Assembly (NCBI GenBank): GCA_963457665.1 | Contig: OY735206.1 | Span: forward strand, 20,972,008 to 21,036,007 | Source of the DNA: Thysanoteuthis rhombus | Lineage: Eukaryota; Mollusca; Cephalopoda; Oegopsida; Thysanoteuthidae | Direction: 5' to 3' | Length of the DNA stretch: 64,000 nucleotides | In this document: piece after piece, positions 1 through 64,000 of the stretch | Layout: every line of letters begins with the position of its first letter | How positions within the stretch are numbered: position 1 is the stretch's first letter | Notes under the pieces: model-generated | What the model was told of the DNA's origin: nothing | What the model saw: only the letters and a program-made list of their open reading frames with translations | The model's database searches: none | Made by a program: the position numbers and the translations under genes

Positions 1-117
1 GTTATGATTCTTAAATTGGGAACATGGACAAAATCTTTGAGAGACTCTTCCATAAACTTCAGCAAACATTTGCCAACATCTTGGTATGGTTTTAATGAAC
101 ACTGTCATATAGGAAAA

Positions 118-355
118 CCAGGTCATAGATCTGACTACAAGGGGAGATAATCCAATTTTCACACCTGAGACTTACCCAACACAGGTATTTGAATAGTGTT
201 ATATTTGGAAATCAAATGGATCTCAAGAAACTGGTACTGAACCTGTGCGTCCAAGCTGGCTCAATTTCTAAATGGAACACTCTTCCAGTGCCAGTGTGGA
301 GTAAGTCTCAGACTCTTTGGATTATCTCCCTTTCCAGCCAAGTTGGCAATCCTGG
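118..355. mobile_element. MITE family A, copy 1
   Basis: The ends are inverted repeats: left GGGGAGATAATCCAA preceded by a GGTCATAGATCTG-like end, right TTGGATTATCTCCC followed by a GTTGGCAATCCTGG end. Two further copies (17709-17970 and 28771-28979) share the end sequence GGGTTGCCAGATTTGG. It is about 240 bp, has no coding capacity and the superfamily is not clear. Confidence 0.6.
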
Positions 356-1293
356 TCACAATGGTATATTTCAGAGGAAAGAAAAGTAAAAACTTTGAGA
401 GACACATAGTGGACACTTTACATTCAATACATATGTTCAATGCTGGTCGATATATGATTGTTCATGGTACATAGAAAGACGCTTATCAAAAAAAAAAAAA
501 AAAAGAAAAGAAAAAGTAAACATGACACACGCCCTTCAGTTGCTACTGAATCAATGCCAGTACCAAAACAATGAAAAACAAATAGGAAAAAATACGAGAC
601 TACAATAAGAAAGGAATAGAAAGTTGATGTAGTGAGAGATCACGGCTAAAACTTTTTGCGGTAAATTTCTTGAAGATGAAGTATTATGAAATAAGCAGTG
701 AGAAACAGCAAAACCAGACTTAGTAGAGTTGCACAAGAAATAGTTTTATTTGAAGGTTTCTCTTTTTCACATTTTTTTTTCCCTCAGCGATTCACTCGCA
801 TTTCTTCAATTTTTTTTCTTCTTCATTTCATCAATTTGAATAAAGAATAAAAGAGGCTGATTTGGCTCTTGCAGTACAAAATGTGAAATTCATGCATTGA
901 TTTTTTTTTTTTTGTTTCCTCTTCACAGAAAATAAACGGACAGTCTGAAATGAATTTCATTATGTGGAACATTTTCAATGACCAAAATGAAAAAAAAAAA
1001 CTGAAAAATGAAATAAATTCACGAAAGAAGTTGACGATCCGTCTTCTTTATTACTTTTTAATCTCCTGTTTTTTGGTTCCTTTTCTTCTCCCCATTCTTT
1101 CATTTCATTGTTATAAAATAATTGTTGGAAGTTCAAGTCCTGGGAGCAGTACACCAGAGAAAATGGTGACAATGAAGAGAGTAACACAATAATGAAAGCA
1201 ATAGTGATGATGAGAATTAAATTGGATGGCCAATAAAAAGAGACACTGACAGTGGAGTGGGGGGGAGGGGCATTTTTTCTTCTTTAGATTATG

Positions 1294-1351
1294 ATACCCG
1301 GTGATCCTATCTAAGTACTGATCAGGTTTGATGTTGCTTCAATGATCAAAC
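1294..1351 (-). repeat. 5S rRNA-like segment, reverse copy
   Basis: On the minus strand it reads GATCATTGAAGCAACATC then AAACCTGATCAGTACTTAGA and TAGGATCACCGGG. This follows the internal control region and middle of 5S rRNA (GATCACCGAAGTTAAGCAAC...GTTAGTACTTGGATGGGTGACC). Partial, about half of a 5S gene. Confidence 0.6.
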
Positions 1352-1397
1352 AAAAACCGTTTTTTTTCGGCGTGATTCAACTATAAGTATATTAGGC

Positions 1398-1496
1398 ACA
1401 CCGGTTCTCATGAGATCACCTCTTGAGTTGAGCAACGTCAAGCCTGTTCATTACCTAGATGGGTAGCCATGTAGGAATACTAGGTGTTGTAAGATG
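1398..1496 (+). repeat. 5S rRNA-like segment, forward copy
   Basis: ACCGGTTCTCATGAGATCACC, GAGTTGAGCAACGTCAAGCC, TACCTAGATGGGTAGCCATG and GAATACTAGGTGTTG follow 5S rRNA from about position 27 to the 3' end. It sits 47 bases from a reverse partial copy. Too diverged, and lacking the 5' arm, to be a working rRNA gene. Confidence 0.75.
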
Positions 1497-2663
1497 TCTA
1501 CTTATTTTAAGGGATTGAGATAGGATTAGAATATCTAGAGAGACCCAGCCAGTTACAGTCAAGATTGGCACCACCAGATCAAGAATCAATGGTGCCAACA
1601 AGCAAAGACAAGGTTTTAGAGAAATTTATTCAACTCATTTTTCAAACATCATGGGGGCCTGCATCATTTTAAATGAGGGTCGGGTCTTTACCAAAGCTTT
1701 CATTAAATATTGTAATAGCCTAGCCTAACCTAACAAGGTAACGATTATTATCACCCAATCGAACCAAGTAAAAATTAGTACCACTCAGTCGGACTAGGTA
1801 AGTATCAGTAGCATCAAGACAAAGAGAGATGCCGATCTTTACTTGATTAAGAAAAAGTGATAATAGAAAAATGAATTGAACAGGTCAACTATAACACTGA
1901 ACACTTTCTAATTTCTTGAACCTGATTAAAAAAATTTTTTTTTTAAATATCGGAAAACTGCAACTAAAAAGTTAACACCTATCTGGATTTAAATTAGGAG
2001 GCAAAAAGCAAAGCATCAATCACCAAAATTCCAATACATTTAATTATGAATTTTCTACATTACTACAGTTAAAAAAATTAACAGAAACATCAACTTGAAT
2101 ATACACACTAATTGGTTAAAGAGTAACAAATACATGCAGTTAGTGCATTCATATGTAAAAAAGATTGTATCGTCAGAGGAAACTGCGAATGCAAAACAGT
2201 CGAATATTCCAATAAGGTCAATTGAAAATAGGGGGGGGGGTGCACTTACCCAATACTGTAGATATTTGGTAATAAGTTGCTTTACTGAGAAAAGCGCGAC
2301 TAAAGTGTATGATTATATATTTATAGGTAAATTTCATTATGAATTATCAAAGTACCAAGGCATACCCATTCAAAAAGAGCCAGAATAGTCAAGTGAAATA
2401 TATTTCTGTCTATGTTACGAAACTATGGCTACTAAGTATTTTGCATACTTTTCTTCAGAGTTGCTTATTTAGATTTTTTTATATCTAAATTCAGACATTA
2501 CATAATTTCAATCAAGAGATCTATTTCTTATTTAACTGTATTAGATTTCTCGAGATTCGCTGATGACTTCAAATTAACTTTATACACATAAATAGCCAAA
2601 GTAACATATGTTTATAATTTTCATAATTGGAAATTATATATCACTCTTGCAAAAACTTCTTTC

Positions 2664-2666
<3 letters not shown>

Positions 2667-2694
<28 letters not shown>
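2667..2694. repeat. (TA)n microsatellite
   Basis: About 28 bases of perfect TA repeat, 3' of the CELF coding region. Confidence 0.95.
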
Positions 2695-5600
2695 CCATAC
2701 AAATCAGGAATACAATCCAGTAAAATATAATGCAATATCCGATGTGTTATGGGTTTATTTCATGAAGTGTTCGATACATTCAATATTAAGTTGATATAGA
2801 GTTCAAAATATGAAGTAAGGGATTCACTACATGAGCATGTTTATGTTCCTGCCTGTCTGGGCTCCTTCCAAACAGGGCAGAAACATAAACGTGACAGTGT
2901 AACAAATACCTTCATTTTATATATATGTGTGTGTGTTTTTCCAAAATTTTTCCGGTCAGTCTAGAATCCCTATTAATGATCTATATGAAAGATACAGTTT
3001 GCGCTAATAAATCATTGATCACTATAACTGCATGATAATATTAGTAGCCTTCATTATCCTAAATCAGCATTCACATGAGAGAGACATCAAAAATCACTTT
3101 TTTAATGACTTTTCTCAAATAAGGATAATGCATTATCAACCCTGGCTGGGTTGGCCGCGTGAGGGCGTATGATGAAATACCCAAAACATCTGATGACCTC
3201 ACAAACATCACTGATGTGTCCCTACGGTAACTACAATGTATCGTCAAATTGAATCGTAACTTACAGTACATCATCAATTTCACAGGTATATGCTGATATG
3301 TTTTTCATAGAAGCCGTTTTAATCCAACAAGAAACCAACAAGAAAGAGGATGTCTGGACCTCTCATAAATAAATCACTCTAACCCGAGGTTGTACTAGAA
3401 TTGATTATGTACAAAATAATGTAAAAAAAATAAAGAAATAAATACATAAAAAAATAAATAAATTGATTATTCATCTAAGATAATCTAAAAAAGATACCAA
3501 CACAAGATTTGGGCAGTGTGTATATCCAAAATGACCATTGAGACCCCAAAAAGCACTCTTTGAAGGAAGAAAAAGACAGTTTTTAGATGGGGTGCTCATA
3601 TAAATCTTCAAGGTTGTAGCCCCAAAAATCTTTGCCGGAGCACCAAGAGATACTCTGAGAGGAATCTATGGACAACTCAGCTGTATGGTCAGGCCATTTC
3701 TATAGCTATAGTGATTTGAAAATTGAATAAGAGATATTTCTTTAGATTATCTCTACTGATAATTTGCCATAAGTTGTTCAAATCAGATAGGTTGTTGTCG
3801 TCATTGAATCTTTCAAAGCATTGTCAGGACTAAACTGAATTCAACAAGCATTGCACCTCTGTGAGTGTGTGTGTTTTCTCTTGAAGGTCAAAAGCCATTT
3901 TCTTGTTTTTAGAAAATAAAATAATCATAGAAGTTCAAGTTTCCAATGAGACAAATGGGATTGGCATAAAGAAAGCAACTACCCTTGTCCCATAATAGTA
4001 ATTACCTTTGCATATAGAAAATCTCCACCAAATGTAACAACTATTATGGGATGGATATTTGCAAAATTGCCATCAAAAGAAATGCTTCAATGTTCTGAGA
4101 ATCGGTAACGAATAGATGACATATTTCCTTCGAAAATATTCCATCTGTTTTTCTGTGTTCTTCCACTTTTTTTTTTTTTAAATTGTACTCTTTAACCATA
4201 TTAGCACTACGGGAGATAAAAAGGAATATTATATGTTTTTTATTCAGCTTCCTGGCACATTGACAGCTATGAAGATCTTGCAGAGCAAATAACAGTTTTG
4301 CATTGACAACATTTGTTTTCTATGTTGGCAAAAAGATTACTGAGAAATAATTTTTACTACAGACTTTACTTTGTTATTGATTACACACCGGAATATTTGC
4401 AAATGCTTGCTTGAAATGAATAGTGCCATCCCAAACTAAAAAGTAAAGTTTCAAATGGTTATAGACTATGCAATACAAAAAGTCTTTAAGGACAAAAATC
4501 GTAGTTTTGTACATTGTATAGCCTATAAGGCAGTGATTCCTCAAGTGTGTGCTGTGGCTCCCTAGAGACATTTGGAATTTCAAAAAATCAAGGCAATCAT
4601 AATTCGATGAGCTAATGCACAGCCACGATGATAGGATGTGACATCTAAATGGCACATTGCGAACCTTTACCCATGTCCATCTAGTGTTCTCAGATTGTAG
4701 TTTACAGTAGTTGCATATGTATAACAGTTAATTTTCCTTGGCCTCATTGACGATACAATTTAAATTACATGATTCATTTCTTTCACCTAATTAACCTAAC
4801 CACTTGATTGTAAATGCAATTGTTCTGTATCTTCTGATTTGGGCTCCGTGAAAAATTCTTATACACTTATGGCGCCATGATTCGGAACCATTGCTGTTAT
4901 GTATGAAATGTACAGTGCCAGCAAATATTACGTTTTAGAATTTATTTAACCAAAAATAGATATCCTAATTCAATGACTGTATATTTTGTTTCATACACTA
5001 TGTGACAACACATAGAATTATTCATCCTCTCTATATCAAAATTTCAATTTCCATATATAGGACTCGAGTCGGCTTTGCAAATAACTTTTATGGAAACAGA
5101 CCTTCCAATTTTTTCTACTAACCAGCCTAAAAGATTAGATGTTTAATAGACAATCTGGTTCTTACATGTATATTACAAGGAGGAAAGATGCTAGTCCACT
5201 TTTCATATCAACAAACATGAACAGCTCTACCATGAAGTCATTAATAGGATGTTTTCTTCTCAACTATTAATTCATAGGACAGCTTTTACATCTGAGTTTT
5301 CATAAGAGTTGAATAAGAGAATAGGAGCTTAAGTAAAAAGATATTAAGTGGTTATGTGCCAAAATAATAGATTCTGATACTAAAAAGTAGAAAAAATATA
5401 TACATGGTCACCAAATAGCAGTTTTGTACTTGACTGAGAAGTAAAGGTATGTTGGTCATCAAATAGCTGTGTGGTACACAACCAAAGAAAATGTGTCTTA
5501 TCTGGTTCTACCATTAGATGAAGTATCGTTACCCACTGCATTAGTTTTGACTATAATTCACTATCACCCAAAAGTCAAAATGAGGATAGATAGTAGTTAA

Positions 5601-5797
5601 ATCTAATACAGAGAAAATGTGCGTCGATAATTCTGTGGTAGGAGCATGTTAATCAGGGGAAAGAAAGAAAAAAAGAAAAGGATAGTGCTAGGCTTAAGAA
5701 TCCAAAGAATATGAAACCCAACCTCAAGCGATATGATATAGCATAGTGAAAAGACATAAAAATATTGTAGCAGCAGAAGATGGTTTGTCTGACTGAC

Positions 5798-5803
5798 TTT
5801 ATT
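5798..5803 (-). terminator. Candidate polyadenylation signal AATAAA
   Basis: AATAAA on the minus strand about 100 bases after the CELF stop codon. It is the first canonical hexamer in the transcript direction. No clear GU-rich downstream element is seen and other hexamers lie further on, so this may be a minor proximal site or chance in AT-rich DNA. Confidence 0.25.
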
Positions 5804-5902
5804 AAAAAGGTAGGGGTAAAACTTCTTTTAAAAATAATTTAAAGTTTGGAATAAAACAAAGAAATTGGATGTTTACTCACCAGTTAAAAAGGATATTCTA
5901 CA

Positions 5903-6030
5903 TTAGTATGGTTTGCTATCATTTTTTGGCCTCTTCAGCTGTACTTTCAGTCGTTTCATACCGATCTGAAACCCATTCATGGCCTGAATTGCTGCCTGTG
6001 CCGACAACGGATTGTCATAACTCACAAAAC
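5903..6030 (-). CDS. CELF1/2: CELF exon e12: end of RRM3 and stop codon
   Basis: The coding part of the last coding exon, 128 bp including TAA at 5905-5903, with acceptor tcgattatag preceded by a T-rich tract. It encodes [20 protein letters not shown] and [22 protein letters not shown]. The KNDSKPY end is the CELF1/2 C-terminus. The exon continues into 3' UTR. A consensus donor (CTG|GTGAGT) follows only 22 bases after the stop. Confidence 0.97.
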
Positions 6031-8109
6031 CTATAATCGAAAAAAAAAAAAAACAAACCCAAAAAACCAATGAGTTATACCCACAGTCAATAGAATTATG
6101 GAAGATTCCAGTATTTTAAATGAGTCTTAAAAAAAACAAACAGGTCTGTTTAGTCACTCAATAGAAACCACCACATGATGAACATCTTTCGGCAACATGC
6201 CATGATGGAGATAATCAAATATTTGGAAGTCATCATTAAAAAATTCAAATTTAAAAAAATGAAGATGTTTCCTCAGAATGTTCAAGTATTTAGCCATCTA
6301 GCTCCATTGACGTGACCTATACATGTCACCTTAGTAAGGAATCATTATGAAATAGCATACATAGAGATTGGAGAAGCCATCAACTTAAAATATACAATAT
6401 TTTGTTGAGCCTCAACAAGACAGAATGAATAAGTGCTGTGTATCTCATCTGGTAGCAACTTTTCGGGGCCAGTGAAATATCACTAGGTGCTGCTACATGA
6501 TAAATCATACATGCATACTATTATTCTGAATACACAGGGCTCATTAACCAGAGTGTATAGAAGACTGTTTTTCTCCAACACTGTCCACGATGCTGTGTCG
6601 TCTATCAGTATTTTGAAAACTTAACAACTAAATTCTTCATGAAAAACGTTCAAAAAAGACTGCTATAGCAAATCAGCACTAAACAGGATATTACTGTGGA
6701 ATCATAAGACAAAATCAACTTAGAAAAAGAGATCAATACTTACCAAAGCACTTGCTTAGATTTGTTTGTTTATCAATGAAAACTTTTGCAGAAACAACAT
6801 TTCCAAATGGTATGAAAGTCTGCATGAGGTCATGGTCACTGAACTCTTGGGGTAAATGATATATAAATAAGTTGGCTCCATCTGGACCTACAACAAAACA
6901 AAAAGACAAAAAAAGGACATCAACCTGATAAGAACAGACTTACTATTATATACATTTCAGCAGAAGTAGTCATAGCGACAATAATCCCAGTAGTGATTGG
7001 TTCATTTTTATTTAATATTAAATAAAAATGCATCTCTGGCAGAGCACTAGAAAAATACATTCAACATTGAAATGAATATCAATTCATTCAATGAAAGTGT
7101 TTGAAACTTGAAATGAATTAATGAATAAACTTTTCACAATCCTACCAGTACTGTGAAACATTTCCCAGGCACATTTTATTTGTTCATTTTCCCTAAATTC
7201 TTCCAAATAATTCAGCTGATATCTTCCGAAATTTCCAATGAATTTATTTTCAATTCCATACATTTTTTTTTTTCTTTTTCATTAGATGGTTAAGTATTCC
7301 AGTACTTGAAAATTCTTTAGGGAAAAAAATCAATTTGTTTTTAAATTCAATAAGCTTTCATACCTGTTAAACACTGTCTCTGTTATGAGCTCTTAGCAAG
7401 TATATAAGTAATGACAGAGTTTCTCATACTTTTTACCTTGACGGAAGCCCTGGGACATTAAGCACAACTTTCTGAACAAAAATCCAACACAGAAGTCTGG
7501 CTCAACAGACACATTTTGATTTTTTTTCATCAATGCCAAACATTACATTTGAAACCAAAATGGTGTATTCCTCAAAATATATGCTGCAGAACCCAGAGTT
7601 AAGATACAGTAGTTGGGTATGCAAAGCAGTTAAGGGTACAGACAATGGGATCAGCAGGCCGAATCCCAACAACAGCTGAGACATTTTGCCTTTGCTCTAC
7701 ACTGCTGGCCTAAGGAAAGGTATGAATCCTCCTCTCCAAACAAGCCAACATGTCATGGGCCAGGATTCAGAGACAATTCTTTTCCTTTTCAAAAAGGTAC
7801 AGAAAAAGAAATCATTTTCTTTTATAAGCCCCCATGCAAGTAACACTATTGCTGTCTCAGTGACTAGTCTTAACAAGTATCATATTATTTTACAATGATC
7901 AATTTTCAGTTGAGATTTTTTGAACTTTCGACTTTACCTTGTACCTAAAACAGTTGCAATAGATTCAAAATTCGCAAATGAAAAAATATTGATAATTAGA
8001 GTTTTGCATTCATTATTACCCTGATAATAATCATCTGATTTCTATTTAATATTAAAAGTTTGATTCACCCAACCAAATTTGGCAAGCTCAGTCAATGGAC
8101 CTAAAGGGA

Positions 8110-8171
<62 letters not shown>

Positions 8172-11100
8172 AGGCCAACTAATATGACTCAAGATAAAAT
8201 AGATGAAGTAGATAGAATGGTCTCTAGAACAGTGAGATTAAACTCTGAGTTTGTTTATCTAACTATAATTGGATGAATCTGCATGTGTATGCACTGCGAT
8301 AAGTTTTTTTTTTTTAGATTGGTAGTTCTTGATAAATCTTAAGAAAATAGATAGAAAAATTACAGAGCGTACATCATTTTCATGGCTTCTACAGATAATC
8401 TCTTGACTTCTGATCTTTAGAATTATCTAAATTCTAATACAGAATATCTAAATTAGCAACACTGGAGAGAGGTATGTGAAATATGTAGTCTTGTACAACA
8501 GACGGAAAATTAATTTATAAGACAATTAAGGAAAGCTGCTCCATACATCAGAGTCCAGTCTCTTCCAAATCAACACCTTTGGAACAGGTACTGTGTTTGT
8601 AAAGATAATCTAGCCTCTTTGTTTGGAAGGCTTTACGTGTTCTAAGAATTTTGAGTGAACACCATAGCAGGTTGTTCCATACGGCATAAAGTCCAGCCAC
8701 TACCTACCCAGCATCTTTGGAATGGGCTCTGCTGTAGTTAAGATAATGAAGCTTCTTTGTTTGCAAAGCTTCATAAGTGCTAAGAATTTTGGATGAACCC
8801 TATGGTAGACTGCTTCATACAACATAAAGTCCAAACCTTTCCAAACATGCACCTTTGGAGCAGACACTGCCATGGTAAAGATATTTAAGTCAATTTGTTT
8901 GTAAAGTCTTACTATTTTAGGTGAACCCTTGACTATAAATAAGTAAAAAGAAGATGAAGGCAAAGAAAAAAGAGGAAGATGAAAAAAAAGAAAATGAAAA
9001 AGAAAAAAAGAAATAAAGAGGATGAAGAAGAAGAAGAAATAAAGAGGATGAAGAAGAAGAAATAAAGAGGATGAAGAAGAAATAAAGAGGATGAAGAAGA
9101 AGAAATAAAGAGGATGGTGAAGAAGAAATAAAGAGGAAGAAGAAGAAAAAAATGAAGAGGAAGAAAAAGAAATAGAGAGGAAGAAGCAGCAATTCAACAA
9201 CAAACGAGTTACGGTTGCTGAAACACCAACCTTCAGTTTGTTTTCCAGCCGGGGAATTAGCTGCAGCCTGTTGGATCTGTTGGGCTGACTGACTATTAAA
9301 TGCATTTGGGAATGATGCTGAAAGGAGAGAAAGGAAAAAAAAAACAATGCCGATGGTCACTTCCTGAAAGGAACAACATCTCGATCGGGGAGGAAATGCA
9401 ATAATCACAACAGGAGAAACACAGCAACAGACAGTAATCAGATAAGATGCTATTTACAAAGGTGTGCATACAGGGGAAAGGGAATGGCAGATTATCTTTC
9501 AACGCATAATATACAGTGAGTGTTGGTTGGTTGGTTGGTTGATCCTGCTGACACAGGATGGGAGGGGATCAATCGAGGTAAGACATTCTAATTAGTATTT
9601 CCCCCCTTCCTTCCTTCTCCCTCTTCAGTCAACCATTGCCATACACACCAGCATTGAAACCCCCTATCTATCCAATGGGAAATGGAAAAGAGAGAAGAAG
9701 GAAGACAAACAAAATATAGTCTCTTAGTGAGAAAGATATAGGTGAGACTTGGATGATTCTGTCTGAAAAGTGAAAGTAATCATGTTACACCTTGATCCAG
9801 TTAGAAATCTACATAGAGGCGATCATTAATCCCTACTGATATTTATCTATCTATCTAGGTATGTATCAGGACCTGCTTGTATCTTGAAAACAGTGATCAC
9901 CACCCAACAAAAAGTGAGAGAAGTAACTTATTTCCCACCTCTCAACTGATCACCTCCAACACAGTATACACGGATGGTGGTGATCCATAATTTCCCTTGG
10001 AATGCTAGCTCTTTCTTTCACCGGAATTCATAGATCACTCAGACTACGCAATACTATTTACCTAGATTGTATATGCCGTCAAATTTGATGGCAAGGAGTA
10101 ACTCACAATAATAATACTAACAACAATAAACCAACAAAATGCTTAACACACCATACTGTTTGTCTGACCCATACAAGGAAATACTCAGAGACAATATGGA
10201 AATTTCCAATCATAAGCCAACTAATATTCAGTATCGACACTTAAGATGGATGTGTGGGGAAAGCAGAGTAGGTTTGGGGGGGAGTGCCGGCCGATTCTCA
10301 TTCAGTTGATGTGTAAATGCTAAGAATCAATAATCAGCCTTCATAACATTGGCATGGCACAGGTTTCTCTTTGAATGTTACAAGGGGGGAAATAAGAAAA
10401 GAATCGATGATGTATCTAGTGAAGGCATCAATTAGAAAGAGAACATTGGAAAGAAAGAACAAAAAATGTTTTATTCTTCATCTCTCGTGAATAAAGTTTT
10501 TTTCCTTCCCGTACTAAATGAATGCCAATTTCTATAATTGACAATGTTTTTGTATTCTTACATGCATAGGTAATAATTTTTCCTAGAGAAACATCATAAA
10601 CTCAACTGATTATGTTTGTGTATCAATTTACAATTTATCAATTTAGAATGGCTGACTGATAACATTCAGCAAAGAATATAAAAAATTGGAACAAATTACA
10701 TTCATTGTTATAAGTTCATTATATTGTGGAATCCATTGTTATAATAAACTTTACATTATAGAAAAATATGGATATATAATTCATTTCAAATAAGTATTTT
10801 GGAATGACTGATTCTGATTGCGCAAATTCATCAAATTATTATTATAATAATCTTTACATTATTAAAAGATTAAAATAAATTTATAATAATTCATTTTAAA
10901 TAAGCGTCTTTGATGGACCAATGTTGATAGTAATAACTGTTTTATAACATCAGTTATCATAACGAAACTGGCTTCCTCTAAGTAAGCATACTTTGTGACT
11001 AGGGAGACTGAAAGTGATCTGTATGAGAAAAAGGGTTATTGGCTCCTTACCAATCCTACCATACTATCCAATTTTAATAACAATTTTAATCAGACATGTA

Positions 11101-14100
11101 TTCATAGGGCTCCATGTCTTAGAAAAACCCAAAACTATGTTGATTCATTTGAGGCCACTTCAAAAATGAGTTTTTTGCTACCTGGGCCAATTGGTTTTTG
11201 GAATCCTCAGGTACTGCCCGATTGCCCAGTCTGCTTTGAGATGCCACTAAAAAACTAATGTCAAGAATCTTTTCCCACTGATACACTGCCACGGACATGT
11301 CCTGGTTAGTGTTCTTTTTTTCTGTCTTTCAACAATAACAGCATCATCCATAGCCCTCACTGGAATAGGATATCTTTTTCTTAAATCTTACAATGATGTG
11401 TTTGTTACCAGTAATTATTTAGACAGAGGGAGAAAGAGTAGGGACAAAAACATATCTATATTTCATGAATCATCTTAAAATTCACAACTGATTATTTCTT
11501 TTTCAATGTTATTGCCTGTGTTTTTATTAGGATATTCAAATTGGAGGGAAAAAGCTTATAATGTTAATTTTTCTTCAGAATGAAGTGGTACCTCTCTTGA
11601 CAAGGACAATCCATTCTACAAAACATGTCGCTAGATGAAAAATTCTTGAAGGAAATAAATAAATCTATGGGAAACCCAGTAATTAATTCCAAATAAAAGA
11701 TATCAAACTTCCAGATTCTTAATAACAATTTATTTAAGAATAATTTCTAAAAATACTAACACCAAGAAACATATAGATGATGTAATTTATGGATAGATAA
11801 TCTTATTATAATTCAAGCCTATCTAAAAATAATAGATACTAGACATAAATTTAGTTAATCATGAATTAAATCTACATGATCTTGGATAATTTCATTGAAT
11901 TTGATCGTTCTTTATTCTTTTTGTCTCACACACTGAAGATATTCCAAGAGATTTTGGTGGGGCAGCTGGACCTCCTCCACTATGAGAGGTACCACTTTAC
12001 TAAGAAATCAAATTGAGTGATAGAAAGTTCTGCTATAACAGAAGGAAGAAATTAATCAAAACTTTTGATACTGAGAATTTCCAGAAACTAAATGGTATAG
12101 CAAAGAAAGATCATTTGGAATGTTTGTATAAACCAGTGGTTCTCAAACTATGCACGGCATGAATTTTTCTGAAGCAAGCATGTATTTTGAGACATGTCGA
12201 GTCCGTGTATAATGCCCATCCTGCTTTCACAACAGAGATGTCAACCCAATAATGATGAATGAGTATACCTATATGCAGTTGTTATAAAGGTTCAATTCAT
12301 AGACTATTGAAATGTTTTTGCTTAATTCATTTTCACAGTTGGTGTGCCATCAAGTCAAATTTATCCCTTAGTTTGCCTTCACACAAGAAAGTTTGAGAAC
12401 CACTGCTAGAAACATGGGAGAAATTAACATCATTTTTCAAACTGATTTGTTTGTAAAGAGGTAGAACTGAGAAAAAATGATGAAAAACAAAGACAGCATA
12501 TTTTTGCTTGTCAAGATATGTTTTTTTCATCAGCACCCAAAATTGCAAGCCAAGCTGTAAGGAGAAATATTGGAAACGGTGCAGGAGTGAGAGGAGAATT
12601 CGCAGTGAGAAGAAGTTAGTTTGATTAACACAAAAGCAAACCACATATGAAATCGATACACACACAAAGCACATACCAATATCACATTATGGTAACATTG
12701 CAGTAAGGTAAAAATGCATCTTCTTTCAAGCTAGAATGCAAATAACTCTTAAATATTTAGCTGTAATATATCTTACATACGTTGTAGAATACTAACCAAA
12801 TTCACAGCTTGATATTATTCTATTCTAAGATCTGGATTAGATGTAAAAACTTTCCATATATTTTATCCAGGATTATGAATATTTCAAAAAAAACCTTACA
12901 AATATTGTAAATTTTTAGAAATATAAAAAGATTTTTTTATCAATATATGCTGATATTAGTAAATCTTTAAACATTTATTGCATATGTTAAATCATAATGA
13001 GTGAATATCAACTGTGGATAATACAGCAAGACATTGGTCAGAAATGAGATGTGTCATCAACTCAATAGTTACTGCAGGAGACATTGAAATAGAGATGAAA
13101 AAGGAAGAGCCTGTCTCTTGAGAGACAACTCCCAACGGAGTATGGAGGCCTGCGATGAAGACCCAATTTCTGTCCTTGCATCAGTCTCAAGTCAGGTCGA
13201 GACCAGGACTTTATACCAAGAAGTTTTTTATGACCAATTCCCTTTGGGGTATCCGAAGAGATACTTCCACCCTCATCACACAGCTCAAAGAGTACTCAAT
13301 TAGCAGTCAAATACACGGGGAGATTTGTCCAAATGGAGAGTTCTCCACACTCTTCGCTCATACCAAGAATCAAACCCAGAACTTTCTACAGATGTGGCAG
13401 ACATGCTAATCGTCAAACTATCCAAGCAGACCCATGGAAATGGAAACAGGTTCCCATTGGTTATGTCTAATCATCCTCGAATAGGAAAGTAAGCAGAGTT
13501 AGTCTCCTGTAAATCAGGGTATATTAATCGACATTTCCTTCGACAATTATTATGAATTGTTGAGCAAACAATAATATCCTTTTATTACTTTAAACAAATA
13601 TGCAGACTGGAGACAAAGATATGCTCAGGTTTGAAGAAGATTATGATCTAGCTTAAATGAGAACAAATAGCAGCAGGAGATCTTCAGGGAAAATTTTCAG
13701 TTATATTGATTGGGAAAAACTGCAATTACATTCATAGAAACATTATGAATAAATAATCTAAAATTTATGTTAGGCAATACAGCAAGCCAAGTATGAACGG
13801 CCAAATGGTTAATGACACAGAGAATGGGATAGCCAAGCAGAGTTCAAATTCCAGCTGAGATAGCTTTCGCTTCATGGTAAATATAATTAAAAAAAACAAA
13901 ACAAGAAAAAAACACCAATATCTTTTTTGGTGAATACTAAATCAGACATAATAGTAAACCCTGATGGCAACACCGTGGAGGAATTGAAAACATAAAGGGA
14001 ACCCTATGAGTAACACCACAGGCGATAAGCGTTTCTTCTGAAAAATTTTGAGAAGAACTTGGCAAATCAAAAATAAAAAGATATTGATGCACAAACTAAT

Positions 14101-17100
14101 CGAATTTTAATAAGATGTTTTTCTTGTAGAGTTTAGAGTAAAAAAAAAAAAGACATTTACAACAGGGTGAAAATCTTTTGCAACCTTACTGCAATGCATG
14201 GCCAATTGAACAACACATCTAGCAAGCTAATAGAGAGACATTTAGCATTGGCAACAAGAGAGGGAGGAAAGATTGTAGTGAGAAGCATACAAAGAGATGG
14301 CTGCATAAAGAATAAGGAAGCTCCAGTGGTGTAGTGCTGTAGGAACACATCGGAATAATGTTATTTAAGGGGGAGGGCGATGACGTTCTCTCAACATCAA
14401 TATACTACTAAAATTTTCTATATCATTTCTTCTTTCCGTGGGCAGATAGACTTGTGTTCCCTCACTTTGATTTTAAGCACTACACCACTGACGAGGAGAT
14501 GAGTAAAGAGGCAGAACATCCAGTTTTTCTATTCAACAAGCCATTTATAGTCAGTTCAATAGTAAGGATTAGATTTCACAATCTGATCTATAAGAATTCC
14601 ATCAAGCAATTAGAGACAATGCACTGCAGAATGAAATTGAAGATGAGATATATGAAGAGGAGTAAAAAAAAATAATGCACATATTTGTGCTCGTATCTTG
14701 ATTCTTCATTTTAATTTATAAAAATACGAATTTCAAACAAGACATTGCTTTAAGACTAAGCACCTATTCACCTGTGTTTCAGGTCAATTCTATATCATAA
14801 TGATTGGTAATAAAGTGAATAATAGGAAAAAAGTCAAAATCAAGTCCATTGGAATCTGGAACCCTCTGGAACCCTGTATATACGTTGGTAATGGAAAGAG
14901 GTGAACATTAATCTCATGTTCCAAAAGTTATTCCAGGATAGAAACTGCAAAAATTGTGCACATTTGATTCACGTTGAGCTTCCGTGACTATTTCAAAAGT
15001 AGGGCTGTAACTTTTTTTGCTTTTGGATTGGGAAGGGAGAGCAAAGAGATTTAAAAGTCTATGGATATATTTGATATGAATTTTTGAGATGAATAATAAT
15101 AATCATCATTTACTGATATATTCGGATTAGTGTCCTCATCTTGATTGTTAATCACAACGTTTCAGTTGATGTACCCTCCAGGATAATTGAACAATAAGAA
15201 ATTTCTCTCCCTCCATGGCTTGGACGATGGAATGAGAAAAATCTACCCCCAATGATTGAATAAGGGCTTGGTTCAAAATCACCGGAAGGTTACCAAGTAG
15301 GACAAACGCCTAAAAAAGTTTGAAGGGCATAGCAGCCAAAACGTTGTGGCAATCATGACAAAAAGAAAGACGCTAGCCTGAATATCCCAGTGAATGTTAA
15401 GGTCAATCGAGTTAACACTTTATTCCAAAACGCGTTGTGGCAATATTTACAATTTAAAAGGGTGGGAAGAAAAATAAAAAAAAAACCAACAAAAAGTTAT
15501 CAAGAAAGAAAAATTCCCAATAGTGAATATAAAATTAGAATTACAGATTGCACATTAAATATTATTCAATGCTTAAGCAAATATACACTACAATCTTTAT
15601 TGCTTAATTGCAAGGAATAAAATGGACTTGTATTAACAGAAATTTAATTATGCAGGTTAGGTAAACACTCTGCAGTGCTGTCGACATACAGCAATCACAA
15701 GGCATGAACAGGCAATGCCAAGACAAGGGAGGGGAGCAGGGTTGCCATTTGATATTTTTTGAAGACCAAAATTGAGTGAATTTGGGACTAAAAAGCTATT
15801 TGGTTCTAAAAATATAAATTTGGTACGGAAAGAAAATTTACAGAAGATATTCCCTTACATATGAATGTGACCAATATGATACAACAAAAATACATACTAT
15901 CAATGAAGAGAGAAAGAAATGTATATTAATTTAGTTCTTTTCCTTGTAAGCTTAGTTTCTTGATTAGTTCCAAGTTGTTTGATTACTTTTGGTACTAAGG
16001 CTAATTGATTTGGTCCCAAGACCAAACGAATTTGGTCTTGTGCAGCAAAAGACATCTGGCAACCCTGGAAGGGAGGGACGGACATAGGAAGCAAAGAAGA
16101 AAGGGAAGGGAGAGATTTAACGAGTGAGACAGAGAGAGGAAGCAAGCACAAGGCTATGGGGAGATAACCAAATAACAGGTGAAAAGAAAAAAAGCAGGTG
16201 GGAGGAGCGAGAGGAGGAGAAAAATGAAAGGGAGATGAAGATTTGACGGCCACGCCAAAGCCCCACATTAAACTACACGCAAACAGAGTCACACCTGGAA
16301 AAACTATAATAAAACATGAAACAAACCTTTACCTGGAGGGAGCAAACCTGACAAACCTGCATATTGCTGTATCCCCGAATATGCTTGGCTAAGGGCATCA
16401 ATACCTGTCGGATTAGTATTGGTGCCGATGCCATTCATGTTGGTTGTTACACTTGAGGTCAAGCTAGAGAGGTTTGATAAGGAATTGTTCCCAAGAGCTT
16501 GCATTCCAGCGAGGCCACTTAGTGAGTTTGAGGAAGTTGTACCAGTCATAGTACCTGAAAAGCAAACAGACAAAAAAAAAAAAAGAAAACATATAGGTAG
16601 GGAGAAAAACTTATAAACAAACAAAACAAAAATTTTCTTCTATACAAATATCATAGCATAGCTTGGTTTCGCAAGATTTTCAAGGGCTTTCCACATCTTT
16701 CAGGTCCTCAGGTGCAAGCATGTCCTGTCTATGGATAGTCCTAAAGCTTGCTGAATGGAGCTTTACATGACTAAACCCATTTTTCAAATCTAGGTTTTCC
16801 ATGCCACGGCTCCCCAGAGTGGTACAATGGGAACAAGAAAAAGAACACACACACAGGAAGCTGCGAATTGTATTCACTTTTCAGACAGGGTCTCTTGGAT
16901 AACAATAATCGACTGATAACATTAGGCAAAGGATATAAAAATTGAAGCAATTTACATTCATTGTTATAAGATATATGGTATAAGTGAATATTTCAAGATA
17001 ACTTTCAGTTCAATTCAAATTAAGTGTTTTGGACAAACTGATTTGGATAATAACTGTTTAATAACATTATCTGTGATTATTAGAAACAGCACCACTTATA

Positions 17101-20100
17101 AAAGATGAATACACAGGTGTATACTGTTAGTAGATCTTTATTCAAAGAGGGCTCAATAAACAGAGACAATGTTGGAGATAAATCTCTCTCTCTCCAACTT
17201 ATCATAAATGCATCTTCAATTGTTCATCTTATTTACACTGACCACACCAAATGATACATTCACCGTGTAATAACAAGAGATCATTTCAAATGAAGTTTTC
17301 AAGTAGAGTAGTTTATAATTATTTCAGTCAGATTTTATATCCATTTCTCAATAATATAAATAAAATTGACTGAAATGGAAAAAAGTTTTTTTATGAATAT
17401 TCCTGAATCTAAGTCCTGTCTGAATGAGTTAGACATTCCCAAACAAAGCTGATATAAGATGGGCTACAGTGAATGTTTTGTTTCTCAGAGACTTTCAATT
17501 AGATTCAATATTTCAGATGTATGGTACTTGTAAAATCAGCAATTCATGCTGAGAGGAGCAGATATGTTGAGTGGAAATAAAATGGAGCTGAAAAAACAGG
17601 TAAATCCATGTTGGCAAATGGGTTTCTTCATGGAAGTGAAAGAGTGTGAATCGCGGAGACAGATATTGGCAACTGCTGTAGCAGTTATTGATTAGAATTT
17701 TTTAAATCAGGGTTGCCAGATTTGGTTAGAAAAGGGAATAATCTGACTTTATCTCAGAGATTTAGCCCAGACAGGTATTGGAATAATATTGAATGTGAAA
17801 ATAGAGTGAGCTTGGAGGCTGGGGTTCAATACCAGCCTCTCAAGACAGGCCCCCTTCGTGTGGCTGGCATTGAACCTCCATCTCCAGACTTGCTCGATTT
17901 CCAAATCGATGCTGTTCTCTTTGAGATAAAACTTAGATCATTTCCTCTTCTGGCTAAATTTGGTAACCCCATTTCAAATCATCTGCAATGAAACAACAAA
18001 AATTAATTATAACCACAACACAGTCAGCACGCACTCAGAGTGATAGGCGTGCAAAGGCAAGACAACAAAACAGAACCAACTCTAACAATTCTATCTGCAG
18101 GAAGCCACGATTGCTACCAATGAGCGGCTTAGGATGAAATGAAGTGAAAAACGATACAAATCATCACAGATAAGGTTCAAGTGAAAACTAAGAGGACATT
18201 AACTTTAAAATCATTTTCGGTAAAACCTTTGTCCAATAAGTGATAACAGGTAAGATGCAGTGGTGGGCACAGCTAACAAAAAATGTTGGAGTGATAAACC
18301 ACTAAAAATTTATCACAAGCATAGATAACCGATAAAAAGAACTTTCATAATATGAATTTAGCTTTGGTTCTTTTGGCTCTAAAACCCTTAAAACCAGACT
18401 TAGAGAGCTGAAATTTTAATATTTTGTAGCTTAGAGATTTCCAAAAGATACAATGATGTAGGTGAACATGAATAATCAAATGCACGAATCAAATTAAACA
18501 TTAATTTGCACTCAACATACAGTTTATTCAAAGCTCTATCTCTAAGCTACAACATATCGAAATATCAGTTCTTGAGGTCGGTTTCCAGAGTTTTTTAAGC
18601 ACAGAACAAATCAAAATCAAGCCAATCTCATAAGTAAAAGTTAATGGTTATCCTTGCTTCCACAAAATTTCAAGCCGTTTATCAGTTGTGCTTTTTCATT
18701 AGTTGTGCCCACCATTGATGATATATGAAAATAGGCAGCATTCCATGTGCTCTCATAATACTCACTCATTCGAGCTGAAAATGCAATTCACAGAAAATTC
18801 AACAATTAGAAACAATGATATTTTTGAAGTTTTTGTCAATAGGAGAGTTGGCTATAGCATTTTTGTTTCAGATAAAAAGAGCAGATAGCAATTATTATAT
18901 AAGTAAAGAGGGTATCAACCAGAAATTTTCGTTGTAATGTCACTTATTGCAATGGCACTATTTACAAGTTATCATTAGATCATCCTTCACGGAATACTCT
19001 CTCTATATATATATATCTATATATACACACACTAAAGATCTGGGAGAGAAATCATCCAACCTATCGTCAATAGTGGTGCATTTTTTCAGTTTTAATCCAA
19101 GTACTTAAAAAAGTTACAATTTGAAAATGACCAAAATAGATCTTATTACAGGGATTCCACTAATGAAAAGAACGGCGAAACAATATTGCCACGAGAATTA
19201 ATAACTCAACTAAAATTTTGCCAATGTTTTTAATTGAGTTTGAAATAGATTTATATATATATATATATATATGCATACACATATATACACACTGAACAGA
19301 AAATTTGAAAAGATTCTACCACCAACTCAAAACAGTGAGTCTACAAATTGTTTATTAAATTTGCTCAACTCTAAAATAATATCTTTAGATCATCAATATT
19401 ATTAGATGAAGTATTTTAATCAAAAAATATTGATTTATCCCAAATCATGTTGATTTTTTAATGAAATGACCAACTTAGCAAAAAGTTTTCTGCATTTCAG
19501 ATAACTTATGAATTGGGTGTTGGTTTCCAAGAAAGTCAACTGCGTTATAACCAAGCCATAATCAATTTGGCTGTTTGGGCTTTTATCTAGGTATTTTGTA
19601 GCTAGATTAATACTTACTGGTTCACCATTGACCCATGTTATAACGTTAACCAAGTCATAATGAAGGCATCTAATGCTTTTTATAGAAGATGAAACCGTAC
19701 ATAATTTCATTAAACAATCTATTTTCTTTGTTGCAAGAGGATGCTAAATAAATGATGTTGAAAAGATGATGTTTACAGCAACAATAACCACAACGAGAGC
19801 AAAACAAAATTTGCAAGGGGGATGGGGGACAGATAAACAAACCATTGACAACATTGAAAGATGAAAGTAAATTAACAATGAAAACACACAAAGGTTCCAA
19901 TAATCCTCCTCCCAAATTCACAACAATCACAAGACAAATACATTAGAAACATCCAGGAAAAACGATAGTGTATACAAAAGAAGCAATTTCTACTGAGTAT
20001 TTGAATGATGCACCAAAAAAAAAAGAAAAAAAAAAAAAAAGAATTTCTTACCCACTCCTTGAAAAGTTATGAGAACCAATAATATAACTCGCAAATCCAT

Positions 20101-23100
20101 AAGAAAATTTGAATGTTGAAATCGAGGGGGATAACCACTGATCAAAATTACCTTATGGTAATTTTTTGCTATTCACAGGAGAATTCCATTATTTCTTTTT
20201 TTATTCTAGTCACAGGAGAGTTCTACTATCGAATAGGAGTGGCATCGAGCAGTTCATGAAATTAAGAGTTAAAGTGTTTTACGTCCATTAGCGAAAATAT
20301 TCCCATGATGTTCCAAAATATCATTCAGATAAAAGTGGCAAGTTCAGATCAGACTACGTCATTTATTGAAGTGAACAATACCTTAAGTGATTAAGAACAC
20401 TGACAAGGATTAGAAATTCTCTGTGCACACAACTGAGTTCATAGTTGAAAATTAGAAAATCTCAAGTTTCATTTCTCAATTCTGTTTAATCGTGTGCCAA
20501 TGAAACTGGGAATAGCAAAGATATGTTACAGTTTGGAAAAAAAAAAAGCTAACCAAACAGCAAAATACATAAAACTACAACAATCTGTAAAAGTTTAATA
20601 AACTGTACTCACGACAAAAGTTGAAGACAGGCTCTGTGATAACAATGAAAAAAGCATATGCAATAATAATTATGATAGATGTCTTCACACAAGTCATACA
20701 TGGAAATGGATGCATGTTTATATATTTATATACACACACACGTACACACATACACACATATAGGTAATTATAACAGCCCTACTTAGGCACACGGGTCAGA
20801 TGAGTGGTTCTGAATGAAAAGTTATCAAAAAAAATTCTGAGACTACCAAAAAATTCACTGTATATGCTGAATTCTCAGCTACATGTTCACTTTATATGAT
20901 TATGAACAAAAAGGTAGATATTCAGTATAGCTAACATGACGAACACAAAGGTCAAGTTTAGCATGATACTTACATCGTAAATCAAACCTCTTGCCAAAAA
21001 CATAAGTTTTAGAATTTCAAATATGCTGAAAAATCTTCTAGGGTCTCTTTAGAAAACACAAAATTTGATGGCCATAGCTCTAGCTGCCCTTGAGTTATGC
21101 AATAACAGACAATAGGACAGACATAGCATATACCCATCAAAAATTAGTGTTACTCATGTATGGAATGGTACTCAGGTTGTTTCTTTTCATTAGATAACAT
21201 ATACCACTGAGATTTAACAGCTGAATATATAAGGTGTAGATAGAAAACTCAATAAGGGAATGATATAGCCACCTCTGTTTGAAAATGAATCATTGTAACC
21301 AAGTGGTTCCATTTTCCTCACTTCCCTCTTTGTAAGTTCTTATTTGTCATCCAAGACTTTACCAACACACATTCCCTTCTGCACAGTGAGTTAAGTTACA
21401 TAATGCAGTATATGATATGACAAATTAAGATGCCGACTGACCGGAGTTGTCAGTTTCAAGAGAACGGCTCTAACACAACCAGTAGGCCAAAAATAGATGC
21501 AATTTTCATTTTTTTTTTTTAAATTGAAATTCAACGATACTTTCTCTCTCATACTCTCTATTTATCAATCTATCCTTCCAACCCAGCTTTTCCAGTAACG
21601 GCCAAACATTACACTTTTATGAAATAACTGTCAATTTTACAATGGGTTGTTATTGAAAATCGAGTATTCCCCAAAAACGAGTGAGCGAAAAAAAAATACT
21701 TCAAGAGAAGAAAAAAAAAATATGAAAAACTGTTTTTCAGAGGGTGGCTAATGGACTACTCATAGAAATTTTTAAGGCTCCATGCCAAAATATGACACCA
21801 GGCACACTGAAGTAAACACAGACAAGTGAAAAGGGAAGAATACCATCAGCCTATGTTTTTTGTTCGGGTCTGTGATCGTGGCTACAGTGATTCAATATGA
21901 GAGATTCTCTGGGAACAAATATAATTTTCAATATACTTTGATCCGTTTACAGCAACAGGTGGCAAAGAGCAATAGTTATCCCTTGTTATTTATTCATTAT
22001 AAAATAAAAACACTGATATATGGTTTGAGTGAGCTATAGGACCGAAATGACGGGATTCCAATCATTCGCAGTTAATGGGTAAATATAATGGAGAATATAT
22101 AGAATATATAAATATAAGCATTCTTGCTATGCATTAAGTTTGCACCCAGTTTTTTTTTTTATCCTCTGAATTAGACATACACAGACACACACGCACTGAT
22201 AATATTTGAAGCTTGGGGAAGAAAGAGAGAGAGAATGGTGTTGATCTGACCAGAACAAGGGGATAATATAAGAGCCAAACTCGACTAACAAGCAGATAGT
22301 GGTAACAAGTATTAACTACATTGATTCATTATTTCTACCAAGTCCATAGTTTTCAACTGAAAATAAAATCCTAATCTTAGTTCAGACGGCCAAAAATATT
22401 ACCATGTTACCAAGAAGAAAAATGACTATCGACCAAATTTTTTCTAGAAACTATTTTGATAACTATACAGTTACGCACAAGACATGATCAGACTTATGCT
22501 AAGTGTAAACAGGCATTTATGATACAACAGACAAGGAAAACAAACAAATGAATGGATGAATGAGTGAGTGAAGTAGCATCAAAAGTCCGGCTTAGCTGAG
22601 CCATGCCTAGCCTAAAAGCAAATTGACAATATTAAAAGCTAAGCAAAAATTCATATCTTGTAGAAAAATCGACATGCATTCTTTTTCTCTCTGTCTTTGT
22701 CCCTGAAATTCATGGCTAACAACCAACCTCAATTACACAGACCCATCCAAAGATGTTTACCATCAGATTATACAGTAGGACCTCGTCATCCACGGTAGAT
22801 AGGTTCCAAAACTCCCCAAGGATGGTGATATCCCTGGATAATAGCAAACCATATATCCTAGCAGTGTTGCAAAATTTATTCTTGAGGTTAGATCCAAAAT
22901 TATATTTCTTTATAAAAACATCTAGAAAAATCTAAATTCCCTAGATATATATCTTAAATCTGATATATATCACACATTGATAAACTAGATCTGACTTCAA
23001 ATCAACAATATTCACTTTATCAAAAATATTACTCATTTAATTGAATTGAAATTATTTTTTGAAAAATCATCTAAACAGCAATTTTTGACAAATAGATCAA

Positions 23101-26100
23101 TCAAAAAGATCTATAGATGGGCTAGTCATGGATGAGTGAAAGCGTGGTTGATGAGGCTCTACTGTATACTTCAATATTCCTTTAACAAAATCTTCAGCCA
23201 ATATTCAATCCTTGGAAGTGAAAACTTACCTGATGCATTGGAAGCATTGGTGTTTCCTGCAAGTTGGTTTAATGCTGCAAGGTTTTGCATTCCCAAAGCA
23301 TTCAAAGAACCTGAAAACAGAAAAGAAACAAGTTAGATGTCATAGTTAAGGACATTACACAAATGGAGACTGACTGCTATGTGTGAGGTTCATTTTTATG
23401 GCTTTGTCAGGGTTAAGAAAGTTTTGGCATCCTTTCGAATAATGACTATATGGGTGGGCAGTCACACCAAAAAAGTTGAGAATCCCTATTCCATGGTCAC
23501 AAGTAAACCTAACTAATTGGATATAAAGGTAAATGCTCCCAGTGTGCTCATTAACCTTTTTATATTATTCCTTACATCTGATTAACAATGTCTGCCCTAC
23601 TTGAGTTGTGAAAGAACAACTGAAAGAATTAAGATGATGAATAGTAGACAAAATCAATACAATGGTTCATAATACCTTATCTAAGAGAAAGAAAAAGAGG
23701 AAAATCGCTATCACAGTTAATAACTGAACAACCATAGCACCAAAATTTGAAGTCATGTAAAAACATTTCATCAAAGAATAAATATTGTCAGAATAAATTA
23801 TATTTATGACATCACTGGCATTTCCTACAGGAAAACATCTAAAATTGTGCAGAAAAAATCTAGATGTTATTTCCACTGGAAAATACATAAATTCTCCAAA
23901 ATTTTCACTCAAAATAGAGTAAAAATTCTGGAGAATCAACATACGTAAAAATGAAGCTCCCCCCCCCCCCAACATTTTTAGGAGGGGTCTAGTGGGGGTA
24001 CTGATGCCAATATTCAAGTCTGTAGACAAAACAGCATATTCAGGAGTGCTGGAACACACTAACACACGCTCATATAAAAAGAGATAAAACCTGTCACCAA
24101 CTTCAGTGGCAACAGTTGTTCAATAATTGTAAAATGGTCTTTCTCAAGTGGGAATAAAATTTTTGGCTTAAGTTGAAGTTAAAGCAATCAGTTCAGAGTG
24201 ATAAATTGCTAACAAACGGAATTACCACTGGTGATTTATCAGCAAACACTCACTCTAGGATGGCAAGCCTTTGGCAAAGCAAGCTCAACCTTCAAAAACA
24301 AGATGATCCCATGTGAAGAGTATGCAACCAATGCATCCTCCCAATAGTCACTTATAGAGCTGAAACATGGAACCTAACCAAAAAACAGACTTGCAAACTG
24401 AAAGGCATGCAACACGCGCATGAGAGAATCACGCTCAACCTCACATGGAGAGATCACGAGACAGCATAGTATATCAGGAAGGAAACAGCAATCTGAGACA
24501 TCAAAGAATCTATTAGAAAACTCAAATGGCAATGGGCAGGTCATGTTAAAAGTATGGCAGACAACATGGAACCCCAGAGATTACATGCAAAACCAAGGTT
24601 GACAGAATACAAGATGGAGAGATGAAGTAGACAAATTCAGAAAATACTAGCTCTGCAACGCCCATGATAGAGAATTGTGGCCAACCTTAGGGAAGGTCTA
24701 TGTTCAACAATGGACGATAAAAGACTGATGATGATGATTTCAGAGTTAACAAATTAATCATTTTTCAGCAAGATCTGGCTGATTTTTTTTCCAATTAAGC
24801 CAATAAATATCTCCAAAAGCCAATTAAATATGGTATGTTTAATAAAAGTAAACATTAAATATTTTTTGATAATTTGTTCAGGAGTATCAACAGAAATTGT
24901 ATCAAGTGGGAGTTTATGCATATATTATTTAAACATTTAAAATATACAAAATACATAGACAAAATTCAGCTGATTTCATTCATTTCTAGAAAAAGTTTCA
25001 GTTATAGATACCAAAGCCTCCTTGGCAACATTGAGTAATTGTTCTAGAGAGTGTTAGGGTTGATATTGTGAGTAACTTATCGGGAATTCGGCCAATAAGA
25101 GGTTAATCAGAGAATAAGAAAAGTTGGCAATGAATGTTATGTGGAAAAGAGGAAAATAGGGAGACTTCACTGACAATGAGAAAGAATAAAAAAGCATTAA
25201 CACCAAACATATTTTGGAAGGTTAAGTCTCGGCAAAGAGACGAAACTCTTTACATTTGATTCAAAGACATAATTTTGCAGACTGATGAATGTTTGCAGAG
25301 AAGAGAGAGAAGCAGTAGGAGCGAGAGACGGAGGAGAAAGAAGAGAAAGAGATAAAAATGAGAGCGAGAGAGAAAATTGTAGGGTTTACAAGGAAAACTT
25401 CAATATTAAAATCATTTTGGCAACATTCCCCAAACCCAAACATTAGCAATTTTGTTACGTGGGGGGAGGGGGGGGTGTCTGCATGAAAAAGAAAGAGAAG
25501 AAAAAATAAAAGAAAAATTCATGAAAGAGAATAATTTCTCACCTGGGTTGCCAGAAGCATTTGCCAATGCTGTCAAACTCTGAAGGTTCTGTAAATGTTG
25601 CAAATTATTGGTTTCCCCTGAAAGTACGGAAATTATTTACGTCATCAGAAAAATGAAAAATTTCGGAATGAATCCGAAGAAATTTATAAAAGAAAAGTTC
25701 AAAGGAAAACTGATATAATTTGATGATAATGCAAAATTGTTCATTGTGATTGGAGAAAAGGTATGTACAAAAGATGAAGAAAAAATACTTAGAAAACTGA
25801 GATATATCAATGAATCTTTTTGACTCTGAAAAAGGAAAAACTCTGCTTAGACAGGAGCAACATAGCATCGAGTCTCTTGTGTGTTGAATCAAAGAATTGA
25901 AAAATAAACTGAGCAGTCTAGTTGAATGCGTACAGGTGTATGCATTATCTATTTATATAATATGCTATGGAATGGGCTATTTTTTTTCTTTGTAACATTT
26001 GTGAAGGGAGATGGCTAAGTTATCTCCCTCAATTATTTTTTTACAAATGAGTAAAAAATCCGGGGTCCATTCTGGTTGAACACAAATAAGGAGAGGACAA

Positions 26101-29100
26101 TATAATATGTTTGATATTTTCTATAACATTGAAAAGAGTCATACCAACTTTCTTCCGAATAATTAGATTTCTTTTCATCTTCTAAGTAGTCACAACGTAT
26201 TGGCCTAATCATTTCTACAGACCTCTTAAGGAGTAAAATATAATATCTGTAAGGGAAGAAGTCTCACCTATTGGTCTCCTCTTCCAGTGGTTCAAAACAA
26301 AGAAACAACAAAAAACAACAAAAAACAGTATCACAGAAAATTGAAACATAAATGCAACATTTGTAAATATTATATTTCAGAAACGTTTGCAACACAGCTT
26401 GTTTCATATTTCAACTGTAAGAAGAGACCAATAGCAGAGACTCGTCAACTAATTTCGAAGTATCAATGAATTAAACTCTCTTCAGTAATTGACTGTTTGG
26501 AGTTATCTAGGTAGATGGTATTAGTGATTAATTTTCACAGCAAAAGAGGTGCTGAGTTACAAGTCAATCATGGCTAACCTTAAGATATCACCAATGATTA
26601 ATTAGCTTCCTAGTTTAAAGGAGAACCAGAAGTTAAGACATACTGTTTATCAGAAGAGTTAAGACCAGTTGCCTGGACTTTTTTTTCTACAGATGGTACA
26701 TAGAGAATTTTGACAGTATATTGGATATTACTATTTACATCAGAAGGTGTTTCTGGAAATGACTTGTCTGGAATGTTGTGATTACCGAGATGAAAAAGAA
26801 AGATCAAATTGTCCGAGAAAATGTCGGGATGTTCTTGATATTTAGATTCATTCCAAAATAGTGCAATTGCAAAATTATTCAAGTACTCAAGTCATTTCCT
26901 AATGGCATACATACATTTGGTAACAGGTAAGAAAAATATGGTATAAGGAGAAAAAAAAAACAAAAAACAATTAGAGAATGGAATAGCAAGCTGGGATTGT
27001 GGGTACAAACAGATCAACATAGCATCGAGAGTGAAAAATTTCAGCAAGCAATAGATAAGTTGTGTAGGGAGGGGGGGGGCTAAAAAGCTAGAAATTTATC
27101 GAACTTGCTTCAATATAGCCATTGCTGACACAAAATCCCTCCAAACTAAAAGAAAATAATTAGAATAATCACATCCTACATTTCTTAGTGTTTAACATAA
27201 ACTTTGAACCGAACGATGAGTGAAAATGAATTGAATTTAATTGAATGTGGAGAATTTTATGCATTACTCAAACCAAACCCATTGAATAACAGATGAGGCG
27301 ATTCCTCTTCCACTGAGAAATATATTTAAATCAAATGAATTAGATAAAAAAAAATTAATTTGAGCTACAAATTAAGTGCACAAGATATAAAAAGGTAGAT
27401 ACCTTTTTTTTTAAAATCATATTTTATTTGATGGAATTCAAATTAATGTCAGTTGTAACAGTGCGCAACATAGAAATAAAGGGCACTCGCAGTCAGAAAT
27501 TCATGGGTTTCAGCTCACTATTTAATCAGTTTTTCTATCTGGCCAATAGGACTACAGCACCTTCGGGATGCTTCAAGTTTCATTTTATTCACCAAAATAT
27601 ACAGTGTGTATACATATATATATATCCATTACTATATATGACATGGAGGAGAAACAATTCTATAATCTCTGCCCAAATCACATTCCAAGAAATTTAGTCA
27701 TGGCTATCCCTTGAGGTTGAGGAGGATGGTCTCCGTCACATAGAACGAAGACGCCTCTGCATGTATTTGTTCAGCATGTACTTGTGGTTGCACTCCAAGA
27801 CGCATACGATATACTTCACAAATCAATCAACTTATTCCAATGGCAAGGAATCCGAGACGATAGGAACTGATTGATCAGTTATATTGACTTTTCTATTTAC
27901 AGTGGAGGCTTGGCAAAGAATATACGCCAAGAGATAAGTATCTTTTTTTAAAAACTATTTTAAGAAATTCTCAAATGATAGATAACATGACATTTTGAAA
28001 GTATGCTGGATAGGTTTTTTCAATGATAAATTGCTTAAAACAAACATCAAGTATTTTTCTTATCATCATAACTTTAATATTAACAGTGACACTAGTGAAA
28101 AACATATCCCCATCCAAATTCAAATCAATTAAAATCATTTTTTTTTTTAATTGAAAAAAATTAAAAAATTTCTAAACCTCAGTTTTATATGTAAACTACT
28201 TTCATATAAATGTACTGATTCAACTTGTGCAATTCAAACATTGGATAGGATTTCAAAGCTTTTCAAAACCAAAGCTAAGAAACTGACACCTCTAACTATA
28301 AAGCAGAAAAATTTCAATTTCTGATAACAGTCCAAGTCTTTTTAATTATCATTATTGGATTAATATTGTAATACAATCTATTCTAAGAATAATTTGTCTT
28401 ATTTATCTTTTCTTAAAATTTATCTCATATCAAGTCAAATATGTAAACAACAAAAACATGGTGTCGATAGTGAGAACAGATTTTGAAAGTACAAATCAGC
28501 TCCTACGAAACCATGAAAGACTCGGTGGCTTAATGCTTATGGCAGCCAAGCATATACTGGACTCCCTTTGGAATAAGGATTGGACTTTGAGTCCTACTGG
28601 AATGGACCTAATGGCCCTAATAAAAAGTTGTGAAAAAAAAATTTAAAAAATTAAGATAAAAGTAAAAAGTGGTCAAAATTGATAATGAAAAAACGGTGCA
28701 GTCCAATTGACCAATCACTACCATATATTTCAATTAGACAAAATTTCCCAACATGAAGAAAACTAGCACTAGGGTTGCAAGATTTGGCCAGAAGGGGAGA
28801 TAATCAAATTGGAATAATGTTGAACTTGGGTATTGAGCAAGTCAAGAGGCAGAGGTTCAGTACCAGCCACTTACACATGGTCAACGTCAAGAGGTTGGTA
28901 TTGAAACTGTTGCCTGTCTGAGTAAGCCTCTGAGATAAAGCTTGGTCTATTTCCCTTTGTAGTAAAATCTGGCAACCCTGACAAGCACTTAGATCCAGCC
29001 ATCCAGCAAAAGCTCTAAAAAGATTCTTTTATATTAATGGACATTTTATGAGAAAGCCGAAAATCTCTCCATTTTCAAAGTTTTCTCAATTCTCAAAATG

Positions 29101-32100
29101 TCCAAAATAAGAGAAAAATAGATATAAAAGTCAGGATTATCTTTTGAAAAAGATGAAAAGAAAAGACCTTTTTCACTAATAACAGAAAGTAATCTTCTCC
29201 AAATTCAAGTTCTCAATTATTTGTCACATGTTTTCGAGGTATACCTGGCTATAAAGAGGCTTAAACAAAGCCTATCAACTGCTAGATACTGAGGGATTTA
29301 GTGTCGTTATTGGCCCATGTTTCAACATGGGCCAAGTTCAAACTCTGACTGCATTTGTTTGCATGAAGGAAAAGGCATGACTCCCTCTCTCCCTCTAGCT
29401 ATTGGTATATTAGCTCAGAGTAATATGAGTGAGACCTGTTTGGATGCTTGTTACCTGTAAGTCTATTTCACATATCACAAATTGGTCGATTAAGTAGTAG
29501 TGTGATATATATGACCCATACAGCAATAGCTATAGCCAGCATAAGGGCAAAGAGAGGGAGAAGAAAATATTCTTCAACAGAGACCTATATGAATAATATA
29601 CCAAGCATAATATCAGGTTGTATTTATAAGCAAGAAAGCTCGATATCATCTCCAAGACATCCTCAAGGACATAAGTCCTTTACTATCTACATTGAAAGTA
29701 GCCGGCACAAAAATAATCAATTATACATAATTACTATCAATATGATAATAGTTTGGTTAGCATTCCTGAGCGCTAAATGAAAACGTGCTATATGAGTCAT
29801 TATAATATAATATAAATAGCCTGTCCAGGACAGCTGCTGTGCTCTCAGGCAGGATCATTTTCATTATTTTGGAATATATGATGTCTTTGTTGAGCCTGAA
29901 CAAGATAGAATGGATTAGTGTTACAAATCTCATCTGGTAGTTATTTTCTGGAACAGGTGAAATATCACTAGGTATTTATGTACATTTTTGTTTATGCATT
30001 TTCTCTCATATGCATACAGCTAAATCAAGTTGGATACACAGGTTCTCATAAGATCACCGAAAATGATCAATGTCAAGCCTGGTCATCATTCAGATGAGTG
30101 ACCATCTGGAAATACTAGGTGACATACACAGCAACAGGATTGTTCAGTAGCCATCTCAGCCTAAGCTCTGTCACTGATCAAAACATTCTTCCAAACGAGA
30201 ACTGGACTGTGCACGCAGCCCTCCTTCACCCACAACTACTCCACAGAGGTCACATCACAATGTACCTCCCTAGGAACGCCATATCAGTAGTGAATTGTTG
30301 AAATCATTCTCATACACATTAACTGAAGTGTACATTACACAGCTATTCTGGAGACTGTGCAGGATACCATCTTTTATCATTGTTTATTTTAGAAATTCAA
30401 CGTTGATGATTCCATCTCAAAAATATTTGAAGAAGAGCCATTCAGTGCTAACCAGGGTATTACAGTATGCGACACTTTTTAATTGGCCCATTCAAAAGAG
30501 AGGAAAATACGCTATTGAAATGGCAACACATTCCTATTAGAATGAAGGCTGAATTTTGCCTACGGAACTAACCATTCGGTGAACATGAATGATACCAACT
30601 TTTATTTTGACTATCCAATGTTTTCTTCTCATCTTTGACGTTGACAATGTTTCAGACGATTCATTCCATGATTTTCTTCAGGAGTAATATGTAATATTTG
30701 TAAAGCAAATAAAGTCCCTCACTCCAGAGGTACGAAACAAACAATATTTAAACGTCAACAGCAACACCTGTAGATGAATTATTGTATTTTGGCAACACAG
30801 TTTAATTTGAATATTGAGAACAATGTATAGATTTTGTTTGATACAATTTTTTTTTTCTTTGCACTAGTAGAGAAAGACTCCAATAAGAGAAACTCTTTCC
30901 TTACGAAGGCTCTACAAGGAATCAGGCAGAACATAGTCAACATTAGATTGCTCAAACAATACTTAAAATCTCAATGGTACTACTTAAAGTTACAGACAAA
31001 GAATGAACAAAGATTGTCAATTATTAATTAATATTGTTGGTAAGGGAGGAACCAACAAAAAGTGTCATAGAAAAATAGCATTTTTTCAAAAAAACACTCA
31101 TCCTTGAAGGCGTCACTCAAATAAAAATAAAAAAAAATTTACATAAAGGTAATCCTTGATTAGTGCAATAAATTGGTTCTAAAATATCTAATACTGTTCA
31201 AAAAAGCATCATTTAAGGACTCATTATAATGGGCTTTTTCTTCCAGCTTATACTTAGTTCCATAAATTTTCATAGCAATACATCAACTGTACTATGTCAA
31301 AAACCACACTGTTCAAGGTATTCCAGTATTTCAAAGTCTTCGGAATCTTTTTTTCCTGCTAGCATTCTGTGATGAGATAATACGCCTGCAAACAACTCCC
31401 ATATAATAGGAACAAGAACATAACAACCATAGTAGCAAATACAATGTCAGTTGGTAATGGTTTGGAAAAAAGAAAAAGAAAAAAAGAAAGAAAAAGAACA
31501 ATGAAAAAGGTAAGTATTATAGGTGCACAGGAAGCAGCGTTGTTGCACAGCATAAATACTGGTAATGACAAACCCAGCAACAAGACAGTAGCACTAACGG
31601 AAGCTCTAGCCGCGGAACTGAATATTACAATTGTGCCAACAGCGATAAGAATACTGCCAGTTGCAATGGTGTCGTCGGCAGACATAAACATACTGACAAG
31701 GAAATATATTCGGCTATGCAAGATACTTAAAAGCTTATGTTAGAACTCATGATAGCAAGCGCTAGTGACATTTGTTTAGTCAGCCACGTGTCAAGAAGCT
31801 GGGAAAACTGAACCTTCAAAGTTAGCTTAAGATATACAATGACCGAGCAGAAGGGGATCTGGAGCTTTGGTCTTTTTAAAAGAAAAAACAAAACATGTAT
31901 ACAAAAACAAGACAAGACAAAAACAAAACAAAAAACGAATGGCAATAACAGCAAGCTGTCCATGACTTATACTACTTTTCATATTTCATTACAATTAGTT
32001 GTTTTATTATTATTATACATTAATATACATTATGATTATAAAAGAATCCTAATCAAGTGGGAATCTTTAGCTTTTGAGTAAAATTGAACAAAAAATTAAA

Positions 32101-35100
32101 AGAAAAAAAAAATCTATGGTTGCTAAACAAAATGATTTTTTTTTTAAATTTTTAGTAAGATAGAACTTTTTTCTCAGGTAAACAAGATGGAATAGATATA
32201 CTAATGTACCATTTTTCCCCTTTGATAAGACGCATTCCCCACCCCCCTAAAAAAATCACGCTGCAATTCAACTCTCAAAAGGTCAAATTGTAAGGAGGAG
32301 TTAGTCAATTCTCACAAACCCCAGTCAAGAGATATAAGCACTCACAAATCCCTAATATACAAGCCCAACTAATCATAGGGCGTGTCTTACCACTTGTAGC
32401 ATCTTATCAGCAGGGAAATACGGCAAGTAAACCAAATAAAGAGTCATCATTGAACAAATCCAAAAACAGTGAAATGGATCCAGGATTGCAAGGCCCATGC
32501 TTATATTATCAAAATCAGAAGAAAAATATTCTTTGAAATCAAAAGAAAACGAAAAAGTTGAAAAAAAGGGGATGCAAGATATTCATACATTCAAGCAGTT
32601 CATTGGCAGGACAATTATCGTGCATAAATAAAATATTTGACCAAGAAAATTCGGAGAAAATGTGAAAACAGGCAAAATACAACAGTTAAGAACTGAGTGA
32701 TAATGAAATAAATGTTAAGCAGGAACTGAAAAAATGGGTGAATTGGTTAGAGAGAAAATGAGGAACAAGAATTTAGGTGATTGCATGCTTAGCCACAATA
32801 CAGCACAGCTCTCCTGAGGTCATGAAGTACAAACATGGGGGGGGATGTGAAAGAAAGATAGCAGATGAGGAGGAAAGTTGAGAAACTTAAGTGCCACTAA
32901 CTCACAAGAACCAACAGCTGGAAATTTACAGCCCTTATCTTAAAACTAAATCTCCCCCAGATTACTATTTTGTTTACTACCAGTGCCTCAGGATGGCCAA
33001 CTAATCACACTATACCTGTTCGAAAAGACAAGAAAAGTTGCCTTACTTTTTCTCGTTGGTCACAGCAAGTTGATAAAACTTTAACAACGTTGAAAGATAA
33101 GTTTTGAAACGGTTCCTGCTTGATTGGCTCAGGTGTTATTTTCTGGATAACTTACAAATAAATCTCAAATTTTTATTCTGGCTTATATCTTGATTGAAAT
33201 ACAATTTATTCATATCCTACGATTAATTCGTAGTGAAACCGAGAGTTCAACTCATGAGTTGGAATTTAATTTTATAGGAATAATAAGGCAAAGGATCATG
33301 GCCAGAACATATTATGAGGCTTTACAAGGCTTTAAACAGAATTTGAATCAGGAGCCTCTACCACCTCATTGCTGCAAACACTATTGACTAATATCAATAT
33401 TTGATAATTCTTGGCGGGGGAGAACCTCTGCTGACCACAAGGCTCTAAGCAGCTATTTAGTTAACTTATGCTCTGAACCAGCTCTGCAAACAATATTTTG
33501 AATGTTTATAATAATTATCTCATGGGCATCACCAGATTACTTTTGAATCAAGAGACAATATTATACCTCCTTGGTGCTGCTAACACTATTGACCATCATC
33601 AATATTTGATAATTCTTAGGGAGGGCCCTCTACTTGCTACAGGGCTCTGAGCAGCCATTTAGATAACTTATACTTTGAAAAAGCTCGGCAAACAATATTT
33701 TGAATGATTATGATTAATATCTCTTGGATATCACCTGATTACTTTTGAATCAAATGAACATATCATGGACACCACTTTGGCTTCAAGACCAATAGTTCAA
33801 TCAACCAATAAACCTCAGAAACAAACTAAATTCCTCACTATAATGGTTAGTCAATCTACATATATACATGTAAGTAAAACAACAAACTGAGCAACTGCAT
33901 AGATGCGGGTTAGAAATAGCTCAATTTCAACAAAAAAACAAATACTAAAGCCAATTAGTATCAAAGGCAATAATGCTACCTAATCCGATAAATTTAAGCA
34001 ACTATTTTGTCTTCTGTGAGCTTTTCACTGTAATTAGCATCACATGACAAATGGTATGATATCAGTGTAGGAAAACTCATAAAGTAACAATCCAATTTCC
34101 TCACAAAAATCTTCTAGTGAGTTGTGTTATGGGATAGGTCGAACTTGAGAGTATCCAAAAAAGGACTTCATCAGACTTTCTAATTCAGCTTGGGATTCTT
34201 GAGTGATTAAAACTAAAACCAAAATGTTACTTCAAAGTATGTATACGCGCATCATGTTTAACAGGTTTTGATAAACAGGCATTGCTCTGTTCTCCATTGG
34301 TTATTTGTAACTAATCAAACCCTGTTGGTTGGAGCAGTAAGCATTCAAGACTACTCAGAGGTAGGTGAGGGAACACTATATTTGATGGCAAATAAGACCC
34401 CCATCACAATTACCGAAAATGACAAAAGGTAGAAAATGCAAAAGATGCATTGCCAGTCACACAGACTGGCTTAGGAATTAGAAAAAAAAAAATGGGTGAG
34501 AAGAATTCCGGGAAATTTTTCTCTCTTAGTGGTTTCAACAAAGATCTTTATAGGATGCATTCCGAGATTCAGGACTGCAAAATATGCATTCTTTTTTCTA
34601 GCAATACCATCTATACTTTCCTGATATAACTATGAGTAACTTTACAACCTAGTTCCGGTGATCTCAACGAAACGGGTAGCACAGTTGAGAGTATAAAGGT
34701 AAAAAAACCCATGTAGCATTGAAGGTGTGAACATTCCCCGCTGAAAAGGGGGGGTCTAATATGCCATCAAACATGACGAATCTAAGGTGAGTGTAGGTAG
34801 TGATAGTGTTGATTGCAAGTTTTGCATAAAAGGTGTTTGATAGTATTGAAAATGACATTCGTGGGTGCCTATACCAGTGGAAAGATGAAAAGGTAAAGTC
34901 AGAAGATTTGGCGGAGATGTGAGAAAAGAAGTTCCTTCGAACAATTGGGGCAGGGTTTGAAAGAGAAGAACAAAGGAAACAATAGCAGGTTAATCCTTGG
35001 TCTTACAGATAAAAAACATCCAAGTTGAAAATAGTATACAAAGATTCCAGTAAGTAATGCAAAGGCATCAAAAAGTAGAGGTATAAAACATATTGATTAG

Positions 35101-37865
35101 ATATCACTCAAATATTGGAGTTGAAAGCCAATAATCTGTTTGTTATATGAATTTCACACACCAGGGATTCATTTAGGGAAGATGGTAACAGTGCATCTGA
35201 CGTACAAAACACTTGTTCTAATTTCTTTTTTAAATTTGGGCATGTGATAAAGAACAAATTGATGGCTTTTAACTTCATTATTGTGTTGATATCTGAGCGA
35301 TATGTTGAATAGTTATACATTTTGAAGTCATTGTATGCTAAGTTTAACAACCTTATTTTACATTCATAAGACCACAGTTCACCCAACAGCAGGTCGAAGA
35401 GAGATACAGAATAAGAAAGAGGTAGAGAGATGAGGTGGGAGGTGTCCAATGTAGAATATAGAGATACAAGAGAGGGGGGAGAGCTGGGGGGGGTCAAAAG
35501 CAGGATATAGAGAGGGATACAAAAGACAAGAGAGAGCAAAGACGTGGGGGCATGGGGGGTGTCAAATGCAGGATATAGAGAGAGATACTGAAGACAAGAG
35601 AGAGCAAAGACGTGGGGGCATGGGGGTGTCAAATGCAGGATATAGAGAGAGATACAGAAGACGAGAGGGGGAGCAAAGAGGTGGGGGCATGGGGGAGTGT
35701 CAAATGCAGGATATGGAGAGAGATAGAGAAGACGAGAGAGAGAGAGCAGAGAGGTGGGGGCATGGGGGGAGTGTCAAATGCTGGTTTGTGCATCAAACAT
35801 GTGATTGCAGTGATGGAGACAGCTGCACAGCATGAGCAGAGAGCATGAACAAGGGCCAAACCACAACCCAAAGCATTCCGTTGCTCATATGCAAACCAGA
35901 TCCTGTTTTTTTATTCATTTCAAGATGAAGGTTAAAGTACCTGTCATAGTAGACGATGAACCGCCCGCGCCACTATTGCTGGCCCCCAGCGATGCCATTG
36001 TAGCCGCTGCTGCCGCTGCAAGGGCTGCCGCTGCAGCAGACGGTGCAGTGGACGAAGTGGAAGAGGAGGAGGAAGGGGAGCAGGCAGAAGTAGCAGTAGT
36101 GTTATTGGTTAGACTGCCAGCATTTAACCCCGCGAGGGCTGCCAATACGCCTGCAGGTTATAAGGGGACACAAAAAAAAAAAAAAAAAAAAAAAAAAAGT
36201 GTCAGAGTGTAAGACAACATCAAAAAAACAACAACAACAACAAAAAAAACAAATGAAATTTTTAAAAAAAGTTCAATACTGTGAAAACACGTGAAAGTAA
36301 TAAAAAAAATGATCCTCACATTCTAAGGAAGTGAGAATGCTCATCAATAACAATTTGCAATTTAGCAGCCAAGAAACAATGTAAGATTAGTAAAAGTTGT
36401 AATAATAGTAGAAATTGCAGTTTTACAGTAAGTATAATTAATAGATAATGTGCAGTGTTAGGAATGAGTATTTTAATACAAAGTTCCTAAACTAGTTCAT
36501 TTTTAAGGAAATCTAGAAAAATGAATACCGATGAAAATTTAGGAATATTCAGTGTTTATATAAAATAAATGTTGACGAAACAAGACAAAATAAATAAGTC
36601 AATATTCATACATGCAATCCTCAGTTATTTCTAAATCAAATTATTAGAAACTTCTCCAATATTTCAAGCTCTACAGATTTTAGTAAAGTTGATTTTTTTC
36701 CAGGCAATATACAGAAGGAAAAAATGAACAATACAATATGATTTTTTTTAACAAGCATGCTAAAATTTCTCATTGGAATCTCCAAAATGTATATAGCAAT
36801 CCCATTATCAGCAGCCCAATTATTTTAAATAAGAGAAAGAAAACAATATATTCTACATCAAAATAGGCTGGGCCCCATTTATTCCTTCTTTTCAAATAAA
36901 GATTCTGATAGTCAACAAAGGTTGATGGTTGAAAGGACTGTTCTTTTGCAGCTTATAATAGACCCACGAATCTTAAAAGTGTTTATATTTTTCATATTAC
37001 ACTAAGAATTGTTCTATCAACTATCAATGACAAAAAGGTTTGAACTAATGTAGATTATGAAAAAAATGTGGTAAAAGTTTGGCTAATTTTGAAAATTCAA
37101 CAGAATACCAAGCATTCAATGGATCTATCTTATAAGGTTGTCAATATCAAGAAAGAGAAATTTCTATTAAGATAGTTAAATGGAACTTTAAAATGAGAAA
37201 CAACAGATTTCTAACATCGGAACAAATTAAACTGTTATGATCTAATGAGTTTCATAAGTGCTCCAATTTAAAAACATAATATAACTTCAAAGATAACTAA
37301 GGATTACAATATTGGACATGACTCAATGTTGTATGTATAGACTTTATTTAGAGCAGGTGGTCATTTGGTATTTTCCATGGCCGAAATTGAGCAAATTGGG
37401 CACAAAAATAAAGATTTGGCACAGAACATGAATTTACACCAGATAACAATCCATTAAACACTGATCCTGAGAAATAACATAAATAGATATAAAATATATA
37501 TTTTAATCCCTTCTTCCTGCAAGCTTAGTCTGACAATGGATTCCATCATTTTGGTACTGAGGCTACTTTATTAGGTCCCCAGACCTTACAAATTTGGTCA
37601 TGTGTGGTCAAATGACATCTGGCAACCCTAAAAAGCTACCATTCTAGAATTAATCAATTTATATAGTGAGATTATTTCAAACAAATGAAATCACTGATTC
37701 AAGAGTAGTTCTTCTAAAGAAGGAGTGACTACCAAAAATATTAAAGAAAAAAAAAAAACACTACTTGAGTACTTATAAAAGAGTGAGCAAAAAACAACTA
37801 ATCAAGGCTGCTATAATGCAAGAGTAATGAAGCTATTAAAACAAATTAGTTTGTTCTCCTAATTT

Positions 37866-37920
<55 letters not shown>

Positions 37921-40900
37921 GTATAGACAGACAGACAAAATGACAGTCTAGTCAGAAAGTAGAAAGATAGAGAACATACTTTTTGCCCCCACACCCTCCA
38001 AAATTCGGACTTATTTCCTAGCCCCTACCCCCCCTTTACAATTTACTTATTCTCTTCTGCATGACAACATATAATTAGATCAGTATACATACATAATCAA
38101 TAGTGACACAATATGTATGAGATGAACTAGGAAGGTGGTAAGCATTTTTCAAGACAGTGACTAGTAAAGGCGGTTATAGAATTACTATAGAAGTAGTAGT
38201 AGTAGTAGTAGAAGCAGTAGCAGCTTGTGTTACTAATAAGTAGGAACATCACTACATCGACGTTCAGCCTTTCTTTTCTAGACAGCTAGCAGTTGGGTGC
38301 TCCTCTATAGACACAAATAACGACACAATTCATACAAAATTCATGATTTAATCGACTCAACTTAAGAGTAAAGCAAGATGAACAAAGAATACAAAACATT
38401 CAGTGGTAACATGTTGAAATACGTGCATGGCACAAAAACATTTTAATGGACACAAAATAATTGTTTCATAATATTTCTTAGTAAAAAAATTATAAACTCC
38501 AAGATATTATTTTAAATATTCACACTTTGTGTGAGTCATCAGCTTAAGAAATAGTGTATTTTTTGTTGCAGTTTTATATGACTTCTGTAAGCAAACATCT
38601 TAAAACAAAATCAATAAGACATGAATATATATATATTTGATAATGTGGAAAAACTGACTAAATTATAAGCTTTTCATATACTTCTAATTTACAATTGTGC
38701 ATTTCACATTAGTAACAACATCAGATGGGATTAAAATAATTTTAGAAATTGTATGAGGTCCAACGTTATTATGGGGAACATTTGATTGATCACATTTTGG
38801 CAGCATTATTTTCTTTGCTCTTAAATACTGCTAATCTTATGGTTTCTAAAACTTTGTATCCCTCTTCTTGTTCGTCTTCAATGGTATTTCATTTTGTTTT
38901 GTTTTAATAGAAGCCAAAGAATTCAAAGTATTCAAGAGAGAACCCAATAACGCTGGCAATAAATGATATCACATGGTATCCATAATGTTGGACCTCACAT
39001 TCTTTTATATTATTTGAATCTGATCTGACCACACGACTAATGCAAAATGCACAATTGGAAATAAAAGGTACATAAAAAAATTTATAATTTAGTTGTTTTC
39101 CCAAATTATCAAATTACACATTAAGAAAATCTTTCCACTTATACAGAAATATATACATATATATATCTATATATTTATTTGAAAGTTAGACTGGCAATGG
39201 CAGTAAGATAAGGTAACAAATGAAATATTAGTTGATTATTCCCATTAGTTTTAACATTACCTATGAGCAGCTAGAAGCTATAGATTGAAAAGAAATCTGT
39301 CATGCAATCCAAACTGGAATCCAAAGGAACACCATTGAAGATTGCTTAATGGTAATAAGGAAGTGATAAGTGTTTATACATATGAGCTCAAAATTAAAAT
39401 TTGTTTTCATTTTCACTGAAATTAAGGTGTTAGTCAAAAGAAATCTATATATCAAAAACACAAAACAAAAAAACTAAACGAGGGAAAGTGCATTCAGAGC
39501 TGATTTCCTACCAACTAAAAGGCAAACGTCCACAACTCTAGACAAGGCAGAGTTGGTGGTACCAGTGCATCAAGAACTGTCCACTGTTGATCATTAAATC
39601 TGCAAGTTTGTGTTTCTGCCATTTTTAGTTACTTTTGAAGAGTTATGATACCATATGTGACGCAAGCTCACAACCAAAATTCCATGCCTTAGCCCAGCTG
39701 GAGGAAGGAGTTTTTCGTGGCGCAAGATATTGAAGTGGAAATAAAGCAGTTCACATACTGGAAAAAATCTTGCTGGAAAAGGTCAACAGTATGTCCTTGT
39801 GAATGCACGGACACAAACCAACTTGGCGCAAGATTTCTATTGCGGCCATTGAATATCAACTGATATTTCATCTGTCTTTTTCCCACCTGCCATATACCGT
39901 TGAGCCAGACAATCTTCGAATGGTTCATAATCACACTGAATTCAGAAACGCAACACAAATAGTCCACAAATAAAGACATCTTGACCCATTAAATGTGAAT
40001 GACGGGAACTTATCAAGTTCTATGGCATACTCAACAAAATTTCCGTTCCATTGTGATTGATATAATCTGTTAGTCAAGTCCTGTACCTTGCAATGGATAA
40101 GGGTTTTCATTTTGCAATGGACAACTATTAGTCTTCGCCACCTGCCACAGTTAATGGGTAAAGTCAGTGTAAAATGATCAAAAGTGTATCAATGATCAAA
40201 GTGTGGGTGTGTGCATGCACAAATCTTATTTGATACTGGAGTTTCAACAAAAGAAAAACAAAAACAGGTGAGTGAGAATTGTAAGGGAATTCAGTATTAC
40301 CTGGATTATTGCCAGTTGCAGCGGCTGCTGCTGCTGCAGTCAATAATTGTTGAATACCCATTGTGTTCAACCCTAAAAGACAAAAGAAAGGAATTTAGAA
40401 CAAACACACACACAAAGAGACGGTAGATGGATGAATCTACACAAGAAAGAAAAATGGCCAAGTGAAATTGTAGATGTCATTTCAAAGTTTCACCGATGGG
40501 CCTGAACATTACGGCCAGCAACAGGTGGCCAGAAACAGTATTTATTTCTGAATCATGTCTCAATTAAATTCATGAATAAATCAGCAGGTTATAGACACAT
40601 ATGGGTCAGCTGAAAAAATCGAAACTGCAACCAATAAGGTAGCCACTTCAACATAGTCCTTGAGTTAAACAGCCTAACAGAAGGTCCAAAGAAACCATTC
40701 TGTACCTACTCTTTTCATTTCTATTCATTCACTAACCATGTCTATACAGTTTGTTTCTAAAGCAGACAATTATATCATTATGATTTGAAACCCTATTTGA
40801 AGTGACCTATAGTTGTTACATGAGAAAGAGTCACTGCCTACACAGCAGAAATAAACAAGGAGTCGAACCTGTGATTAATAGGATAACAGCTTTAACATAC

Positions 40901-43900
40901 TTTCTTACTTATTCTTTCAAACAGATCCAGGATAACTAGGGTTGCCAATTCAGCTCTTTTGGAGCTACATTAATATTTTGGGGTTCTTCATCCACTTTAT
41001 AACAGGGGAGGCCTGTATATGTTTGGGGTATTTAATGCTAACAATGGTTTATAAATAGGCTATACATGTTTACACTCTATGTAACACTATAAACCTTATT
41101 AGAATAACATTCACAACGAAAGTAAGTCATAGCCCGTCGTACTAATCACTATAGTATTGTTTGGTTGATATTTAGCAAGTCAGCGTTGGGTAAATCAGGT
41201 GAGAATGGATGTTCCACAGAACATTCTTAAATGTTTTGCACCCTTCCATCATACTAACAGGATTCACTTGTCTTTGAACTCCACTTGACCATATTGTTTC
41301 TGGTCCTACAAACTTCCACTCTTGCTTTGTTGATGGTTCAACACTCATATGATAAAGCAAGTGCAAAATGGAATTTAAAACAAGAACATTGTATTTTGAG
41401 GAAATATCTTCAGATCCTGCCAGTGACAGTAGACAAATTTTATAATGCATTGAATTCAATGCTACCCAAGAACAGTCGATAAATCCATTGATTTAACTTT
41501 CACATTGCAAAGAAAACTAGTTTTCATCAGAGACAATCTTAAAACCATCTTTTTATGGAGACAAACTGTAGTGCTAGTCAGAGCTAGAAAAATAAAATAC
41601 ATACCTCTAACAGAGTAAACTAACTAAAAATTGGATAAAAACGTTTTTAACAACAGAGATTTTTAAATGTACAAATGCCGAGTTACTTATGAAAATGTCC
41701 CTCAATGGAAAAATAAATAAGTGGATCTGCTTGAAAATTCAATCATTACCTCCATAGCCCATTGCCAAACATCGGACGAAATCCAATTGAAATTCGAAAA
41801 CTTGGGAAGATATTTGTGAGGACCAACAGACACGAGTGAATACATATACCTCTAGCAACTTTATTGGCAAAGGTAAATAAATCAACTCGGTAAACATAGA
41901 CTGTTTCTATATAAATAGAGTTTGGCGCAAACAATACTATTATGCATAAAATCTAATAAACCCAAGACACATTCTCTTCCAGGGGGAAAGGTAGAGTCTT
42001 GAAAGGTAAACATTTTGTATACAACTAATCTTTCAAGAATACTACTACATGATGATTCCATATACTGTGAAAACATTAAAAGACCATGTTCTGCATTAGG
42101 AGGATGGGAGAAAACTGAGAATTTCCAGAGATTTAGTGAAATAGGTTTTATAAGCTCTTCAATGAAAGAGAAAACCATAAGACTATCAGATTGACTCAAG
42201 TTCAAAAATTTATACATATCAGCTGCAACTCTGAAATATCATAGAGCTTCATCTGAAAAGTCCAACAGTTTTAATCATTTGCATAATCAAACTGCTACTG
42301 AAAATGGAATTCTGATGACAAATCCATATACACCAGATAAGGGAAACTGTGGATAGGGAAGGGATCTGAGAGGTAGACCATGGATAGAAATGTGACACTG
42401 TGGATAAGGGGGTCCCCCCATCCATAGTTTCTCATTTAGTGGTCTCCCCCCCTTATCCACTAGCAGCAGAGCCATGTATGAAATTGAATCATGCCACACA
42501 CATTAATTATAATGCTGTACATGACTGTTTCAGATAACAAAAAAAAGGTTTAATAATAAAACAGTGAGTCCAATCTAACAATCGGCAGGTTTATGCAAAG
42601 ATTATGTGTTCAAAGCAGTGCATGAATTCTGTCACACGCCTGTCTTCCAAAACTTTGTCTCGCAGACTCATCTCATTATGCAGTAACTTCAGCACCAGTT
42701 GACTGCCTGTGATGTGCGTTACACTTCATCGGATGAACTTTTGACAAAAAATCAATGATCATCTAAAAAGCAAAAATATTTCTGCTCACTGGCTTTGTGG
42801 TGCTGCACAGACTATGAAAAAAAAATTAGAGGGGACGTTGCTTTCAATCACTAGATCTCAAAGCGATTGCAAGAGAACAATGAAAATAATCTAAAAAAAT
42901 TATCATCATCTGGGAAAAATCAAGCTTGGCTTTCCAGCTGAAAATACAAATCTGAGTTCAGGAAAACCTGCATGTTACAATGGTATGTCCAAGTTATCAT
43001 ACCAAAACAGGGATGAACAAAATAAAATCCAGAGTTTCAAAGCATAAATGAATGATGGAGAGAGGGGAAGACAATGGAGTGAAAGGAAGAGAATGGATAC
43101 AGAGGGGCAGGGAGGGGGATACAGAGGGGCAGGGAGGGGGATACAGAGGGACAGGGAGGGGGATACAGAGGGACAGGGAGGGGGATACAGAGGGACAGGG
43201 AGGGGGATACAGAGGGACAGGGAGGGGGATACAGAGGGACAGGGAGGGGGATACAGAGGGACAGGGAGGGGGGATACAGAGGGACAGGGAGGGGGGATAC
43301 AGGGGGAGGGGATACAGGGGGAGGGGATACAGAGGGGCATAAACAAAAGGAGAGAAAAGGTAGAGGCGGATAGAGAGGGGGTGAGGGATAGTGTGTTAGG
43401 ATAGAAACATAAAGAAAGTGGGAAAGAGAAAAATGAAGAGAGAGAACATGGGATAAGAAAGAGAGTGGGGAAAGGAAGGGGAGAGCAGGGAGAAGGGAGG
43501 GGGAGAGCAGGGAGAAGGGAGACTGACAGGGAGAGAGAAACTGAGGGAATGTGAGATGGGGGGAGGGGCGCAGAGACAGAGAAGGGGAAACAGAAAGTGA
43601 GAGAAAGGCAGAGAAGGGGGGAGAAAGACTTACCAATGTTACCCAAATTGCCAAATGCTCCCAAGTTACCACCTCCACCACCACCACCTCCACCGCCAGC
43701 TGCTGCCTGTTGTAATAACTAAAATGAAACAAATGGAAAAGAAGACATTAATATTTCTTGGATTATTGATCAATGGCTATTTTCATTTAGACAAAATTTC
43801 AGCTCAGATATATAAAACCTAGCAAAGTACCAATAAAAAATGGCAGAATTTTGTACGTAATTGATGGATAAATGAATTTTTCAAATATTTCTATCTTCAA

Positions 43901-46900
43901 ACAATGTTCTCAGTAACGTAAGTAACATTCTCTCCCTCCCTTTGTATAGCTTTAAAGAGAGAAGAGAGTAAAACTCATGTTTTCCTGCCAAACTTAGCAC
44001 ACTGTGTCTCTGTATCAGCTAAGTCAGTCAATCACACTTTAGCTGCTGGACACATAAGTCTTCCTCTTTTGAATGAAAAAAGGAGGAACAGAGTAAAACT
44101 TGTGTCTTCACCATGACGTGAACAGCCAAGCAAACTACGGTCTCTATATGATAGATAAGGAAAAAAAATTGGAACAATTGTTTTGAAAAGTGAAGAGGAA
44201 TATAAATCAACGGACCACACTGCTCATTTAGTAGTTACATATACAGGCTGCCCCCCCCCCAATCCATCCAAAAACAATTTTCTGGATGCAATAAACCAAG
44301 TAAATATGCAGTGTTACATGCAATTGCGTAGAGTGCTTTGTATCAAAGGTGTGCTCTGAGGTACAGTTGCAAAAAAGGACAGTAAAAGCTTTTTTAGTAC
44401 AATGTTTCGCATCCTTGCTCAATCAACATTGCAAACAAAAAAAAAAGAAATAAAAGAATCAATAAAAAGCCTTTTATGAGTGAAAAAATTTCAAAATTCC
44501 TGAAACTAGCAGCTGTATAGTGATATATAAAAGGGGAGAATATGTTTTGATTTAGTTTCCTAAATCATAACCAACAAACTAAACAGAGGATGACTCATCA
44601 GGAAATATTTGCACTTCCCTACATTGTACCAGAAAGGCTTTTACTGTCTATCATTCTTTATAGATACTTTAACGTTTTTGCGCTATTGTATACCATATAT
44701 ACTATAGCTTTGATACAATGTACCACATGCCACTGGTTACATGCGAGATTCATTGTGACTTCTGTCTATTTTGATCCATTTTTTCAGTAGGCAAGCTGCT
44801 GATCTGCACACAAGCTCAAAATCAATGGTTGAAACCTTTTTCTTCTATTCTGGTTCCAATTCTAATATGGCAGCTAGTTTCGTACCATACAACATGCCTT
44901 TTAGGATACCATACAGAAAAGGATTTTGGGGTGTTAAATCAGGTGATTTAACACCACGTTGTCCTAGCCAGCTACCAATCAAATAACCATCAAGTGAGTT
45001 TCACAAAATGCGTCAACAATTTGGGGATAAATCTGGTCATACATTTGGGATACCCTGTGTAAAAAAAACAGTCCTGAGAATACTCATTTTTCATTTTGCC
45101 AAATAATTAAAAATGTAAGGGGAATAACTTAGTCAATACCTAAGCAATAAGAAAGTTTTGTTCCAAGTTCTTGGAATCGACATTTTACAAGTTGATATTT
45201 ACTATCTTGGTTTGAAGACTGAGATGTGTTTCTGGTAATGAGCCTCTCCTGCTTGGTATTTCACTGAGTCAAAATTCAGTTCATGTTCCAATGCAAGAAC
45301 TGCTTTATCATCTCTGTGGAACATCTTTATTAAATCAAAAAACTTTGAATAACAACTTTCACAACAGGTAGATGCTGTGATGGTTATGGAGAAAGTACCC
45401 AGATAGTCGACAGCAGCAGTCTTGAACAATAGACAGAAAGTAAGAGCCCAGTTTGATATTAAAGTTACATAGCCCCCTTCTTAAAACCTTTAGAAAATTT
45501 TCTTTCTAAAACCACACAAATTTCCAGAAACCTCACAGACCCAACAGACTGAAACACCCGAGATTGAGAGGAAAAAAAAATTCTTTCAGGAGAGCGACAT
45601 TGTAACCTAGACCAAACTTTGACCACTGACTGATGTCAAGAGATCTGGTTAGTCATTCAATAGTAACCATCACATGACCCAACATCTTTTTGGCTGCATA
45701 TGTTGAGGATGATCAATCAAAAAATTGGAATAAGAGATGATAAATACATTGACTTTTACAGAAAAGTTTGAATTTTTCAAAAAAAAAGAAAAAAAAAAAG
45801 CAAGCTCTATCTAGTGACCAATTTAACAATAACTTAGATTGTGAATCCCCTTTCCTTTCACCGAAGAAAAAAAAATGCTCAACAGAATAGAAATTAAACA
45901 TCAATTTCAGCCCTCTAACTCAATTGTTGCAGCCTGTATGCATGACCTCTACGAACGTAGCCATCCAGTCGGATCAGCTTGAAAACTAAAGAAACCTATT
46001 TTGACAGTTAGGGTCAATGGTTCCAAATATCCCAACCATACCATGAGGTACTAAGGTATGATCAGCAGCGATCTAGTATAAAAAAAAAAAAGAAAAAGTA
46101 ACCATTGAGATGGTAGTGAACAATTACTTACCGACACATACTGTGGAGCTAATGGACCTAGACCTCCCAGAGATAAATTCCATAAATTAGCATTCATCTG
46201 TTGCAGTTTTTTAGCCTCTTTTTCCCTCTGAGTATCAGCAAATTTTACAACCAGTGGTGAAGAACATCCCTACAAAAATAACAAACATTTTGAAAAATTA
46301 AACATTTTGGAAGTAGTAAGGGCATCCAGATGTAAAACATCACCATAATAGAGCTACATAGACACACTACATATGTGTTGAATCATTCAATTAGAACTCA
46401 TCTACTATCATATCCAAGATGAATCCTTTACAGGTACTGGATATACTACAAGCAGACCTTAAATAATTCGGCTTCCTGCAATCCAGCTCCACTACTAATT
46501 CAACACGGATTCCAAATCCTCCTGCTAACAGTATTTTCATATTTCTAGGGGTACTGCAGCAACCTGCCGTGCACTGTCTTGATTGGAATACATTTTTTCA
46601 CCTGTGAAGCAATTCTTGCCTTTAATAATATCATTTGCTCTTATTCAACCCTGGCTATGGATCTAGGGTATAAAGGAAGTGCTTTCTGTGCACATTATCG
46701 ATTAAAGAAAAGATTTATCGGTAAGTGTACAGTACATTACTTCCTTAAAATTTCAATTGCTTTCTATTAGATGTTTCTCATCCTGCATTATTTGAAAATT
46801 GTATGGATTTACAGGATAATCCAAAGGTATGACACGGTGGTTAGCTATTGTTTAGAGACAATCCTCCTATAGTGTATAATCTGATAGAGAACATAGAAGG

Positions 46901-49900
46901 CTTCTAATTCCTTTGTGTTAATTCCTGATGAATATGTTGTTTATTCATGATTTTTAATAGAGAATCCTGGCTGCTGCAGTGTCAAACTCCATCCTTAACT
47001 CTATTCCAATTGAAAATGATCACTGCAATTCTTGTATTGTGTGTATTTTGAATGAAAAAAAATTATCCATACATATTTTCTCAGTATAAATGTAATTTTT
47101 ATCAAATTGGCTTATAAAATTTTTTGTTGTTGTGTAAGACTTGTCAGGATTGGATCAGTCGGTAAGAGAGCTGCTACCACTTACAAATCATGGTAGGGAA
47201 TTATAAATCTTATAGATATACTCATTTATTTGAATGATATAAGCCCTTGCATAATTCTAACATGATTTTTGGTAGATATGTAAAACTTGTCAATTTGCCC
47301 CAGTTGGTGAAAGACACAACTATCAATCAATTGGTCATGATTTCAAAGGGTAATGTTAACTTTTACTCACTTAAATTTGATGAAGATTGTACTTGTTATG
47401 ATAGAAAAACAAAATCAACTCCAAATGTAGACTGGAATTCGACAATGTACTTTTTGGAATCTTTATATATTGATTAAACCCCATCATCGATTCAATTAAA
47501 TAGAGCCAAGAATTACCAACTTTTAATATCATGGAGCAGCTTGTTTAACAAGACTGTTTGCAATTTCATATCCCAGACCAATATGTCTAGTGTAGAGAAT
47601 ACAGTTTTAGTTGGATGCTCCTAGACTATAATCTTGCACCAGCAGAGCTCACTCATGTAGAGCTGAGCACTCATATAAACCAACTGCTAGAATATCTTAA
47701 ACAAGGTCATGGAAAGATTAATATTTGAATCAATAATCACGCTGTAGCCCAAGTTGCAAGTTAATAAGTACCAGAAAGAATAAATAGTAGTATGCATCAA
47801 GAGGAGCATAGCATTAAAACGTCTTCAAGATAATCAAGAAACCGGATGATGTTAGATAAAATGAAGAGGTTTCCTAGTATATTTCTTGGTTTAAACACTT
47901 CCTAAGATTATTTTCCGTGCTTGATCCAATCTTACGAGTAATTTAAATGTAAGACAAATATACAAAATCAATTCGAGTTGTATCAAAGCCTATTGATGCA
48001 GCACAATAGTTTCCTCTTCTTTCAGATCAGAAAAGTAGCATTCAATTTCCTCTCACTGAAGGGAGACAAGATTACTTAAACTTTATCAATGGCAAATTTT
48101 TGCAATAAAGCATCAGGGATAGCCATTTTTTAATTAGGAATTTTGAGTGGCTAAAAATAGCTGAAATTGGGTAGATTCAATTTCCAGGTAACTGGGTGAA
48201 TTTCATCTCCAGTAATGCATTAGAAACTCATACAAAGGCCACGAAATGTATCATTACACAATGTATTGATCAGATACTAACGTTCAAATAAACTCATATA
48301 TATAACATGATTATAAAATGTACTGATCAGTTATAAACAAAATAATGAGACCGTTGTTTGAATAACAATATCTAGCCACTTTCAGCCATTCTGAATGGCT
48401 GATTAAGTATAGTGAATATTTGATGCATTACTGCAAAGATTGCCTGTATCAAGTTTCACTCATTGCTAGCTTGAAACTTGGGTTTCAAGATAAAGAGAAG
48501 TAAGATTACTATTAATTTTCAAAGTTTTTAAGAGACATCGATATACACGAGGTGTTCCCAAAATAATGGCCAATTTGTCCTGAAACAATTTTATTGATAC
48601 AATTGTAGATCTAACAAACATAGATATATGCAATACGTTATATAGAAATGGATAGCAGGGACACTGAACCTTACAAGTAATGCATACTGCTTTTTAGATC
48701 CCTAGTTTGTTTATTGCACCAATAATACTGTATTTGGACAAATCTTGCATCACTTTTGAAGCACACTGAATATGAGTGGTTGCTCATGATAATGGCCCAA
48801 CAAGCCATTTTTTTAAAAGTTGGTATTTTCATTGTTTTCAGAGCTACAATGCAGAGGGGTTTTTTTGTTTTTTTTTAACTTTAGAACTCAAACATACAGC
48901 ATTATGATTCATAGAGCATTCAAGCTTCAAAATAAAATTTATAAAGAAAATAACTGATTATTGTCGCTCTAAATATAATGAAAATATCAACTTATTAAAA
49001 ATGCTTAGTTGGGCACTTGCCATGCTCAGCATATATGCACATAATTATCTAAAAAGAAAAAAAAGTTCAGCACAGTGTGAAATTTCACAGATTTTCTGAT
49101 TAATATCAGGTTTGGAGGCATAAATGCTTGTCAACAAAAGATCAAAAAGCATTACATGTTTATAAAATAATGAGGGAAATATGAAAGATTGTATGATTCA
49201 AGTGCACCATCACCAATTCATTATAATTCTTGACCTTTTTACTCCATGCCCAACCTTAACAGCTCCAAAAATTCGCCCCCCCCCACCTATTATTTTAAAA
49301 AAATTATGTATATCATAGGGCAAATTTTTTTGTGAACAGAATACTGATATTTGAACTATCCATACTTACTAAAATCTTTGTAATTTCAATGAGTGGAATC
49401 TAGGAACAACAATGCAATTAAGTCATTGCTTCTATACTTGACAAAGTTAATGAGTTCAGCATTAGTTACTATGGAATCTAAAATAAATTAATAGTCAATA
49501 GTATTGTGTAATTGAGAATTGATAGTATTGTACAATTAGGAATCAATCAGTTAAGCCTTAACACTCAGTTTAGAGCCATGGAACACTCTTACCTCTTCAC
49601 ACCTAAAATTCCCAATTATATTCAGAGTGGCCCCTTGTGGAGCATGAAAGATATTTTTTCAGATTCTTTGAACATTCAGTATTTTCACATCACAGAGTGA
49701 AAACAGTGTGTGCATACTTTCTGGTATTTCAGCTGAATTTCAAAAGTAAATTCCTAGACCAACCCATACATGCGTAATACTATCATTACATTGCAAATAG
49801 AATAAGAAGCTCACCAACTTACAACAGTCTTTCAGCATTTTATGTCAAGGTTCTTACTACATGCTAAATTACATCACATGTTAGCAAGGGACACAAATCT

Positions 49901-52381
49901 ATCGGAAATACAAGTAATTAAACCCTTTCCATGTTTTCACACTTGAAACCCGGCTTATGGCCAGATCATGCCGGATACCCCATTTCTCATACAATCACCA
50001 AGATAAAGTGACATTTGATTCTGGTCTGTACTTGGATGGGTGGCCACTTGGGAATACCAGGTGCCGTAAGTAAGAATGGCAAAATGAGTGACACCACTTC
50101 GAATGCCTTTCCCCTCAAAGTCCATTTCGCACATCGCAAGCCAAAACAAGAGAAACTTATGATATAAGAAGCCAGGATAAAGGATGCTAGTGCCATAACG
50201 AGCATAAGGGTCCCAACAAGCAATTAAAACCTCAGTAAACACCAATACATAACGCATCAACAGATGCTTGAGTCTGTTTGGTTCATGCGAACGACGAACC
50301 TTTCTGTACTATCATCTGATGCAGACTTTTATTTCTTTTGTTGCTTTCGAAAAAAATCATTTATAAAAATGAAAAAGACTCACACCACAACTATACTCTA
50401 CTTTGTGCCTGAATATATACTTTTTCAGGAATTAATTATAATATTCCTGAAATTTGACACATTTCATTGCAAAAAACAATGAAACAGATCTGGTTAATAA
50501 CTCAATAGAGACCATCACATGAGGAATGGAAAAAAAAGACTGATCAATGAATAAGTTATTTGCTCACATTTTGTTGGCCAGTGATTGCTAAAACAGCCCA
50601 ATTTGTTCAAAAACAAGCAAGTTGGATGCCAGATACAAACTAAGGGGCAGGTTTATAATTATGATAAGGAATTAATGTTTAAATTTCAAGTAGTCTAGCC
50701 CCATTTGCACATTATAAATACATACATAGCCAGCCAGTCAGTCACTGACTTGAAGACTGAAGAAACCTATGGTGACAGTTTTGGTTAATGGCTCCTGAAT
50801 ACATGACAAATTTTTTCTTTTTCTCTAGGGTTCAATTTTTTGTTTTTTTAAATAGCTAAAATTTTGGTTGAAATATTATACTCCATCAATAATGTACTTA
50901 ATCTAAATAAATTCATGGAAATGCAATAGTTTTGCTCGCAATAAAAAGAATAACTGCAGGCCAAAAGTAATTCATTTCTATAATTGCTCAAAGAATGTTA
51001 TTGTAATCAATTTTTAATGGTTTGCAGTTTTAGAAAAAAAGTTTGCTTTACAATAATAATAATAATAATAATCGAATGAAAATAAATGAATACTTCAATG
51101 GAATTGCATATTGATTTTGTTGGAACTTGTTGCATTTCTGTATGAAATGTAATAATGTACAGAGCTGGGAGCATGGGTGTTAATGGGCGTTTTAAAGAGT
51201 GTCCTCATCTGGTCCGTTGGTTGGTAGGTCTGTCCACATTGTTTCTCAGCTGTTTTGAGTCAGATTTACTTAAAACTTGGTAAGTGTCCCCCAAGATGTT
51301 TCACATCTACAAAAATCTTCTCGCGTCATGTGAACTGGCATTAATGGCTTTTAAACTTTGTTATAAATCAATTTTTTAACCTGTTTTAAGTAAGATTTAA
51401 TCAAAACTTCATAGAAACTTTTTTTCTCGATAAGATGCTTCTCAACTAAAATAATCCTCAAGGTCAATTTACCTGGCAGTCATGGTGTATCAACTTCAAA
51501 GTGGACACCTCATTGAACTTTCAGTTCTTGTTTTTTCTCTCAAATGTGCTTTATACATCATTAGCTAAAAACCTGCAGATGGATTTTTCAGCCAGTTTCT
51601 GCAGAAACCCTAATTTTAGACAGGATAAAATCTATGACATTATTCAGCTTGTTTGTACCAGTGGCAAAAGAGCACAGATTTAAACTTGGTATTCACAGAA
51701 CTATAAAAAGTCATGACCAACGTCTATTGGATCACATTTAATACAGTTTATATATCGGGGTTGGGGTGAAAAAATCAGAAACTTCTCACTTTAAAACCTT
51801 TCCCTAGGCCCATTGAGTATACATGCCAAATTTGATCGAGCTGCACCCATGTTTAAGTGGTTTTCACAGCATGACAGAAATTTTGGCAACAGTTTCAATG
51901 TTGTAGAGTTTAACCATGAATAATACCTGATAGCATACATTCTGATAGCCTTTTTTCTTAACAAGAAATAATAAAATCCTGCTGCTTGGTTCAGAAGGAA
52001 ATTAACATTCTATTAAAAAAAAAAAAATGGTAGGATCTACTCATTCATTGGTGATATACGTGTCTAGAAAGCTTTACAGCTTTAAAGACACTAAAAAATA
52101 TTTTCAGGACTTTTCTTTATTTCACTTCAGTCATTTATTTCCCAATATCTGTCATATAATCTGCGTAATTTTTTCCATATTTTATATATACTCTGTTATT
52201 ATGGTACTATGTGTAAATTTTCTCTAGCTGGGATCATCAGCTGTTTACCATATAACTGTTTCAGTGATTTTAAATACAAAACACTTATATTAACACGCCA
52301 CCTCAGCAGTGTTGATCAAACACCAGCTCCCTTATCATAATATCAAATATTGAATAGGGATGTTATTTTATACAACACATC

Positions 52382-52423
<42 letters not shown>

Positions 52424-54029
52424 TATTTTTTTTACAGTAATTTGTAGTGCATGACCCCGAAAAACAGACTTATATACTAGTATAAACAATACGTGACCTT
52501 AGTGGTTAACAACAGGAATCAAAACAGTTCATCAACACAAAGAACATCAGTGAAAGTGTGAGCAAGAAAACGTAGAATAATATCACTTTTGTATGTCAAA
52601 AAAAGTTACTTCAACAAGTTTGCTAATCATTCCAACCTGTTTTCTTTTTTCAGGTGATTCATCTTCGGTTCTACTTCCCCAATAGAAGTCCCTCTGAGTC
52701 ATAGGGAAGAAAACAAAAGAAACCTTGAATATTAATTCTCACTTTTTATTCTGTGTCTATTGCTGTCTCCTTAATGGAAATAAGATCCAAGATGGTGGAT
52801 GACCTGTAATATACATCCTACATAACACAAGAATCTTGAGATATAAAGATCAAAGTAAAATGTACTTATTATTTAGTCGTAAGTACACACATGAAATTCT
52901 CAGTTCTTTTATAGTCATCAATCATGAGATTTTTTTTCAGGACATAACAGGTGTCCCTTAATAAAACACCAGTTTTAGGGTCCAAGAATCTATGGCGTCA
53001 TAACTGAGCCACAATAACCGGGCTTGCTAATTTAGTTATAATTGACTGGCCAAGGAGGGGAGTCAAGACACCAGTATGAGTAGCAAGCAAGACAAAGAAT
53101 GAAGGAAAGTAATAAGTTTCAACAAGTACATTTTTATGACTGAAAACTTATTAGTCTTGCTTTCTATTGATCCGCTGAGTAAACATCCAGATCAAGTGGC
53201 ATATTTGTTTCAGTTTATATAATTGTGTCTTGGGCAGTGCTTCCCAAACTGGGTTCTCTGGATGAAATCCTGGGGTACCACAAGGTGGTGTTGATGAATG
53301 AAATTTAATAAAAGTCTTATTTCTATGAAAAATGGTATTCACCATTCAACATGATAACTCAACACAAAAACTAAATATTGCAACATGCGAATTATTAGAC
53401 CAGATTTTCAGATGATACAGAAGTAGCAACATTCTTTCACATTAATCTGTTTTTAATAATTGATTTCTCGCAACTATCAGAAAATTGTAACAATTAAAAA
53501 GAGAATTTTTTCTTTTTTATCATGATGTTTCATTTATCACATTTTTCTCTATGAATAAATTCTCTGTTGCATTTGATGCCTTATCAAAATTAGAATGGAA
53601 AGGGTTATCCGTGAAATGTGGGTATGGGTTCCATGATTTTTGGAAAATCGAATAAAGATTCCGAGACAAATTAAATCTGTTCCATTAAATGTTGTTTCAG
53701 TAAAAGTAGTGGTTCTCGTGGATCTAACAACGACATTAACTGGGGAGTTCCTGTATGAGGTGGGGGGCTAAGATTTATGTTATTTCAAAGAAGAAAAAAA
53801 GGGGGAGGAAAGAGAGAAGGTACTGAGATATCAAAAGGACATTATTCATGAATATGTTTGAAAGCAAACAATGTAACCTATTATATATATAAAGGAGATT
53901 ACTTACCTCCATCGTTTGTGAATGGTGCATGTTTTTGATAGCATTCTGAGCACTCTGTCGGTTATTAAAAGTAACAAATGCACAACCTACAAAAATACAA
54001 AGATTTCTACATTGTCAAACAAGTATTTA

Positions 54030-54101
<72 letters not shown>

Positions 54102-55974
54102 AAAGTAAAAAAATCACTTCTTACCTCCTTTAAAACAAAAACTTATAAATTATGCTGGTATTCAAAAGTGACATGATCATTCTGTATTTGTTGAGAGGAA
54201 CTAAAAATTTCAAGTCTTGAATTAAAATATGACCTGGAGCAACTAGAGGGAAATAAACAGTCCTCATTGAATAGAAAATAAAAAGATCTAACCATTAGTG
54301 AAAAGACATTTTGCAGAACGGAATATTGGGTGGGGTATCCTATAAATGAAAAAACATGAAAAAGATGACTGCTTATAGGGACCAAAATGTGTTCCGCCCT
54401 AAGCAGAATCCATCATATTTCTCCATCTAACTTGAAACATTAATTTTTCTTTACTCCATAGAAGTGAAATTTTTGATTATTTCTTGAATTGGAGGAGTAC
54501 TCTGGTGAACACTGTTCTCTTCAACTTGTTAAATACAGATGACTAAATTTCAGTTATTTTGCACAGTAAACAATGGACCCTTCCACTTAAAGACATAGAT
54601 AGATTTTCAGGGCTACTTATCTATACCTGTAACTTCAAGTAGAAAAGTCCATCGTTTACAAAGAAATCAAAGTATTCAACGTATTTTGTATCACCCAGTA
54701 AAGTCAAAGTTACTGCTGCAGTTAGAATACGGCAATCATGCTGCTCCTTCAACAATTAATGGGTTAAAGATCCCCAACCACTTTCTTCCGTTGATTCTGT
54801 TTCTTCCGATCTACTCTGATCAAAAATGTTTAGAAAAAGAAAAAAAAAAGTAAAAGGAAATCTTCATACAATAATAAAATATCACTTCTTAGCAATGATC
54901 CGCATGACTGGAAACCTGATGTAGGTCAAACGAATGAGAGGAAAGCATGAGGAAGGGAAAATAGTGAAGTTCTTTAGTGCAGTCGAGTGAGTCAAGCCTT
55001 TTCGTGGAGATATCAATTTGAAGGATCAAATTTCTAACTTCACTTTTAGTCAAAACTCATATTAGGAACATTTTGAATTCCTAGAATCATTCAGAGAAAT
55101 TTACCAACAACCTGTTCTGCAATAAACTCAAAACTGAAGTTTATGAGAGCATCTCTTCCCATAAATGAAATGACATTTCGGATGGGGGAATGGACACCAA
55201 TTAAGATGAGTAACTACAGCTATACCATTCTTTACAAACTCCTACATTTACGAATGTTAAAATATAATTTGAAACCATATGAAAATTATATAAGATCTTT
55301 TTTTTTAAATTTAATTAGAACTCCATGATATGTTGTTCACAAGTTCATAGTACTGTTACATGTTAATATGTGTCTGTCAATAAAGGATGACTTAGTAAAT
55401 TTTTATTTGCCTTGGTGGTGTCGTATACCAGGTGAATGTGTGTGTGAGAGAGATAACCATCTCCACACTTGAGTGATTGATTTTCTTGCTCAGTCATTTC
55501 AAGTGTGACTGGTCAAAATTTTCTAGTTGTTTGGAGGAAAGCCCGGAACCTGTTTGTTTACAGATAAGTTCATGAGCACCCAAAAAGATTTTATACATAA
55601 TTTCTCTACTCCAGAACGTAATCCTATGAAAGGCATTATTTTCTATAAATGATTATACCACATCTTATGAACTCCCGCTTTATGACCTATTGTTATGGCC
55701 AAATTAGATTGTAAGTGCAAGGTATACCTGTATATACAAAAAGTTGGTTGATGCTAGCAACATTACAAGATCTTGAACGCTGATTACTTGAGCATCTATT
55801 CTGTTAAAAAAGACAGCATATATAAAATCGATATTCCGGTAAGTCCTTACAATATCAATGTAAAAAGGAAATGATTTAGACAAAAACATTTCACTGGTCA
55901 ATGAATGGAAATATTTAAATTCTATTTTCAGATATTGAGCACTATTGCCATACAAAAAGCTACCCCTAGAGTCA

Positions 55975-56032
<58 letters not shown>

Positions 56033-57531
56033 ATACACACACACACACACACACACACAGACCTAACTCTTAATTCTTCTAGTAACATAGGATAGCCACT
56101 TTAAAAGTAAGATGAAGGTATCTATTTTACCAAGTGTTATCCCAACTATAATAGTTTGGGAATCTATCCTCTGGTGAACAAACACATGCTTTGATTGGTA
56201 TGAAGCAGGATAGGGAAAGGTGGGGCTGGGCAGGGCAGAAGCCTAGAGAGAATACATGAACAAAGAAAAAATAAAAGATCAATATAAATCAGATAAGGAG
56301 GTTTTCCCCCTCCCCCATGACATTACTTATAGCGGAACGTTTTCGGAGACAGCTGCAAATAAAATAACAAAAACATTATTGATCAATCATTCATACCAAC
56401 AGATTCAACAAAGAATCAAAACAGGACAAATCACAAAAACGGGACAACATACCGATTAATTTCAAAGAAAGTAGAATATATATGTATATAGATACATATG
56501 TATATAAATATATATCTATATACTTATATTTTTTTTTTTTAAGGAGTGAATTTCTTTGTTTATGGCACAAACTTCATGCATTTGCCCCCGATTTTGATTC
56601 TTTTAAATATTTTAGCATTTTGACTAACATCTGCAGAATTCCATCCCGAATTATGCAAAAAGGAATTAAAGATATTAATACTCGAGACAATTTACAAATA
56701 ATGGTTTAACTAATCTACGAGATGTGCAAGAGTCCAAGAAGTCATTGGCGTGGAGAATGAGATCAGCCAGCTGAGAAGTTTATGTTCTCTTCCCACTAAT
56801 GCCCTCGGGAAAGAAACGTATCACTCTGCCCCGTCCCTAACCCAAACACATCATGGGCCAGCATTGCAGGGTAAGGCCCATAATCCCAATGTCTTGAACT
56901 TACATAGGGAAACCTGACGTCCATCGACATGTGTTTTGGATCAGCTGATCTCGAATCTAATAAGAATAAATAAAAAATCAAGATATTTCATCTTACTCTC
57001 CCTTAACTTCTGCTCTTTAGAATTATCTAAATTGAGATATAAAATATCTGAATTTGCAACACAGAAGAGAAGTAACAACAATACTTTCAAGCCAAAGTTT
57101 CAAACAGGTCATTAATGGCAGGCTGCTTCATGCACCATGGAGTCAGGCTCCCTCCAAACATACACCTTTGGCACAGCCCGAGTATTTAATAACATGTTGA
57201 AATGAAATACTCAATTTGTGCTGTACACATGTATATGTGTGTATAATTATATGTACAAAGATACATCTGCTACATAAGTCTGTATAAATAATGCATGATT
57301 TCAATGCACCAGCTACAAAACCATGATTGACCTCAGAGTCATCATCTGAATAAGACTTTGTTGGTTGCACAGCTGTTGTTATTCTCTGCAGCAGTAGGTG
57401 TAGGGGGTTATATTGTATAAAGATCTTCATTCATTTCAAGATACTAACGAACATTAAAAAGGTTAGTTGTCATGTGCATTGGTTCTTGGCTGACATTTAT
57501 CAGCCAAACAGAGCATATCACATCTCTTCCA

Positions 57532-57592
<61 letters not shown>

Positions 57593-58637
57593 CAGGAGAA
57601 GGATTCAAGTTTCCTTTTCAAATTCATTCCCTTGAAGGAAAAAAAAGAAAGAAATCAAATCATGGCAAGAGTAAAAACAGAAAGCAGATGTTATGCTTCT
57701 CTTCCAGTCAGAGTAACCTTTTGCCAAATGATTTTAATGGCTGAAGCTGACAGACTATCCAGAGTGAGAAATTAGTAGCCGACTTCTCGCCAGTCTTGCC
57801 CCTGACATTCTGTCCGTATCAGAAGTTGTTGCAATCAAATGAGAAAAATAAAAAAAATGCATTATAGATTCTTAAACTTATTATACAATGACTTTTGTGT
57901 TCTCATAAAATCGCACTGGACAGATTCTCATGAGATCACCAAAGTTAAGCAAGATTTGGTTATCACCTATACGGTGACTGTCTGGGAATAACAGGTGCCA
58001 TAGGCAACCAACGATGAATCCCGGACCGACCAAGTAAGACCAAAAACTTTAAAAATGATACTCAATGCCTCTCTGCTCAAGAGTAGGATAGACGGTAAGT
58101 GGTTGTGGTACCAGGGGGACAAGTTAACCCCACCCCTATCCAAGAGAATAGTACTGAAAAGAAAGAGGAGCCTTTGGATCACCTCTGACTATTGCCAGCC
58201 AGCGTCCTCAACTGCTGTACCCTCTAACTATAAGACACCCGAAGAAGGCTGCGTAACTATAACAACTAAGATGAGGAGACTAGTCCAAGTGAATCAGTAT
58301 ATAAAAATGATGATTCTCTATCTCAGAAATTCAAATATTCTTAGAGGTGCCACAGAGTTCTATCAAAATCTTCATATGGATCCTAGAAGTTATCTCAGCT
58401 GAAAGCTTATAGTGAGAACTGCAGACGCTCGGTTCTTTTGAAATTTATTGATCGAATAAAATAAAATGTCTATAAAAATAGAAAGGGGAAAAAAATAAAA
58501 ATTACCTTTACTTTGCCCATTTTGGTCTCTTAATACTGTACAATCTTCTATTGATCCATAGTTAGAAAACAAAATTCGTATATCACTTTCATTGAATTTC
58601 TTTGAGATCATACCAACAAACAACTTCCTCTCTTCCA
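5903..58637 (-). CDS. CELF1/2: CELF1/2-type RNA-binding protein, 3' part of the gene (12 coding exons, 5' end outside window)
   Basis: Joined from exons 58637-58506, 53986-53907, 46269-46132, 43718-43634, 40372-40301, 36150-35941, 25617-25543, 23310-23230, 16554-16333, 9317-9231, 6887-6744 and 6030-5903. The phases close perfectly and the join gives 483 complete codons before TAA. The product has RRM2 (KLFVGM as RNP2, KGCAFVTF as RNP1), a linker of about 320 residues rich in Ser, Ala, Asn, Gly and Leu, and RRM3 (LFIYHL and KCFGFVSY), ending [14 protein letters not shown] proteins bind UGU/GU-rich RNA and control alternative splicing in the nucleus and translation and mRNA decay in the cytoplasm. 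[14 protein letters not shown] after RRM2 and NDSKPY at the end point to the CELF1/2 branch; CELF3-6 end differently. The linker is roughly 100 residues longer than the vertebrate one as I remember it. RRM1, the start codon and the promoter are not in the window. Confidence 0.96.
6031..6743 (-). other. Intron e11-e12
   Basis: A 713-bp GT-AG phase-1 intron, the shortest in the window. It contains parts of two dispersed repeats (6140-6230 and 6403-6500). Confidence 0.9.
6403..6500 (+). repeat. Dispersed repeat R1, copy 1
   Basis: TTTGTTGAGCCTCAACAAGA, CTCATCTGGTAGCAACTTTT and GTGAAATATCACTAGGTG recur at 29878-29976 with modest divergence. Family unknown. Confidence 0.65.
6744..6887 (-). CDS. 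CELF1/2: CELF exon e11: first part of RRM3
   Basis: A 144-bp symmetric phase-1 exon (acceptor ttttgttgtag, donor TGCTTTG|gtaagt). It encodes [20 protein letters not shown] and on to [27 protein letters not shown] is RNP2; [17 protein letters not shown] is the highly conserved beta2-beta3 region. The RNP1 glycine codon is split at its end. RRM3 binds UGU-containing RNA in this family. Confidence 0.97.
7608..7790 (+). mobile_element. tRNA-like SINE, family 2, copy 1
   Basis: ATGCAAAGCAGTTAAGG and GGCCGAATCCCAAC resemble A and B boxes, followed by CAGCTGAGA. The section CATGTCATGGGCCAGGATT (about 7749-7768) recurs as CACATCATGGGCCAGCATT near 56850. Decayed. Confidence 0.5.
8114..8166. repeat. 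(TA)n microsatellite
   Basis: 53 bases of perfect TA repeat in the e10-e11 intron. Confidence 0.95.
8400..8475 (+). repeat. Dispersed repeat R2, copy 1
   Basis: ACTTCTGATCTTTAGAATTA, TCTAAATT and GCAACACTGGAGAGA. Copies at 57000-57075 (plus) and 63700-63766 (minus). At both plus-strand sites it precedes the 137-bp unit, so both are parts of one larger element. Confidence 0.65.
8531..8935 (+). repeat. 137-bp tandem repeat, about 2.9 copies
   Basis: Units are marked by GCTGCTCCATAC (8541), GTTGTTCCATAC (8677) and CTGCTTCATAC (8815), 136 and 138 bases apart. Each is followed by AAAGTCCA-like sequence, CACCTTTGGA-CAG, AAAGATAAT and TTTGTTTG.AAGGCTT. A single partial unit occurs at 57118-57175 next to the repeat also found before this array. 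Confidence 0.8.
8940..9180 (+). repeat. GAA/GGAT-rich minisatellite
   Basis: Repeats of GAAGAAGAAATAAAGAGGAT with units of 18-24 bp. On the CELF transcript this is a long C/U tract starting about 50 bases after the donor of exon e10. The long open frames here on the minus strand are repeat artefacts. Confidence 0.85.
9231..9317 (-). CDS. CELF1/2: CELF exon e10: last linker cassette before RRM3
   Basis: An 87-bp symmetric phase-1 exon (acceptor ctcctttcag, donor ACTGAAG|gttggt). It encodes [20 protein letters not shown] followed by SPAGKQTE, leading into [12 protein letters not shown] of RRM3. Its donor gttggt is weaker than the gtaagt donors of other exons. It is the only cassette that starts with CA instead of GN, so its upstream junction codon is Ala. 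Confidence 0.93.
10649..10960 (+). repeat. Dispersed repeat R4, copy 1
   Basis: GACTGATAACATTCAGCAAAG, TTACATTCATTGTTATAAG and TTTTATAACATCAGTTATCA; matches 16908-17075. Internally it repeats TTATAATAA...CTTTACATTAT and TTCAT TTAAATAAG-like blocks. Confidence 0.55.
11583..11997. mobile_element. MITE with 14-bp perfect terminal inverted repeats
   Basis: AAGTGGTACCTCTC at 11583-11596 and its exact reverse complement at 11984-11997, 415 bp apart. The inside is AT-rich without coding capacity. No target duplication could be fixed. Superfamily unknown. Confidence 0.55.
12134..12405. mobile_element. hAT-type MITE
   Basis: CAGTGGTTCTCAAACT at the left and AGTTTGAGAACCACTG-type sequence at the right (15 of 15 in the core) are the ends typical of hAT elements. 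Flanks GTATAAAC (12126-12133) and CTAGAAAC (12406-12413) match at 6 of 8 bases, the expected 8-bp target duplication after decay. 272 bp, non-autonomous. Confidence 0.75.
13080..13436 (-). mobile_element. tRNA-derived SINE, family 1
   Basis: On the minus strand the head reads GGATAGTTTGACGATTAGCA (A-box region) and GGGTTTGATTCTTGG (B-box region), spaced as in a tRNA. It is followed by GAGCGAAGAGTGTGGAGAAC, also seen in the copy at 58996 (GAGCAAGGAGTGCGGAAAAC). The body runs about 300 bp and ends in a T-rich stretch. The two short open frames on the plus strand here are artefacts. Confidence 0.65.
13797..13880 (+). mobile_element. tRNA-like SINE, family 2, head only
   Basis: CGGCCAAATGGTTAATGACA then GAGAATGGGATAGCCAAGC and AGTTCAAATTCCAGCTGAGA. 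B-box-like GTTCAAATTCC is well kept. Shares GAATGGGAT and CAGCTGAGA with the copies at 7608 and 56733. Confidence 0.5.
15738..16066. mobile_element. MITE family B, copy 1
   Basis: Ends AGGGTTGCCATTTGATAT and GACATCTGGCAACCCT are inverted repeats. The inside has repeated TTGGTAC/TTGGTC motifs (AAATTTGGTAC, TTTTGGTACTAAGGCTA). About 329 bp. The outer nine bases are shared with family A, so the two may use the same transposase type. Confidence 0.7.
16333..16554 (-). CDS. CELF1/2: CELF exon e9: linker cassette with [10 protein letters not shown] motif
   Basis: A 222-bp symmetric phase-1 exon (acceptor gctttcag, donor CCTCCAG|gtaaag). It encodes [20 protein letters not shown], then an Asn/Ser/Thr-rich stretch and [19 protein letters not shown] to LLPP. 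The motif [11 protein letters not shown] is the best conserved linker element and matches [11 protein letters not shown] in vertebrate CELF1/2. A frame that appears to give a hydrophobic N-terminus at 16555-16624 is the intronic polypyrimidine tract, not a signal peptide. Confidence 0.95.
16908..17075 (+). repeat. Dispersed repeat R4, copy 2
   Basis: GACTGATAACATTAGGCAAAG, TTACATTCATTGTTATAAG, TTTGGACAAACTGATTTGG and TAATAACTGTTTAATAACAT; shorter partner of 10649-10960. Confidence 0.55.
17709..17970. mobile_element. MITE family A, copy 2
   Basis: Begins AGGGTTGCCAGATTTGGTTA and ends with its imperfect reverse complement, TGGCTAAATTTGGTAACCCC. About 262 bp. The internal GC-richer part contains an inverted CCAGCCTC/GAGGCTGG-like stretch. 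The open frame through it is not a gene. Confidence 0.7.
22773..23164. mobile_element. pogo/Tigger-like MITE
   Basis: The left end TA-CAGTAGGACCTCGTCATC and the right end, whose reverse complement is CAGTAGAGCCTCATCAACC, form inverted repeats. Both are flanked by TA. CAGTAGA.CCTC is the end sequence of pogo-type Tc1/mariner-superfamily elements. 392 bp. It ends 65 bases before the donor side of CELF exon e8, in the downstream intron. Confidence 0.7.
23230..23310 (-). CDS. CELF1/2: CELF exon e8: Leu/Asn/Ala linker cassette
   Basis: An 81-bp symmetric phase-1 exon (acceptor ctgttttcag, donor GCATCAG|gtaagt). It encodes [18 protein letters not shown] followed by NTNASNAS. It resembles e7 in composition and length ([12 protein letters not shown] against [11 protein letters not shown]), which suggests that e7 and e8 may be related by an old exon duplication. 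Skippable in frame. Confidence 0.93.
23311..25542 (-). other. Intron e7-e8
   Basis: A 2.2-kb intron containing the decayed 3' end of a non-LTR reverse transcriptase at 24250-24737. The remainder shows no clear feature. Confidence 0.88.
24250..24737 (+). pseudogene. Decayed 3' end of a non-LTR retrotransposon reverse transcriptase
   Basis: Conceptual reading with stops and one frameshift gives [20 protein letters not shown], then [31 protein letters not shown] and, after a frameshift, [18 protein letters not shown]. This is the well-known C-terminal end of endonuclease-reverse transcriptase elements (WQWAGHVARM...AYVQQW pattern). It is followed by a short TGATGATGATGAT tail, as in RTE-like elements. 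5'-truncated, antisense to CELF, dead. Confidence 0.85.
25543..25617 (-). CDS. CELF1/2: CELF exon e7: Leu/Gln/Asn linker cassette
   Basis: A 75-bp symmetric phase-1 exon (acceptor ...tttcag, donor AACCCAG|gtgaga). It encodes [20 protein letters not shown] followed by SGNP. The [11 protein letters not shown] pattern is typical of the CELF linker. An open frame running past the donor (25412-25603) is intronic. It follows the longest intron in the window (10.3 kb). Confidence 0.93.
28771..28979. mobile_element. MITE family A, copy 3
   Basis: Begins AGGGTTGCAAGATTTGGCCA with GGGGAGATAATC following, and ends AAAATCTGGCAACCCT. The internal part (GGTTCAGTACCAGCC) matches copy 2 (GGTTCAATACCAGCC). 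About 209 bp, shorter than copy 2 by internal deletion. Confidence 0.7.
29283..29355 (+). mobile_element. tRNA-like sequence (SINE head?)
   Basis: TTTAGTGTCGTTATTGG, a perfect 8-bp hairpin GGCCCATG...CATGGGCC around TTTCAA, and AGTTCAAACTCTGAC resembling a B box. The hairpin sits where an anticodon stem would be. No acceptor stem pairing, so not a functional tRNA. Confidence 0.3.
29878..29976 (+). repeat. Dispersed repeat R1, copy 2
   Basis: TTTGTTGAGCCTGAACAAGA, CTCATCTGGTAGTTATTTTC and GTGAAATATCACTAGGTA; partner of 6403-6500. A 5S-like segment follows about 60 bases on. Confidence 0.65.
30034..30125 (+). repeat. 5S rRNA-like segment
   Basis: ACACAGGTTCTCATAAGATC, ATGATCAATGTCAAGCCTGG, CAGATGAGTGACCATCTGG and AAATACTAGGTG match 5S rRNA. 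The box-C-like GAGTGACC is kept. It lies about 60 bases after a dispersed repeat at 29878-29976. Confidence 0.75.
33345..33750 (+). repeat. Tandem duplication of about 203 bp
   Basis: CACTATTGAC...ATCAATATTTGATAATTCTT occurs at 33379 and 33584, AACAATATTTTGAATG at 33489 and 33691, and GATTACTTTTGAATCAA at 33535 and 33737. Two copies only, diverged by roughly 15%. Confidence 0.8.
35444..35790 (+). repeat. Minisatellite of 67-74 bp units
   Basis: GTCAAATGCAGGATATAGAG recurs at 35493 (variant), 35561, 35628, 35699 and 35773, with a degenerate unit at 35444. Units also carry GAGAGAGCAAAGA and GTGGGGGCATGGGG. It ends about 150 bases downstream, in transcript direction, of exon e6. Confidence 0.85.
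35941..36150 (-). CDS. CELF1/2: CELF exon e6: Ser/Ala-rich linker cassette
   Basis: A 210-bp symmetric phase-1 exon (acceptor cctgcag, donor ATGACAG|gtactt). It encodes [16 protein letters not shown], a serine cluster ([10 protein letters not shown]), alanine runs ([12 protein letters not shown]) and a Gly/Ser tail ending SSSTMT. It is far more GC-rich than its surroundings, which fits coding [12 protein letters not shown] resembles the LAGATAGLNVGSLAG part of vertebrate CELF1/2. A run of 27 thymines on the transcript strand (36198-36172) lies 22-48 bases before the exon. Confidence 0.93.
37355..37629. mobile_element. MITE family B, copy 2
   Basis: Shares with the copy at 15738 the left part (GGTCATTTGGTATTTTC, then GAAATTGAGCAAATTGGG), the internal TTTGGTACTGAGGCTA, and the right end AATGACATCTGGCAACCCT. 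About 275 bp; the left end is more decayed. Confidence 0.7.
37869..37920. repeat. (AT)n(AC)n compound microsatellite
   Basis: About 40 bases AT followed by six AC units in the e5-e6 intron. The CELF transcript would carry (UG)n next to (AU)n. Confidence 0.95.
40301..40372 (-). CDS. CELF1/2: CELF exon e5: linker cassette with polyalanine
   Basis: A 72-bp symmetric phase-1 exon (acceptor tcttttag, donor AATCCAG|gtaata). It encodes [11 protein letters not shown], seven alanines, then TGNNP. The Ala codons are mainly GCA/GCC/GCT, so on the coding strand the tract reads as a short GCN repeat. It is comparable to the Ala-rich NLAALAAAA part of vertebrate CELF1/2 linkers. Skipping it leaves the frame intact. 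Confidence 0.92.
40373..43633 (-). other. Intron e4-e5
   Basis: A 3.3-kb intron. It holds an unexplained open stretch at 41746-42217 and a G-rich 22-bp minisatellite at 43096-43340, followed towards exon e4 by a purine-rich (AGG/GGGA) sequence to about 43625. Confidence 0.88.
43096..43340 (+). repeat. G-rich 22-bp minisatellite
   Basis: GATACAGAGGGACAGGGAGG recurs at 43096, 43118, 43140, 43162, 43184, 43206, 43228 and 43250 (22-bp steps). Two 23-bp steps follow (43273, 43296), then two 15-bp units (43311, 43326). Each unit has three or four G-runs. The strand shown is the template strand of CELF, so the transcript has a C-rich repeat. Confidence 0.9.
43634..43718 (-). CDS. CELF1/2: CELF exon e4: linker with polyglycine tract
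   Basis: An 85-bp exon with acceptor tttcattttag and donor AACATTG|gtaagt, entering in phase 0 and leaving in phase 1. It encodes LLQQAAA, ten consecutive glycines, then [15 protein letters not shown] matches the start of the divergent linker in vertebrate CELF1/2. It is the only linker exon that changes phase, so it is the bridge between the phase-0 exon e3 and the phase-1 cassette block e5-e10. A G-rich 22-bp minisatellite lies about 290-540 bases downstream in transcript direction. Confidence 0.93.
43719..46131 (-). other. Intron e3-e4
   Basis: A 2.4-kb intron. A dispersed repeat at 45636-46040 also occurs at 50484-50800. Otherwise AT-rich with no recognisable feature. Confidence 0.88.
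45636..46040 (+). repeat. Dispersed repeat R3, copy 1
   Basis: AGATCTGGTTAGTCATTCAA and TAGTAACCATCACATGA at the left, and GCTTGAAAACTAAAGAAACC with TTTTGACAGTTAGGGTCAAT at the right, recur in order at 50484-50800. The left part also occurs at 6140-6230. Confidence 0.6.
46132..46269 (-). CDS. CELF1/2: CELF exon e3: conserved post-RRM2 segment
   Basis: A 138-bp exon, phase 0 to 0, 46 codons, with acceptor tatttttgtag and donor GTGTCG|gtaagt. It encodes [20 protein letters not shown] and then a helical, Gln/Asn/Leu-containing stretch ending [23 protein letters not shown] is a signature that follows RRM2 in CELF1/2 proteins. The stretch [15 protein letters not shown] corresponds to the WGNLAGLNTLGPQY region of vertebrate CELF1/2 (from memory). 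It is a multiple of three and could be skipped in frame. Confidence 0.95.
48547..48840 (+). pseudogene. Probable mariner-type transposon relic
   Basis: ACGAGGTGTTCCCAAAATAATGG at 48547 resembles a mariner terminal repeat. At about 48780-48815 one frame reads [18 protein letters not shown], resembling the HDNAPAH catalytic motif of mariner transposase. The spacing is far too short for a full element, so it would be an internal deletion product. The match is short; treat as tentative. Confidence 0.4.
49952..50069 (+). repeat. 5S rRNA-like segment, nearly full length
   Basis: Starts GGCTTATGGCCAGATCATGC, matching the 5S 5' arm, and continues TTTCTCATACAATCACC, GGTCTGTACTTGGATGGG, TGGCCACTTGGGAATACC and AGGTGCCGTAAG. 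About 118 bp, the length of 5S rRNA, but with many substitutions in the loops and no T-run terminator. A pseudogene or SINE head. Confidence 0.75.
50484..50800 (+). repeat. Dispersed repeat R3, copy 2
   Basis: CAGATCTGGTTAATAACTCA, TAGAGACCATCACATGAGG and further right ACTTGAAGACTGAAGAAACC, GGTGACAGTTTTGGTTAATG. Partner of 45636-46040, 4.8 kb away in the same orientation. Confidence 0.6.
51220..51460 (+). repeat. Imperfect internal repeat of about 130 bp
   Basis: CTGTTTTGAGTCAGATTTAC TTAAAACTTGG and CTGTTTTAAGTAAGATTTAA TCAAAACTTCA are followed by similar AAGATG-TTCACA/AAGATGCTTCTCA parts. Two diverged units; may be part of a larger unknown repeat extending to about 51900. Confidence 0.45.
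52389..52423. repeat. (AT)n(AC)n compound microsatellite
   Basis: About 27 bases AT followed by AC units in the e2-e3 intron. Confidence 0.95.
53907..53986 (-). CDS. CELF1/2: CELF exon e2: second half of RRM2
   Basis: An 80-bp exon with acceptor tttttgtag and donor ATGGAG|gtaagt. It completes the RNP1 motif as G-CAFVTF and continues [17 protein letters not shown] to TME. It changes phase from 1 to 0, so skipping it would shift the frame and break RRM2. This makes it a constitutive exon or a regulated off-switch. A (TA)n/(AC)n tract lies 48-114 bases upstream of its acceptor in transcript direction. Confidence 0.95.
54034..54100. repeat. (TA)n(AC)n compound microsatellite upstream of exon e2
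   Basis: About 55 bases TA then six AC units. In the transcript this reads (UG)6(UA)28, ending 48 bases before the e2 exon. Confidence 0.95.
55976..56059. repeat. (AT)n(AC)n compound microsatellite
   Basis: About 48 bases AT, a short GTATGT interruption, then twelve AC units in the e1-e2 intron. The longest (UG)n block of the CELF transcript in this window. Confidence 0.95.
56733..56960 (+). mobile_element. SINE, family 2, copy with body
   Basis: GGCGTGGAGAATGAGATCAG, CCAGCTGAGAAGTTTATG and ATCATGGGCCAGCATTGCAG match the head and body of the copy at 7608. The right part contains palindromic CATCGACATGTG and TCAGCTGATC stretches. About 230 bp. Confidence 0.45.
57000..57175 (+). repeat. Dispersed repeat R2, copy 2, with one 137-bp-type unit
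   Basis: ACTTCTGCTCTTTAGAATTA, ATCTGAATTTGCAACACAG, then GGCTGCTTCATGCACCATGG and CACCTTTGGCACAG, in the same order as at 8400-8600. Confidence 0.65.
57535..57592. repeat. (TA)n microsatellite with one interruption
   Basis: Two TA blocks separated by ACATA in the e1-e2 intron. Confidence 0.95.
57911..58004 (+). repeat. 5S rRNA-like segment
   Basis: GGACAGATTCTCATGAGATC, ACCAAAGTTAAGCAAGATTT, ACGGTGACTGTCTGGGAATA and ACAGGTGCCATAGG. The A-box part AAAGTTAAGCAAG is the best preserved of all copies. Followed by about 400 bp of GC-richer sequence (58005-58270), possibly the body of the same element. Confidence 0.75.
58506..58637 (-). CDS. CELF1/2: CELF exon e1: first half of RRM2
   Basis: A 132-bp exon with acceptor ...cttttgcag before 58637 and donor AAAG|gtaat after 58506. 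It enters with two bases of a split codon (probably Val) and leaves in phase 1. It encodes [18 protein letters not shown] followed by a beta-alpha-beta half of an RRM. KLFVGM is the RNP2 strand. The exon ends at Gln-Ser-Lys plus the first base of the Gly codon of RNP1, so the RNA-binding motif is split by an intron. A longer reading frame in the genomic DNA (58390-58638) simply runs on into the intron and is not the real exon end. Confidence 0.95.
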
Positions 58638-58995
58638 CTGCAAAAGAAGAATGAAAAAAAATGAAAAAAAATATCCCTTAAAAATTTAGATGAATTAAAA
58701 AAAAATTTGAAAAAGTAAAATTAAAAAAAAAATAAATAAAATAATTGATAAGGTCTTTCTTTTTTTTTTTAGATGTTCTCTTCACATGGTGCTAGAAAGG
58801 ATCATTATTAAAAGAGACTCAATTTGGAAGAGATCTTTTCACATCTTTCATTTTCACTTAACAGTGGTGTAGGGCTAAAAAAAGAAGTGGAGGAATGCAG
58901 GGCTGCCTGCCTAAGCAAGGATCCTGTAAGAAAAGCAAGCCTTGATAACTTGGTGGTCTAGTGAGGGACATTTGAAAGATACTTTGATTCAATTT

Positions 58996-59338
58996 GGTCG
59001 GCTTGGATAGTGTAGTGGTTAACACATCTGTCTCACACATGGAAGGTCACAAGTTAGTTCTCTGGGATGAGCAAGGAGTGCGGAAAACTGTACAATAAGA
59101 TCAATTTTCCTCAGCACTCAGCAACTAATCGAGTACACTCTATGCTGTGTAATTTTGGTGGACTTGCTTTCTCTCAGGTGGGGTGGGGTAGGGGGCTCAT
59201 GAAAACCTCTGCGAATTAAGTTCCGGTCTCAGCTGAGTGGAAACTTGCTAAGATCGCTAAGCTGATACATGCTAAATGAACCGGGACTAAGTCATTGGCT
59301 GTTTAGACTCCAATGGGAGACAGATACTTTACTTTTTC

Positions 59339-59340
<2 letters not shown>
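58996..59340 (+). mobile_element. tRNA-derived SINE, family 1, with (TA)n tail
   Basis: The head GGATAGTGTAGTGGTTAACA is a clear A-box region of a Glu-like tRNA. GTCACAAGTTAGTTC follows at B-box distance. The body ends ...ACAGATACTTTACTTTTT, followed directly by (TA)n at 59341. Same family as 13080-13436 but opposite orientation. Confidence 0.7.

Positions 59341-59376
<36 letters not shown>
59341..59376. repeat. (TA)n microsatellite at a SINE tail
   Basis: About 35 bases TA directly after the end of the SINE at 58996-59340; probably grew from the SINE tail. Confidence 0.95.
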
Positions 59377-59379
<3 letters not shown>

Positions 59380-60130
59380 CTGCAAAGCAGTTAATTTGAG
59401 GGAAGAGACATAAACAGAATGAGAGTTTTAATTGTATCAAGATATTGAATGGAGAGAATGTCATTTCCCTTCCAATATAAAGTGAGGAAAGACCATTTCC
59501 ACACATTACAAAAGCACTACACCATTGCTTGACTAATACCAATTTTATGCAGGACTTTTTTTGGTCAAAGAAAAGAAAGAAAAAAGATTAAAAAAAAGAA
59601 AAAAAAAAAAAGAAAAAAAGTATAGCTTAAAATGACCAGGAGCATATTTGTTTCTGTCAATGCCGTTCTAAATAGTGAATAGAGGAAGTTACAACAATTC
59701 AGTCGAATTATACATGACATGAAAGACGTTCAAACATAGAGATCATTCAGGCATAGGGAAAGCGCAACAACAACATAAGTCAAATAGAAAAACAATGCAA
59801 CACATAAAAGGAAAATCATAACACACAATAATTACCCATGTGTTTCAGTTCTATTTTTTTTTTTTTTTTTTGTCTGTTTCGTTGAAGGAAACCAATATAC
59901 AAAATTTAGTTGAATTGCCACAATTGAAACTCCGACATGGCCCTTAAAAGCCTGATGACTTGAAAATAGGCCTGACGAACATTGATGACATGGTGTGGAA
60001 ATTTTAAGCAATATGTCACTTACATTGTACACATAGGGTAAAAGGGACAATACATTAAAGCAGCTAATGGCCTACAGGGGTTGTGAACCACTTAAAACTG
60101 ATAGTGGGGTATTTCCGTAAATAGATTAAA

Positions 60131-60275
60131 TTCATTTGTGAAAAGAACTTTTTTTTTCAAATTACCAGAAGTTCAAACAGAATTAACTATATTCAGAAGG
60201 TATTTTCCCTGATATTGGAATCTAAATTTTTTTCATGGATTCTAGAGTTGAAATGACCAATCTTAATGTAAAATA
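60131..60275 (+). repeat. Dispersed repeat R5, copy 1
   Basis: TCATTTGTGAAAAGAACTTT, AGTTCAAACAGAATTAAC, TTCAGAAGGTATTTTCC and TTGGAATCTAAA match 62194-62340 in order and orientation. Confidence 0.6.
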
Positions 60276-62193
60276 TAAATGAATAAAGTAAAAAAATGAC
60301 GTCATTTTAATGACATAGATACAGTAGTTGTGAAGATAATATCTTTGAAAGAATCGCATCAGCAGAATATCATCAAAATAATTCTTTTATAGATGATGAA
60401 TGGCTGGTTAATTAGAGATGGAAATTCTATGAATGCATTTAGAAAAGAAAAAAAAAGAATTTAACAAGTTGATCATTTAGTCACCATCAAATCATTGGCC
60501 ATTCTGAATCATCCCCTTTATCATAATACTAACATTTGACACTTACATGTCTACAAAAAAGCATGTGCAATAATCAATAGCCAATTTTTATCTGAATCGA
60601 ACAGTTTATCAGGGAATGCAAGTAAGATATAACTACACAGCTACAAGTCATTTTTCCTTACCTATACATGACAAAAGCCCTCTTAAATTCATGAGCATCT
60701 CATGGGACAACTGAAGTATGAATTACCAAAAATGATAAAATCTGGTATTACCCACAGTAGCATAAGTATATTCCCAACATTATAACACCATCATATGACA
60801 GGCAACACTCTAGTTTAGTATAAGGAGTCAGACAAAACCCTGAGAATATAGATTTTCATTTTATAACAACCATAAAATCTGTACGAAATTGAAAGTGCTG
60901 GCAATTTCAAAGCAATGAAATCTTATAAAGAAATAAGAGAGTAACTTGAAAGGGCTGTTAATATACAGGCTACTTTTTTATCATTTCCATTTTTTTTTTT
61001 TCAACATAATGGAAATTTAATTCTCGCTTTAAATACTAAAAAGCCAGAATGAACGCAAATTACTACCAAGAGAATAAAACCGCAAGATATCTTTAAACAA
61101 TCAATCAACCCATTTTACTGTGACAGATGGTAAAAAGTAATAGTTATCCATTGCAAGATAAAAGCCCTGACTCAGAAATAAAACTTGCTTGCCATCAATT
61201 GTAATGAAATGAAAATTTTATTGAGTTACCCATAGAACTGAACACAAAAATAAATTCCTTTTATTACTGGGTTAAAGTTAACTCAAAATCCAATTTCCAA
61301 ACATTTCATTAACACTACTTGTTGTGCATGTGTGACAGCTGCATAAGTTTAATATTTTTAAGAATTCAATAATCCTAGAAGAGCAATAAGAGAAAATATC
61401 TGATTATTCAAAATAATCAATTCTAAGAAAAGTTCACTTTCAACTAACAGATACCTTCAAATCAAACAGATACTGAAACCCATCTGAGATTAACAAATAA
61501 TAATGATTTTAAAAAAAGATAACAGTTGAAAAAATTCATAACCTGTCCTAGTAAAATATCTTTCATATAAAACTGTTTCCTTATGCTGAAATGCTATTTT
61601 CAGCATGAAAAATTGCTTCAACCACTTATGGCAATTTTCCATTACTTTGAGATATAATTTTACAACATTTATTTCATAACTAATTGCATTTTGTGAAATA
61701 AAAAATCTTCACTCAATTCAGGGTCATGCTAACTTAAAGAAAAAACAAAAGTAAATCTTAGAAATCATATTGGTCAACATTTTCCCAATATCTATACAGT
61801 AGGATAACAAACAGTTTCAGGCATTTAAAAAGATAGATACTATTATTGTGCATACCGAGGCAGCAGTATTGAGATTTTTCAAATTATAGCAACTTGATGC
61901 AAATTATTCATATGTTATAAAACAGTAGGCTGACACAGACAACTGAAAGAATACTACGTTGAAGTTCATAGCACAGCATTTCGTTAAAATGCCTCATATG
62001 ATAATGGCTCTATATTGATAAAGTGCTCAATACATAATTGGAAATGAAATATTTGGGTTTGAGCAACTTAGAGATAAATGATTTGGAAAGTGGAATGAAT
62101 CCAGGACCGAAGCAATTTTCATTTCAATCAAAAAACATGATTATTTGAGTCTCAAATTCATGAACTGCTGCTTCTGTGAATAAATGGAACTCA

Positions 62194-62340
62194 CCATTTG
62201 TGAATAGAAAAGAACTTTTTCTTTTCTAAATTACCTAGAGTTCAAACTGAATCAACTTCATTCAGAACATATTTCCTTGAAATTGGAATCCAAAATATTT
62301 GTATGAATTCAAGTTAAAATGACCTATCATAATGTGACCA
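62194..62340 (+). repeat. Dispersed repeat R5, copy 2
   Basis: CCATTTGTGAATAGAAAAGA, AGTTCAAACTGAATCAAC, TTCAGAACATATTTCC and TTGGAATCCAAA; partner of 60131-60275, 2 kb apart. Confidence 0.6.
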
Positions 62341-62785
62341 CTTTTCAAAGAGCTCGAAATTAAAAGAAATACAATTCATAATAATATTCCATGCTAGTTG
62401 GCATTAATAAATATTTGAGAAGAAATGTACAATACTTTCTATTGAGACTTCCTGCAGGTCAGCATGAATTGACATGAAGTTTAGTAAAAAAAACTTAGAC
62501 CAGAGGTCAACCTGCATCCCAAATCTGACATTGAGATTCTAAGCTCACGTTTTATATTAAGTTCTTTGTCTTTTCAATAGATTCAAAAGATGCCTTGATT
62601 GTAATAAATTCCAACTGAACTCAGTTCTGTGCTTATCAATTAGCATTCTTCATTAATCACAAATAGTTTTCTAGCATACATTATCCATAGATGAGGCAAA
62701 ATATAACTGCAAATGTATTTTACCCCCACAGAGACAAAAAGATTGCTGACTACTGACTAACTTTAGCAAAATGACTTTTGGATTA

Positions 62786-62936
62786 GAGGTCTCTCCATTA
62801 TAACGTGGTGCATTATAATGCAGGATGTTGGTGGACCCCAAAATATCAATCTGGCTCCAAAATACCTAAATTGATCATAGCTCAGTTATTAGTTGGCTTC
62901 TTTAGACACCAACACGACATTATAATGGGGAAACCT
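62786..62936. mobile_element. Short MITE with CCATTATAA ends
   Basis: AGGTCTCTCCATTATAACGTG at the left, and the right end reads AGGTTTCCCCATTATAATGTCG in reverse complement. About 150 bp, flanked by TA-containing sequence. A motif repeat of CATTATAATG occurs inside. Confidence 0.6.
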
Positions 62937-63699
62937 GTATAAAACATTGGTGCAGGCAGAAAAATTTTCTATGCATATTATATATTTAACAATTACACAT
63001 TTGTACATCAGTAACTTCCTGTTGCAGTTGACACAGCTGTCGCCCATGTTTGGTGGACAGTGTTCATGTTGTAAAGTTTACAAAGATCTGTTTCAAACTC
63101 TGATGATCGCTTACAGAGTTTTCATTGGAAAAAAATATTGATTCACTTTGTCGAATTCAAAAGAAGCAAAGGGCGTGAAGCATAAAAAACTGCAATTTTG
63201 TTTATAATTGAATGACTTCATAAATAGAAAGAAACTATTACAGGGAAAACTCAAAATGTCAGGAAGATTCAGCTGCAAAAATTAAATATATAAATAAACA
63301 AATGCCAAAACAGTTTTACTGGCCAAAAAATATAGGCTATGCCAGAATTATCTGGAGACAATTTCATATTAGCACGAACATTCAGTGCTCACACACTTTT
63401 GTCAGAAGAAAATGATTTGCAAAAAAGATTTCTGCGCACATTGACAACTAAAAATTAAAGGGAATATTGGAGCTACGTCAAAAAAGATTTTAATCAAACA
63501 GGCACAAAACTGTGATACAAGATTAATAAATAAAAAATCGGTTATTTCCAAAATCTAAAATACCAATTTATATAACTAAAGTGAATGTTCGGGAAGGACT
63601 AGACTACAAGTGTGTTGAGCAGTCTGCCATAACAGTCATGTAATTTTCTGTCATAGAAAAACAACATCTTTGATGTATTTTGGTTACTTCTTTTCAGTG

Positions 63700-63766
63700 T
63701 TGCCTATCTAAATATTCCATGTTCAAATTCAGATAATTCTAAAGAGCGGAAGTCAAGGGAAATCAT
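63700..63766 (-). repeat. Dispersed repeat R2, copy 3 (reverse)
   Basis: The minus strand reads ACTTCCGCTCTTTAGAATTA and TCTGAATTTGAACATGGA, matching copies at 8400 and 57000. Confidence 0.6.
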
Positions 63767-64000
63767 TTCTAAAAAGTATGAAGCTAGAAAAGTTTTTTTT
63801 TCCCCCTTATTCATCTTTATTAGACCTCACAAGAACCGCTCAATGTACACAAAGGTTGTGAGTAGATTATACCAAAGTATACCTGATTGGATAGAGTACA
63901 TTCATCAAGTTCGGTAAAAACTAACCACTTATCAAAACGATGCAATAAAAAACTAACCTTCAACCTGAGGCAGAAAAAAATCTATCAGCCTAAAGAATTT

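Follow-up and report, generated by a model that had tools for sequence, protein, structure and literature searches.

Six consecutive symmetric exons in the RRM2–RRM3 linker of a predicted CELF1/2-type gene of Thysanoteuthis rhombus

A row of exons that can each be omitted without disturbing the reading frame raises the question of whether the exons are used as cassettes or share their phase for other reasons. Such a row occupies the linker between RRM2 and RRM3 of a gene on the minus strand of the window analyzed here, a stretch of 64,000 nucleotides from Thysanoteuthis rhombus (assembly GCA_963457665.1, contig OY735206.1, positions 20,972,008 to 21,036,007). Judging from its sequence, the gene codes for an RNA-binding protein of CELF1/2 (Bruno-like) type, and its 3' part, from RRM2 to the stop codon, is covered. 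Pfam RRM_1 matches two stretches of the gene (E 2.6e-37). The C-terminal RRM3 finds its best PDB match in CELF2 RRM3, across the full 90 residues (E 1.1e-52), and the RRM2 stretch matches chains of CELF2 (3.4e-52) and CELF1 (2.9e-51) when the whole two-RRM chain is considered. The RRM2 domain alone aligns best in the PDB to CELF2 (121 bits) and CELF1 (116 bits), versus 96–100 bits for Bruno-like 4, a TNRC4 variant and Bruno-like 5 (chains of 102–105 residues). On these RRM2 alignment bits rather than a tree, the gene is judged to be closer to CELF1/2 than to CELF3–6. For RRM1, which would fall beyond the window end, the corresponding portion of the query produced nothing in the window except weak matches and cross-matches to RRM2. 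A long divergent linker is present between RRM2 and RRM3, and comprises 314 residues with all exons. Relatives were also sought in prokaryotic and viral collections, where 33 and 21 stretches, respectively, fitted a pattern and none encoded a relative. A cephalopod genome paper (PMC9068888) treats CELF in one passage, on the RNA editing of squid CELF2.

The part covered comprises twelve exons, e1 to e12, all on the minus strand. The first half of RRM2 is encoded by e1 (58506–58637; 132 nt, phase 1-1), which matches CELF2 and CELF1 in the PDB, and its second part by e2 (53907–53986; 80 nt, phase 1-0), whose skipping shifts the frame and leads to a stop in e3. Exon e3 (46132–46269; 138 nt, phase 0-0) encodes the end of RRM2 and the start of the linker, and e4 (43634–43718; 85 nt, phase 0-1), which is not frame-neutral, encodes the glycine-rich linker start. 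The linker continues through e5 (40301–40372; 72 nt), which matches a CELF1 linker segment, e6 (35941–36150; 210 nt), rich in Ser, Ala and Thr, e7 (25543–25617; 75 nt), e8 (23230–23310; 81 nt), with the top summed splice-site score among the six, e9 (16333–16554; 222 nt), with a CELF1-like motif of 13 residues and the sole Asp in e4–e10, and e10 (9231–9317; 87 nt), which ends the linker and whose donor reads GAAG followed by gttggt. RRM3 is divided between e11 (6744–6887; 144 nt, phase 1-1), which encodes its first half, and e12 (5903–6030), which encodes its second half in 128 nt to the stop codon. Exons e5 to e10 are each flanked by an AG acceptor and a GT donor. No intron between e4 and e11 is shorter than 2.2 kb, and the introns around the linker exons span 2.2–10.3 kb.

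All of e5 to e10 are of phase 1-1, and their lengths and phases agree with the first-pass annotation of this DNA. Its proposal that any subset of them is frame-neutral also holds, as the translation of each of the 64 subsets stays open through a complete RRM3 and ends at the regular stop codon; the resulting spacers have 60 distinct lengths. Counted from KFADTQ to NLFIYHLP, the spacer ranges from 65 to 314 residues, in place of the 105 to 320 previously estimated. Exon e3 had been described as skippable alone. It is indeed frame-neutral, but in the PDB comparison the stretch aligns where RRM2 of CELF1/2 ends, and e3 is thus predicted not to be function-neutral, nor a harmless cassette. Two further 1-1 exons, absent from that annotation, are e1 and e11; because these encode halves of RRM2 and RRM3, symmetry alone does not make a cassette. 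The figure of 64 exon combinations is calculated rather than observed.

A scan for 1-1 exons of 60–250 nt covered both strands of the 36.7 kb that separate e4 from e11, using home-made splice matrices and cut-offs set with the known exons in view. The minus strand yielded seven candidates (e5, e6, e7, e8, e9, a 90-nt form of e6, and an extra one at 8932–8708), and the plus strand none. Exon e10 was missed by the scan, its donor scoring 1.387 versus the cut-off of 1.4. For each of the six lengths, the reported exon is the best-scoring open candidate, and leads the next candidate of equal length by over 5 score units. This lead, and the lack of plus-strand candidates passing the scan, argue against some exons being mis-bounded or unused, a concern that would apply foremost to e6, if entered at 36030 to give 90 nt, or to e10. 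The 90-nt form of e6 scores slightly above the 210-nt form (6.8 versus 6.4), e10 has the weakest donor, and both exons display little or no separate similarity to CELF1; we nevertheless regard such errors as very improbable. Weak splice sites were considered as a possible sign of cassette use: with the home-made matrix, donors of e5–e10 score 1.4–9.0 versus 3.4–7.9 for e1–e4 and e11, acceptors score 2.5–11.0 versus 2.7–8.4 for e1–e4, e11 and e12, and the six exons as a group are not lower than the others.

The arrangement is analogous to that of Drosophila Bru-3, whose exons, with phases worked back from the stop, measure 135 (exon 5, 1-1), 80 (exon 7, 1-0), 144 (exon 9, 0-0), 274 (0-1), 99, 78 and 177 (1-1 each), and 128 nt (exon 14, 1-0) (PMC2767349). 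The order of exon phases from the pre-linker RRM to the stop is the same, e1 and e3 are placed like exons 5 and 9, two RRM exons (e2 and exon 7, e12 and exon 14) are equal in length, and long introns are found in both genes. By contrast, two symmetric exons, of 99 and 78 nt, separate exon 10 of Bru-3 from its RRM3 exon, versus six here, and that RRM3 exon, at 177 nt, exceeds e11 by 33 nt, the extra portion being presumably linker. The Bru-3 paper counts two RRMs in all. By our tally of its Table 1, the 78-nt exon is missing in 54 of 100 cDNA clones, and the neighboring 99-nt exon in 5 of 100, always within a multi-exon skip; all exon skipping in Bru-3 is reported to fall at exons adjoining introns of at least 800 nt (PMC2767349). 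Because these two neighbors differ so widely in use, free use of every subset of e5–e10 is unlikely.

Mouse CUGBP2/CELF2 exon 14 has the length and place of e11 (144 nt, first half of RRM3) and is likewise frame-neutral. The share of transcripts that lack it runs from 8.1% in brain to 22.1% in kidney (PMC3368720), although the skip removes part of RRM3 and not of the linker. In C. elegans, the etr-1 study (PMC7341121) describes exon 8 as a Gln-rich exon between RRM2 and RRM3 that most isoforms skip (of more than 100 known, only 19 include it), and reports that a stop within it causes a neuron-migration phenotype in viable animals. Exon 10 of etr-1, rich in Ser/Asn and Ala and probably also located in the linker, is skipped as well; a difference from the layout described here is that exons 8 and 10 do not occur together. 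The passages seen of the Daphnia, Bru1 and CELF1-UTR papers (PMC9565731, PMC11081514, PMC8742084) make no mention of linker exons.

The common phase was evaluated as a run of seven consecutive phase-1 introns, from e4/e5 to e10/e11. With a genome-like phase-1 share of 0.3, the probability of this run is 2e-4. The value rises to 0.025 when the null is taken from the G|G sites of this linker, 43/73 of which are in phase 1, and to 0.13 with its AG|G sites (12/16), or 0.06 after removing the four real AG|G junctions (8/12 in phase 1). The run is therefore only mildly unusual in this linker, whose glycine-rich composition favors phase 1 and can explain much of the symmetry without regulation. The AG|G shares would fit a constitutive use of e5–e10, in which the shared phase is a by-product of AG|G-like intron sites, which in a glycine-rich linker mostly interrupt a Gly codon behind its first base. 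Gly is encoded across six of these junctions and Ala across the seventh (e9/e10), the 1-1 symmetry extends to the RRM-encoding e1 and e11, and the 99-nt Bru-3 exon (69 nt in one clone) is retained in 95 of 100 clones. We consider this reading unlikely, however, given that linker exons are used as cassettes in Drosophila and C. elegans, and a 144-nt exon in mouse, that the flanking introns are long, and that the run probability is 0.025 when G|G replaces AG|G as the null.

Single-exon similarity to the CELF1 linker exceeds that of shuffled sequences clearly for e5, e7, e8 and e9 and marginally for e6 (p 0.049), with no such excess for e10 (p 0.23) and e4 (p 0.93). Exons e5, e7 and e8, close in size at 72, 75 and 81 nt, share one matching segment of the CELF1 linker, around GLNAMQLQNLAALAAA (p 0.0005, 0.0025 and 0.0030), and their summed three-way similarity is high (p 0.00075 global, 0.004 local). 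These likenesses suggest, tentatively, that the three are copies of one ancestral symmetric exon, so that duplication gave the array part of its common phase; the copies may remain alternatives to one another, in line with etr-1 exons 8 and 10, which never co-occur (PMC7341121). The trio was, however, picked post hoc, as one of 20 possible triples, it has no similarity at the DNA level, and the pairwise values vary with the method (p 0.005–0.008 for e5–e7, 0.05–0.08 for e5–e8 and 0.01–0.13 for e7–e8). Among the 21 protein pairs, the lowest value is that of e4–e10 (p 0.002), neither of which is in the trio, and low-complexity sequences here thus resemble one another in other cases as well. We regard duplication as possible but not favored; it concerns the origin of the exons, and is compatible with the explanation that we prefer.

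According to that explanation, which we consider probable, the six symmetric phase-1 exons of this CELF1/2-type linker are an old family layout, and some of them, likeliest the short ones, are tissue-regulated cassettes. The foremost candidates would be e5, e7, e8 and e10. Placed between introns of 2.2–10.3 kb, the linker exons would depend on exon definition and be prone to skipping, and their inclusion would alter the amount of Ala/Gly/Ser/Leu/Asn/Thr/Gln-rich linker between the RNA-binding units. Such a change may bear less on RNA recognition as such than on the binding of partners or on condensation. The tethered divergent domain of CELF1 represses an exon (PMC4448682), and the CELF2 hinge drives condensates that are required for CELF2 splicing activity (preprint PMC12869637). 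Because regions of FUS or TAF15 can replace this hinge (preprint PMC12869637), the exact make-up of the linker may matter little. On the whole of the analysis, regulated use of some of e5–e10 appears likely.

A further step could be self-control, with CELF protein silencing e5 by binding to GU-rich sites that surround its branch site. The strongest lead on regulation is a GU-rich pair that precedes e5 (40404–40443, minus strand): TGTGT at −71 and a TG run that contains four overlapping TGTGT motifs, with starts from −42 to −36, lie on either side of the candidate branch site TTCAT. In a post hoc test, using our own version of the motif part of the published rule, the strict UGUGU-UGUGU form is found at 1 of 12 exons (e5) versus 0.094% of 18002 sampled intronic 100-nt windows (chance 0.011). 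A looser form, nearer the published rule, is found at e5 and e8 (2 of 12 exons) versus 5.8% of the 18002 windows, and the chance of two passing is 0.15 for twelve exons and 0.04 for six. With deep intron as the background and acceptor tracts being rich in T, no argument is built on the counts in the 100 nt upstream of e5–e10 (TGTGT 7 versus 1.2 expected, p 0.012, with 5 of the 7 at e5; TGTTT 10 versus 2.0, p 0.001; TGTNTGT 6 versus 0.5, p 0.002) or downstream (TGTGT 0; TGTTT 6, p 0.028; TGTNTGT 0), and the same caution extends to the e5 pair. The RBFOX motif TGCATG occurs within 100 nt of the six exons once downstream and never upstream (p 0.12).

In the autoregulation of CUGBP2 exon 6 (PMC2715136), GU-rich motifs also surround branch sites. 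That exon resembles e2, being frame-shifting with a loss that truncates within RRM2, whereas the GU pair described here lies at the linker exon e5; upstream of e2, a TG run has its start at −115 to −107, too far away for the 100-nt rule. We hold it to be quite improbable that a CELF protein silences e5, and perhaps e8, via a UGUGU pair bracketing the candidate branch site, such that rising CELF shortens or re-composes its own disordered linker. If true, this would constitute a homeostatic loop on protein properties, alongside the known loop on amount via the frame-shifting RRM2 exon (e2 here).

RNA pairing was searched as inverted repeats in 16000–44000, a range that excludes e10 and its adjoining introns. 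Among the best 25 of 28 pairs, 23 are AT microsatellites, one is a local hairpin (18376–18600), and one has arms (17707–17740 and 28948–28981) that flank e7 and e8, with 34 nt at 82% identity and 17 nt exact. Arms so placed could favor joint skipping or a circular RNA of e7–e8.

The array extends a design already known from CELF genes, with more exons than Drosophila Bru-3, because its phase order is inherited, skipping of linker exons has precedents, and a glycine-rich linker favors phase 1. Its main meaning lies in this frame-neutral layout, common to Drosophila and extended here, rather than in a new kind of mechanism. CELF linkers influence partner binding, condensation and splicing activity, and one worm linker exon has a phenotype of its own. 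Six separable linker exons would thus constitute a natural series relating the length and composition of a linker to the activity of a splicing factor.

A translated search of the window, with the splice junctions then read directly, locates twelve coding exons of a CELF1/2-type (Bruno-like) gene on the minus strand, e1 to e12, running from RRM2 to the stop codon. The upstream part consists of e1 (58637–58506; 132 nt, phase 1-1), e2 (53986–53907; 80 nt, phase 1-0), e3 (46269–46132; 138 nt, phase 0-0) and e4 (43718–43634; 85 nt, phase 0-1). The linker between RRM2 and RRM3 is coded by six symmetric phase 1-1 exons, e5 (40372–40301; 72 nt), e6 (36150–35941; 210 nt), e7 (25617–25543; 75 nt), e8 (23310–23230; 81 nt), e9 (16554–16333; 222 nt) and e10 (9317–9231; 87 nt). 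They are followed by e11 (6887–6744; 144 nt, phase 1-1), absent from the first-pass annotation, and e12 (6030–5903, to the stop; 128 nt, phase 1-0). The joined exons contain a single in-frame stop codon, which is terminal, and RRM1 would be expected outside the window. The introns between e4 and e11 measure 2.2 to 10.3 kb. A minisatellite occupies 43095–43337 in the e4/e5 intron (22-nt unit at 43095–43307, 9.6 copies, 98% matches), and the e2/e3 intron holds a diverged full-length 5S rRNA match at 49953–50072 on the plus strand (50.8 bits; gathering threshold 38) with many broken base pairs, which may represent a pseudogene or a repeat derived from 5S.

RRM3 aligns over all 90 residues to CELF2 chains in the PDB (E 1.1e-52), CELF2 and CELF1 chains rank first for the RRM2 stretch, and Pfam places RRM_1 in two stretches. 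The RRM2 domain alone scores 121 bits with CELF2 and 116 bits with CELF1, against 96–100 bits for Bruno-like 4, Bruno-like 5 and a TNRC4 variant. Compared with what we take to be the human CELF1 linker, the peptides of e5, e7, e8 and e9 beat their shuffles (p 0.0005 to 0.003), that of e6 is marginal (p 0.049), and those of e10 (p 0.23) and e4 (p 0.93) show no significant similarity. The e5, e7 and e8 peptides all align to one segment of this linker, and these exons may be old copies of one exon. Their summed similarity reaches p 0.00075 (global) or 0.004 (local) for a trio picked post hoc; pairwise results are mixed, and the top pair among 21, e4–e10 (p 0.002), lies outside the trio.

The structure of e5–e10 is genuine and frame-neutral. 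In six of six cases the reported exon is the top-scoring 1-1 candidate of its length in the region, and every one of the 64 subsets keeps RRM3 intact and ends at the normal stop. The first-pass annotation had proposed that any subset would keep the RRM3 frame. Its spacer range of about 105 to 320 residues is wrong: counted from KFADTQ to NLFIYHLP, the subsets give 60 distinct lengths from 65 to 314 residues. The suggestion that e3 is skippable alone holds for the reading frame and fails for the product, which lacks the 13 residues forming the end of RRM2. A scan of the 36.7 kb from e4 to e11 for 1-1 exons of 60–250 nt, with cut-offs set with the known exons in view, returned seven candidates on the minus strand and none on the plus strand. 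Five of the six known exons are among the seven, alongside a 90-nt variant of e6 and one further candidate; e10 is missing because its donor score of 1.387 falls below the cut-off of 1.4. The 90-nt form uses an in-frame alternative acceptor at 36030 that slightly outscores the first one. The sole extra candidate (8932–8708) for the most part overlaps a 138-bp tandem repeat (8536–8859), and no CELF likeness was seen in it by eye. Three AG|GT sites stand at the end of e9 (16333–16357, minus strand), of which the inner two, if used, would preserve the frame while shortening the exon by 15 or 24 nt.

The shared phase could in part reflect composition, as the linker is glycine-rich and phase 1 occurs at 12 of its 16 AG|G sites. 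At this share, a run of seven phase-1 introns is expected with probability 0.13; without the four real AG|G junctions the value falls to 0.06, and at the G|G share (43/73) it is 0.025. With a genome-like phase-1 share of 0.3 it drops to 2e-4. Eight exons of Drosophila bruno-3 (Bru-3) measure 135, 80, 144, 274, 99, 78, 177 and 128 nt (PMC2767349), from which phases 1-1, 1-0, 0-0, 0-1, 1-1, 1-1, 1-1 and 1-0 were derived backwards from the stop. Since this phase order is identical to that of the squid gene, with two exon lengths equal, the layout appears most simply inherited.

Evidence from relatives suggests that CELF genes use linker exons combinatorially in part. In our tally of Table 1 in PMC2767349, 54 of 100 clones lack the 78-nt Bru-3 linker exon and 5 of 100 lack its 99-nt neighbour. 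The 144-nt exon, which matches e3, is missing in 5/100, always with other exons, and exon 5, placed as e1 is, in 58/100. The squid introns from e4 to e11 fall within the size range where Bru-3 exons skip. In C. elegans etr-1, exons 5, 6, 8 and 10 are reported as skipped (PMC7341121). Of more than 100 isoforms, 19 contain exon 8, which lies between RRM2 and RRM3; it never occurs together with exon 10, and a stop within it causes a specific phenotype. Mouse CUGBP2 (CELF2) exon 14, the counterpart of e11 by length and place, has 144 nt, codes the first half of RRM3 and is skipped in 8.1% of brain, 19.5% of liver and 22.1% of kidney transcripts (PMC3368720). Against cassette use, the e5–e10 splice sites do not score lower as a group than those of the other exons, on matrices built for this analysis. 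Regulated use of some of these exons is probable, and free use of all 64 combinations unlikely.

Exon 6 of CUGBP2 is silenced by the CUGBP2 protein itself, by way of UGUGU and GU motifs that lie on either side of the branch sites (PMC2715136). Our version of this rule was applied to the 12 exons, with 18002 sampled intronic windows as background. The UGUGU-GU form precedes e5 and e8 (2/12, against 5.8% of windows; chance of at least two, 0.15), and the stricter UGUGU-UGUGU form e5 alone (0.094% of windows; chance 0.011 for 12 exons). As the test was devised after sequence inspection, and acceptor regions are T-richer than the background, the motifs before e5 (and e8) are a lead only as putative regulatory sites. 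Skipping of e2 gives a frameshift and a stop ten residues past the junction codon, an outcome like that reported for CUGBP2 exon 6 (PMC2715136), and e2 is possibly the counterpart of that autoregulated exon. A TG run upstream of e2 starts at −115 to −107. An inverted repeat (17707–17740/28948–28981; 34 nt, 82%) in the introns flanking e7 and e8 could favour their joint skipping or circular RNA. Close downstream of the weak e10 donor is a purine-rich tandem repeat (8945–9193), pyrimidine-rich on the gene strand, with nine TCTT/CTCTCT motifs in 100 nt.

The linker, 315 residues in the span examined, is richest in Ala, Gly, Ser, Leu, Asn, Thr and Gln. The tethered CELF1 divergent domain represses an exon (PMC4448682), and parts of the linker can suffice, because RRM1-2 with 70 linker residues, or RRM3 with 119, activated exon inclusion (earlier work cited in PMC3368720). 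A preprint (PMC12869637) describes condensates formed by the CELF2 hinge and required for splicing activity, for which FUS or TAF15 regions substitute; one Asp, D388, matters. The single Asp across e4–e10 is in e9 and is at most a candidate D388 counterpart; e9 has two aromatic residues, whereas the CELF2 region is described as having none. From these CELF1 and CELF2 findings, exon skipping would most likely change how the protein binds partners and condenses rather than how it recognises RNA. The e5–e10 array is a longer case of a known CELF gene design, and no new kind of system.
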